DNA from: a virus | Reading direction: 5' to 3' (one strand) | DNA: 31,593 nt | Virus record (IMG/VR): IMGVR_UViG_3300012931_000057 | Span: 1-31,593 of that record | In this document: one piece after another, positions 1 to 31,593 of the stretch | Layout: every line of letters begins with the position of its first letter | Position numbering within the stretch: the first letter of the stretch is position 1 | Made by a program: the position numbers and the translations under genes | Notes under the pieces: model-generated | What the model was told of the DNA's origin: nothing | The model's database searches: none | What the model saw: only the letters and a program-made list of their open reading frames with translations

Positions 1-906
1 CCCTTCTGGTTCTGGTTGAAAGAAAAGGGCAAAATGGAAGAAGTAGCCGGTGGCCGCTTCTTGACTGAGCCACTGCAATATGATAAGACTGATAGTATAA
101 AATGGATAGGCCGTGGTGGTACAGCCTCCATGAATGACTTCCAGTTCTTGACAGTTGCAAAGTATGATTGGCGGTACCTCGTCGGGTCTATTGTCCGCTT
201 CGGTGTGGATGACCAACAGAATCGTGGGAAGAATGAAATCATCAGCCTTATGAATAGCAAGGTTGATAATGTTAAGACTTCCTACATCTCTGAATTTGAA
301 ACTCGTCTCTTCGGCGCACAGGGTTCAGTTGTTGCTGGTACGACAACTAATGATAACCCCGCCTTCGATGGGCTTCAGTTCCTAGTGCCGGATGACCCAA
401 CAAGTGCATCAAACAATGCAGGCGGTATTGACCCCTCGGTCTATACCTGGTGGCGCAATCAGACCACAAATGCAACAGGTAAATCCTTTGCAACTTACGG
501 TATCAGCCTGATGCGGACACTCATGAACAACTGCACTAACAACTTGAAGATGGATAAGCCAGATATCATTCTGTCTGGTCAAACACCTTATGAGTACTAC
601 GAAGATACAGTCTTGCCAATCTATCGCATTAGCAATAACAAGTTGGCTGACATGGGCTTCGATAACTTGCAGTTCAAAGGTGTTCCAATGCTGTGGTCTC
701 CTTCATGCAGCAATGCTCGGCTGTATATGCTGAACACGAACTTCATCAAGTTCACTTACGACCCCATGATGATGATGGACATGACAGCTTGGAAAGACAT
801 CCCTAACCAAGTTAACGACCGCGTGGCACAGATTATCACGGCCTGTACCTTCAAGGTTAGCCGTCGTCGTTGCCAAGGCGTTCTCTTTAGCATAGATACC
901 CCTTAA
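1..906 (+). CDS. Major capsid protein, HK97-fold type (5' truncated)
   Basis: This gene encodes the main shell protein of the phage head. The reading frame is open from base 1, with codons for PFWFWLKEKGK before the first possible starts (TTG at 16, ATG at 34), so the true start lies upstream and some tens of N-terminal residues are missing. The order 'FWLKEKGK...GGRFLTEPLQY', then 'RGKNEIISLMNSKVDNVK', 'GLQFLVP' and 'GGIDPSVYTWWRNQ' is the recognisable signature of a common phage capsid family with the HK97 fold. The late-gene position directly ahead of minor head genes and the adaptor agrees. The call is firm; only the start is unknown because of the contig edge. Confidence 0.9.
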   Translation, partial: PFWFWLKEKGKMEEVAGGRFLTEPLQYDKTDSIKWIGRGGTASMNDFQFLTVAKYDWRYLVGSIVRFGVDDQQNRGKNEIISLMNSKVDNVKTSYISEFETRLFGAQGSVVAGTTTNDNPAFDGLQFLVPDDPTSASNNAGGIDPSVYTWWRNQTTNATGKSFATYGISLMRTLMNNCTNNLKMDKPDIILSGQTPYEYYEDTVLPIYRISNNKLADMGFDNLQFKGVPMLWSPSCSNARLYMLNTNFIKFTYDPMMMMDMTAWKDIPNQVNDRVAQIITACTFKVSRRRCQGVLFSIDTP

Positions 907-918
907 TAGGAGAATACC

Positions 919-1410
919 ATGGCTGGATTGCCTCAAGTATTTCAAACAAAAGTTACACAGTACGATACAGTACAAAGGGACCCCCTCGGTTCTATTCGGT
1001 TTGAGGGAGGGAAGTTTTACAAATATGTGCAGTTGAAGAACACTACAAATACAGTTGCCACGGATGCAACGAATGGAACTTTAGTTGTCTACCAAAAGGC
1101 TGCGAATAGCGGATACGTGAATAATCTTGTATCTGTTGATGCAGCTGTGGATGGTGATGCAACTACTCCGTTCGGTGCTGGGGCGGTTGTAGGTGTAGGT
1201 TGTCCTGGTGTTGCTGGTACGACATACTATCTATGGATAGTCATAGATGGTCTCGTAACACTCGATACGGCAGTCACAACCGCTGCGGCTGGTAAAGGTT
1301 TCACCATGTCTGCAACGAATAAGACTGGCACTGTTGGTGTAGCTGGCAGCTCTTACCTGGGTACGAGCGTGAATACTACGACACTTGTAGTTATGGGCGC
1401 ACCTTTTTAA
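919..1410 (+). CDS. Probable head decoration or minor capsid protein
   Basis: This 163-residue protein has no domain I recognise with confidence. It is rich in Ala, Gly, Thr and Val (for example 'VATDATNGTLVVYQKAAN') and has no signal peptide or membrane segment, as expected of an all-beta virion protein. It starts 12 bases after the capsid stop, with a GGAG Shine-Dalgarno sequence before ATG. Small proteins directly downstream of the capsid gene are often decoration proteins; that role here is an inference from position and composition. Confidence 0.6.
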   Translation: MAGLPQVFQTKVTQYDTVQRDPLGSIRFEGGKFYKYVQLKNTTNTVATDATNGTLVVYQKAANSGYVNNLVSVDAAVDGDATTPFGAGAVVGVGCPGVAGTTYYLWIVIDGLVTLDTAVTTAAAGKGFTMSATNKTGTVGVAGSSYLGTSVNTTTLVVMGAPF

Positions 1411-1422
1411 GAGGGTACTACT

Positions 1423-1752
1423 ATGGCAGCCTATGCTTATACAGCCACACTGGATGAGAAGACCACGAAAGAGTTGAAAGGTTTCCCAGGGATGAGGTTT
1501 GTCTCTGGGACTATCAACGTAACGAACTACAATGGTACGACTCCAGTAGCTATCACAGAGATTACAAGCAAGTTCAAGGGTGCGTATCGAGTACTCCTTA
1601 CACCCACTGGAACGAGCTTTCTCTCTATGATACCTTCGTGGGATGCAACAAACACTACCATCAGGTTCACAATCATCTCTGCCGGCGTGTTTGCGCAACT
1701 TGCAGATAACGCGGCTGGGATTACAGTGAACTTCCTAGCAATTGGAACTTGA
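1423..1752 (+). CDS. Small virion structural protein, unknown function
   Basis: A 109-residue protein I do not recognise. It has alternating hydrophobic and polar residues, many Thr, and no transmembrane segment, suggesting a small beta-rich head protein. It begins 12 bases after the previous gene, preceded by GAGGG as a ribosome binding site. Its stop codon abuts the first copy of the recurrent 17-bp palindrome. Its place between the capsid-proximal gene and the adaptor suggests a head or head-completion role, which is an inference only. Confidence 0.55.
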   Translation: MAAYAYTATLDEKTTKELKGFPGMRFVSGTINVTNYNGTTPVAITEITSKFKGAYRVLLTPTGTSFLSMIPSWDATNTTIRFTIISAGVFAQLADNAAGITVNFLAIGT

Positions 1753-1769
1753 TGTAACAATTTGTTACA
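1753..1769. promoter_or_regulatory. Recurrent intergenic palindrome, copy 1
   Basis: Exact TGTAACAATTTGTTACA, two perfect 8-base arms around a single central base. It lies between the stop of the 109-residue virion gene and the Shine-Dalgarno of the adaptor gene, with its last base 11 bases from the ATG. Flanking A and T extend the symmetry to 19 bp. It is one of seven related sites in the window and a likely protein-binding operator. Confidence 0.8.
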
Positions 1770-1779
1770 TAGGTGATAT

Positions 1780-2484
1780 ATGGGTACCTTAACATTCAGT
1801 CAGATACAAAACGAGGTACGCTTTGGATTAGGCGGGCGGGTAGATTTTGATACCCGCCTTCCATATATTATCAATCTCGCACAGCAGCGTTTAGCTCGTA
1901 TTCATGACTATGATGAGATGGAAGTCATCAGTACGACAGTAACTCAGAATACAGGAAGTGTTAATGATAAGTACCTTACTCTACCAAACAAGCGTGAGGT
2001 CTTTTCAATAGTTCTTCTCGATGGCCCGAACTCCAGAAAGCTTGTGCAGCGTACACCGCAGTTCTGGGATAGGCGAGTTCCAATGCCTGAGTACTGGGCA
2101 CGTGATAGAGTTCAAGATTACATAACTTGGGGCAATATTGTAGAACTTTGGCCTCTTCCAAATGCGAACTATACACTTCGTATGCGTTGGAGTCAGTGGC
2201 CAAATGACCTTGTAAATGCGGGCGACACTTCACAATTCATGCAAAAAGATGAACTTCTTATCGAGCTAGCTCTTATATATTGCTACAATAGTCTTGGTAA
2301 AGAAGATGAGGCTGCAAAGCACACAGCGCATCTAAACAGACTGATGAGTGAGGCCCAGCAAAAAGATGATACCAAGCCTGACCTTAATATTCTGCCTAGT
2401 GCTAGTGATGCACAGGTGTTACAAGATGGAGGTCTTGGAAGTACTCCATGGATTGACCCATTTATTAGGAGTACAAACTCATGA
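1780..2484 (+). CDS. Head-tail adaptor protein, SU10 adaptor-like
   Basis: This 234-residue protein probably forms the ring connecting portal and tail in a short-tailed phage. It begins 'MGTLTFSQIQNEVRFGLGGR', followed by helices ('YIINLAQQRLARIHDY'), a central beta segment around 'LTLPNKREVFSIVLLDG' and 'NIVELWPLPNANYTLRMRW', and a C-terminal helix pair ('ELLIELALIYCYNSLGKEDEAAKH'). This arrangement matches the SU10-type adaptor family as I know it. It is preceded by AGGTGA and by palindrome copy 1. Assignment is by pattern memory without a search, but its position after the head genes supports it. Confidence 0.65.
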   Translation: MGTLTFSQIQNEVRFGLGGRVDFDTRLPYIINLAQQRLARIHDYDEMEVISTTVTQNTGSVNDKYLTLPNKREVFSIVLLDGPNSRKLVQRTPQFWDRRVPMPEYWARDRVQDYITWGNIVELWPLPNANYTLRMRWSQWPNDLVNAGDTSQFMQKDELLIELALIYCYNSLGKEDEAAKHTAHLNRLMSEAQQKDDTKPDLNILPSASDAQVLQDGGLGSTPWIDPFIRSTNS

Positions 2485-2654
2485 GTAGCCAGTATGTAAA
2501 TACAGTGCCGACTACGTGGGTATCTGCTCCTACAATCGACACAACCATTATTCCAAATGTTCCAGTTACATTGTTAGTAATCTGGGATGCTGGATATGTA
2601 GTTCCAGTATCTTCAACTACATGGGATAGCGGTACAGCAAATTGGAAAGGCTAG
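2481..2654 (+). CDS. Short virion-module protein, 57 residues
   Basis: A short open frame starts at an ATG overlapping the adaptor stop in an ATGA arrangement and ends two bases before the ATG of the next gene. The protein starts MSSQYVNTVPTTWVSAPTID and contains two similar Trp-centred segments ('TTWVSAP' and 'TTWDSGTANW'). The exact four-base overlap and snug fit are typical of a real translationally coupled phage gene. Function is unknown; a small virion component is likely. Confidence 0.6.
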   Translation: MSSQYVNTVPTTWVSAPTIDTTIIPNVPVTLLVIWDAGYVVPVSSTTWDSGTANWKG

Positions 2655-2655
2655 C

Positions 2656-3789
2656 ATGGCATCGAATATAGACCCAACAAAACCAACAGCTGCTAATCCA
2701 CTAACTGTGGATGTGCGAACTAACTTTGCAACAGCTGCGGCAGAGATTACAGCCGTTCAGGCTGCCATTAGCAATGTACAGAATCAATCCTTCGCTGTTG
2801 GTATTCCTGCTGCTATAGTTGCTGCTGCAAATAAGGCTACACCGGCTGCTGCTGATCTTTTTGCGATGACTGATAGTGCAGCTAGCAATGCTTTAAAGAA
2901 TATATCATGGACGAATTTGACAGCTGCAATGAAGCTTGCGCTAACACCTGTATTCGACACAGCACAAGATTTTCGTCTCACTGTAGTTAGCAGCATTGCA
3001 GTTCCTGTTGTTGATACAGTAGGAGCTACAACAATATACTGTACTCCATATATAGGAAATAATATTGCACTATATACTGGAGCTAATTGGGTTATAGACA
3101 CATCAGCTGAGTTTTCTATTGCGCTTTCTGGATTAACTCCAGGCTTGCCATACGATATATTCTGCTATGATGTTGCTGGAGTTCCAACACTTACTTATCA
3201 GGCGTGGTTAAATGGGACGACTCGACTGGTTAATCTCGGTCTTGTGAGTGGTGTGTATGTGAAGTCTGGCGATGCAACTCGACGGTATCTTGGAACTTTT
3301 GTAGCTACATCAGCTACGACAACAGAAGATAGTATTGCAAATAGATACGTGTGGAACTACTATAATAGAGTTCACAGGTACATGGAACGTCATGAGGTTG
3401 CAGCTACATGGAATTACACTACGGCAACAATTAGACAGGCAAATGCAAACACAGCGAATCAATTGAACTTTGTAATTGGAGTGCAGGAAGAAGCTCTTCA
3501 AGCAACGCTTGTTGCCCTAGCACAGAATACAAATACAGGTGTTACAGTTGCTGTAGGTATTGGTCTAGATTCTACTACTGCTATTGCAGCTGATGCCATT
3601 GCAGTTCCAGCAACGACGGCTATAGCTAATGGCTACGTTCCACTGATTGCACCATACTACTCCTTTATGTCGCAAGGTGTACACTTCCTAGCGTGGCTAG
3701 AATACTCAGCTGCAGTCGGAACAACAACATGGACTGGCACACCAACAACTATTATCAACGCTGGAATCATGGGAATCTTACAAGGATAA
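2656..3789 (+). CDS. Tail fibre / receptor-binding type virion protein
   Basis: This 377-residue protein is probably part of the tail fibre or spike. The N-terminal region (about residues 1-80) is Ala-rich and helical. The central region holds 'IYCTPYIGNNIALYTG', 'YDIFCYDVAG' and 'RRYLGTFVAT', then 'NRYVWNYYNRVHRYMERHE'. I recognise this as a module shared by many phage tail-fibre proteins. The C-terminal part is beta-rich ('VTVAVGIGLDSTTAI') and ends in a hydrophobic segment, as fibre tips often do. It lies immediately before the lysis genes, a usual place for tail genes. The exact fibre role is inferred. Confidence 0.7.
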   Translation: MASNIDPTKPTAANPLTVDVRTNFATAAAEITAVQAAISNVQNQSFAVGIPAAIVAAANKATPAAADLFAMTDSAASNALKNISWTNLTAAMKLALTPVFDTAQDFRLTVVSSIAVPVVDTVGATTIYCTPYIGNNIALYTGANWVIDTSAEFSIALSGLTPGLPYDIFCYDVAGVPTLTYQAWLNGTTRLVNLGLVSGVYVKSGDATRRYLGTFVATSATTTEDSIANRYVWNYYNRVHRYMERHEVAATWNYTTATIRQANANTANQLNFVIGVQEEALQATLVALAQNTNTGVTVAVGIGLDSTTAIAADAIAVPATTAIANGYVPLIAPYYSFMSQGVHFLAWLEYSAAVGTTTWTGTPTTIINAGIMGILQG

Positions 3790-3791
3790 TT

Positions 3792-3965
3792 ATGAGTGCA
3801 GAAGCTTGGATTCAACTTATTGCTACACTAATTGGCGTTGGTTCTGTATGGGGTGCTATCAGAGCTGATATAAAGAATATACATAATAGCCTGCATGAAC
3901 TCCGGCACTCAACAGATGACGCCCATCATCGAATAGATGAAATACTATTGAAAGGTCCAAAATGA
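3792..3965 (+). CDS. Small membrane-anchored protein, holin- or XhlA-like
   Basis: A 57-residue protein with a hydrophobic N-terminal segment (about residues 4-24, 'AWIQLIATLIGVGSVWGAI') followed by a charged amphipathic helix with heptad-like spacing ('IKNIHNSLHELRHSTDDAHHRIDEI'). Single-membrane-segment plus coiled-coil proteins of this size occur next to lysis genes, for example XhlA-type haemolysin accessory proteins. An upstream in-frame extension is open back to 3693, but ATG 3792 follows the fibre stop by two bases and is the sensible start. The stop overlaps the next start (ATGA). A lysis role is inferred from context. Confidence 0.6.
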   Translation: MSAEAWIQLIATLIGVGSVWGAIRADIKNIHNSLHELRHSTDDAHHRIDEILLKGPK

Positions 3966-4423
3966 AAAACAAGCTCATATATACGCACTCTCGGGCGGAT
4001 GGAATCTTTGGTGAGTTCTTCTTTGAAGGCTCCGAACTTCCCTTCTGCGTAACATTAGCTCATGCATATGAAACTCCACCTGGCAGTGGCAGATACCTGC
4101 CAAAAGTTCCTTCTGGTACGTACACCTGTCGGCGGGGGATGCATACACTTGGACATCCACCTCACCAGCATGTGTTAGAGACTTTTGAAATTCTTGGCAT
4201 TCCCGGTCACAGCGGTTTGCTATTCCATCCTGGGAATGATAACAATGATTCGGAAGGTTGCACCCTTCTTGGAAAGTCTATTGTCAAGGGTGTTGAGTGG
4301 ATTATAGTATTAAGTAAGGTTACTTTCAATACTTGGTCAGACATCCTTGCAGATAAAGATGAATTTGAACTGGAGGTTCGATATGCTGAAAATCATCAAG
4401 ATGTGGCTGACGGAGAGAGATAA
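3962..4423 (+). CDS. DUF5675-like protein, candidate lysis enzyme
   Basis: A 153-residue soluble protein matching the DUF5675 pattern: an N-terminal beta segment ('GIFGEFFFEG'), the 'LPKVPSGTYTC' turn, and the conserved core 'LLFHPGNDNNDSEGCTLLG' with His89 and Cys100. The biochemical activity of this family is not settled as far as I know. The His...GC arrangement resembles the YkuD L,D-transpeptidase active site, so a peptidoglycan role is plausible. It sits inside the lysis cassette, between a small membrane protein and the spanins, and no canonical lysozyme or amidase is visible in this window. The family call is fairly sure; the enzymatic role is an inference. Confidence 0.65.
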   Translation: MKNKLIYTHSRADGIFGEFFFEGSELPFCVTLAHAYETPPGSGRYLPKVPSGTYTCRRGMHTLGHPPHQHVLETFEILGIPGHSGLLFHPGNDNNDSEGCTLLGKSIVKGVEWIIVLSKVTFNTWSDILADKDEFELEVRYAENHQDVADGER

Positions 4424-4583
4424 TAACACCTGGTGCGTTGGTCGTATCCTTGGTCTTGCTGCCGGCATAGAGCTTATGGTGAAGTTCGGGATGTCTAGTG
4501 ATACTGCTTGGCTTGCATTTGCTGGTGCTGTTGCAGCTATTATCACCGCCATTGCAGTTAAAAACATATCGGAGAAACCATGA
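4383..4583 (+). CDS. Small membrane protein, holin candidate
   Basis: A 66-residue protein with two hydrophobic stretches ('VGRILGLAAGIELMVKFGM' and 'AWLAFAGAVAAIITAIAV') flanked by charged ends, which is the layout of a small class II holin. ATG 4383 is preceded by GGAGG at good spacing, so it is preferred over an upstream in-frame ATG at 4347 that would run further into the previous gene. It overlaps the DUF5675-like gene and, by four bases, the inner spanin gene. The position supports a holin or lysis-associated function. Confidence 0.6.
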   Translation: MLKIIKMWLTERDNNTWCVGRILGLAAGIELMVKFGMSSDTAWLAFAGAVAAIITAIAVKNISEKP

Positions 4584-5011
4584 ACTTTCCTATACCAAGT
4601 GAACTCACACTTATTAAATATGGAGTATATGCCATATTGGTAGCTATATTCCTCGGCGCTGTGTACTATGCAAAGTATGAACATGACACTCTCATTACAT
4701 ACCAAGCATCTGTAGCCCAGGCCGGACGTGACCAAGAAGCTTTAACCAAACAGAAGGATAAAGAAAATGACCAAACTAAACTATATATCGCTCAGTCTTA
4801 TAGTGATGAGCTTGCTAGGTTGCAGCGGTATACCCATCGTAGCCAGTTGCCCAAAGCCTCCAGTGGTGCCCAAAGTTTTGATGGAACCCAGCAAGAACTC
4901 AGCGGAGCTTGCAAAGGCACTGAGTTCTACTCCAACGCCTTAGAAGATGCTTTAAAGTTGCAGACATGGCAGGAGTGGGCAATTCGGCATAACCTTCCTG
5001 TGGAGAACTAA
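4580..5011 (+). CDS. Rz-like inner-membrane spanin
   Basis: A 143-residue protein with an N-terminal transmembrane segment (about residues 12-30, 'YGVYAILVAIFLGAVYYAK') and a long charged periplasmic region ('AGRDQEALTKQKDKENDQTKLY'), the classic i-spanin layout. It links the inner membrane to an outer-membrane lipoprotein and disrupts the outer membrane in the last step of lysis. The identification is strengthened by an Rz1-type lipoprotein gene embedded in the +1 frame. The start overlaps the preceding gene by four bases, and the stop is directly followed by the ATG of the next tail gene. Confidence 0.8.
   Translation: MNFPIPSELTLIKYGVYAILVAIFLGAVYYAKYEHDTLITYQASVAQAGRDQEALTKQKDKENDQTKLYIAQSYSDELARLQRYTHRSQLPKASSGAQSFDGTQQELSGACKGTEFYSNALEDALKLQTWQEWAIRHNLPVEN
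4767..4943 (+). CDS. Rz1-like outer-membrane spanin lipoprotein, embedded in Rz-like gene
   Basis: This 58-residue frame lies wholly inside the inner-spanin gene, shifted by +1. It begins MTKLNYISLSLIVMSLLGCS: a Lys residue, a hydrophobic stretch and an LLGC lipobox with Cys19 as the predicted lipidation site. The mature part is short and proline-rich ('CPKPPVVPKV', ending 'STPTP'), as Rz1 proteins are. This is the lambda-type nested spanin architecture, in which the lipoprotein binds the C-terminus of the inner spanin across the periplasm. It indicates a Gram-negative host. The gene is easy to miss because it is short and fully overlapped. Confidence 0.85.
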   Translation: MTKLNYISLSLIVMSLLGCSGIPIVASCPKPPVVPKVLMEPSKNSAELAKALSSTPTP

Positions 5012-5743
5012 ATGCCATTTGCATTTACTTGGGATGCTACCTTTACTAGTCTGCCTCAGGATAATGAGGCAGCAAGCCTTGGTGCATCTCGAATACGAGA
5101 TTTAAAGAATGCAATAACGGAACGAGAACAGGTTGACCACTCTTGGACTGGTACAGCAAGTGACGGGGCACATATCAAAGTAACCCTCTTGCAACAGGGC
5201 GCTGACCCAAGTGCAGCTACAACAACAGGCTTTTTATATACAAAGAATGTTGCTGGCGCTACGGAGTTATTCTACCGAGATGCAGCGGGGAACATTGTAC
5301 CTATTACGAATGCAGGATTTCTAAATGGAACATTTGTATCTGGTACAAGAATGTCCTTCAATCAGACTGCGGCACCTATCGGATGGACAAAGGACACGAC
5401 AGCAGGCCTGAATGATACTGCACTACGAATTGTAACTGGTGCTATTACACCTAATGGAACTGGCGGCAGTGTGGCTTTTAGTACGGCTCTTGCATCCCCA
5501 GTAGTTACTGGCAGCACAGCTGGATATGTACTGCAAATAGCTGATATACCAGCCCACACGCATAGTGTCCCACAAGGTGGTGGTACACAGACTTTAACTC
5601 CCGGCGGTACAACTGCTGCATTTACTAACCCACAAACAACTGGAAGTACTGGCGGTGGCGGCGCTCACAGTCACGGTGCTGGTACACTAGTTACAGGGAT
5701 AAATGTTAAGTACACCGACTTTATCATAGCGAGTAAAAACTAA
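5012..5743 (+). CDS. Tail fibre / receptor-binding protein
   Basis: A 243-residue virion protein. Its N-terminus has the pattern 'EAASLGASRIRDLKNAITERE', followed by 'DH', which recurs in many phage fibre proteins and probably attaches the fibre. The middle contains 'GTRMSFNQTAAPIGWTKD', a tail-collar-like motif. The C-terminal part is Gly/Thr-rich with 'IPAHTHSV', 'GGGGAHSHGAG' and a final 'YTDFIIASKN'; such His-x-His clusters bind metal in trimeric fibre tips. It starts on the base after the spanin stop. The fibre identity is well supported; receptor specificity cannot be read. Confidence 0.8.
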   Translation: MPFAFTWDATFTSLPQDNEAASLGASRIRDLKNAITEREQVDHSWTGTASDGAHIKVTLLQQGADPSAATTTGFLYTKNVAGATELFYRDAAGNIVPITNAGFLNGTFVSGTRMSFNQTAAPIGWTKDTTAGLNDTALRIVTGAITPNGTGGSVAFSTALASPVVTGSTAGYVLQIADIPAHTHSVPQGGGTQTLTPGGTTAAFTNPQTTGSTGGGGAHSHGAGTLVTGINVKYTDFIIASKN

Positions 5744-6072
5744 TGTCTACTGAGAAGAAAATAATCTGTCCACTGCTTGGAAAGCCTTGCATTGAGGATG
5801 GGACAGTTGTGGAAGGTGAATTACATGCGTGTAGATTCTGGATTAAGATTGTTGGGAAGCATCCACAGACTGGTGCCGAAATAGACCATTATGATTGTGC
5901 CTTTACATGGATGCCTATTCTTTTAATTGAAAATACACAGAAGCAACGAGAAACTGGTGCGGCAGTTGAATCCTTCAGAAATGAGATGGTTAGTGCACAG
6001 GATAGGAGCAATGAACTTGTTTCAAATGTGTTGCACTTAAATAGTCCTGGAGTGAAGCAACTCCCACGATAG
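5743..6072 (+). CDS. Conserved phage protein of unknown function, Cys-containing
   Basis: A 109-residue protein of a type I have seen beside phage fibre genes but cannot name functionally. Four cysteines are arranged as 'CPLLGKPC', 'HACRFW' and 'DHYDCAF', which could bind a metal. The second half is a charged helix including 'VESFRNEMVSAQDRSNELV'. It overlaps the fibre stop by one base (TAATG). Possible roles include a fibre-assembly partner or small virion protein; both are inference from position. Confidence 0.6.
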   Translation: MSTEKKIICPLLGKPCIEDGTVVEGELHACRFWIKIVGKHPQTGAEIDHYDCAFTWMPILLIENTQKQRETGAAVESFRNEMVSAQDRSNELVSNVLHLNSPGVKQLPR

Positions 6073-6078
6073 GATACT

Positions 6079-6561
6079 ATGGCTAACTTAAATGCAGTAT
6101 CTCCATACAAACTTCTACATATCGAGAATCTTTCAGACCCTCGTGTTGTAGAATTGTTCCGCAATCTTATAAGAATTCTAAGTCGGGCACAGTTAGATGT
6201 AGCTCTTTCAGTTAACACAAAGTCTGATAAATTAGTTCTAACCTCACAGATAACACCCCTGCCTGCTGCGGGCACAGTGTATAGTGCCATCCACGGTCTT
6301 GTACCTCCTCCAGTTACTGCTGTTCTTAACTTCATATGCTTAATTGCAGAGCAGGGATATTCTGTTGGGGATACTATCACTGTCCATGCTCAGTGGAACG
6401 GAGTCCTTATTATTCCAATAGACGTATGTGTTGGTGCAACAACAGTGTCGGCAGCACAAGCTGCTGTATATTCGTGTGCGCTTCCGAATAAAACAACAGG
6501 TGCATATTTTACACCGACAGCTGCTTCTTGGGCAGCTAGATTTATCATGCAGGCAAATTGA
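6079..6561 (+). CDS. Virion-module protein of unknown function
   Basis: A 160-residue protein with an N-terminal helical part ('RVVELFRNLIRILSRAQLDVAL') and a beta-rich C-terminal part ('SVGDTITVHAQWNGVLIIPIDV'). No domain is recognised and there is no signal peptide. It has an AGGA ribosome binding site and overlaps the following large virion gene by one base (TGATG). The neighbourhood of fibre and tail genes makes a structural role likely. Confidence 0.55.
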   Translation: MANLNAVSPYKLLHIENLSDPRVVELFRNLIRILSRAQLDVALSVNTKSDKLVLTSQITPLPAAGTVYSAIHGLVPPPVTAVLNFICLIAEQGYSVGDTITVHAQWNGVLIIPIDVCVGATTVSAAQAAVYSCALPNKTTGAYFTPTAASWAARFIMQAN

Positions 6562-8321
6562 TGTCATATCCTAACATTCCAAAGTGGAAGTACACACAGG
6601 TTCCAAACCTTCTTGGGGGTTTGAATCTGGATACTAAACCAGACATGTTATCTGATAATCAGGCTGTGCAGCTTGATGGTGTTATATCAAAGGCAGGAGG
6701 AATTGCTACAGATACTGGATATGTGCCTTTTAATCAGGCTGTTGTAGGACTTCCTCAAGCTACATATGAGTTCCTACGGCAGAATCTAATTGTAAACCTC
6801 ATGCTTATTACAACAAAGACAGTATATAAGCATGATGCATCATTTAACAAATGGCAACTTGTTCAGGGTACAGCAGCTACAACTGCAACAGTTAGTGCAG
6901 GAACCGGAGCATTTAGTATTGCTGTTGCATCTACTGCTGGCTTTGTAAATGGAGACCTTATTGGTGTAACTCTGGATAATGGAGACCAGCTCCAAACAAC
7001 AGCCAACGTGTCGGGCAGTAATTTAGTTATGACCAACGCTGTCCCGGCAGGACGAAATATACTAATTGGTGCTATAGTGGTTCGAGCGCCTGCACTGAAT
7101 GGTAATGTAGACAATCAGGTAAATCCAGTTACAATGTCTGGTAGTGACTGGATGGTGTTTACAAATAATATAGACCCAGTCCAGTACTATGATGGAACAC
7201 ACTGTGTTACTGTACCAAATCTTCCCGGCGGCGGAAACACAACTTGTGTCGCTGTAGCTGTATATAATAGCGCACTATTTCTTCTTGGAACTACAGAAGC
7301 TGGTCAAGTCTTTGCTCAACGTGTTCGTAGGTCGAATCAAACTGACCCAACTAATTGGACAACTGGAACATCTGGTTTTGATGACCTTCGAGATACAGCA
7401 GATAAGATTGTAGCTGGTGATATACTAGGTCCTTACCTTATTGTATATAGAGATAGAAGTATAGTTCGAGGAACATTCATTGGAACAGGTGGATTGAACT
7501 ACTTCTTCGAGACAATGATTGTTGGAGAAGGTGCAGTCTCCGCTGGAGCGATTATCCCAACTGGTGATAATCACCTCTTTGTTGGGCATACAAATGTCTA
7601 TGAATATTACGGAGATTATACAATAAACCCTGTTGGGGATAATATATTCTATCTAGCTTTTGGCTTTACTAGCAATATGAATCCTCAGTATAGACAAAGA
7701 CTCTTTGCATTCTATGTAGAGGAACTTGACGAAGTATGGATTCTATATGCATCTACAACTTCAACAACAGGATATTGTGATACAGTTCTTCGATACAATG
7801 TTGGAGAGAAGTTCTGGTACTCTCGAAAGTTCAATGATGTGCTTATTGGGTTTGGTTACTTCTCAAAAGCAAATAGTACGACATGGTTAGATCTTGTTGG
7901 GACTTGGACTCAGCAGACATGGCTGTGGAATAGTAGAACATCCTTAGCCAACACAGACATTATTCATCTCTGCGCACCTTTAACAAATAGAGTTTATGCA
8001 TATGACTATTCCACGGCTCTTGACAATGGTGTTGCAATAGCATATACTGCAGAAAGTAAAGATTTCACCATGGGCGATGCGAAGTTTCGGTTTGACATGA
8101 TTGAGATGTTTATAAAAGGAACTAACATATTATTTCAATACTCGATAGATTCTGGATATAGTTGGACAACTCTAACAACCATCACACAGAATCCTCAAGA
8201 CCGAGTAAGATTATATGCTCAGTTTATAACAAATCGAGTTCGCTTTCGTTGGTCTGGTTCATCGCCAGATTTTGCACTTGAATGGTTTGGTTTTAGCTAT
8301 AAAGTTGAGAGTCTATACTAG
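6561..8321 (+). CDS. Large virion protein, nozzle/stabilisation-like
   Basis: A 586-residue protein. It opens with a pattern typical of a phage virion family, 'GGLNLDTKPDMLSDNQAVQLDGV' split here as GGLNLDTKPD then DNQAVQLDG, followed by repeated beta-rich blocks ('VYKHDASFNKWQLV', 'VQYYDGTHCVTVPNL', 'DTVLRYNVGEKFWYS', 'NRVYAYDYS') that suggest a beta-propeller. In short-tailed phages such proteins form the tail nozzle or stabilise the portal. The ATG at 6561 overlaps the previous stop; a TTG one codon earlier is less likely. The family call is by pattern only. Confidence 0.65.
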   Translation: MSYPNIPKWKYTQVPNLLGGLNLDTKPDMLSDNQAVQLDGVISKAGGIATDTGYVPFNQAVVGLPQATYEFLRQNLIVNLMLITTKTVYKHDASFNKWQLVQGTAATTATVSAGTGAFSIAVASTAGFVNGDLIGVTLDNGDQLQTTANVSGSNLVMTNAVPAGRNILIGAIVVRAPALNGNVDNQVNPVTMSGSDWMVFTNNIDPVQYYDGTHCVTVPNLPGGGNTTCVAVAVYNSALFLLGTTEAGQVFAQRVRRSNQTDPTNWTTGTSGFDDLRDTADKIVAGDILGPYLIVYRDRSIVRGTFIGTGGLNYFFETMIVGEGAVSAGAIIPTGDNHLFVGHTNVYEYYGDYTINPVGDNIFYLAFGFTSNMNPQYRQRLFAFYVEELDEVWILYASTTSTTGYCDTVLRYNVGEKFWYSRKFNDVLIGFGYFSKANSTTWLDLVGTWTQQTWLWNSRTSLANTDIIHLCAPLTNRVYAYDYSTALDNGVAIAYTAESKDFTMGDAKFRFDMIEMFIKGTNILFQYSIDSGYSWTTLTTITQNPQDRVRLYAQFITNRVRFRWSGSSPDFALEWFGFSYKVESLY

Positions 8322-8330
8322 GAGAATATT

Positions 8331-9137
8331 GTGGGAATTCTACAGGATATTAAAGGTTTCTTTACTGGAAGTCCTGCACAGATGCAGACTTTTGGAAACC
8401 TCAGTCCAGAACAGCAAGCGGCATTATCTCAGGTTCTACAACAGTTGACGAGTGGGCAGAACACTCAGGCATATGGCGGGCAGCTAACAGCGCCAGTAAA
8501 TCCTTTACAGCAAGCTTCTCTATCTGCCATGGAGCAAGCTGCTATGAGTGCTGCATCTCCAACGAGTGGGACAGCAACATCTACACAGGCTTTAACAGAT
8601 ATTATAAATGCAAAGCCACAAGACCTCACGTCGTATTTCAAGACCGCATTTGTTGACCCAGCAACAATGGCATTTGAGAATCAGGTAATGCCTGCACTAG
8701 AGGGACAATTCAAAGGTATGGCTGGATACGGGTCAGACTTTGCAAAAGCAGCCGGAACAGCAGCATCAACAGTTGGAACTAACATAGCATCTCAAGAAGC
8801 ACAGGCTGTGCAAGAAGCCCTAACCCGGCAGCAGGCTAATAAACTATCAGCTGCTACAGCTCTTCCAGGTGTTGCTACAGCAGATATACAGAATCTTCTA
8901 TCTCTGCAAGCTGGCGGTGGTGTAGCTCAAGCAACAGCACAGGCACCTTTATCAGCTGCATATTCAGAGTTCCAACGACAACAGCAGGCAAAGCAGATGA
9001 ACATTCAAGATATTCTTGCCGCTCTTGGTATCCAAACAAAGAGTCCAGTTGTTGTACCTGGACAGGCTGGATTCTTGCAAGGTGCTGCAGCTGGCGTTGG
9101 ACAGGCTGCAACTACAAAATTGCTTAGCAGTATGTAA
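8331..9137 (+). CDS. Internal virion / DNA ejection protein candidate (Ala/Gln-rich)
   Basis: A 268-residue protein starting at GTG, with AGGAG directly overlapping the previous stop. It begins 'MGILQDIKGFFTGSPAQMQT' and is dominated by Ala, Gln, Ser and Gly helices ('LSPEQQAALSQVLQQL', 'EAQAVQEALTRQQANKL'), with a Gly/Ala C-terminus. This composition, the lack of Cys, and the place before a Gln-rich protein and a giant protein fit the internal ejection-protein cluster of short-tailed phages. The last codons lie inside palindrome copy 2, which supplies the stop. Confidence 0.6.
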   Translation: MGILQDIKGFFTGSPAQMQTFGNLSPEQQAALSQVLQQLTSGQNTQAYGGQLTAPVNPLQQASLSAMEQAAMSAASPTSGTATSTQALTDIINAKPQDLTSYFKTAFVDPATMAFENQVMPALEGQFKGMAGYGSDFAKAAGTAASTVGTNIASQEAQAVQEALTRQQANKLSAATALPGVATADIQNLLSLQAGGGVAQATAQAPLSAAYSEFQRQQQAKQMNIQDILAALGIQTKSPVVVPGQAGFLQGAAAGVGQAATTKLLSSM

Positions 9138-9149
9138 CAATTTGTTACA
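9133..9149. promoter_or_regulatory. Recurrent intergenic palindrome, copy 2
   Basis: Exact TGTAACAATTTGTTACA. It contains the TAA stop codon of the upstream internal virion gene and ends 11 bases before the ATG of the next, just ahead of its AAGGA site. The sequence and the distance to the start match copy 1, in the same strand context. Confidence 0.8.
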
Positions 9150-9160
9150 AAGGATATATC

Positions 9161-10240
9161 ATGGCTCAAGTTATATATATGCCCCCAAGTCCCAGTGTTG
9201 GTGAAGCACTAGGTCAGGGATTTGGGTCTGTACTTATGCTGCATATGCATCGGCAGCAACAGCAGAAAGAAGTTCAACAAATGCAGATGCTTCAGAGTTC
9301 TGTAGAGCAAGCTGTGCAATCTGGCGGCAGGCAGGCTGGCTTGGAGATAATGAATAAGATTCCATATAAAACTCTTGACCAGTATCAAAAAGGCATGCAG
9401 TGGTTTAATACTATATCTCCACCAAAGGATTTGACTCCACGCGAAGTATCTACATTCGACCCGCAGACTGGGCAGGAAACAAAGCAGTTTGTTCGCACAG
9501 GAGACTTGACAAAGTTTAGTGCGGCTGCACAGCAAGCCGGGCAGACTCTTGCAAAGCCAGATGTTACAGATTTCTATTCCTTAGGACCTGGTGGCACATA
9601 CCAGAATCTTGGGCGTGCACCTGTAACAAATCGTCCTCCTGGAAGTCATACCTTGGAGGAGCTTAAGCTTGTTGAGCAGCAACGAACAGACCAGCTAAAA
9701 CTTGAGGCTGCAAATCGCTCCGAGCGCAAGTTTCAATTTGCCATGGATAAACTTGCAGAGAGCAAGGACAAGCAGGAAGCATCAAAACAGATGACAGAGA
9801 TGAAAGCTTACAATGGTGTTGTCAGTTCCATGCTGAATGTTAAGAAGTCCATAGGAATGAATGGGGAGATTATTCTGGACTTTGGTGGGGATAGCAAGAA
9901 GGCTGATGCATATAGGGAAGCTTTAACTAAAGGTTCGGAGTATCTAGCAAAATATAAAGGAGATATAAACAAAGCTGCCTCAGAAGCTCTTAGTGCCTCT
10001 GGTGCCTTTGACCAGCCTATGCCAGAGGCTCCAACTGCAGCTCCTGCACAGCAAGAGGGTGGCGCAATAACACGACTATATCAGGCACTCAAAGAACGAA
10101 TTACAGGCCAACCTGAATCGGCAGCAAAAGCTCCAGTTGCAAAAGCTCCTGCGCCAGTTTTTGATAAAGGCAAGATATATGTTGATGCTAAAGGAAATCG
10201 TGCAAAGTATCTTGGTAACAATAAGTGGGAAAATCTATAA
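9161..10240 (+). CDS. Internal virion / ejection protein candidate (Gln/Lys-rich)
   Basis: A 359-residue, largely helical protein. It starts 'MAQVIYMPPSPSVGEALGQG', continues with a Gln-rich coiled-coil-like stretch ('HRQQQQKEVQQMQMLQSSVEQ') and a Lys/Glu helix region around residues 165-215, then a low-complexity Ala/Pro linker and a small C-terminal domain ('GKIYVDAKGNRAKYLGNNKWENL' in part). It has no Cys or membrane segment. It overlaps the giant gene by one base (TAATG), suggesting co-translation with it as part of the ejectosome. Function is inferred from composition and position. Confidence 0.6.
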   Translation: MAQVIYMPPSPSVGEALGQGFGSVLMLHMHRQQQQKEVQQMQMLQSSVEQAVQSGGRQAGLEIMNKIPYKTLDQYQKGMQWFNTISPPKDLTPREVSTFDPQTGQETKQFVRTGDLTKFSAAAQQAGQTLAKPDVTDFYSLGPGGTYQNLGRAPVTNRPPGSHTLEELKLVEQQRTDQLKLEAANRSERKFQFAMDKLAESKDKQEASKQMTEMKAYNGVVSSMLNVKKSIGMNGEIILDFGGDSKKADAYREALTKGSEYLAKYKGDINKAASEALSASGAFDQPMPEAPTAAPAQQEGGAITRLYQALKERITGQPESAAKAPVAKAPAPVFDKGKIYVDAKGNRAKYLGNNKWENL

Positions 10241-13200
10241 TGCCCTTCGACCCTGATTCAGCTAAGCTAGTAGATGTACCAAATGAGTTTGACCCAGGTA
10301 CAGCTAAGCCTGTAAGCATGGCTGCAAAAGCTGCTGGGCAGGTTCTTTCTATTCCCAGTCGGATAAAAGAACAAACACTTGCACTTGCACAGCAACCAGG
10401 TGCCGGCTTATATGGTCTTGGGTCACAGGCTATAGCTGGAAATATGGCACTGTTTGAAGCTGCAATTAAGTCTGGTGGAGATAAAGTTGCAGGGAAAAGT
10501 TTTGGAGAACGGTTCTCTGAAGAGTATGATAAAAACTATGCTCATCTTTCTGAACTGTATCATCCGCCCACACCAGCTGGCCAGCAGATGACAGCTAATA
10601 TCAATGAGTTTCTGGATAAGGTTGTTAGTGGACTTGGTGATGTTGCCTTCAAAGAACAGAAATACCAAGCTGAGACATATGCAAAGGAGACTGGTACCAA
10701 GCCAGTTATACCTGTTGAGAAGCAGGCTGCGGCAGCTGGTGCATTTACAGAAGCTCTTGCTACATTAGGTATTCTTACGGCGCCGGGGTTAAAAGGAAAA
10801 GGCGAAGTTAAGGCAGCGCCTGCACCAGTGTTAACTGGAAATGTTTTGTCAGATTTCGTTGCAAAGTATCCAGGAACCTATAGGCGAATGGAAGCTAGTC
10901 ATGTCGGTGATGCACCAGTTGCGGCTGCAAAAGCTGCACAGCCAGAAAGACACTTTGCTCGTATTGTTGAAGATGCAGTGAATAAAGAAATCGGACTGAG
11001 CAAATATCAGGATTTGGCCGAGCCACTTCTTAATATGGAAGGGCAGGCTAAAGTAACACTTGGAGATAAAATCAGACTCATTGTTCAGAAGTATGCTGCA
11101 CAGGCAAAGGAAACTATCCCAGCGCATGAACAAGTAGAGTATGCAAATACGCTAATTAAAAAAATCTTTGAACTCCAACAACAAGCTACGGCAGCAGAGC
11201 TTGCAAAGAAACCACTTGCACTTCCAGCGCCGAAACCACAAGTTGCTTTTGACGAACCTATCATAGTAGACCCTGCCGGGGTTGCAACTATCCATGCAAA
11301 ATACCGGGCTTCCTTAGACCAGATTGCTGAATGGCAAGGTACAACAGTCGACCCAACTGGAGTTGCCGGTCGTGAGATATTACAGAAGTACTATGGTGTG
11401 CCCAGAGGAGAACGATTAACTGAACGTGGAACGCCTGAGCGAAGAACACTTCGGCCAGAAGAAAAACGGTCTGGAATATTTAAGAAGCAGGCTGGTATCT
11501 TAGATATTGACCACCTCGCAGATAATATTGGAGCTATCAAGAACCTTGGAGAAGGTGTAACTAAATACATGCTGGCTGGCTTAGTTGACCCCCCATATGG
11601 TCTAGCTCATACAGCTAACGCGCGTGGAGATGTTACGCTCTTTCGTGTTGTTCCGAAGGGAGAGGATACAAGTCTTAAAGCTGGAGCATACCTTACAGCA
11701 GATAATAGTTATTTAGCATCCCGTGCTGCAGATGGAAAACAGGTTATCCAGCACACAGTTCCAGTTAAGCACCTTGTAGAGTCATCCCCTGGAAGTTATA
11801 TATACACCCCGCCTGGAACAGACCTTGGACCAGTTTTAAAATACCGAGATGGTGATGGCCGAGCTATTACGTTTGCAGACTTCTTACCTCCAGAATCTAT
11901 TAACCGCCCCGGCCTTAGAGGACAAAGCGGAGCAGTAGATATTACAGGGGAAACTCCATCAACTAATAGACCAACTACAAGCCTCCGTACAGATACTCTT
12001 ATGAGTATCCGAGCAAAGGATAGGGGAGATGCAGCCACACCAAAACAGCCTGGACGTTTAGCAGCTGTGCAAGAGAGCATTAAGCAGTATGGAATTAAAC
12101 ACCCAGTACAGGTTCTTATTAGCGACCAAGACCAGCTTGCATATCTTACAAATGGAAATCATAGAGTGTTAGCTGCCAGTAATCTTGGAATTGAAAGTGT
12201 GCCTATAAAGATTGAACATCAGGCTACACCCTTTACTGATGTGCAGAAATCATATGCTCGACCAGTTAGCGAACTTGGACTACAGGGTGTGAAGATTCAA
12301 AAGCCAACTACACCACAAAAAGGTGCAACCTTTGAAGATATGAAACGAATCTTCGGAAAGCATCAGCGCGGTGTATTAGATATAGATGGTATAGAAAAGA
12401 ATACGGAAGAAGCTAAAAAAGCTATTGTTCGAGCAACTGGAGCTGGATGGGCTGTAAGTAATCCTGAGGCGGCTGCACAGTATGTAAAAGATGTAATGAA
12501 TGGTAATGAAGTTGCGATGGAGAAAAATAGAAAAGTATTCAGTGACAACATTGTGAAGAAGGCTCGTCGTGCTATATATGCACATGACTATGATTTGAGA
12601 AAAGCCCTCCAAAATGCAGGCCCGTTGGGGCAAGTTGCTCATGATAGAATGGTTGTGCAGCATGGTGCGACTATGGCTGCGAAGGTAAAGATAGATGCTG
12701 TAAACAAAGATATTTTCAATCCGCTGAATCATGAAGATAGAATGGCACTAGATGAATTAACGCGCCTTCGCCGGATTGTGCAGATAGATAAGTATAAGGG
12801 AATAGGTGTTGTTCGGCATGAAGGTGGTATTACTGGTCCTATGGCTGGGGCTAGAATTAACCAGATGAAAAATGAACTAGGGCCTGATGCGTTTAATAAG
12901 TTGAACAATGCATCAACAAGTATTTTTGAAGAGCAGAAGATATTGCTCGATGAACTTAAAGACAATGGAGTTATTACTCCAGAACTCCATAAGAAGTTAT
13001 ACAACTTCGACTACACACGAACACAGTATCTTGATGCAATAGACCCAATGCTTCCTATAGCATCACATATTCATAACTTGAGAACTTCAGTTAGAAGTTC
13101 TGGAATTGCAACTCTTGGATATGGTAAGAAAATGGCAGTAAACATAAACTCCCAAGACTTACTCATTGAAGATATTGCACGGGTAGAGAATAGAATATTT

Positions 13201-15159
13201 AGAAATAATACCCTACTTGCAGTTCGAGAACTTGCTAAACGAAATCCAGGGAATGATATTGTAAGAATGCCAGGCCCAAAGATGATTAGCACTCTTGCTA
13301 ATGGCGACCAAGTTATGCATCATACTCCAGATGGATACACCTCTATTGGTGTTCGAGTGAAGGGAAAACAAGAATTTATCTTAATGAAAGATGATTATGC
13401 TGAACAGTTCATTGACCGTCCAGAAGGAATTCCTGAATGGTTAGCTGTTACATTCCGAACTGTTAGTGGAACATCCTTGCTTAAAACATCTAGCACAAGT
13501 ATGAACCCTGGCTTCGTGATTGCAGGTATTCCTATGGATATCTTTCATACATGGATGACTGCAAGTGATGTATACAGTCCACATCTGCCAATGTACTTGA
13601 TGCAGATGGGCAAAGACATGCTTGTGACTTCAAAGGATGCTTTCACCAAGACAGGTGCTTGGGAAGATGCAATGAATGAAGGTTTGGGGAGTTCATACTT
13701 AACCCACGAGAGTCGTTCCCTGACAGACCCGAAGAAGTCTATCGCATCAATAATGACTCCGAAGCTGGCACGTACTCGTGAGGCACTCTCCTATCTAAAT
13801 GATACTACTGATATGTGGATTCGCCTGGCGTATAGGAATAGGTTAATTGATAGCGACATGGAGCCATGGCGAGCAACTGCTATGTCTCGGGATAGGTTGG
13901 ACTACTTCCAAGGTGGGCCAATTACTAAAGCCTTTGACTCATTCATCCCGTATGCTAATGTTACGATTCAAGCTACTGGAAAAGCCCTCGAAGCAGCGAA
14001 GCGTGACCCAGGCGCTTTTATGACAAAGACTGCTTGGATAGTTGGCACGGCTGCGTCAGTAAAGATTGCGAATATCATATCCAGTCCAGAGACAGATAAG
14101 ACTATCCCCGTAATGGATAAGGTTCGGAACTTCAATATTACCTTCGGCGACCAGTACTACACCTTCGATGCAAATGGGAATAAGAGATATATGTATGTTC
14201 CTATCCGTCTTGACCAAGTTATAATGCCACTGAATGCAGCTGTTGTTGGCGGACTAGAGAAGGCTGAATATGGTAGAGCACCGAATGGAATAACTGGAAA
14301 TGCTATTGGTCAAGTATCTCCTGTATCTGGTGCTTTTCCAATTCCATCTATTGATGCTGTAGCTACGTATGTGACAAACTATGACGAGTTCACAGACCGA
14401 CCAATATACTCAGGCCCGAAGGTTAGACCTGAAGATGAGGTTCGTTCTTTCGGCACTGGGCAGCCAACAAGTTCTGCTGCGATTGCAGCTGGGCAGCTTA
14501 CTGGAATGAGTCCTATGAGACTGCAGGCGGCAGCAGGGAAGTTAGTGAACACAAATAATGTATACATTCAAGCTATGGGTGGGGCATATAGGTATCTATT
14601 TGAAGGCTCGAATCCAAGAGACCAAGCAACTAGTACAATGCTAATGCTTCAGCATGTTCCTGGTCTTCGGAATATTGTAAAGTTTACTACTCCATATGGA
14701 GATATGATGGATGACCTTACAAAGGCAGAACAACAAGTGGGGTCAATTACATCTAGAAGTACACAAGAACTGAATGACTTAATCTTCCAGGAAGAGCATG
14801 GACAGAATAATGTGACCGTGAAGACAATTGAAACTTATATAAATAATCAGCCTGCGGAGATGCGGCAGAAGCTGGCTGACCATGCAAAGTATACTTTAAA
14901 TGTAGATAAAATCATGGCGCACTATACTGCCTCAGATAATGTTCCTCCTCGAACGTGGTGGATAAATAGTGCAAAGGCACCTGCTGAAGTGCGCGCTCAA
15001 GTCTTCTATAACCAATGGGTCTCGGCAGCACCAGAAGATAGACAGCGTATGTTAAGTATTGCTCAGTCCCTTCAGGCTGCCGGTGTTGGATACCTCTCAC
15101 CAGACTTCCAAAAAGCTTTCATGGAGGAAAGAAAACTGTTGGGAGACGAGCAGCGATAG
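10240..15159 (+). CDS. Giant polyvalent-type ejection protein with ParB-like domain and LPD38-like C-terminus
   Basis: A 1639-residue protein starting at the ATG overlapping the previous stop. Regions: an Ala-rich helical N-terminus (1-160); Lys/Gln-rich helices (230-330); a 'GILDID' motif near 418; a possible ADP-ribosyltransferase-like segment at about 465-520 ('LFRVVPKGED', 'GAYLTADNSYLASRA'); a ParB/Srx-like domain at about 603-665 ('SIKQYGIKHPVQVL', 'NGNHRVLAA' with R642); a second 'GVLDID' motif near 711; long helical regions; and a C-terminal part (about 1060-1300) resembling the LPD38 domain of phage polyvalent proteins ('YLNDTTDMWIRLAYRNRLID', 'DYFQGGPITKAFDSFIPY'). Such proteins are packaged in the virion and injected with the DNA to protect or prime infection. 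Domain calls are from pattern memory; the ADP-ribosyltransferase part is weak. Confidence 0.7.
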   Translation: MPFDPDSAKLVDVPNEFDPGTAKPVSMAAKAAGQVLSIPSRIKEQTLALAQQPGAGLYGLGSQAIAGNMALFEAAIKSGGDKVAGKSFGERFSEEYDKNYAHLSELYHPPTPAGQQMTANINEFLDKVVSGLGDVAFKEQKYQAETYAKETGTKPVIPVEKQAAAAGAFTEALATLGILTAPGLKGKGEVKAAPAPVLTGNVLSDFVAKYPGTYRRMEASHVGDAPVAAAKAAQPERHFARIVEDAVNKEIGLSKYQDLAEPLLNMEGQAKVTLGDKIRLIVQKYAAQAKETIPAHEQVEYANTLIKKIFELQQQATAAELAKKPLALPAPKPQVAFDEPIIVDPAGVATIHAKYRASLDQIAEWQGTTVDPTGVAGREILQKYYGVPRGERLTERGTPERRTLRPEEKRSGIFKKQAGILDIDHLADNIGAIKNLGEGVTKYMLAGLVDPPYGLAHTANARGDVTLFRVVPKGEDTSLKAGAYLTADNSYLASRAADGKQVIQHTVPVKHLVESSPGSYIYTPPGTDLGPVLKYRDGDGRAITFADFLPPESINRPGLRGQSGAVDITGETPSTNRPTTSLRTDTLMSIRAKDRGDAATPKQPGRLAAVQESIKQYGIKHPVQVLISDQDQLAYLTNGNHRVLAASNLGIESVPIKIEHQATPFTDVQKSYARPVSELGLQGVKIQKPTTPQKGATFEDMKRIFGKHQRGVLDIDGIEKNTEEAKKAIVRATGAGWAVSNPEAAAQYVKDVMNGNEVAMEKNRKVFSDNIVKKARRAIYAHDYDLRKALQNAGPLGQVAHDRMVVQHGATMAAKVKIDAVNKDIFNPLNHEDRMALDELTRLRRIVQIDKYKGIGVVRHEGGITGPMAGARINQMKNELGPDAFNKLNNASTSIFEEQKILLDELKDNGVITPELHKKLYNFDYTRTQYLDAIDPMLPIASHIHNLRTSVRSSGIATLGYGKKMAVNINSQDLLIEDIARVENRIFRNNTLLAVRELAKRNPGNDIVRMPGPKMISTLANGDQVMHHTPDGYTSIGVRVKGKQEFILMKDDYAEQFIDRPEGIPEWLAVTFRTVSGTSLLKTSSTSMNPGFVIAGIPMDIFHTWMTASDVYSPHLPMYLMQMGKDMLVTSKDAFTKTGAWEDAMNEGLGSSYLTHESRSLTDPKKSIASIMTPKLARTREALSYLNDTTDMWIRLAYRNRLIDSDMEPWRATAMSRDRLDYFQGGPITKAFDSFIPYANVTIQATGKALEAAKRDPGAFMTKTAWIVGTAASVKIANIISSPETDKTIPVMDKVRNFNITFGDQYYTFDANGNKRYMYVPIRLDQVIMPLNAAVVGGLEKAEYGRAPNGITGNAIGQVSPVSGAFPIPSIDAVATYVTNYDEFTDRPIYSGPKVRPEDEVRSFGTGQPTSSAAIAAGQLTGMSPMRLQAAAGKLVNTNNVYIQAMGGAYRYLFEGSNPRDQATSTMLMLQHVPGLRNIVKFTTPYGDMMDDLTKAEQQVGSITSRSTQELNDLIFQEEHGQNNVTVKTIETYINNQPAEMRQKLADHAKYTLNVDKIMAHYTASDNVPPRTWWINSAKAPAEVRAQVFYNQWVSAAPEDRQRMLSIAQSLQAAGVGYLSPDFQKAFMEERKLLGDEQR

Positions 15160-15161
15160 GA

Positions 15162-15178
15162 TGTAACAATTTGTTACA
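15162..15178. promoter_or_regulatory. Recurrent palindrome, copy 3, at the convergent junction
   Basis: Exact TGTAACAATTTGTTACA, lying between the stop of the giant rightward gene and the end of the leftward genes. Its right arm contains the stop codon of the leftward 79-residue gene. It is the only copy not just upstream of a start codon; here the two transcription units meet. There is no T-run on either side, so it is not a classical intrinsic terminator. Confidence 0.75.
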
Positions 15179-15413
15179 AAGCTCGTTTTCCAAAATCATC
15201 TACTTTATGATAAGCTGATGGGTCTGATTCAAGTACGATTCCAGTAACTGTAACTACCAATCGTTGACCGGGGAGAACTTGGTATGGTATTCCTTGGGGG
15301 AAGGAAATAGGTAACCGATTGGACTGAGATAGGATTGCACAGTCTAGGGATACACAAACAGCTTTCGTTGTGCTGGCAAAGGTTTTTAGAACTTTCGTAT
15401 CTGTGCGTGGCAT
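15174..15413 (-). CDS. Small protein of unknown function, last gene of the leftward module
   Basis: A 79-residue protein starting MPRTDTKVLKTFASTTKAVC, with a beta-rich middle ('GIPYQVLPGQRLVVTVTGIVL') and a polar C-terminus. The ATG at 15413 has AAGGAG at good spacing, overlapping the helicase stop; an in-frame start 18 bases upstream lacks this. No family is recognised. The end of the gene lies inside palindrome copy 3. It is probably expressed with the helicase and polymerase genes. Confidence 0.6.
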   Translation of the reverse strand: MPRTDTKVLKTFASTTKAVCVSLDCAILSQSNRLPISFPQGIPYQVLPGQRLVVTVTGIVLESDPSAYHKVDDFGKRAL

Positions 15414-15415
15414 TA

Positions 15416-16615
15416 TTACTCCTTCTTCCAAATGTACACTTTATCATTACTCCCAATTATTACTTTAATATCCACAAAGCCTGTCTGTACCATAACCTCC
15501 TCAATTATTCTCATCGTTGCGCCATCTACATCACGGTAGAATTTACTCATAACATCTCGCCTAGACACCGGCGCGTGCATTCCTCTGATGTAGTCCATAA
15601 CCTTCTCCGTGGCGGCAGCATACTTCGCCTGACCGAGGCCACCGAAGGTTCTAGCCATTTTGAACTCAGCACTACGAAGAATCTTGTTTGCCCTATCAAA
15701 GTCTTGTGCGTTCAACACAAGATCATTTCCCCGACTAGCACTCATTATCATCATTAGCTTGCGCAGGTGTGTAGCTCTGCGTTCTGCATATCCGGCGAAT
15801 CGAGAATCCTCAACAGGGAACTTTCCGCTATCCAGTTCTTTGTCATAGTTAGTATACCAGGTTGTATATGCAGTCTCACCGGCAGTATCAAAGTGAAACT
15901 CCCCAGTCAAAGTGTTTATTCTATTCAAGTCTATTATCAATGCATTCCTGAGGTTCGACTCAAACGCTGTGATACCTGGCTTCGGTACTGTTTTACCCTT
16001 CTTATCCTCCACAATAAAGATAACTCTAGATGTAAAACCTCCGCCGACGGCCTCTTGCGGAAGCATACTCTGTAGCCAATCAGGAGCAGTAGCTCCAAGC
16101 AGATTAAAACATAATCCCTGTAGATGGTCTTTTCCACTACCCTTGGTTTCGTAAGTCCAGTCATCTTTTGAGTCATACCAGTCTGTTAATGATGCAAGAA
16201 ATTTAATATCATTCTGTCCGAGGAACACAGATAGTTCTTCACTAAAGCATGTGATGCTACAGTGGAATAGTATCTGGCTATCCGGCATTTGAAAGTTGTT
16301 ACTCGCCGTCTTCATGGCGCGAATAAGTGCCTCACGAGTTGCATTCTCACTTGTCATTGTTACGCCACTACATTCCTTCAATATATCCTTTCCTATCCCC
16401 AAGGCTACACCCTTACGAGTCCTTCCGCTGGGGCCAACTAGTACTATATACATATTAGGAAATATGCGTTCAAAGCCCCATAGGAATTGTACTTTCCTCT
16501 GCAGTGCCCCGGCAATAATACCTATAGCAATCCAAGTATGATAGGCGATAGGTGGCTCACTAGACTCCGTGTATTTTATATAAGCTGTAATCCAATCAGC
16601 AAGTTCGCGTGACAT
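15416..16615 (-). CDS. DUF3987-like replicative helicase / primase-helicase ATPase
   Basis: A 399-residue ATPase. After an N-terminal region ('ADWITAYIKYTESSEPPIAYH') comes a Walker A-type loop 'GPSGRTRKG' at 61-69, preceded by hydrophobic 'YIVLVG', then an acidic Walker B-like 'ITCFSEELSVFLG', an Arg-finger-like 'GGGFTSRVIFIVED', and a C-terminal winged-helix-like segment ('APVSRRDVMSKFY'). This matches DUF3987-type ATPases, which act as replicative helicases in phages. It overlaps the polymerase gene by 20 bases, so the two are co-expressed. It probably unwinds the template ahead of the split family A polymerase. Confidence 0.75.
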   Translation of the reverse strand: MSRELADWITAYIKYTESSEPPIAYHTWIAIGIIAGALQRKVQFLWGFERIFPNMYIVLVGPSGRTRKGVALGIGKDILKECSGVTMTSENATREALIRAMKTASNNFQMPDSQILFHCSITCFSEELSVFLGQNDIKFLASLTDWYDSKDDWTYETKGSGKDHLQGLCFNLLGATAPDWLQSMLPQEAVGGGFTSRVIFIVEDKKGKTVPKPGITAFESNLRNALIIDLNRINTLTGEFHFDTAGETAYTTWYTNYDKELDSGKFPVEDSRFAGYAERRATHLRKLMMIMSASRGNDLVLNAQDFDRANKILRSAEFKMARTFGGLGQAKYAAATEKVMDYIRGMHAPVSRRDVMSKFYRDVDGATMRIIEEVMVQTGFVDIKVIIGSNDKVYIWKKE

Positions 16616-18137
16616 TTAGAATCTCCCGTACACGCTGAACGAAGCTACTAGCATCTTGACCGAATGGAATCTCCTGCATACCGGAAGGGTTTTTCTCTTT
16701 ATGATAGCCACCCCAGTTGTATCCAATCTTTAAGTCAGTTTCAATCTTAAAGCTTCGGCCATTATATTCCATTTCAGGAGACATGAAGTCATAGATTTGT
16801 TTTACTACATCATGGAATCTATTATCCAGCAATACCGATTTCGGAATCTGGACTAGGATACTATCATGTACCTGACCAAGGAGGTCAAGATTTACTGGTC
16901 CGTCTTTTCTGGTAAGGTCGCTATAATAAGTTTTAACAAGACCCGTATTAGTGCAATCAGCAACTGTGCTCTGAGGAATGGCAGAATATGCTGCCTTGAA
17001 TAGAGCGTCCCCCCATGCATCCAGGAAGTGTATTTTACGACCGAAGCAGTTTGTGAGAGCTCTATCTGCACTGAGCTGCCTCTTAACGAACGAGTGCCAC
17101 TGCCGGATACCGGGGTATATCGAGTGGTATAGAGCAATAACTCTTTTCGCCTCGGCAATCTCAATTTCATTTGTAAGAGCAAATGTGTTTGGTCCTTCGT
17201 CATAGTTAAGTCCATGATTGGATTTCTTTCCCATTTGCCGGCCACTCATTGAACCCGGCAGCAAGTGTACAACAGCCCTCAGGTCAGGGTCATCCATACG
17301 GCGCTGGAGTATCTCATCCCTATCCATCAAGCCACCAACTATTTTACTATCATGCTTGATTAAATCCTTTGGGATTCCAAACATGAGGTGCGCTGTATGA
17401 GTATGCGGGTCATCTCCAGTTTGGATAACCCGCATCATGTTCGCATCGCCGCTGAGGTATGCAACAACTACCCACTCTGCTTGTCTTTTGTCGAACTCGG
17501 CAAGGAAGTAATCATCGTCGGCAGTCGGGAACTTTTTAAATTCTGGAGGTAAGTTCTGCAAATTAGTACCAGTACGGAATACTGTAGCAGAGGAAGAGAG
17601 CCGTCCGAACTTCGTGCCTCTGGGATTGTAAGCGCATCGCAAGCGTCCATCGCTGTCGAAATCAATGTCCAGATAGGTTGAGAATAACTTTCCATATCCT
17701 CGAATATCTTGGATAAGCCTTGCCTCTCGCATTCCGGGACGCTTTGCAGTACCTCTTGCAATTCGTTGTAGAGCTTTATCATCTGTCGTAACTCCACCTT
17801 CTTTGTTGTAGTATGCTGGAATCCCCTTCGTGATGTAGAAGTAGTTGGCAACCTGCTTCGGGCTGTTTGCATTTAGAGCAAAGCCACAGACTTTATTCAG
17901 TTCTTCCTGCGCAGCTTCCTTGGCAGCAGAGATATCTTTTTTACTCTCTTCAAGGGCTTTGAGATTAACTTTGATACCACGATGTTGCATGAACATAAGA
18001 GGTTCAAAGAGCTTCATCGTGAAGTCATATGTCCAGCGATGGCCATTTGTATCTATGTCATCCTTAATAGCATTCCAGATTTCATAGGTACAAGCAGAGT
18101 CAAGAGCATTGTAGTAAAGTAGACGGTCAGTACTCAT
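16596..18137 (-). CDS. DNA polymerase family A, polymerase part with Exo III motif
   Basis: A 513-residue protein carrying the palm, fingers and thumb of a Pol I-type replicative polymerase. Its first residues contain the exonuclease Exo III motif 'YNALD' (Y9, D13), so the exonuclease domain is shared with the upstream gene. Motif A is 'FDKRQAE' (D216), motif B 'RQMGKKSNHGLNYDEG' (R300, K304, H308, Y312), motif C 'GQVHDS' (H424, D425). The residue equivalent to E. coli F762 or T7 Y526 is His, and the usual YG is YD. The start overlaps the upstream stop (TAATG), with AAAGGA as a ribosome binding site. It is the replicative polymerase of this phage. Confidence 0.92.
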   Translation of the reverse strand: MSTDRLLYYNALDSACTYEIWNAIKDDIDTNGHRWTYDFTMKLFEPLMFMQHRGIKVNLKALEESKKDISAAKEAAQEELNKVCGFALNANSPKQVANYFYITKGIPAYYNKEGGVTTDDKALQRIARGTAKRPGMREARLIQDIRGYGKLFSTYLDIDFDSDGRLRCAYNPRGTKFGRLSSSATVFRTGTNLQNLPPEFKKFPTADDDYFLAEFDKRQAEWVVVAYLSGDANMMRVIQTGDDPHTHTAHLMFGIPKDLIKHDSKIVGGLMDRDEILQRRMDDPDLRAVVHLLPGSMSGRQMGKKSNHGLNYDEGPNTFALTNEIEIAEAKRVIALYHSIYPGIRQWHSFVKRQLSADRALTNCFGRKIHFLDAWGDALFKAAYSAIPQSTVADCTNTGLVKTYYSDLTRKDGPVNLDLLGQVHDSILVQIPKSVLLDNRFHDVVKQIYDFMSPEMEYNGRSFKIETDLKIGYNWGGYHKEKNPSGMQEIPFGQDASSFVQRVREILNVTRTC

Positions 18138-19144
18138 TATGACTCATCCTTTATGTTATCAAACTTAACCATATCCTTCCAGTATTCCTGTGCCCCACAG
18201 TATAGTGATCCAAGAAAACCTAGACCTTTCAACATATCTGGATACATAATATGATGAGCAATCATAGTGTCTTCAACGATATTCATAGGAATATGAATGC
18301 CACACTGGGTCATCAAAAATGCTACGTCGAAGATGCCATTTTGGAAAATCTTCTTTGCTCCATTCGTCAGCACTGTATGAAGCATCTGCCAGAGTTCAAA
18401 CTCTTCTTGCTCAGTCCAGGCACTGCGACCGACTGTAAAGGAGATAGATACCGAAGGACTGATGGCAAAGGATATAGCACTGACTTCAAAGTTCTCCACC
18501 TCGATGTCACAGACATATTCAGGAACTTGCTGGATTTTATCTATCCAGTCTCGGCATTCCTGAATACTTTCTGGCATTACAATCTGTCGAACTGGTCTTC
18601 TAATTTCGGGAAAAGCTGACTCACTTTTGGCCTTACGCAAATCTGCGGTGATATAGTATCGTAGTATATACTGACCACGCAGTGTGGCAGCGGGATGGTA
18701 AGTCGGGATAACCTTTCTGCTTCCATATTGTGCAGAAGTCTGAGTAACGTATCCCCTATATTTGGTAGGACTCCTGAGTCCTGTGACCGCAGCCATCGCA
18801 ACGGCACCGAGAGTGACAATGGTATTACTGTGAATGTTGGAAAGTTCTTCTCTGAGGGAATCAAGCCAGCCAGTTCCAGAAGCTGTAAAAGTTCCAGTCC
18901 GAGCATTGTAGAAGGGGGCGATGTCATTGTTTTTTGGTTTCACCTTTATTGTGTTAGTTATATAGCAGTCCTGCCGAGTGAGTCCAGCAGCATGAAGGCA
19001 GTGGTCAAGGACAGTTCCGCTTGCACCAGCAAAGGGGCGAAGAACTCTATCTTCCTCAGCCCCCGGAGCTTCACCGATGATGCAGATTTTAGCCTCAGGA
19101 TTTCCGATTCCTGGAACTATCCTGTCATGAATGGGGAGAAACAT
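18137..19144 (-). CDS. Uracil-DNA glycosylase fused to partial 3'-5' exonuclease domain (N-terminal part of split DNA polymerase)
   Basis: A 335-residue fusion. Residues about 15-170 form a family 4/5-like uracil-DNA glycosylase: 'GEAPGAEEDRVLRPFAGASG' (24-43), 'TNTIKVKPKN' (64-72) and 'PTYHPA' (147-152). The paired N-terminal cysteines of Fe-S family 4 enzymes are not seen. Residues 205-335 hold the Pol I-type proofreading domain: Exo I 'DIE' (D213, E215) and Exo II 'QNGIFD' (N269, D273), then 'EDTMIAHHIMYP'. The Exo III motif is missing here and is found at the start of the next gene. It probably excises uracil and edits mismatches as a partner of the polymerase. It overlaps both neighbours by one base. 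Confidence 0.88.
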   Translation of the reverse strand: MFLPIHDRIVPGIGNPEAKICIIGEAPGAEEDRVLRPFAGASGTVLDHCLHAAGLTRQDCYITNTIKVKPKNNDIAPFYNARTGTFTASGTGWLDSLREELSNIHSNTIVTLGAVAMAAVTGLRSPTKYRGYVTQTSAQYGSRKVIPTYHPAATLRGQYILRYYITADLRKAKSESAFPEIRRPVRQIVMPESIQECRDWIDKIQQVPEYVCDIEVENFEVSAISFAISPSVSISFTVGRSAWTEQEEFELWQMLHTVLTNGAKKIFQNGIFDVAFLMTQCGIHIPMNIVEDTMIAHHIMYPDMLKGLGFLGSLYCGAQEYWKDMVKFDNIKDES

Positions 19145-20454
19145 TATTCATCCTCAGTTTTATTTAACTTCTCTGTATCTTCCTGCACCGCCAGGAGGAA
19201 CTTATCCTTATATTCTGGATTAAGGTCATATCCCCAGCCCGTACAGCCCATGTTATACATAGCTCGTAGCGTAGCACCACTTCCCAGGAATGGAACAAGG
19301 ACGTGACTGTTTATACCGACAAAGGTGTCGATGAGTTCTTCTATCAAGGCTACTGGTCGTTCAGTTGGATGGTACTTTCTTGATGGAGCTACTGGCTCAA
19401 AGATAAATACATTAGGGCGACCACGCTTATTCAGCGCAGGCCTACCCTTACGGCATATAAAGAAAGGTTCATATGCTCTTGCCAAGTATGTCTCTGGGGA
19501 CAGAGTCTGTCCATGGCCTTTAGCCCAGATGCCGGGAATGTCATCTACTTCCCACTTAGCTTCCCGCAGTGCTTGTAGGACTATAGTGTGATGAGTAGGC
19601 CCAAACCAGAATACCATCCAGCAGTTGGAGCTGGCCAGCCGATACGTTTGCTCAGCAACTGTTTGAAGAAAATCTGCATATTCAGTTCTTGGAACTTCCT
19701 TATACGTTGTTGGCCTTTCACCAGTTCTATTCTTCTGTTCTGGAAGGTCAATTCCGTAAGGAGGGTCCACTTCAATGAAGTGGATATTTCCAGCACCATT
19801 CGGCAGAGCTTTCATTTCTTCCAGCGCATCGCCGATTTTGTAGTTACTCTTCGCAAGTTCAAGGACATTCTTTAATCCGGTGTCCTTAGTTACCTCCTGA
19901 CGCCGGCGTAGTTCGGCTGTGACAACTGCCTCTTCAAATTTCTTCAATGTCTTCAGAGCATCATCCTGAGTTGCGCACTTAGCAAGCTCTGGCATATCTT
20001 CCAGTGCATCAGCAAGCTGCAAGGAACGACTGACATTCATAGGGTGGCTGTGGCCAAGAAGCTTGGCAGTCTTCCTAAGACTCCAGTCTTGGTTCTTGGA
20101 CTTGCATAGCCTATCAATTTCAGCTATTAGCTTTGCTTGTTCATCCCAGGCGAAGTCCTTACGAAAGACATTTTCAATTAGTTCTACCTCTCGGCTATCG
20201 ACTGGGGCATCAGTATTATCTTGGTAACGCACCATAGCAGGGATTTGAGTAAGCCCAGCGAGGCGTGCAGCCGCAACTCTGCGACCGCCAGCAAGAAGCT
20301 GGTAGTCTTGATTCACAGTTATAGGCTGCAGTACACCCTTGTCCCTGATGCTGTCAGCAAGGTCAAGTATATCAGGAGATGTTGGAAGGATGTTTCTATA
20401 CCTATCTCCGATTGTGATATTATCAAGAGGGATGAAAAGAAGCGTGTTATCCAT
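19144..20454 (-). CDS. ParB-like domain / DNA methyltransferase fusion
   Basis: A 436-residue fusion. Residues 5-80 are a ParB N-terminal (Srx-like) domain with 'LADSIRDKGVLQPITV' and 'LLAGGRRVAAARLAGL' (56-68). Residues about 100-160 hold a ParB-type helix-turn-helix ('DWSLRKTAKLLGHSHPMNVS'). Residues 200-436 are a beta-order amino-methyltransferase: 'DPPYG' (230-234), 'HPTERPVALIEELI' (362-375) and 'PFLGSG' (388-393), probably N6-adenine. No restriction partner is seen, so it is an orphan enzyme for host-restriction evasion or regulation. The ATG at 20454 with AAGGTG is preferred over a GTG three codons upstream. It overlaps the upstream gene by 8 bases and the downstream one by one. Confidence 0.88.
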   Translation of the reverse strand: MDNTLLFIPLDNITIGDRYRNILPTSPDILDLADSIRDKGVLQPITVNQDYQLLAGGRRVAAARLAGLTQIPAMVRYQDNTDAPVDSREVELIENVFRKDFAWDEQAKLIAEIDRLCKSKNQDWSLRKTAKLLGHSHPMNVSRSLQLADALEDMPELAKCATQDDALKTLKKFEEAVVTAELRRRQEVTKDTGLKNVLELAKSNYKIGDALEEMKALPNGAGNIHFIEVDPPYGIDLPEQKNRTGERPTTYKEVPRTEYADFLQTVAEQTYRLASSNCWMVFWFGPTHHTIVLQALREAKWEVDDIPGIWAKGHGQTLSPETYLARAYEPFFICRKGRPALNKRGRPNVFIFEPVAPSRKYHPTERPVALIEELIDTFVGINSHVLVPFLGSGATLRAMYNMGCTGWGYDLNPEYKDKFLLAVQEDTEKLNKTEDE

Positions 20455-20692
20455 TACTATCACCTTTGAGTAGTTTTATTAAATCTGCCTTTTCCTCAGC
20501 ACTAAGGTTCTTTATCGCTTTGTCAACTTTGTTCCTCTGCTGATTAGTTTCTTTCTTCACAACTTCTTCTTGTCGCTTAACGGCAGCAGGGCGAACAACA
20601 GTTTTATTGTGTCGTATCTGACGAACGAACTCTCTTAGTTCGTCATCAGACATATTGCTAATGTCTTTGGTTATATCTGCGAGTCGCATCAT
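20447..20692 (-). CDS. Small charged helical protein of unknown function
   Basis: An 81-residue protein rich in Lys, Glu and Arg, with 'MSDDELREFVRQIRHNK' and a C-terminal 'KNLSAEEKADLIKLL'. The C-terminal helix closely resembles the end of the 113-residue protein further upstream in this module ('NMSKEEKAALLASL'), suggesting a shared small interaction motif. Its start overlaps the stop of the 58-residue gene (ATGA), and its end overlaps the methyltransferase start, so it is translationally coupled to both. A nucleic-acid or protein-binding role is possible but not shown. Confidence 0.65.
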   Translation of the reverse strand: MMRLADITKDISNMSDDELREFVRQIRHNKTVVRPAAVKRQEEVVKKETNQQRNKVDKAIKNLSAEEKADLIKLLKGDSNG

Positions 20693-20865
20693 AGCACCTG
20701 TGATTCATCACTAGGCCCGGCTTCCGCAACAACAAGTGCTACACGGCTATGCATATCTGGTTCATCAAGTTTATGCTCTTTAGCCTTACGGTCGAACTCC
20801 TCGCTTTCCAGAACAACTACATCCGTAAAAGCTCCTTGGCGAAGATATAAAGTTACTTTCATCAT
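20689..20865 (-). CDS. Small acidic protein, 58 residues, unknown function
   Basis: The protein reads MMKVTLYLRQGAFTDVVVLE at the start, then a charged helix ('SEEFDRKAKEHKLDEPD') and an acidic tail. Two adjacent ATGs are present; the first has CGGAG at good spacing. Its stop overlaps the next start. Palindrome copy 4 ends 12 bases upstream of the ATG, so this gene is the first of the ParB-methyltransferase and polymerase run. Function is unknown. Confidence 0.6.
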   Translation of the reverse strand: MMKVTLYLRQGAFTDVVVLESEEFDRKAKEHKLDEPDMHSRVALVVAEAGPSDESQVL

Positions 20866-20876
20866 GGCGTGGTCTC

Positions 20877-20893
20877 CGTAACAATTTGTTACA
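20877..20893. promoter_or_regulatory. Recurrent intergenic palindrome, copy 4
   Basis: CGTAACAATTTGTTACA, one base different from the consensus at the outermost position of one arm. In leftward transcription it lies directly before the GGAG site of the 58-residue gene, 11 bases between palindrome and ATG. It separates the SSB/Sak4 genes from the methyltransferase-polymerase-helicase genes. Confidence 0.78.
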
Positions 20894-20907
20894 ATCTATG
20901 TCCTTGT

Positions 20908-20929
20908 GGCAGGAGTTTTATCTCCTGCC
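20908..20929 (-). terminator. Stem-loop between SSB-like gene and palindrome copy 4
   Basis: Perfect 8-bp stem GGCAGGAG / CTCCTGCC around a six-base loop, directly after the SSB-like gene in the leftward direction. There is no T-run after it, so it may be a weak or factor-dependent terminator, or an mRNA stabilising or processing hairpin, rather than a classical intrinsic terminator. Confidence 0.5.
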
Positions 20930-20948
20930 CCTTGTGTGGAGCTAATTG

Positions 20949-21341
20949 TTACTCACTTGGCAAGCGGTCAAGGTTCAGACGATTGTACACTGCGCCGTTC
21001 GCATCAGGCTCAGTCAATGTCACTTGCACGTTCGCCCGTGAGCCGGCAAGGTCTTCAATGTTGAAACCAGAAGCTTCATCATAAGGGATGGAGAACTGCA
21101 CCAAGAACCTTTTGAGGAACAGCTTCTTGAAGCCAACCTTTCCAGCATCATCATCAGGCTTTGGAAGAGATATGAAGTGCCGGATGTTCGGAGCATCTGA
21201 CTCATGCCCATCAATGCCAATACTTACATCTATATCCCCCTTGTCTTCACGATACTCAGCACGTGCAATCGTGAGGTCATAACGCCCAGCTGCGACAGGC
21301 TTCGGTTCGACAGTGCCACCTAAATCCATATTGATAAACAT
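20949..21341 (-). CDS. Probable ssDNA-binding protein (phage SSB-like)
   Basis: A 130-residue protein of the small beta-barrel type often found beside Sak4 ATPases. It shows 'PVAAGRYDLTIARAEYRED' at the N-terminus, a central 'GFKKLFLKRFLVQFSIP' and a C-terminal 'DLAGSRANVQVTLTEPD' then 'YNRLNLDRLP', a layout I associate with DUF669-like phage recombination and SSB proteins. GGAG precedes the ATG. It would coat single-stranded DNA during replication and recombination by its neighbours. The family assignment is moderate, without a search. Confidence 0.6.
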   Translation of the reverse strand: MFINMDLGGTVEPKPVAAGRYDLTIARAEYREDKGDIDVSIGIDGHESDAPNIRHFISLPKPDDDAGKVGFKKLFLKRFLVQFSIPYDEASGFNIEDLAGSRANVQVTLTEPDANGAVYNRLNLDRLPSE

Positions 21342-21366
21342 ATGTAGTTACTCCGTATTAAGTTAG

Positions 21367-21396
21367 GAGCTTTCGCTCAAAGGGGTGCAACGCACC
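21367..21396 (-). other. Two small stem-loops between Sak4-like and SSB-like genes
   Basis: On the leftward transcript the gap contains GGTGC-GTT-GCACC followed by GAGC-GAAA-GCTC; the second has a GNRA-type GAAA tetraloop. Both lie upstream of the SSB-like start. They may be mRNA stabilising or processing elements; stems of 5 and 4 bp are short, so chance cannot be excluded. Confidence 0.4.
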
Positions 21397-21419
21397 TTAT
21401 GCAGCAGTTGTATCTTATT

Positions 21420-22217
21420 TCATAGTACGCTCCTTGAAAGAATTCTTCCCAATCCCTGTCCACTTAAAGGCTTCTTCCAGTCTATTGTAACATCTTCAGA
21501 TGGATTCAACCCTTTGATGCTGCACCTTATAGTCGGTGTTCGTCTATCGCTTACAGTTTGAATGGAGTAAGTTATCTTTCCCTTTCCATCATTGTGGCTA
21601 TCAGTTGCAAATATATCGCTGAATATTAAGGGAATCTTATCTTTCAACTTCCCCGTCATAATAGGCATACGATAGATAGATTGGCTGAGTTCATCTTTCT
21701 CCAGCGACAAGTGACCTGTTACGTACAAGCCGCGACCCAAGCCGGCAAAGGTGCGAATGATAGATGTAAAGGTCATCATCTGTGGGCCATAGTCATCTTG
21801 ATGCGGCCAACTTCCAGGGCGACCATTTAGATTTAGTATCATATCCATGATAATGTCTAGGAGAGTTGTAGCACTATCAATAGCTATCCAATCATAGTTA
21901 TTGAAAAAGCCACTCTTGATTTTTGCCTCTGCATCTTGTTCCCACCTCTTATAGACCTCACTCGTGCTCTTTCCTGTCACATTAGAACCCTTTCCATCCT
22001 TAGCCAGGCTATGTACATCCATGCTTATTTTTTCAGGATAGAATTCTTCATAGTCTACATCATGCCCATGAAGGCTAAGCATAGCATTCGGGTCGAAGAG
22101 GTAGGCAAACTTCTTTCCCGGCAGTGTCAGGAATTGGGAAGTCTTCCCGCTGCCTGTACTGCCTAGTATTAAGAATAAATGCCGATTTGTGCCCTTAGCA
22201 TCCTTAGCATTAGGCAT
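21420..22217 (-). CDS. Sak4-like RecA-fold ATPase (single-strand annealing/recombination)
   Basis: A 265-residue ATPase with Walker A 'GSTGSGKT' (19-26), 'YLFDPNAML' nearby, Walker B 'DWIAIDSATT' (109-118) and a later 'GLYVTGHLSLEKD' segment. This is the pattern of phage Sak4-type recombinases, which act with an SSB in single-strand annealing. Neighbours fit: an SSB-like gene downstream and a RecB/Cas4-like nuclease upstream. The start overlaps the 47-residue membrane peptide by 8 bases. Confidence 0.82.
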   Translation of the reverse strand: MPNAKDAKGTNRHLFLILGSTGSGKTSQFLTLPGKKFAYLFDPNAMLSLHGHDVDYEEFYPEKISMDVHSLAKDGKGSNVTGKSTSEVYKRWEQDAEAKIKSGFFNNYDWIAIDSATTLLDIIMDMILNLNGRPGSWPHQDDYGPQMMTFTSIIRTFAGLGRGLYVTGHLSLEKDELSQSIYRMPIMTGKLKDKIPLIFSDIFATDSHNDGKGKITYSIQTVSDRRTPTIRCSIKGLNPSEDVTIDWKKPLSGQGLGRILSRSVL

Positions 22218-22353
22218 GGTAGTTACTCAGAATAAACTGACTGATGCGAGATGCTATGAATAGAAAACCAGTTGCAACCCAAGCAATTCCTTGGCCTATT
22301 CGTAGAAAGATTGTAGATACTCCAAGCAAGATGTGTGCTTCAAAAGTTGTCAT
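22210..22353 (-). CDS. Small membrane peptide, 47 residues
   Basis: The protein begins MTTFEAHILLGVSTIFLRIG and contains one long hydrophobic stretch ('GIAWVATGFLFIASRI'). The ATG has an excellent AAGGAG at 7-base spacing. The frame ends inside the start of the Sak4-like gene, which is typical coupling in this module. Function is unknown; it is one of several very short membrane peptides in the leftward region. Confidence 0.65.
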   Translation of the reverse strand: MTTFEAHILLGVSTIFLRIGQGIAWVATGFLFIASRISQFILSNYHA

Positions 22354-22368
22354 TGCTATCTCCTTCGT

Positions 22369-22710
22369 TTAAAAATCTGTAACTTCTGGATGGCGTTCTC
22401 TGCCAAGTTGGTTGCAAACAGTAAAGCATAGTAATACTGGTTTTTGAGTCTTGATATTCTCATGTATGCATTTTGAGAGTATTTCATACTTATCCTTCCA
22501 CATCTTTGTATTATCTTGAGATTTCTGTAGCTGCATTTGCCATTCAACTAAAACATGGTCTGGAACATTCCATACTTTCTCTGGCGCAGCTCTAGCATCT
22601 GCTACTAATACAACAAGAGAGCCTGCAAGACATCCTACAATAAAGCTAATCCAAAATTGTCTAGTAAGCCCCCACAAGGACCGACTCAACCAGTATAGTT
22701 TGCTATTCAT
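22369..22710 (-). CDS. Membrane-anchored protein of unknown function
   Basis: A 113-residue protein with one N-terminal transmembrane segment (about residues 16-37, 'QFWISFIVGCLAGSLVVLVAD') followed by a soluble, partly helical region ('VEWQMQLQKSQDNTKMWKDKY') and a C-terminal part with three Cys. The ATG at 22710 is used because AAGGAG lies at suitable spacing, inside the stop of the upstream barrel gene. The layout resembles a spanin-type anchor but the context is not a lysis cassette. Unknown function. Confidence 0.6.
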   Translation of the reverse strand: MNSKLYWLSRSLWGLTRQFWISFIVGCLAGSLVVLVADARAAPEKVWNVPDHVLVEWQMQLQKSQDNTKMWKDKYEILSKCIHENIKTQKPVLLCFTVCNQLGRERHPEVTDF

Positions 22711-22712
22711 AT

Positions 22713-23360
22713 CTACCACTCCTTACTTATTGTGAGCACTTTAATTGGTGAAGCAAAGCCTGCAGGTAGTGCATCTCCACCGGCAGTGCCACAGTTAAAC
22801 TTTGCTAATGAAACACTTATGCTTTTATACTTTACACCCAGGCCGAATACTGGTCGAACAGAGTTTGCAGAGGAGCTAACATGCCATCCGTAGGCAGAAC
22901 CATCAGGTCTTGGGATGTTTAGTGCATATGCTTCTACTGTTTGGTGAAATACCCAGCCACCAAGGTCTGCGTAGACCTTCCAAGTATCTCCATATTCAGG
23001 CGAGGCAAGGAAGTACATGCCTCGCATTCGAGTCTTTACATTGATACTGCCGAGTGCGCCACAGTTTTGAAGGCAATAGTACGGCGGTGTAGTAGTATCA
23101 GCTGGCACCTGTGCATTGACATAGTGAGTCTGCGGCTGGAAGTATCCTAGCTTAAAATTCCAGTGTGGACTCACCTTCGTAATACCCCCAAGCATTATGC
23201 CGAAGTTTCTTTCTGTGTGAATATTGTTGTAGGGTGCATCCCACCACAGGTTATCCTGTGTCTTTGGGTAGAATACTGTACTAATGCCAGATGTGAAGTT
23301 CCAGTCCTGCGCGTAACAAGTTGCAGACAGCACAGCTGTGAGTAATATAGCTCGTCTCAT
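22713..23360 (-). CDS. Secreted outer-membrane beta-barrel-like protein 1
   Basis: A 215-residue protein with a clear signal peptide (MRRAILLTAVLSATCYA, predicted cleavage before QDW). The mature part has alternating hydrophobic/polar strands and many aromatic residues ('WNFKLGYFQPQTHYV', 'WKVYADLGGWVFHQ', 'SVRPVFGLGVKYKSISVSLAKF'). It ends in Trp, as outer-membrane barrels end in an aromatic residue. Three mature Cys could form a disulphide. It follows a second barrel-like gene almost directly. Phage-encoded barrels can alter host surface or block superinfection; that role is inferred. Confidence 0.65.
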   Translation of the reverse strand: MRRAILLTAVLSATCYAQDWNFTSGISTVFYPKTQDNLWWDAPYNNIHTERNFGIMLGGITKVSPHWNFKLGYFQPQTHYVNAQVPADTTTPPYYCLQNCGALGSINVKTRMRGMYFLASPEYGDTWKVYADLGGWVFHQTVEAYALNIPRPDGSAYGWHVSSSANSVRPVFGLGVKYKSISVSLAKFNCGTAGGDALPAGFASPIKVLTISKEW

Positions 23361-23364
23361 AGGG

Positions 23365-23853
23365 CTACCAGACTTTTATCTTCAGCTGAAGGGCTGTGAC
23401 AACAGACGGAATGACGATGAGATTTATTCCAAAGCTATGGTATTCATAAGATACCATCGGTGCGGCAGCCGGGTAAAACTTCGGACTGCTTGCATATCCA
23501 GATACAGCGCCAGCAAAATAGCCAATTTGAACTGGACCTATGCTATATGGATAGGTAATGATGCCAGCATAGTCGGAGTGCTTGAAGAGACTATTGTTAT
23601 ACTCACCGAAGGTATAAGTATACGCACCAGTTTGGTATGCGATACCTATACCCACATTATGCTGATTGTATTTATAGTACCCCTCATTAGGATGGCGAGA
23701 CCATAGGCCACTTGTTATCCAGATAGAATCATCTGCATTGGCTTTGTAGCTGTATGCTACCATAATAAAGGTCAGAAAAGCCAATATAAGAAGGGGGGAT
23801 AGTAAAACTATCAGCCCTTCTATAAGGCGATAAAGCCAACTATTTCGTTTCAT
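23365..23853 (-). CDS. Outer-membrane beta-barrel-like protein 2, PagP-like pattern
   Basis: A 162-residue protein with a long N-terminal hydrophobic segment (about 12-34) and a likely cleavage near 'KANA|DD'. The rest has the pattern of a small phage and bacterial barrel family that resembles PagP: 'WITSGLWSRHPNEGYYKYN', 'NVGIGIAYQTGAYTYTFGEY', 'NNSLFKHSDYAGI', 'PMVSYEYHSFGINLIVIP', ending 'KIKVW' with a terminal aromatic. PagP catalytic residues cannot be assigned. AGGAG precedes the ATG. Its tandem arrangement with barrel 1 suggests a shared function at the host surface. Confidence 0.65.
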   Translation of the reverse strand: MKRNSWLYRLIEGLIVLLSPLLILAFLTFIMVAYSYKANADDSIWITSGLWSRHPNEGYYKYNQHNVGIGIAYQTGAYTYTFGEYNNSLFKHSDYAGIITYPYSIGPVQIGYFAGAVSGYASSPKFYPAAAPMVSYEYHSFGINLIVIPSVVTALQLKIKVW

Positions 23854-23861
23854 GATAGCTC

Positions 23862-23942
23862 CTATAAATAGTACACGCTAAAAAGATACACCAGCATTAA
23901 TGAAAGCCACAATAGCATGGTAAGAGCTTCAAGAATTTTCAT
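23862..23942 (-). CDS. 26-residue membrane micropeptide
   Basis: MKILEALTMLLWLSLMLVYL followed by FSVYYL. The peptide is almost entirely one hydrophobic helix. The ATG has AAGGAG at 7-base spacing, inside the end of the nuclease gene, and the stop directly precedes the AGGAG of barrel 2. The strong ribosome binding site and exact fit suggest it is translated; function is unknown. Confidence 0.5.
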   Translation of the reverse strand: MKILEALTMLLWLSLMLVYLFSVYYL

Positions 23943-24903
23943 TGTTATCTCCTTGTATAGTATTTATATGTAGCAACTCAAAAGGATTCCAAACATCATG
24001 GATGAATCCAGTGGGAGGTTCATCTAGTTCACTCGGATTACTAAAACCTCGGCAGATTTGAATAAAACTACATACACCATACTTCCCTACACATTGCTCT
24101 GTATTCTTCGGGAAGGCACCCATAGCAGTTTGAATTGGTTGATCTACCATACGCTCCATATCACTTTCAATTCTCTCCGCCCAGTCACGAGCTTCCCATA
24201 GCCACGCATCCATATCGGAGAGAGTGAAGGATATAGGAATGAAGCGAAAGGCATCATGGACTTTTTTGTGAACAAGAGCTGCATCTACCCAGACATATCG
24301 TGTAGATGGGTACTCGATGTTTGCAGCGTATAGGTAGCCACTGCACTGACTGTTTGGATAGTAGCTTTCAAGATATTGAGATTTGAAGCCACCATCAACT
24401 TTGTATTCTGTCGTCGTTTTGTGTTCAATGATAACTACATCACCATTTATCCTCACATCTTTATCCCGTCGGCCTATATACCATACATCAGGATTGTCAG
24501 GATAGAGGGGGACAGCAAAAGGCCGCTCGGCAGCAAGCAGTTCCATCTGGTTCAGCACGCCCTCGCGTTTCTCAACATAGTTGTATAGCATTTCTTTGAG
24601 GTTCATTGGAGTCCGAGCGCCAAGCATCTCAAGGTCTTGCATGTCGAGGTCAGCGATTGGCTTCCCGCCATTTTCTACCCAGCAGGTATTCACAGCTAGC
24701 ATGGCGTTTTCTATTAGGGTGCTGGTATATACACCAGGTTTCCACCCACTCCAGATTACATTCATCGCCTCATGCCAGCACAGACCGAAGACAAGTGGCA
24801 TAGCAGTTCCACTCTTTCTCCATCCACGAACATGGCGGAGATAGTAGTATCGAGGGCACTTCTTGTAGTCACCAAGTTTGGTGTTATCATAGTAGCGCTT
24901 CAT
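23929..24903 (-). CDS. PD-(D/E)XK nuclease, RecB/Cas4-like, with probable Fe-S cluster
   Basis: A 324-residue nuclease. The core is complete: H44 in 'GLCWHEAM', D147 in 'YIGRRDKDV', E160 and K162 in 'VVIIEHKTT', and the 'QxxxY' helix (Q186, Y190). Four cysteines, C16 near the N-terminus ('YKKCPRYYYL') and C271, C278, C284 ('CVGKYGVCSFIQIC'), are spaced as in Cas4/AddB Fe-S nucleases. It probably resects DNA ends in concert with the Sak4-like ATPase and SSB. No Cas genes or CRISPR array are present, so this is a phage recombination nuclease, not adaptation machinery. Confidence 0.88.
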   Translation of the reverse strand: MKRYYDNTKLGDYKKCPRYYYLRHVRGWRKSGTAMPLVFGLCWHEAMNVIWSGWKPGVYTSTLIENAMLAVNTCWVENGGKPIADLDMQDLEMLGARTPMNLKEMLYNYVEKREGVLNQMELLAAERPFAVPLYPDNPDVWYIGRRDKDVRINGDVVIIEHKTTTEYKVDGGFKSQYLESYYPNSQCSGYLYAANIEYPSTRYVWVDAALVHKKVHDAFRFIPISFTLSDMDAWLWEARDWAERIESDMERMVDQPIQTAMGAFPKNTEQCVGKYGVCSFIQICRGFSNPSELDEPPTGFIHDVWNPFELLHINTIQGDNNENS

Positions 24904-24906
24904 GGT

Positions 24907-25140
24907 TTAGTCGAGACCATAGTAACGAACAACGCAGACCCACATCTCAGCATGGGCGTCAAAGTGCATAGGGCTTCTAGACGGAGAACGCATGGGGTCA
25001 ATCTGGGAGAGAATAGTATCAGTATACTTCTCCAAAGTACCCTTATCTGCTGAGATATACTCATTCTCATATATACGATTAGGTGCACCAGTATATAGTT
25101 CTTTGGAAAGAACTGGATAAGAATATTTAGAATCACTCAT
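24907..25140 (-). CDS. Small protein of unknown function, 77 residues
   Basis: The protein begins MSDSKYSYPVLSKELYTG and ends 'HAEMWVCVVRYYGLD'; no domain is recognised. GGGAG lies 7 bases before the ATG, and the start overlaps the stop of the Ala-repeat protein by four bases (ATGA). It ends four bases before the nuclease gene, so it is co-transcribed with it. A competing frame over the same bases lacks this ribosome binding site. Confidence 0.6.
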   Translation of the reverse strand: MSDSKYSYPVLSKELYTGAPNRIYENEYISADKGTLEKYTDTILSQIDPMRSPSRSPMHFDAHAEMWVCVVRYYGLD

Positions 25141-25841
25141 TTTGAAACTCCCATACTGTCTAAAATATCACAAAAATTAAGATATATATGCCCTGCCAAC
25201 GCAGCATACGCAGCATTCGCAGCATAAGCAGCATAAGCAGCAGCATTCGCAGCATACGCAGCATACGTAGCAGTCGCAGCATTCGCAGCATTCTCAGCAT
25301 TCGCAGCATCCGCAGCATCATAAGCAGCATACGCAGCAGCATTCGCAGCATCCGCAGCATACGCAGCAGCATTCGCAGCATTCGCAGCATTCTCAGCAGT
25401 CGCAGCATCATAAGCAGCATACGCAGCAGCATTCGCAGCATTCTTAGATCGGTCTACATTGGATAGCCAACTTTCAGCCCAAAGATTAAAATTGTACTCA
25501 TTATAAACTACCAGGGCACTGCGAATAGCAAATTCTATTTTCTGCTCTATACTTATAACTGGGAGCGGTAATTCTCGTTTAAGTGTTAATGCTTTGCACC
25601 AGCACTTACACTCATCAGTGCCTAGGTATGTATCTGTTTCTGCCTCAAAAAGTCTGGGATTGAGAAAATTGCTGTGTATAGGATTAAATATTACAGCAAG
25701 TCTGGGGTCAGCATAGGCGTGAATTACACCAGCTGAGCAAGGGTTATTTGATTTACCGAGAGCATGTGCCTTAACACCAAGTTCATACTGGAAGCTACAA
25801 TATGTGCTCATGCGTTCATCTGTTAACTTAAACAGTTTCAT
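25137..25841 (-). CDS. Conserved phage protein with long Ala-rich tripeptide repeat
   Basis: A 234-residue protein. Residues 1-132 form a compact domain of a phage family I recognise but cannot name functionally: 'MKLFKLTDERMSTYC', 'CSAGVIHAYADPRLAVIFNP', 'IHSNFLNPRLFEAE', 'WAESWLSNVDRS'. Residues about 133-214 are a low-complexity tract of (x-Ala-Ala) units with x mainly Asn, Tyr or Asp, broken by an extra Ala at intervals. A short tail 'IYLNFCDILDSMGVSK' closes it. The tract is probably a long helix with a stripe of polar residues, as seen in other members. AAGGAG precedes the ATG. Function unknown. Confidence 0.75.
   Translation of the reverse strand: MKLFKLTDERMSTYCSFQYELGVKAHALGKSNNPCSAGVIHAYADPRLAVIFNPIHSNFLNPRLFEAETDTYLGTDECKCWCKALTLKRELPLPVISIEQKIEFAIRSALVVYNEYNFNLWAESWLSNVDRSKNAANAAAYAAYDAATAENAANAANAAAYAADAANAAAYAAYDAADAANAENAANAATATYAAYAANAAAYAAYAANAAYAALAGHIYLNFCDILDSMGVSK
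25199..25443. repeat. Short tandem repeat (9-nt unit, GCAGCATNC-type) with 90-nt higher-order period
   Basis: About 245 bases are built from degenerate copies of a 9-base unit around GCAGCAT plus two variable bases. On top of this, a 40-base block at 25312-25351 recurs exactly at 25402-25441, a 90-base (30-codon) period. The tract encodes the (x-Ala-Ala) region of the leftward gene; because the unit is a multiple of three, several other frames stay open too, without being genes. Confidence 0.9.
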
Positions 25842-25858
25842 TTTAATCTCCTTGTATG

Positions 25859-26167
25859 TTACTTAAATACTACCCGACGAACTACATACCTGTCATCTTT
25901 GAATATGAGTAGGTTCAGCCTTCCATGTTGGTGTGCAAACATAGCAGTTGCAATACTACACAATGTTGTGAGGCTTGTTAGAAGGATGTAGTCTTCAGAT
26001 GAACTATCCTTGAAGGCATCTTCAAACTCACGAGCCATTTGGCTAGTGTTGTACTTCCCTAGCATTCCTTCGGTGCAGTATATAAGTTCGCCATAATGCT
26101 CCGCGTCAGAGTAGTCATGCGCACCTCTGTTGACTATGTAGACTCGTTGGTTTTGGTTAGCTGGCAT
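25859..26167 (-). CDS. Conserved small phage protein of unknown function
   Basis: A 102-residue protein with a pattern seen across phages: 'RVYIVNRGAHDYSDAEHYGE', 'LIYCTEGMLGKYNTSQMARE', 'YILLTSLTTLCSIATAMFAH', 'GRLNLLIF'. Its biochemical role is not known to me. The ATG at 26167 lies in the stop region of the upstream gene and gives a start resembling other members; a TTG three codons earlier is less likely. It is co-transcribed with its neighbours. Confidence 0.65.
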   Translation of the reverse strand: MPANQNQRVYIVNRGAHDYSDAEHYGELIYCTEGMLGKYNTSQMAREFEDAFKDSSSEDYILLTSLTTLCSIATAMFAHQHGRLNLLIFKDDRYVVRRVVFK

Positions 26168-26393
26168 CTTTGACAAGACCGAACCAGAAACGCTTTTGAC
26201 CTAATACAGGTACTGTGCGGCAGGTGTCATCAAGATACCACCTTTTCCCATTCCAGTACCATAGATATTCTGAAAGCAAATCTGAACTACCATAATATCT
26301 ATCCTCAATTACATCTTTCATTGTTGAGCTTACATACCATCCAAGCTTTACAGGTGGCTCACTAGGGGAGAATATGGGAGAGTATTTCGGCAT
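26157..26393 (-). CDS. Small protein, paralogue A of a two-gene family
   Basis: A 78-residue protein starting MPKYSPIFSPSEPPVKLGWY with AAGGAG before the ATG; the in-frame upstream start has no such site. It shares an ordered set of motifs with the 97-residue protein encoded near 30.3 kb: 'SPIFSP', 'GWYVS', 'WYWNGKRWY' and 'GQKRFWFGLVK'. The aromatic-rich fold is unknown to me. Palindrome copy 5 lies upstream, 28 bases from the ATG. Confidence 0.65.
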   Translation of the reverse strand: MPKYSPIFSPSEPPVKLGWYVSSTMKDVIEDRYYGSSDLLSEYLWYWNGKRWYLDDTCRTVPVLGQKRFWFGLVKDAS

Positions 26394-26421
26394 GGCAGAC
26401 TCCTTAGTATGTTGTAAAGGG

Positions 26422-26438
26422 TGTAACAAATTGTTACA
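26422..26438. promoter_or_regulatory. Recurrent intergenic palindrome, copy 5
   Basis: TGTAACAAATTGTTACA, both arms perfect, with the central base A rather than T on this strand. It lies upstream of paralogue A, in the gap after the 113-residue gene. The central-base orientation is not tied to transcription direction, which argues for a symmetric DNA site. Confidence 0.8.
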
Positions 26439-26492
26439 CAGGTAAAAGGTAATTCACCAAGGCCCCTTTTCTTAACCACGTAGACCTTGATG

Positions 26493-26509
26493 AGTACCTT
26501 TCGGGTACT
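26493..26509 (-). terminator. Stem-loop downstream of the 113-residue gene
   Basis: AGTACC / GGTACT, a perfect 6-bp stem with a five-base loop, in the gap between the 113-residue gene and palindrome copy 5. In the leftward direction the sequence after it ends in AAAAGGGG rather than a T-run. A second stem, AGCAAG / CTTGCT, lies at 26521-26542. They may weakly terminate or stabilise the transcript. Confidence 0.35.
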
Positions 26510-26541
26510 ATGCAAACCGCAGCAAGTTCTCTGGTGCTTGC

Positions 26542-26883
26542 TTAATCCTCCTGCAATGATGCAAGAAGTGCGGCTTTTTCTTCCTTGGACATATTGCTCA
26601 CCAGGCCACGAACCTTCTCACCAGCTGTCTTACGCGGGCCTCTGGTGCCGGGAGTCCATGCGGAGACGATGGCTTGGATTTCTTCAGCACTCTTCGGTGG
26701 TGTTTCCTTCCCACCCTTCAGGTGGCGGCGGACAAGGGCTTGAATGTCAATGACGAGGCTATCCAAGGCTTTGCCATAGACAACATCATCGCCAAGGGCA
26801 TCGGCTAAGCCCGAAAGGTTCTCTGGGAAGTCATAGTACACTTCGACAGGTGTGCCTTTATCTACTCGTGCAGTGATTTTCAT
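26542..26883 (-). CDS. Small phage protein of unknown function, first gene after a strong promoter
   Basis: A 113-residue protein starting MKITARVDKGTPVEVYYDFP, with a helical centre ('LADALGDDVVYGKALDSLVI') and a basic linker ('PGTRGPRKTAGEK') leading to a C-terminal helix 'MSKEEKAALLASL'. That end resembles the C-terminus of the 81-residue protein next to the methyltransferase. AAAGGAG precedes the ATG. It is directly downstream of the best promoter in the window, suggesting early, strong expression. Possible early regulatory or host-directed role; not shown. Confidence 0.7.
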   Translation of the reverse strand: MKITARVDKGTPVEVYYDFPENLSGLADALGDDVVYGKALDSLVIDIQALVRRHLKGGKETPPKSAEEIQAIVSAWTPGTRGPRKTAGEKVRGLVSNMSKEEKAALLASLQED

Positions 26884-26911
26884 TTAAAACTCCTTTGATT
26901 GATTAAAAAGT

Positions 26912-26934
26912 CTCGATGGATTTTTAACATCGAG
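26912..26934 (-). other. 5' leader stem-loop
   Basis: CTCGATG / CATCGAG, a perfect 7-bp stem with a nine-base A/T-rich loop, located between the promoter's -10 box and the ribosome binding site of the 113-residue gene. At the very start of the transcript such a stem can protect mRNA from 5' decay; this role is inferred. Confidence 0.55.
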
Positions 26935-26939
26935 GACGC

Positions 26940-26968
26940 ATTATGACATGGACTGTCATAGTTGTCAA
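26940..26968 (-). promoter_or_regulatory. Sigma70-type promoter for the 113-residue gene
   Basis: On the leftward strand, TTGACA (consensus -35, at 26963-26968) is followed after exactly 17 bases by CATAAT (-10, at 26940-26945), one base from TATAAT. It points to the 113-residue gene about 55 bases downstream and lies between genes. It matches host housekeeping polymerase, so this region is likely transcribed early. Confidence 0.85.
26942..26960. promoter_or_regulatory. Operator-like inverted repeat within promoter
   Basis: TATGACATGGACTGTCATA has perfect 7-base arms around five bases. It fills nearly the whole spacer and overlaps the -10 box, so a bound protein would block polymerase. It is unrelated in sequence to the recurrent 17-bp palindrome. 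Confidence 0.65.
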
Positions 26969-26982
26969 GCGGTTTTTTTAGT

Positions 26983-27288
26983 TCAGCCTTCACTATGCTG
27001 CTCGATGTAAGCTTGTGTTTTCACAATGAGAGTGGCTGTATGACTATCAGTCCATTCTTTCTCAGGAAACTTATTACACACAAGCTCGATGGCGAGTTGC
27101 TTAGCGGTTATATCTGTTACGAAGAGTTCTGGGGGATTTGGAAGTTTCTGCATTATCTCCTTATAGGTAAGTTCACGGGGATTGTAGGCAATAATGTCTG
27201 GGTCTACGAAGGCTGTCCTAATATCGGGGTTTAGGACAGCATCAATAGCTTCTGAAATAGACGGAGTTTTCGGCGGCAGGTCAGTCAT
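26983..27288 (-). CDS. Small protein of unknown function, 101 residues
   Basis: The protein begins MTDLPPKTPSISEAIDAVLN and is mixed alpha/beta with 'LTYKEIMQKLPNPPELFVTD' and a C-terminal helical part ('TATLIVKTQAYIEQH'). No family or signal sequence is recognised. The start follows the stop of the upstream metallopeptidase-like gene by one base, so they are co-translated. It ends just before the -35 box of the strong promoter. Confidence 0.6.
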   Translation of the reverse strand: MTDLPPKTPSISEAIDAVLNPDIRTAFVDPDIIAYNPRELTYKEIMQKLPNPPELFVTDITAKQLAIELVCNKFPEKEWTDSHTATLIVKTQAYIEQHSEG

Positions 27289-27289
27289 T

Positions 27290-27685
27290 TTATTCTGCTT
27301 TCGGATAATCTTTATGGTCTATACATGACCACCCACACCAGTTATCGTAGCTACTCCATTCAACGCCAAGTTCTTTTGCCATCCATAGTTCTACCATGGT
27401 AGCAAGTTTGTGCTCCAAGAAATATGGTGCTCGTGCATCTTCGCCCGGCTCATCCAAGTCCTTACCTTCCCCCATGTCAAACTCATCAACTACATGCTGA
27501 GTTATTCCATGATGCCGGCATAGTTGCACTTCCACAAGTTCATGGAGGGCAACAAGGATAGGGTATCGCCAGTTGGTTGCTTCATTTACTTTGATAACCA
27601 GCGTACCGTCATCTTCATAATACCAGTCCCCGGCAGTTGGATACCGCTGGTCTTCTGGCTTAACTGTCTCTATTACGATTCGCAT
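27290..27685 (-). CDS. HExxE-containing phage protein, putative metal-binding/peptidase-like
   Basis: A 131-residue protein. After a beta segment ('DWYYEDDGTLVIKVNEATNW') comes a helix with 'ALHELVEVQLCRHHGI', containing HExxE, followed by 'VDEFDMGEGKD' and 'YFLEHKLATMVELWMAKELGV'. The His/Glu helix and later acidic and His residues resemble a minimal zincin-like core and are found in other small phage proteins. Enzymatic activity is not shown. AGGAG with 8-base spacing supports the start. It overlaps the proposed 72-residue basic protein upstream by 26 bases. Confidence 0.65.
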   Translation of the reverse strand: MRIVIETVKPEDQRYPTAGDWYYEDDGTLVIKVNEATNWRYPILVALHELVEVQLCRHHGITQHVVDEFDMGEGKDLDEPGEDARAPYFLEHKLATMVELWMAKELGVEWSSYDNWCGWSCIDHKDYPKAE

Positions 27686-27878
27686 TGGAGAAGCTCCTAT
27701 GTACGGTGTAGCTATTGTGCCTATTCATCGCCCTGCTACGCATCATTAGGGTGTGGCGAATCTTTCGGATGCTTGGATGCACCTTGATGCGGAAGATGGG
27801 ATTGTATAGATGGCAGAATCGTGCCGAGAGCTTTCTACGTTCTTGGCTGTTCTGGGCTTGGTGTGCAGTTCGGGTCAT
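27660..27878 (-). CDS. Small basic protein, 72 residues (tentative)
   Basis: An ATG at 27878 is preceded by AAGGAG at 8-base spacing. The frame gives MTRTAHQAQNSQERRKLSAR, continuing with many Arg, Lys and His ('IRKIRHTLMMRSRAMNRH'). It overlaps both neighbours (44 and 26 bases), more than most pairs here, and codon quality is unclear. The ribosome binding site and the otherwise unfilled space favour a real gene; the unusual composition argues caution. Unknown function. Confidence 0.45.
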   Translation of the reverse strand: MTRTAHQAQNSQERRKLSARFCHLYNPIFRIKVHPSIRKIRHTLMMRSRAMNRHNSYTVHRSFSNANRNRDS

Positions 27879-28029
27879 TCGTAGACTCCTTTTGTTGTTG
27901 ATGGTATATAAGACCCATAGCAGAAAAGTATAAAGCATCTATTAGAGCTTCCAATGCCTCAGTTTCACTTTTCTTTGTTGCTGGGTCGATTTTGTATAAA
28001 CGACAAAGAGTAGCATGTCTTTGTTGCAT
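27835..28029 (-). CDS. Small helical protein of unknown function, 64 residues
   Basis: The protein reads MQQRHATLCRLYKIDPATKK at the start, then 'SETEALEALIDALYFSAMG', followed by a polar Gln/Pro-rich tail. AAGGAAA precedes the ATG, overlapping the upstream stop region. No family is recognised. It sits in a run of small co-directional genes downstream of a sigma70-type promoter. Confidence 0.55.
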   Translation of the reverse strand: MQQRHATLCRLYKIDPATKKSETEALEALIDALYFSAMGLIYHQQQKESTNDPNCTPSPEQPRT

Positions 28030-28038
28030 GGTATTTCC

Positions 28039-28323
28039 TTACATAGTTGATTCAGCAAATTTCCTCGCAGAGCTACTTGCATATACATGGTAGTCTGTGG
28101 GGAACCCCGGGATACCTTTAAACCATGCACCAGCAGATATAGCGAACTTAATATCCTCGATGTCCCATGGTGCAAGAGTGTACCCATTCGGTGACTTTTT
28201 ACTACACCGTCTCGGTGCGTGAAAAGATATGCGTTGCGGAACGGGCTGTAGTGACTCCCAGAAGGAATCTTCTGGGTTATCAGATGGGGGAACATAAGGT
28301 TGTTCCATTGGTAGGTATTTCAT
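28039..28323 (-). CDS. Small protein of unknown function, 94 residues
   Basis: The protein begins MKYLPMEQPYVPPSDNPEDS and is rich in Pro and aromatics, with 'YTLAPWDIEDIKFAISAGAW' and a C-terminal 'SSSARKFAESTM'. AAAGGAG precedes the ATG. The gene lies directly downstream of a sigma70-type promoter whose boxes are in the end of the previous gene. Unknown function; probably early. Confidence 0.6.
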   Translation of the reverse strand: MKYLPMEQPYVPPSDNPEDSFWESLQPVPQRISFHAPRRCSKKSPNGYTLAPWDIEDIKFAISAGAWFKGIPGFPTDYHVYASSSARKFAESTM

Positions 28324-28351
28324 ATCAAACTCCTTTGGTCATTGTTCGGGT

Positions 28352-28380
28352 AGCATATCATGCATCCGACAAGTTGTCAA
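28352..28380 (-). promoter_or_regulatory. Sigma70-type promoter inside the end of the 59-residue gene
   Basis: On the leftward strand TTGACA (28375-28380) and TATGCT (28352-28357) are 17 bases apart. The sequence GCTTGACAACT around the -35 box is shared exactly with the other promoter in this module. A small palindrome, GACAAcTTGTC (28368-28378), overlaps the -35 region. The boxes overlap the last codons of the upstream gene. Confidence 0.75.
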
Positions 28381-28537
28381 GCAAAAAATTTACTCCGGCT
28401 TTCCAAGATTCCCATTGTAAATAGCAGTCTCGTGACCCAATAGGGTGACTTGGATAGTCGAAAGCATTTTCAATATACCATTGTTCAAAAGCTCTCCTCA
28501 TAGATTCTGAGGATGGTGTGTCTATTTGATTACTCAT
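28358..28537 (-). CDS. Small phage protein, 59 residues, unknown function
   Basis: The protein starts MSNQIDTPSSESMRRAFEQW and continues 'YIENAFDYPSHPIG' and 'CYLQWESWKAGVNFLLDNL'. The 'FEQW...W.AG' layout is common in small phage proteins of unknown role. AGGAG precedes the ATG at 9-base spacing. Its 3' end contains the promoter for the following gene, so coding and promoter signals overlap. Confidence 0.65.
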   Translation of the reverse strand: MSNQIDTPSSESMRRAFEQWYIENAFDYPSHPIGSRDCYLQWESWKAGVNFLLDNLSDA

Positions 28538-28538
28538 A

Positions 28539-28886
28539 TCATCTGTCTCCTAGCTCATGGTCATGGATTCGGCAGTATGCTCCCTCTTTGAATGCTGCGC
28601 GTTCGCAGTGGGCGGGGCGTACTGCATCCAGCATTGCTCTCAGTATCTGAAAATACACGTTGTTTGAGAAGGCACACTCGACGCTTAGTGTCCACCTTCC
28701 TGAGCGACCGGCCATAGCAGCTAGCAAACGGTCGGCGGCTTCGGCGAAGTTGCGTACATAGGACTCCCTTGTAACAAATGGGAGTACGAGTGCGAACAAA
28801 GGCGCGATGATACAGCACAGGGCGAAGGATGTCCATAGGAAGATGACCAGTAGGGCACGCTTAAGTGCCCGAGGTAAGTTGAACAT
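28539..28886 (-). CDS. Membrane protein of unknown function, 115 residues
   Basis: Basic N-terminus (MFNLPRALKRALL) followed by one long hydrophobic segment (about residues 11-38), then a soluble Cys-containing region ('VECAFSNNVYFQILRAMLDA', 'HCERAAFKEGAYCRIH'). The C-terminal part resembles other small phage proteins with a His/Cys pair, which might bind metal. It overlaps the upstream gene by 26 bases and ends a base before the next start. Unknown function. Confidence 0.6.
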   Translation of the reverse strand: MFNLPRALKRALLVIFLWTSFALCCIIAPLFALVLPFVTRESYVRNFAEAADRLLAAMAGRSGRWTLSVECAFSNNVYFQILRAMLDAVRPAHCERAAFKEGAYCRIHDHELGDR

Positions 28887-29097
28887 GGTAGAGCTCTTCT
28901 AAGTCCTCCTCCATAGCGACTGAAGCAAGGGCACTATTGATGGCAGTTTTCAGGTCTGGAAAGGCCGCACAAGAAGTGAAGTCATGATTGGTGTGGACTT
29001 CATTGTAATAAGTTCCATCCCTCCGAGCAGTGATAAACACTGCTTTGAGAGTAGTTGGGAATGTATCTGTTGTGCTAGATATAACATACTGTCTCAT
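28861..29097 (-). CDS. Small protein of unknown function, 78 residues
   Basis: The protein starts MRQYVISSTTDTFPTTLKAV and is a beta-beta-alpha type sequence with 'VFITARRDGTYYNEVHT' and 'FPDLKTAINSALASVAMEED'. The ATG at 29097 has AAGGAG at good spacing and follows the stop of the 39-residue peptide by one base; the longer in-frame start upstream lacks support. Unknown function. Confidence 0.6.
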   Translation of the reverse strand: MRQYVISSTTDTFPTTLKAVFITARRDGTYYNEVHTNHDFTSCAAFPDLKTAINSALASVAMEEDLEELYHVQLTSGT

Positions 29098-29098
29098 T

Positions 29099-29218
29099 TT
29101 ACTTCTCCTTATCATCAATTTCTTTAATTGCATCTTTACCAATGTACTTCACACTTTTGTAGACTATGAGTCCCCAAAGTCCAATTATGAAGAGATACAG
29201 AAAACTATAAATGTCCAT
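29099..29218 (-). CDS. 39-residue membrane peptide
   Basis: MDIYSFLYLFIIGLWGLIVY followed by a charged tail ending 'KEIDDKEK'. It has one transmembrane segment with the C-terminus charged. GGAG lies 5 bases before the ATG, and palindrome copy 6 ends just upstream, 11 bases from the ATG. It is the first gene after that palindrome. Function unknown. Confidence 0.6.
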   Translation of the reverse strand: MDIYSFLYLFIIGLWGLIVYKSVKYIGKDAIKEIDDKEK

Positions 29219-29229
29219 GATAGCTCCAT

Positions 29230-29246
29230 TGTAACAAATTGTTACG
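29230..29246. promoter_or_regulatory. Recurrent intergenic palindrome, copy 6
   Basis: TGTAACAAATTGTTACG, one base from consensus at the outer edge. Its right arm contains the stop codon of the 160-residue gene and its left end is 11 bases from the start of the 39-residue peptide. The layout mirrors copies 1, 2 and 4. Confidence 0.78.
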
Positions 29247-29724
29247 TAGTTAGGTTACGAATCCGCTCTTCAAGATGCTGAAGTTCGGCTTCCTCAAGTA
29301 CAGACCAGTTTTCTATGTCTGCTACCTTTTTGCCTCGAAGTTCATTGAGGCGAACCTCCAGTCTGCTCCTTACTGGATATACATACGTATTATCCTGTGG
29401 AACTGGTGTAACAGGTTCTACCGCAGATACATCATTCACTAGTCTGCTGTACATATTTCTTTCTGCAATTTCTGTAACTGCAAGTTTCTTCGCATTTTGC
29501 CTCTTTTCCAACAGCGGCTGTACCATGGCACTATACTCAAAGCCATCTCTGTATGGAATAACTCCCATACGGCGGGAACTTTCCAACAGCCCGCGCAGGG
29601 CGAGACTAGCTATGAGACTTAAGCTCATATCATCTGAATATGCGCCTGCGCTTTTTAAGATGTCTATGCAACCCATAGCATCTTGTGGTGTCAGCCTCAT
29701 GCGGACGACATCTCCGTATTTCAT
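29242..29724 (-). CDS. Phage protein of unknown function, 160 residues
   Basis: A mostly helical protein: 'VRMRLTPQDAMGCIDILKSA', a central 'LIASLALRGLLESSRRMG', and a C-terminal charged coiled-coil-like segment ('EEAELQHLEERIRNLTT'). No family is recognised. The start overlaps the upstream Zn-finger gene stop (ATGA) with GGGGGAAAG as ribosome binding site. A DNA-binding or assembly role is possible but unsupported. Confidence 0.6.
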   Translation of the reverse strand: MKYGDVVRMRLTPQDAMGCIDILKSAGAYSDDMSLSLIASLALRGLLESSRRMGVIPYRDGFEYSAMVQPLLEKRQNAKKLAVTEIAERNMYSRLVNDVSAVEPVTPVPQDNTYVYPVRSRLEVRLNELRGKKVADIENWSVLEEAELQHLEERIRNLTT

Positions 29725-29948
29725 ACTTTCCCCCTGTATTTAGCCTGCCGAATCTTTGCACAACGGCTATGGTCTTTTATACCTCTCTTCCCAGGAGTAC
29801 CGCCGATGTAATGGCCGCAGACTTCACAAATGTTTGTGAAATGGTCGGAAGGATGATAGTTCTTTCGGATTTTGTCTATGGCGTTCCCGACATCTGGGGA
29901 GTTAGTGATGTCATACATAGCACTGCGGGCTTGCCTTCTGTTTTTCAT
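29721..29948 (-). CDS. Small zinc-finger-like phage protein
   Basis: A 75-residue basic protein with 'CEVCGHYIGG' and a later 'DHSRCAKIRQ', giving C-x2-C and H-x2-C ligands for one zinc. The 'CGHYIGGTP...DHSRC' layout is familiar from small phage proteins of unknown role. The gene overlaps both neighbours closely. A DNA- or RNA-binding function is plausible but inferred. Confidence 0.65.
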   Translation of the reverse strand: MKNRRQARSAMYDITNSPDVGNAIDKIRKNYHPSDHFTNICEVCGHYIGGTPGKRGIKDHSRCAKIRQAKYRGKV

Positions 29949-29949
29949 C

Positions 29950-30147
29950 TCACTGCCCTTCCATGTATCCAGGTAGGTTGCTGGCTATCATGGACACGAT
30001 GCCGAGTACCATGATAAAGATACCGACCGCCCATACCTTTTTCTCTACAGGGAGCTTTTGGTATAGGTAATAGCAGCCAAAAGCGACAATGATGAAAAAG
30101 GCTGTGGCTGCAAGGCCAATGAGTTGGAGGAATGCTAAGTTGCTCAT
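29950..30147 (-). CDS. Small two-segment membrane protein
   Basis: A 65-residue protein with two transmembrane segments ('LIGLAATAFFIIVAFGCYYL' and 'WAVGIFIMVLGIVSMIAS') separated by 'YQKLPVEKK'. AGGAG precedes the ATG. The size and layout would fit a holin, but the position in the early/replication side rather than the lysis cassette suggests another membrane role. Confidence 0.6.
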   Translation of the reverse strand: MSNLAFLQLIGLAATAFFIIVAFGCYYLYQKLPVEKKVWAVGIFIMVLGIVSMIASNLPGYMEGQ

Positions 30148-30158
30148 GATTTTTACTC

Positions 30159-30452
30159 CTATTTAGTGATACCAAACCAGTATCTACCTTGAGCAAGATG
30201 CTCAGATGTCTCACCTTTGTAGCTCCATCTCTTGCCATCCCAGTACCTAATATCATGCATTGGAATGTAATGAGCTGCATGTATTTTCTGTACATCCTCA
30301 AGAAGCGGATAGCTAACATAATAGCCGGGATGTACAGGGTTATCCCAAGGTGGGAATATTGGTGACCTTTGAAGACTCTGTGATTCGAGTTTTTTGCACT
30401 TAGGTTTTCCCTGAGTGCAACCAAAGCAATGCGGTGATTTAGGTCTTCTCAT
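30159..30452 (-). CDS. Small protein, paralogue B of a two-gene family
   Basis: A 97-residue protein starting MRRPKSPHCFGCTQGKPKCK, with AGGAGG before the ATG. The Cys-rich N-terminus ('HCFGCTQGKPKC') could bind zinc and is absent from paralogue A. The remainder shares motifs with it: 'SPIFPP', 'GYYVS', 'YWDGKRWSY' and 'GQGRYWFG' in part ('AQGRYWFGITK'). Duplication followed by gain or loss of the Cys segment is likely. Unknown function. Confidence 0.65.
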   Translation of the reverse strand: MRRPKSPHCFGCTQGKPKCKKLESQSLQRSPIFPPWDNPVHPGYYVSYPLLEDVQKIHAAHYIPMHDIRYWDGKRWSYKGETSEHLAQGRYWFGITK

Positions 30453-30453
30453 T

Positions 30454-30738
30454 TTAATGCCTCCTAACGTATGCTGGCACAGTTTCATTCGGCAGCCCGA
30501 GGATTTGTAGCATCTCGTCTTCTGCGAATGGGGACTGTGGACGGATTGGTGTGAGGTGGGCGTCTGGGAATGCAACAGGACGCCCATCATTGAAAGGATT
30601 TGGCATGTCTACTACCCATACATCCTCATCCTTGTACTTTGCTGCACGAAGACAGGTAACGACGCTTCCAAGGACATGGAAGATGTCATTATTTTCTGTC
30701 TTCGTGACAATGGCGAGGTCGCCTTGTTTGCATCTCAT
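30454..30738 (-). CDS. SH3-like small phage protein of unknown function
   Basis: A 94-residue protein: 'CKQGDLAIVTKTEN', 'GSVVTCLRAA', 'DVWVVDMPNPF', 'AFPDAHLTPIRPQSP', then 'EDEMLQILGLP'. This order of short beta strands with 'PDAHLTPIR' matches a family of small, SH3-like phage proteins whose role is not established. It ends one base before the paralogue B start. The ribosome binding site is weak. Confidence 0.65.
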   Translation of the reverse strand: MRCKQGDLAIVTKTENNDIFHVLGSVVTCLRAAKYKDEDVWVVDMPNPFNDGRPVAFPDAHLTPIRPQSPFAEDEMLQILGLPNETVPAYVRRH

Positions 30739-30755
30739 GGCTTTTGCTCATATTT

Positions 30756-31016
30756 TTAATAGAGAGGATTAACATACTCCTTGGTTTTCTTCCCTGATGC
30801 CTTGTCAATGCGGAAGATAGCCAAGTTGTGCCGTTCGGTTAAGGCCGTGGCAGCCTTATACGAAGGCGCGATTTTTGCAAAGGACGGCTGCATATCCAGC
30901 GTCACCAAGCCGTGGGCCTTGAGTTCAAATACCTTCGGCAGGTATTCCCAATGCTCCCGGCGGAGATATGGCATAGAGAATGCTTCGTCAATTTCTTTCC
31001 TGTTCAGTTTTTTCAT
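30756..31016 (-). CDS. Small protein of unknown function, 86 residues
   Basis: The protein begins MKKLNRKEIDEAFSMPYLRR. It has a basic helical N-terminus, a beta-rich middle ('FELKAHGLVTLDMQPSFAKI') and 'TERHNLAIFRIDKASGKK'. AGGAG precedes the ATG at 31016, preferred over an in-frame upstream start. No family is recognised. Confidence 0.6.
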   Translation of the reverse strand: MKKLNRKEIDEAFSMPYLRREHWEYLPKVFELKAHGLVTLDMQPSFAKIAPSYKAATALTERHNLAIFRIDKASGKKTKEYVNPLY

Positions 31017-31024
31017 GATTGCTC

Positions 31025-31207
31025 CTATACATAAAATTCCAGACATGGGGAATAATAAGTATTCTCCTCGTAGTCTGCTATAAGGTTTTCTGCTAATTGC
31101 ATAGCTTCATCCAGATCTTTGGCTACAACTATTCCAATATCATAAGATTTCTGGATGAAGTGCTCTGAGGAATCTAGCAGGGCTTTGGTATACCTAGCTC
31201 GTACCAC
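31025..31207 (-). CDS. Small protein with unusual start codon
   Basis: A GTG start gives 60 residues (MVRARYTKALLDSSEHFIQK...), with 'IGIVVAKDLDEAMQLAENLI' giving an alpha/beta pattern. However, the best ribosome binding site (AGGAG, 8 bases away) points to an ACG at 31219 in the same frame, which would add TTFV before VRARY and make a natural first strand. No ATG is available before the upstream stop. So the start is either the weakly supported GTG or a mutated or non-canonical ACG. Confidence 0.5.
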   Translation of the reverse strand: MVRARYTKALLDSSEHFIQKSYDIGIVVAKDLDEAMQLAENLIADYEENTYYSPCLEFYV

Positions 31208-31230
31208 AAAAGTTGTCGTGGTATTTACTC

Positions 31231-31338
31231 CTACAAAATGAGAATAACAGCCAAGATGACAAGGTCAATGCCTATGATAAGCGCATCGACCTTCTCATTG
31301 CTTAGATTTTCTACAAAGTGCCCAATATAGGCCCACAT
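31231..31338 (-). CDS. 35-residue membrane peptide, first gene of leftward module seen
   Basis: MWAYIGHFVENLSNEKVDAL followed by a hydrophobic stretch ('IIGIDLVILAVILIL') at the C-terminus. AGGAG with 7-base spacing precedes the ATG. Its stop contributes to the ribosome binding site of the next gene. Palindrome copy 7 lies upstream. Function unknown. Confidence 0.55.
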   Translation of the reverse strand: MWAYIGHFVENLSNEKVDALIIGIDLVILAVILIL

Positions 31339-31368
31339 GATAGTTCTCCTAATGATGGCCCGCGCCGG

Positions 31369-31385
31369 TGTCACAATTTGTTACA
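31369..31385. promoter_or_regulatory. Recurrent intergenic palindrome, copy 7
   Basis: TGTCACAATTTGTTACA, one base from consensus within one arm. It lies 30 bases upstream of the 35-residue peptide, the first leftward gene visible. It is the least perfect copy but keeps the positional pattern. Confidence 0.7.
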
Positions 31386-31440
31386 CCAGATTGAGGCCGC
31401 TGATTCTGGCGACGCTCGACCGGGATGGCCGGACGTGTTC

Positions 31441-31473
31441 ACATGTGTCATCATGCCATATTTTGACACGTGT
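31441..31473. repeat. Imperfect inverted repeat upstream of leftward genes
   Basis: ACATGTGTCA and TGACACGTGT, ten-base arms with one mismatch, separated by 13 bases. It lies in the non-coding stretch ahead of the first leftward gene and may be an operator or part of a promoter region; no clear -35/-10 pair is seen. The surrounding bases 31386-31543 hold no gene I can support. Confidence 0.45.
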
Positions 31474-31543
31474 GTATACGGGGTATATCCCGTCCTTGAC
31501 CCATATATTTTTTCTTTGGTTGTTGTTAGATTAAATTGTTCTA

Positions 31544-31593
31544 TTTTTTTTTTTTTTTTTTTTTTTTACCTTGGGGGGGGGGGGGGGTTTTTC
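31544..31593. other. Homopolymer tail, likely assembly or library artefact
   Basis: A run of 24 T, then ACCTT, 15 G and TTTTTC ends the contig. Long pure T and G tracts are unlike the rest of the sequence and typical of library or read-end artefacts, so this end should not be taken as a natural genome terminus. Confidence 0.75.

Follow-up and report, generated by a model that had tools for sequence, protein, structure and literature searches.

RK2 carries about 12 OB sites, and we know of no methyltransferase in KorB, the protein that binds them. The OB site is 16 bp long, and KorB, a ParB-family CTPase clamp on a mobile element, acts from it on known promoters, its operators being able to act at more than 1 kb from a promoter (PMC11790492). 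The parS and NBS sites of ParB and Noc are 16-bp even dyads (TGTTTCACGTGAAACA or TATTTCCCGGGAAATA). The stoperators of phage L5 and Cluster A are 13 bp long and asymmetric (PMC9283540), predominantly follow transcription, number up to 30 per genome and are bound by the immunity repressor of a temperate phage; they are dispersed over the genome, with a consensus that drifts with the repressor among relatives (PMC6550527). Fusions of ParB with an N6_N4 methyltransferase are a frequent domain combination, commoner in phages than in bacteria and enriched in prophages, with a role that is so far a matter of guesswork (PMC12704722). The Bacillus cereus ParB-methylase BCE_0392 has the same two-part architecture; in E. 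coli it gave weak m6A with no target found (PMC3459991), and a nonspecific DNA-nicking activity has been attributed to it (PMC5512222). Our literature search, which was partial in depth, found no DNA site reported for any ParB-methyltransferase fusion, and no binding, CTP or methylation experiment for the fusion family described below.

The window analysed here is the whole stretch of 31,593 nucleotides, which is the entire IMG/VR record IMGVR_UViG_3300012931_000057, and the counts given for the window cover all of this record. Scanning for TGTAACAANTTGTTACA with up to three mismatches yielded seven matches, four perfect and three with one mismatch, and recovered at identical positions all seven TGTAACAA-N-TTGTTACA copies of a preliminary description, while dinucleotide-shuffled sequences contained 0.12 copies on average and at most one (100 shuffles). 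No strand is assigned to the sites. Site 1 (1753-1769, perfect) directly follows the stop codon of 1423-1752 and stands 10 bp before the ATG of the head gene 1780-2484, whose homologue is also preceded by a site in G001 (8685), G004 (1305) and L040 (3475), all of them contigs found through the motif. Site 2 (9133-9149, perfect) includes the stop codon of 8331-9137, and site 3 (15162-15178, perfect) occupies the convergent late/early junction of the two modules; G002 has a site at both of these junctions and G031 at the latter. Site 4 (20877-20893, one mismatch; junction also occupied in G002) is upstream of a leftward 58-aa ORF, 20447-20692 and the ParB-methyltransferase, UDG-exo, pol and primase genes. 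Site 5 (26422-26438, perfect) lies 28 bp before a minus-strand ATG, at a junction that holds a site in G002, G023 and G011 as well; site 6 (29230-29246, one mismatch) includes the stop codon of 29242-29724, and site 7 (31369-31385, one mismatch) is located 30 bp before a minus-strand ATG. Six sites thus precede an ATG by 10-30 bp (11-31 by the counting of the preliminary description), the seventh marks the convergent junction, and the central base was again seen to be independent of transcription direction. The claim that three copies supply a stop codon held for 9133 and 29230, and the stop codon at 15162 was found to belong to ORF 15174-15431 (minus strand), which has no homology support.

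Eighty-two related records were scanned and a strict site family was obtained in 35; among records of at least 20 kb it was present in 30 of 49, compared with 0 of 49 after mononucleotide shuffling. The usual dyad was TGTnnnAA-N-TTnnnACA with a genome-specific triplet (AAC, AAA/ACA, TCA, TCC, GCC, CCC or TTC), the copies within one genome carrying the matching change in both arms. It was a 17-bp odd dyad in most records with a family and a 19-bp one in G011. These sites resemble parS in being short palindromes with TGT as outer bases, but differ from it in the odd length, the free centre and the greater diversity of sequences. In the window and its relatives they were near-perfect dyads with a strand-independent centre, unlike the asymmetric, transcription-oriented stoperators, with which they share genome-wide dispersal and drift of the consensus. 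The palindrome also resembles the GlnR/TnrA box (TGTNA-N7-TNACA), a reading that was set aside because relatives have other triplets.

Records of at least 15 kb with and without the ParB-methyltransferase fusion were compared. An own dispersed dyad was detected in 25 of 27 near-complete records (at least 35 kb) with the fusion and in 2 of 5 without it (Fisher p 0.018), and in only 9 of 18 fusion-bearing records of 15-35 kb. No family was detected in G015 and G047, both of at least 35 kb and with the fusion, nor in G039/G040, which have the 'GG' helix mentioned below. The contig of G042 has nine sites and lacks the fusion, its UDG gene lying at the contig end. In three genomes with an early operon lacking the fusion (G010, G012 and G060) no TGT-type site family was found; G012 has a weak, different repeat in 3-4 copies. 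Outside the test set, Desulfofustis phage LS06 (helix 'KSSISRDL') has seven sites of the type TGTCCCAA-N-TTGGGACA (null maximum 2), or nine under a looser rule (null maximum 3), and the MAG contig L308 (helix 'PMNVSRALRL') has nnTAACAA-N-TTGTTAnn at a raw count of four. The contig scan of bacterial genomes yielded two contigs, both from one Pseudomonadota MAG. Selection of G001, G004 and G065-G069 was based on the presence of the window motif, and these records therefore give no independent support; the motif led to G002 and G003 too, which a primase scan also recovered. The sample excludes G019, the sequences of G041, G044 and G022 lack their last 3362, 631 and 88 bases, respectively, and G022/G023, G029/G030 and G001/G004 appear to be near-duplicates.

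Site positions were analysed in 21 records with clear families, using gene models with uncertain start codons. The junction between f52 and f53 holds a site in 10 genomes with seven palindrome types, that between AAA24 and g20949 in nine genomes and that between f34 and f35 in eight. Of the 21 mapped records 20 contain the fusion gene, and 18 of these have a site no more than 1.8 kb upstream of it, the exceptions being G011 and G023. Gene interiors were largely avoided: of 164 sites, 19 fell within ORFs supported by homology, where 113.4 were expected; in LS06, three of nine were inside annotated CDS. Junction type was assigned to 83 sites (70 tandem, 11 convergent and 2 divergent, compared with 582, 18 and 5 among all junctions), the other 81 of the 164 being set aside (69 with the neighbouring gene model more than 400 bp away, 12 at edges). 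At the tandem junctions the site lay at a median of 7.5 bp past the upstream stop codon. The convergent class differed from the tandem one at p 2e-6, most of its 11 sites representing one late/early junction across genomes. Spacing was more even than that of random gene junctions in 11 of the 12 genomes used for this analysis (p<0.05) and in LS06 (p 0.009), under a null without operon-length modelling.

The proposed binder is a 439-aa ParB_N-HTH-N6/N4 DNA methyltransferase fusion encoded at 19144-20463 on the minus strand, recognised by Pfam (PF02195, E 7.8e-14; PF01555, E 5.3e-18), by its sequence profile, which matches ParB/Noc/Spo0J chains and beta-class methyltransferase chains, and by a predicted structure with mean pLDDT 85. 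Its ParB_N and HTH parts align with ParB and Noc chains at E of about 6e-19, the Noc match spanning the HTH, and the family profile also matches KorB (8qa8, E 2.2e-5). By homologue alignment, ParB-CTPase Boxes I, II and III were located at 20317-20340, 20269-20295 and 20155-20184 (span 20155-20340, minus strand), with G43, R62, E97, N98 and R101 identical in all 60 covering homologues (62 aligned). These motifs predict a CTPase clamp like that of KorB, with the reservation that nucleotide specificity of ParB-CTPase folds is not reliably predictable from sequence (PMC12704722). The helix-turn-helix (residues 128-156, second helix 141-156; 19996-20082, minus strand) was placed by the best palindrome covariation and by model secondary structure, in which the helices are 129-136 and 141-156, and would read a palindromic site as in canonical ParB. 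Instead of the canonical ParB C-terminal dimerisation domain, the C-terminal half is a predicted beta-class N6-A/N4-C methyltransferase (19204-19785, minus strand; Pfam, profile, Foldseek and alignment) with FxGxG and a DPPY-type motif IV, DPPY being present in 57 of 62 homologues including the window protein; the top Foldseek matches include CcrM, M1.HpyAVI and the Adineta N4C enzyme. Megablast of 10225-22500 against phages gave no match, the related-locus search with the fusion alone as query gave nothing, and the 20 matches listed by plasmid tblastn (best 5000 records) cover only the methyltransferase half.

The palindrome was compared with the fusion by a sliding-window partial Mantel test in 33 genomes, with half-site consensus set by hand and those of G048, G024, G062, G055 and G009 resting on weak families. 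Among 209 fusion windows of 14 columns, the top six all fell within residues 128-152 of the HTH, and the best reached a partial r of 0.592 given whole-protein distance (window mean 0.064, sd 0.164). None of 2000 permutations of that window attained this value (maximum 0.362), a result uncorrected for picking the best among 209, and p-values are not independent because the genomes share synteny. The best window per protein was 0.60 for the fusion, compared with 0.40 for pol, 0.32 for PDDEXK, 0.28 for AAA, 0.26 for UDG and primase, 0.25 for the ribbon-helix-helix (RHH)-like protein (n=20) and 0.18 for g20949, so that no window of the seven control proteins exceeded 0.40. By eye, AAC pairs with 'M(N/T)V(S/T)R', AAA/ACA with 'MTVSNN', CCC and CCA with 'SAVA', and TCA mostly with the 'GG' helix. 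The covarying positions come after the G-x-S turn and align via Noc to a stretch whose first position is residue 173 of ParB, for which a role in specificity is proven (PMC7383237); this agrees with the specificity set just past the G-K-S turn in ParB and Noc; like Noc, the fusion family reads, on this evidence, a variant of the same site. The HTH predicted the inner triplet only moderately better than the rest of the protein did (nearest neighbour, exact in 15 compared with 12 of 33; mean bases right 2.24 and 1.91, random 1.42).

Since changes in the palindrome are matched by changes in the fusion's DNA-reading helix, the palindromes are very probably its landing sites, and we hold the fusion to be their binder with high confidence. 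The suggestion of a parS-like set for the ParB-methyltransferase is thereby strongly supported, by the covariation, the two out-of-sample genomes and the lack of a TGT-type family in three fusion-less genomes. Judged from sequence comparison, the palindromes are probably dispersed parS/OB-like loading sites specific to the phage's own fusion, and a role in clamp loading appears somewhat favoured.

A different function for the same protein would be that the fusion or its sliding clamps block elongation or initiation at transcription-unit boundaries, as at L5 stoperators or as KorB does at OB. We consider this unlikely, with points that speak for it: the sites lie at gene boundaries shortly past upstream stop codons and often close ahead of the fusion gene, the convergent junction would be insulated by a two-way block, members with a degraded methyltransferase retain their sites, and KorB, a ParB-family CTPase clamp, represses from distal OB sites (PMC11790492). 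Two threshold-level promoter-like matches overlap the sites at 9133 and 29230, but the window as a whole contains no more such matches than shuffled sequence does (31 vs 33.4; 32 vs 32.2), and sigma-70 promoters at the sites were rejected on this ground. KorB by itself is a weak repressor that needs KorA (PMC11790492), the dyads are unoriented, unlike stoperators, which predominantly point along transcription (PMC6550527), and integrases of two families were not found in 26 records, so that there is no clear lysogeny to maintain. The idea of a late/early switch likewise found no support, given the promoter-like matches at or below shuffle level and the recurrence of the convergent-junction site across genomes, and promoter-by-promoter switching in general fits less well.

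The small RHH-like protein (29242-29724), a phage-specific regulator for which the palindromes could be operators, was rejected as binder after its family had been built, modelled and fold-searched, since it shows no covariation and its occurrence does not match that of the sites; we regard it as highly improbable. Its homologues first surfaced in contigs of the palindrome scan, its gene is often near a site, and its N-terminus is modelled as extended-helix-helix (pLDDT about 90), but its best window is the low one given above, its N-terminal strand varies within the AAC group, and it was undetected in palindrome-bearing G011, G023, G041, G044, G059 and G063, whereas G010 and G060, in which no site family was detected, do have it. 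Fold searches gave no convincing PDB match, the window protein has no Pfam match, tblastn against phages gave none, and the related-locus search with these proteins gave nothing new. An extrachromosomal prophage with a partition (centromere) system is still harder to credit: the fusion belongs to the ParB family and the G056 half-site TGTTTCA is part of consensus parS TGTTTCAC-GTGAAACA, but the sites are dispersed along the genome rather than grouped at a single locus, none of 26 records yielded an AAA_31-type ParA (the control rings were detected in 14 of 14 genomes), and tyrosine and serine integrases were each found in 0 of 26. Least credible of all are RNA hairpins such as weak terminators or processing signals. 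The arms of eight site types can fold (MFE -1.9 to -9.0 kcal/mol) and symmetric arm change is expected of hairpins too and would not alone exclude them, but the AAA type reaches merely -1.9 kcal/mol, no T-run follows the window sites, and in many genomes the dyad is kept up to a 1-nt centre, one pair beyond the predicted hairpin. The HTH covariation, which a hairpin leaves unexplained, together with use on both strands and at convergent junctions, supports the original reading as a symmetric DNA site.

In the mechanism that we propose for loading sites of the fusion, a fusion dimer would read one palindrome through two HTHs, CTP would close it into a clamp, and the clamp would then move away from the site across the adjoining kilobases; in this way a few evenly spaced sites could let clamps cover the whole genome in cis. 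Sites after stop codons and in convergent junctions may reflect that a needed site does least harm there. The purpose would probably be to label phage DNA as self in lytic growth, or to protect or organise it as such, by methylation through the fused domain or by exclusion of other proteins. Methylation as the main output is a tentative and somewhat doubtful choice. The full combination is rather unlikely: a cis-acting sliding-clamp methyltransferase would enter the DNA at its own palindromes, be closed by CTP and then, sliding across the kilobases from site to site, methylate the encircled DNA. If true, a lytic phage would restrict its mark to DNA with landing sites of its own, and this self/non-self label would have an address, made up of palindrome and HTH, that diverges among competing phages.

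A virus would here be covering its own genome with a ParB clamp, provided that clamps do spread from the evenly spaced sites. The fusions gain a concrete candidate DNA site with at least seven natural site types and matching recognition helices, so that binding, CTP-gated loading and site-dependent methylation are now testable on short DNA duplexes, and G010, G012 and G060 provide natural absences. A further natural contrast is the clade of G025, G027 and L308, in which the methyltransferase is degraded (DPPF/DAPF/DPPL, about 45 residues missing) and the palindromes persist; methylation is therefore not the sole reason for the sites.

The seven copies of a 17-bp palindrome reported in the preliminary description were recovered at their positions (first bases 1753, 9133, 15162, 20877, 26422, 29230 and 31369) in the window, which spans the whole of an IMG/VR record (31,593 bases), and they are far above chance (0.12 expected, shuffle maximum of 1). 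The placement of all of them at gene boundaries was also confirmed: an ATG follows 10-30 bp downstream of six copies, and the copy at 15162 lies between the converging modules.

Related phage records (designated G0xx) were gathered via homology of DNA polymerase and primase, together with some contigs from a motif scan, and dispersed palindromes were sought without a preset sequence. At least three dispersed identical-arm palindromes were present in 35/82 records and, when only records of 20 kb or more are counted, in 30/49, compared with 0/49 shuffled records. Looser dyad clustering gave fuller sets, with 8 sites each in G003, G006 and G028, 9 in G005 and G056, and 10 in G029, G032 and G038. 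The usual form is TGTnnnAA-N-TTnnnACA, with the inner triplet AAC in the window, G002, G003, G025 and G027, AAA/ACA in G005 and G006, TCA in many records, TCC in G022/G023, GCC in G029, CCC in G032 and TTC in G056. G011 carries a 19-bp version and G041 an ATTC type, and the sites of G009, G024, G055 and G062 are further from the common form. Both arms carry the same change in all copies of a genome, apart from scattered one-base departures. The sites are real and are conserved as a system. In G005, sites of two neighbouring types (TGTAAAAA and TGTACAAA) occur together, as if this genome had been caught in the middle of a specificity change or had a relaxed helix. The ATTCNAA-N-TTNGAAT dyad of G041 reaches up to 16 copies, exceeding the other records.

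Judging from sequence comparison, the protein that targets the sites is very probably the phage's own ParB_N-HTH-methyltransferase fusion (HTH, helix-turn-helix; 19144-20463, minus strand), which varies closely in step with the palindrome. For every 14-column window along the entire fusion, a partial correlation with palindrome distance was computed, correcting for whole-protein distance. Of the 209 windows, the six with the strongest association all fell in the HTH, the best being residues 130-144 (partial r 0.592, 0/2000 permutations), while the peaks of the control proteins (polymerase, primase, UDG-exonuclease, AAA ATPase, PDDEXK nuclease, g20949 and a ribbon-helix-helix (RHH)-like protein) were at most 0.40. 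The HTH was placed at 129-136/141-156 in an AlphaFold model (pLDDT 85), and the covarying residues align, through Noc, to a stretch beginning at ParB position 173, a residue described as having a proven role in ParB/Noc specificity (PMC7383237). In the residues following the G-x-S turn, AAC sites go with M-N/T, AAA/ACA sites with M-T-V-S-N, TCA sites mostly with G-G, and the CC types with S-A. Nearest-neighbour prediction of the triplet was less impressive, being exact in 15/33 from the HTH and 12/33 from the rest of the fusion.

Genomes outside the set used for this comparison were also inspected as a check. Desulfofustis phage LS06-2018-MD01, the sole record among 98 matching phage records with a match over at least 80% of the fusion, has the helix KSSISRDL and seven to nine sites of the TGTCCCAA-N-TTGGGACA type, the same type as G032, whose helix reads KSAVAREL. 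The MAG contig L308 encodes PMNVSRALRL in its fusion and carries four nnTAACAA-N-TTGTTAnn sites. Among records of at least 35 kb, a site family was present in 25/27 with the fusion versus 2/5 without it (Fisher p 0.018); of these two, G042 ends before the fusion's place and G012 has a weak, different repeat. No TGT-type family was found in G010, G012 and G060, which have the early operon and lack the fusion. A family was present in only 9/18 fusion-bearing records of 15-35 kb, and none was found in the larger G015 and G047; some of these cases may be due to fragmentary records or to sites that have diverged.

The RHH-like protein (29242-29724, minus strand, 160 aa, without Pfam match), the first candidate binder, has homologs in 28/82 records, often close to a site. 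It was rejected because it went undetected in six near-complete palindrome-bearing genomes and is encoded in two that lack sites, and because changes in its strand do not follow those of the palindrome.

Using homology-supported gene models, sites of seven types were mapped to the f52-f53 junction in G003, G005, G006, G027, G028, G029, G032, G038, G056 and G023. Eight genomes hold a site at the f34-f35 junction and nine at AAA24-g20949, the latter junction lying upstream of the fusion gene. Homology-supported coding sequence contains 19/164 sites in 21 records, with 113.4 expected. Spacing is more even than that of random gene junctions in 11/12 genomes, and also in LS06-2018-MD01 (p 0.009). 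The 70 tandem sites adjoin the upstream stop codon at a median distance of 7.5 bp, and a site is present at 11/18 convergent and 70/582 tandem junctions, the convergent ones being largely one junction recurring in many genomes. Promoter-like sequence in the window was not above shuffles, although sites 9133 and 29230 do coincide in part with two matches at threshold level. Since the sites are evenly spaced, lie by stop codons and at convergent junctions and show no promoter-like excess, their placement reads more like landing sites for a sliding clamp than promoter operators. Such landing sites would be placed where they are least harmful, at intervals within the reach of the clamp. The conservation of CTPase Boxes I-III in the fusion homologs makes CTP-gated clamp closure plausible. 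The main rival to clamp landing is a transcription roadblock at the sites.

As for methylation, the methyltransferase motif DPPY is intact in 57/62 homologs. In the clade of G025, G027 and L308, motif IV is altered (DPPF, DAPF, DPPL) and about 45 residues are gone from the methyltransferase half, yet the clade retains the ParB boxes, the HTH and its DNA sites; therefore, methylation cannot be the whole story. Neither an AAA_31-type ParA nor tyrosine or serine integrases were found in the 26 records searched, which speaks against partition and integration-based lysogeny, respectively.

The fusion with its sites resembles ParB/parS and KorB/OB, but in an unusual setting. KorB is described as a clamp of the ParB family that exerts its effect from distal operators (PMC11790492), and stoperators as drifting phage-wide sites of an immunity repressor (PMC6550527). 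Phages are reported to carry ParB-N6/N4-methyltransferase fusions frequently, and roles in anti-defence or in phage-host relations have been suggested for them (PMC12704722); for one such fusion, BCE_0392, weak m6A activity and no identified target are reported (PMC3459991). No description of DNA sites for such fusions was found in the literature searched, in which subscription journals were mostly outside coverage.

Other features of the window were also recorded. Uracil-DNA-glycosylase and 3'-5' exonuclease domains are joined in one protein (18137-19144, minus strand) adjoining a family A polymerase. A DNA repeat of 9-bp period encodes a long Ala-rich repeat tract (NAANAAAYAADAA...) in the protein at 25137-25841 (minus strand). 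The right end of the record (31540-31593) consists of a T run followed by a G run, which is probably an assembly artefact.

Follow-up and report, generated by a model that had tools for sequence, protein, structure and literature searches.

A fused phage protein in which a uracil-DNA glycosylase (UDG), an exonuclease and PolA follow one another is already known, namely gp205 of Pseudomonas phage PaBG (PMC7412058). Phage polymerases that are divided between two genes have also been described. In the OM43 phages MEP401 and MEP402, PolA is divided over two ORFs that flank a small gene, an arrangement found across a lineage (PMC10580990; OP830907 gp13/gp15), and an intron was proposed by the authors of that study (PMC10580990). 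The T4-like gene 43 of Aeromonas phages 25 and 44RR is split into 43A and 43B (reviewed in PMC2988022); the two products of phage 25 are reported to co-purify and to have polymerase activity, and a homing endonuclease lies nearby (PMC2988022). The NrdA of phage Aeh1, a ribonucleotide reductase and so unlike the polymerase considered here, was split by insertion of the homing endonuclease mobE and is reassembled into a fully active enzyme (PMC2988022). Full-text searches of the literature, limited in their coverage of subscription papers, turned up no publication in which PolA is cut before the Exo III motif.

In this study, we report such a cut in a virus of bacteria. The window, that is the whole stretch of 31,593 nucleotides analysed, is a virus contig of 31.6 kb that encodes only one polymerase. 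Uncut phage UDG-exonuclease-PolA proteins have an identical order of these three domains, and the close uncut relatives have similar neighbours, with a ParB-methyltransferase gene upstream and a primase gene downstream; these proteins are one polypeptide, whereas the window encodes two, cut before Exo III. The Klenow fragment of E. coli Pol I can be aligned with this type of enzyme over Exo I to Exo III and the polymerase core, but is a single chain without UDG. The MEP401/MEP402 enzymes share with the window family A membership and two ORFs, but have no UDG and are not cut in the exonuclease; 43A/43B are likewise a replicative phage polymerase in two polypeptides, without a glycosylase. The window split differs from both described split polymerases, because the cut in MEP402 PolA is located at motif A (gp15 starts MILNADAKALEW) and 43A/43B belong to family B. 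Split phage polymerases are known in two forms, and neither has the cut of the window.

Transcription of the locus proceeds on the minus strand in the order ParB-methyltransferase, UDG-exonuclease protein, family A polymerase and primase-like protein. The UDG-exonuclease gene (18137..19144, minus strand; 335 aa) is followed by the polymerase gene (16596..18137, minus strand; 513 aa). The upstream neighbour (19144..20463, minus strand), in which a ParB-like domain is combined with an N6/N4 DNA methyltransferase, is TAATG-coupled to the UDG-exonuclease gene, and the downstream neighbour (15416..16615, minus strand) encodes a primase/helicase-like protein (PHROG 14296). The order of both neighbours is kept in relatives.

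The 335-aa protein consists of a UDG domain (aa ~11-157), a 3'-5' exonuclease domain without its last helix (aa ~190-325) and a C-terminal tail. Pfam searches identified UDG (PF03167, 6e-28) and DNA_pol_A_exo1 (PF01612, 3e-7), and Foldseek comparison of the AlphaFold model returned the family 4 UDGs of T. maritima and Tth (TM 0.75 of the target for TM0511) together with the Klenow exonuclease domain. The model of this protein alone had a pLDDT of 90.5, with values below 50 at residues 327-335 only. Pfam, Foldseek and motif reading together gave the UDG fold, the GEAPGxxED motif (GEAPGAEED, 19049..19075, minus strand) and the HP motif (YHPAA, 18686..18700, minus strand) of family 4. A 4Fe-4S cluster is typical of family 4 UDG, and the CxxC cysteines upstream of the GEAPG motif were absent from the window protein. 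As this N-terminal CxxC is lacking, the glycosylase domain was classed, from its motifs, as family-4-like (UDGa-like) only. In the exonuclease domain, Exo I is DIE (aa 213-215; 18500..18508, minus strand), which matches DTE of Klenow, and Exo II is QNGIFD (aa 268-273; 18326..18343, minus strand). The protein ends in the conserved tail KDMVKFDNIKDES (18140..18178, minus strand), which was predicted to be disordered when the protein was modelled alone.

The 513-aa protein begins with the Exo III helix, followed by the thumb, palm and fingers of a family A DNA polymerase. Its membership in family A is indicated by the DNA_pol_A domain (PF00476, 1.4e-40), motifs A, B and C and the catalytic aspartates. 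Motif A (AEFDKRQAEW, 17472..17501, minus strand) is uncut in the window and is the split site in other relatives; motif B (RQMGKKSNHGLNYD, 17199..17240, minus strand) is an intein site in locus L006 and probably also in L042; motif C is QVHDSI (16857..16874, minus strand). D216 of motif A and H424-D425 of motif C were invariant in the polymerase alignment (A2). Exo III is YNALD at aa 9-13 (Y9 and D13; 18099..18113, minus strand), corresponding to YAAED of Klenow. The DEDDy motif set (DxE, N-x2-3-F/Y-D, Y-x3-D) is therefore complete but spread over two proteins, and the usual arrangement of proofreading and polymerase on one chain was not found, there being two ORFs with Exo III on the polymerase only.

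At the junction AAAGGATGAGTCATAATG (18135..18152, minus strand), an SD-like AAAGGA is followed by the stop TAA and the start ATG, which have one A in common (TAATG), AAAGGA being 9 nt ahead of the start codon; the minus-strand sequence reads AACATAAAGGATGAGTCATAATGAGTACTGAC. There is no inserted sequence between the halves. The methyltransferase/UDG junction is likewise TAATG (GAATAATGTTT). The original prediction had placed Exo I and Exo II on the UDG-fusion protein and Exo III within the first 13 residues of the polymerase, and had described a TAATG overlap with AAAGGA upstream in the same style as the methyltransferase/UDG junction; the ORFs and motifs were as it described, and the overlap was read at both junctions. 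As a general mode of coupling the overlap holds less widely, since an overlapping stop and start proved to be one junction form only, direct junctions with a gap of -4 to 0 bp being present in five of ~38 split loci (the window, L003, L024, L030 and L037).

Relatives were collected by scanning viral contigs with the polymerase and then with a polymerase alignment, which gave ~100 loci. Initial scoring, with duplicates removed, yielded 41 split and 56 uncut loci; one locus first counted as split (L053) was a contig edge and was removed. Hence 40 true split loci including the window, all cut at the same place, were compared with ~55 relatives having an uncut UDG-exonuclease-polymerase gene, and the same split that the original prediction had proposed to seek in relatives was found. 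The split loci come from many different metagenomes and include one isolate, Caulobacter phage Kuura; a viral-contig search with the UDG-exonuclease protein alone and DNA-level searches of a phage collection, in which the window or the locus served as query, gave no match. Two complementary ORFs, a cut conserved in relatives and uncut homologues, as expected of gene fission, were all present.

A tree built on the polymerase part grouped 36 of the split loci, the window among them, on one branch (SH-aLRT 95). Three further loci (L047, L051 and L055) were placed near this clade but among uncut loci, and Kuura was far away. Constraining the 39 non-Kuura split loci to one group was weakly rejected (AU p 0.029), which disfavours a single origin for all of them; the three loci may represent a second event, or their neighbours may have re-fused. 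Given the 36-locus clade, the distant position of Kuura and the weakly rejected joint grouping, there was one old event and probably at least one more: Kuura probably represents an independent split, and there was perhaps a third event or some re-fusion. The first half of the Kuura enzyme carries the annotation 'hypothetical protein', and the parts of the Kuura paper (PMC9959647) reached by text searches for 'uracil' and 'exonuclease' make no mention of a split.

The position of the cut was examined on the AlphaFold model of an uncut relative (L057; pLDDT 89.6). A block of pLDDT 57-63 was present at residues 341-360, between a conserved YYK and the helix 357-386, which bears Y364 and D368 of Exo III and continues towards the polymerase; the other weak spots were the N-terminus and residues 191-200 only. 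As the pLDDT dips just ahead of the Exo III helix, the cut falls, in this model, in a flexible surface loop directly before it. A match between the uncut relative and Klenow was also obtained with Foldseek, and when a profile of uncut relatives was aligned with Klenow, its Exo I, Exo II and Exo III coincided with DTE, QNLKYD and YAAED, respectively.

Both halves of the exonuclease are conserved and under purifying selection. D213, E215, N269, D273 and D292 were invariant in the 36 aligned UDG-exonuclease proteins, whose C-terminal ends fell within one column (consensus KDxVKFxNIKxES). Every split polymerase has kept Y-x3-D, 7-24 codons from its start. In the split clade, dN/dS was 0.02-0.13 where measurable, equally for the exonuclease part and the Exo III segment, low values that would equally be expected if the UDG-exonuclease protein had an independent role. 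The UDG motif has decayed in many split members (e.g. GDFSSGYDM versus GEAPGAEED in the window). Since the exonuclease residues are invariant and the UDG motif has decayed, selection guards the two-protein exonuclease site more strictly than the glycosylase. The glycosylase that had been predicted to be attached to one half is present with an intact motif in the window. Many close relatives have a degraded version of this motif, however, and the arrangement therefore does not always include glycosylase activity.

Three other explanations of the locus were weighed. One is that a continuous gene was broken in the window contig, through faulty sequencing or assembly or through a recent mutation, and the ~55 loci with one gene (e.g. 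Desulfofustis phage LS06-2018-MD01 and Microcystis phage Mel-JY34) could be taken in its favour. These are more distant relatives, whereas within the clade of the window all 36 loci share a split at one column, in most cases with other genes between the halves. The split polymerases also have their own start codons and SD-like words, and the C-terminal tail of the partner is constant. An SD-like word of at least 4 bases was found at 82% of split polymerase starts and 25% of random sites, a comparison that is somewhat favourable because the start codon was picked partly by its SD word. An error or recent mutation is thus barely credible, and sequencing error is ruled out as the cause by the relatives that are split alike; the original claim of a real split stands, even though single continuous genes, named beforehand as evidence against it, do occur in distant relatives. 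Another explanation is that the frames are joined by frameshift, stop readthrough or RNA splicing into a full-length enzyme. Introns and inteins do occur in phage polA genes, the two halves adjoin each other directly in the window as in a few of its relatives, and readthrough of one TAG would suffice in L030. In the window, however, the polymerase frame stays open over just 2 codons ahead of its start (TGA GTC ATA ATG); being closed 3 codons before the start, it offers no hidden in-frame link, and no slippery site was evident at this junction. Rfam searches found no intron there or in 10 related loci, and the intron or intein signature of an interrupted polA was likewise absent from these junctions. 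In ~33 split loci about 160-1670 bp lie between the halves, with several stops and with separate genes on the same strand that take up most of the interval; since these are real genes, a frameshifted fusion is excluded there. Joined translation or splicing, ruled out for most relatives by the intervening genes and unneeded in the window, is very improbable.

The remaining alternative is that proofreading has been lost, the polymerase working alone and the UDG-exonuclease protein doing a separate job in uracil repair or as a stand-alone nuclease. The complete polymerase domain is indeed on one protein, the other is predicted to fold well alone and carries UDG, a repair domain, and stand-alone 3'-5' exonucleases occur in jumbo phages with exonuclease-less polymerases (PMC7824862). 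Against this, Y-x3-D, useless without an exonuclease, is retained on all split polymerases, the Exo III segment shows the same slow evolution as the remainder, and decay has hit the UDG motif and not the exonuclease motifs. A non-proofreading polymerase would have no reason to retain the Exo III tyrosine and aspartate, and we consider a loss of proofreading unlikely. We are fairly confident, instead, that the locus arose by fission of a UDG-exonuclease-polymerase gene before Exo III and that the two proteins rebuild one proofreading polymerase. The retention of catalytic residues on both sides, the low dN/dS and the constant C-terminal end support joint function of the halves, and with it the prediction that the exonuclease site is made from two polypeptides, of which the assembly itself would proceed as follows.

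According to this fission model, the gene for a phage replication polymerase (family A, UDG-exonuclease-polymerase type) was split in the loop before Exo III, so that the virus would make two proteins, one combining UDG with the Exo I and Exo II part of the exonuclease, the other being a polymerase that starts at the Exo III helix. The two would dock to form one proofreading polymerase, in which the N-terminal helix of the polymerase completes the exonuclease fold and contributes Y9 and D13 in trans. The conserved tail of the UDG-exonuclease protein probably helps to hold the joint, and in the window both proteins may be made in step through TAATG stop-start coupling. A proofreading site shared by two gene products for the age of a phage clade would be a natural experiment on exonuclease-polymerase coupling, and a ready-made means to add proofreading to a polymerase, or withhold it, in vitro. 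In annotation pipelines the first half receives the label 'hypothetical protein', of which Kuura is an example, and such phages therefore seem to be without proofreading. More speculatively, and with little confidence on our part, these enzymes could form a widespread unrecognised class of phage replicase, in which a detachable subunit provides proofreading by borrowing the Exo III helix of the polymerase and the ratio of the two proteins tunes fidelity and uracil surveillance; that ratio would then be set, during infection, by stop-start coupling or by the genes inserted between the halves.

The split probably arose when an HNH homing endonuclease, or another mobile gene, was inserted. HNH endonuclease genes were found in the junctions of L023, L034 and L056. 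In L034, the HNH gene lies inside the 3' end of the exonuclease gene, and the last codons of its ORF correspond to the old exonuclease tail, with 42 of 51 nt identical to the sister locus L101; the exonuclease gene ahead of it bears a second, more divergent tail (36/51). Homing-endonuclease insertion is named as the likely cause because this pattern fits an invader that regenerates the 3' end of the gene it enters. HNH genes are left in just three of the ~33 junctions, which makes the homing-endonuclease origin a guess based on a small number of loci. The junction would since have been kept as a site of gene gain and loss, and the exonuclease/polymerase boundary stands out as a place where homing endonucleases and genes of nucleotide metabolism insert. 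The intervening genes are mostly small ORFs of unknown function, often in ATGA overlap with the stop of the UDG-exonuclease gene; a dCMP deaminase gene was present in the junction of L055, and dATP/dGTP pyrophosphohydrolase genes in those of L041, which also has a helicase gene, and L051.

A recurrent second split was identified in the family A polymerase, directly upstream of motif A, in eight of the related virus loci gathered by the polymerase scans. The upstream piece ends in ..FKxFLVAD and the downstream piece begins with MxxLIEFDKxxAEW, the two being spaced by 40 bp to 3.1 kb (L005, 6594-6637; L008, 4321-5992; L009, 6609-6808; L010, 6594-7025; L011, 4725-6007; L012, 4469-5989; L014, 2868-6001; L015, up to 3691; coordinates of each locus). 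Genes lying between the pieces include thyX and those for GH25 lysozyme and peptidase. The cut position is identical to that between the polymerase pieces gp13 and gp15 of the OM43 phage MEP402, an interruption suspected by its authors to be an intron (PMC10580990). None of the loci seen carried both this split and the one before Exo III.

At the latter site, L034 has an HNH endonuclease gene (2040-2560) inserted within the 3'-terminal part of its UDG-exo gene; this HNH gene terminates in the displaced exo tail codons, the exo gene having a replacement tail. This arrangement appears to capture a homing endonuclease in the course of invading the split site. Deoxynucleotide metabolism genes (dCMP deaminase, dATP/dGTP pyrophosphohydrolase) were also observed between the UDG-exo and polymerase genes in L055 (4522-4974), L041 (3186-3485) and L051 (4482-4784).

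Within polymerase motif B, L006 carries an in-frame insert of approximately 300 aa (6921-7828), which starts with CMPGDTEV after GKK and looks like an intein. The polymerase ORF of L042 (4968-7445), the closest relative of the window, is similarly long; an insert of this type is absent from the window polymerase. In L007, where UDG, exonuclease and polymerase are fused, an in-frame stop lies right behind motif C (AQIHDAI) and homology runs on past it to 3752 (region 3600-3755), suggesting a broken gene, a read error or recoding.

The UDG active-site motif GEAPGxxED is degraded (GDFSSGYDM etc.) in many relatives split before Exo III, including L001, L002, L006 and L029-L039, among others; GEAPG is retained in the window, L024, L041, L042 and L052.

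Elsewhere in the window, a weak Rfam match to the isrG sRNA (25182-25441; 28.9 bits vs a gathering threshold of 100, E 0.0004) is probably due to chance. The virion-gene half contains an ORF of 1644 aa (10225-15159) with a short ParB-like segment (aa 609-666), in addition to the ParB-methyltransferase encoded at 19144-20463.
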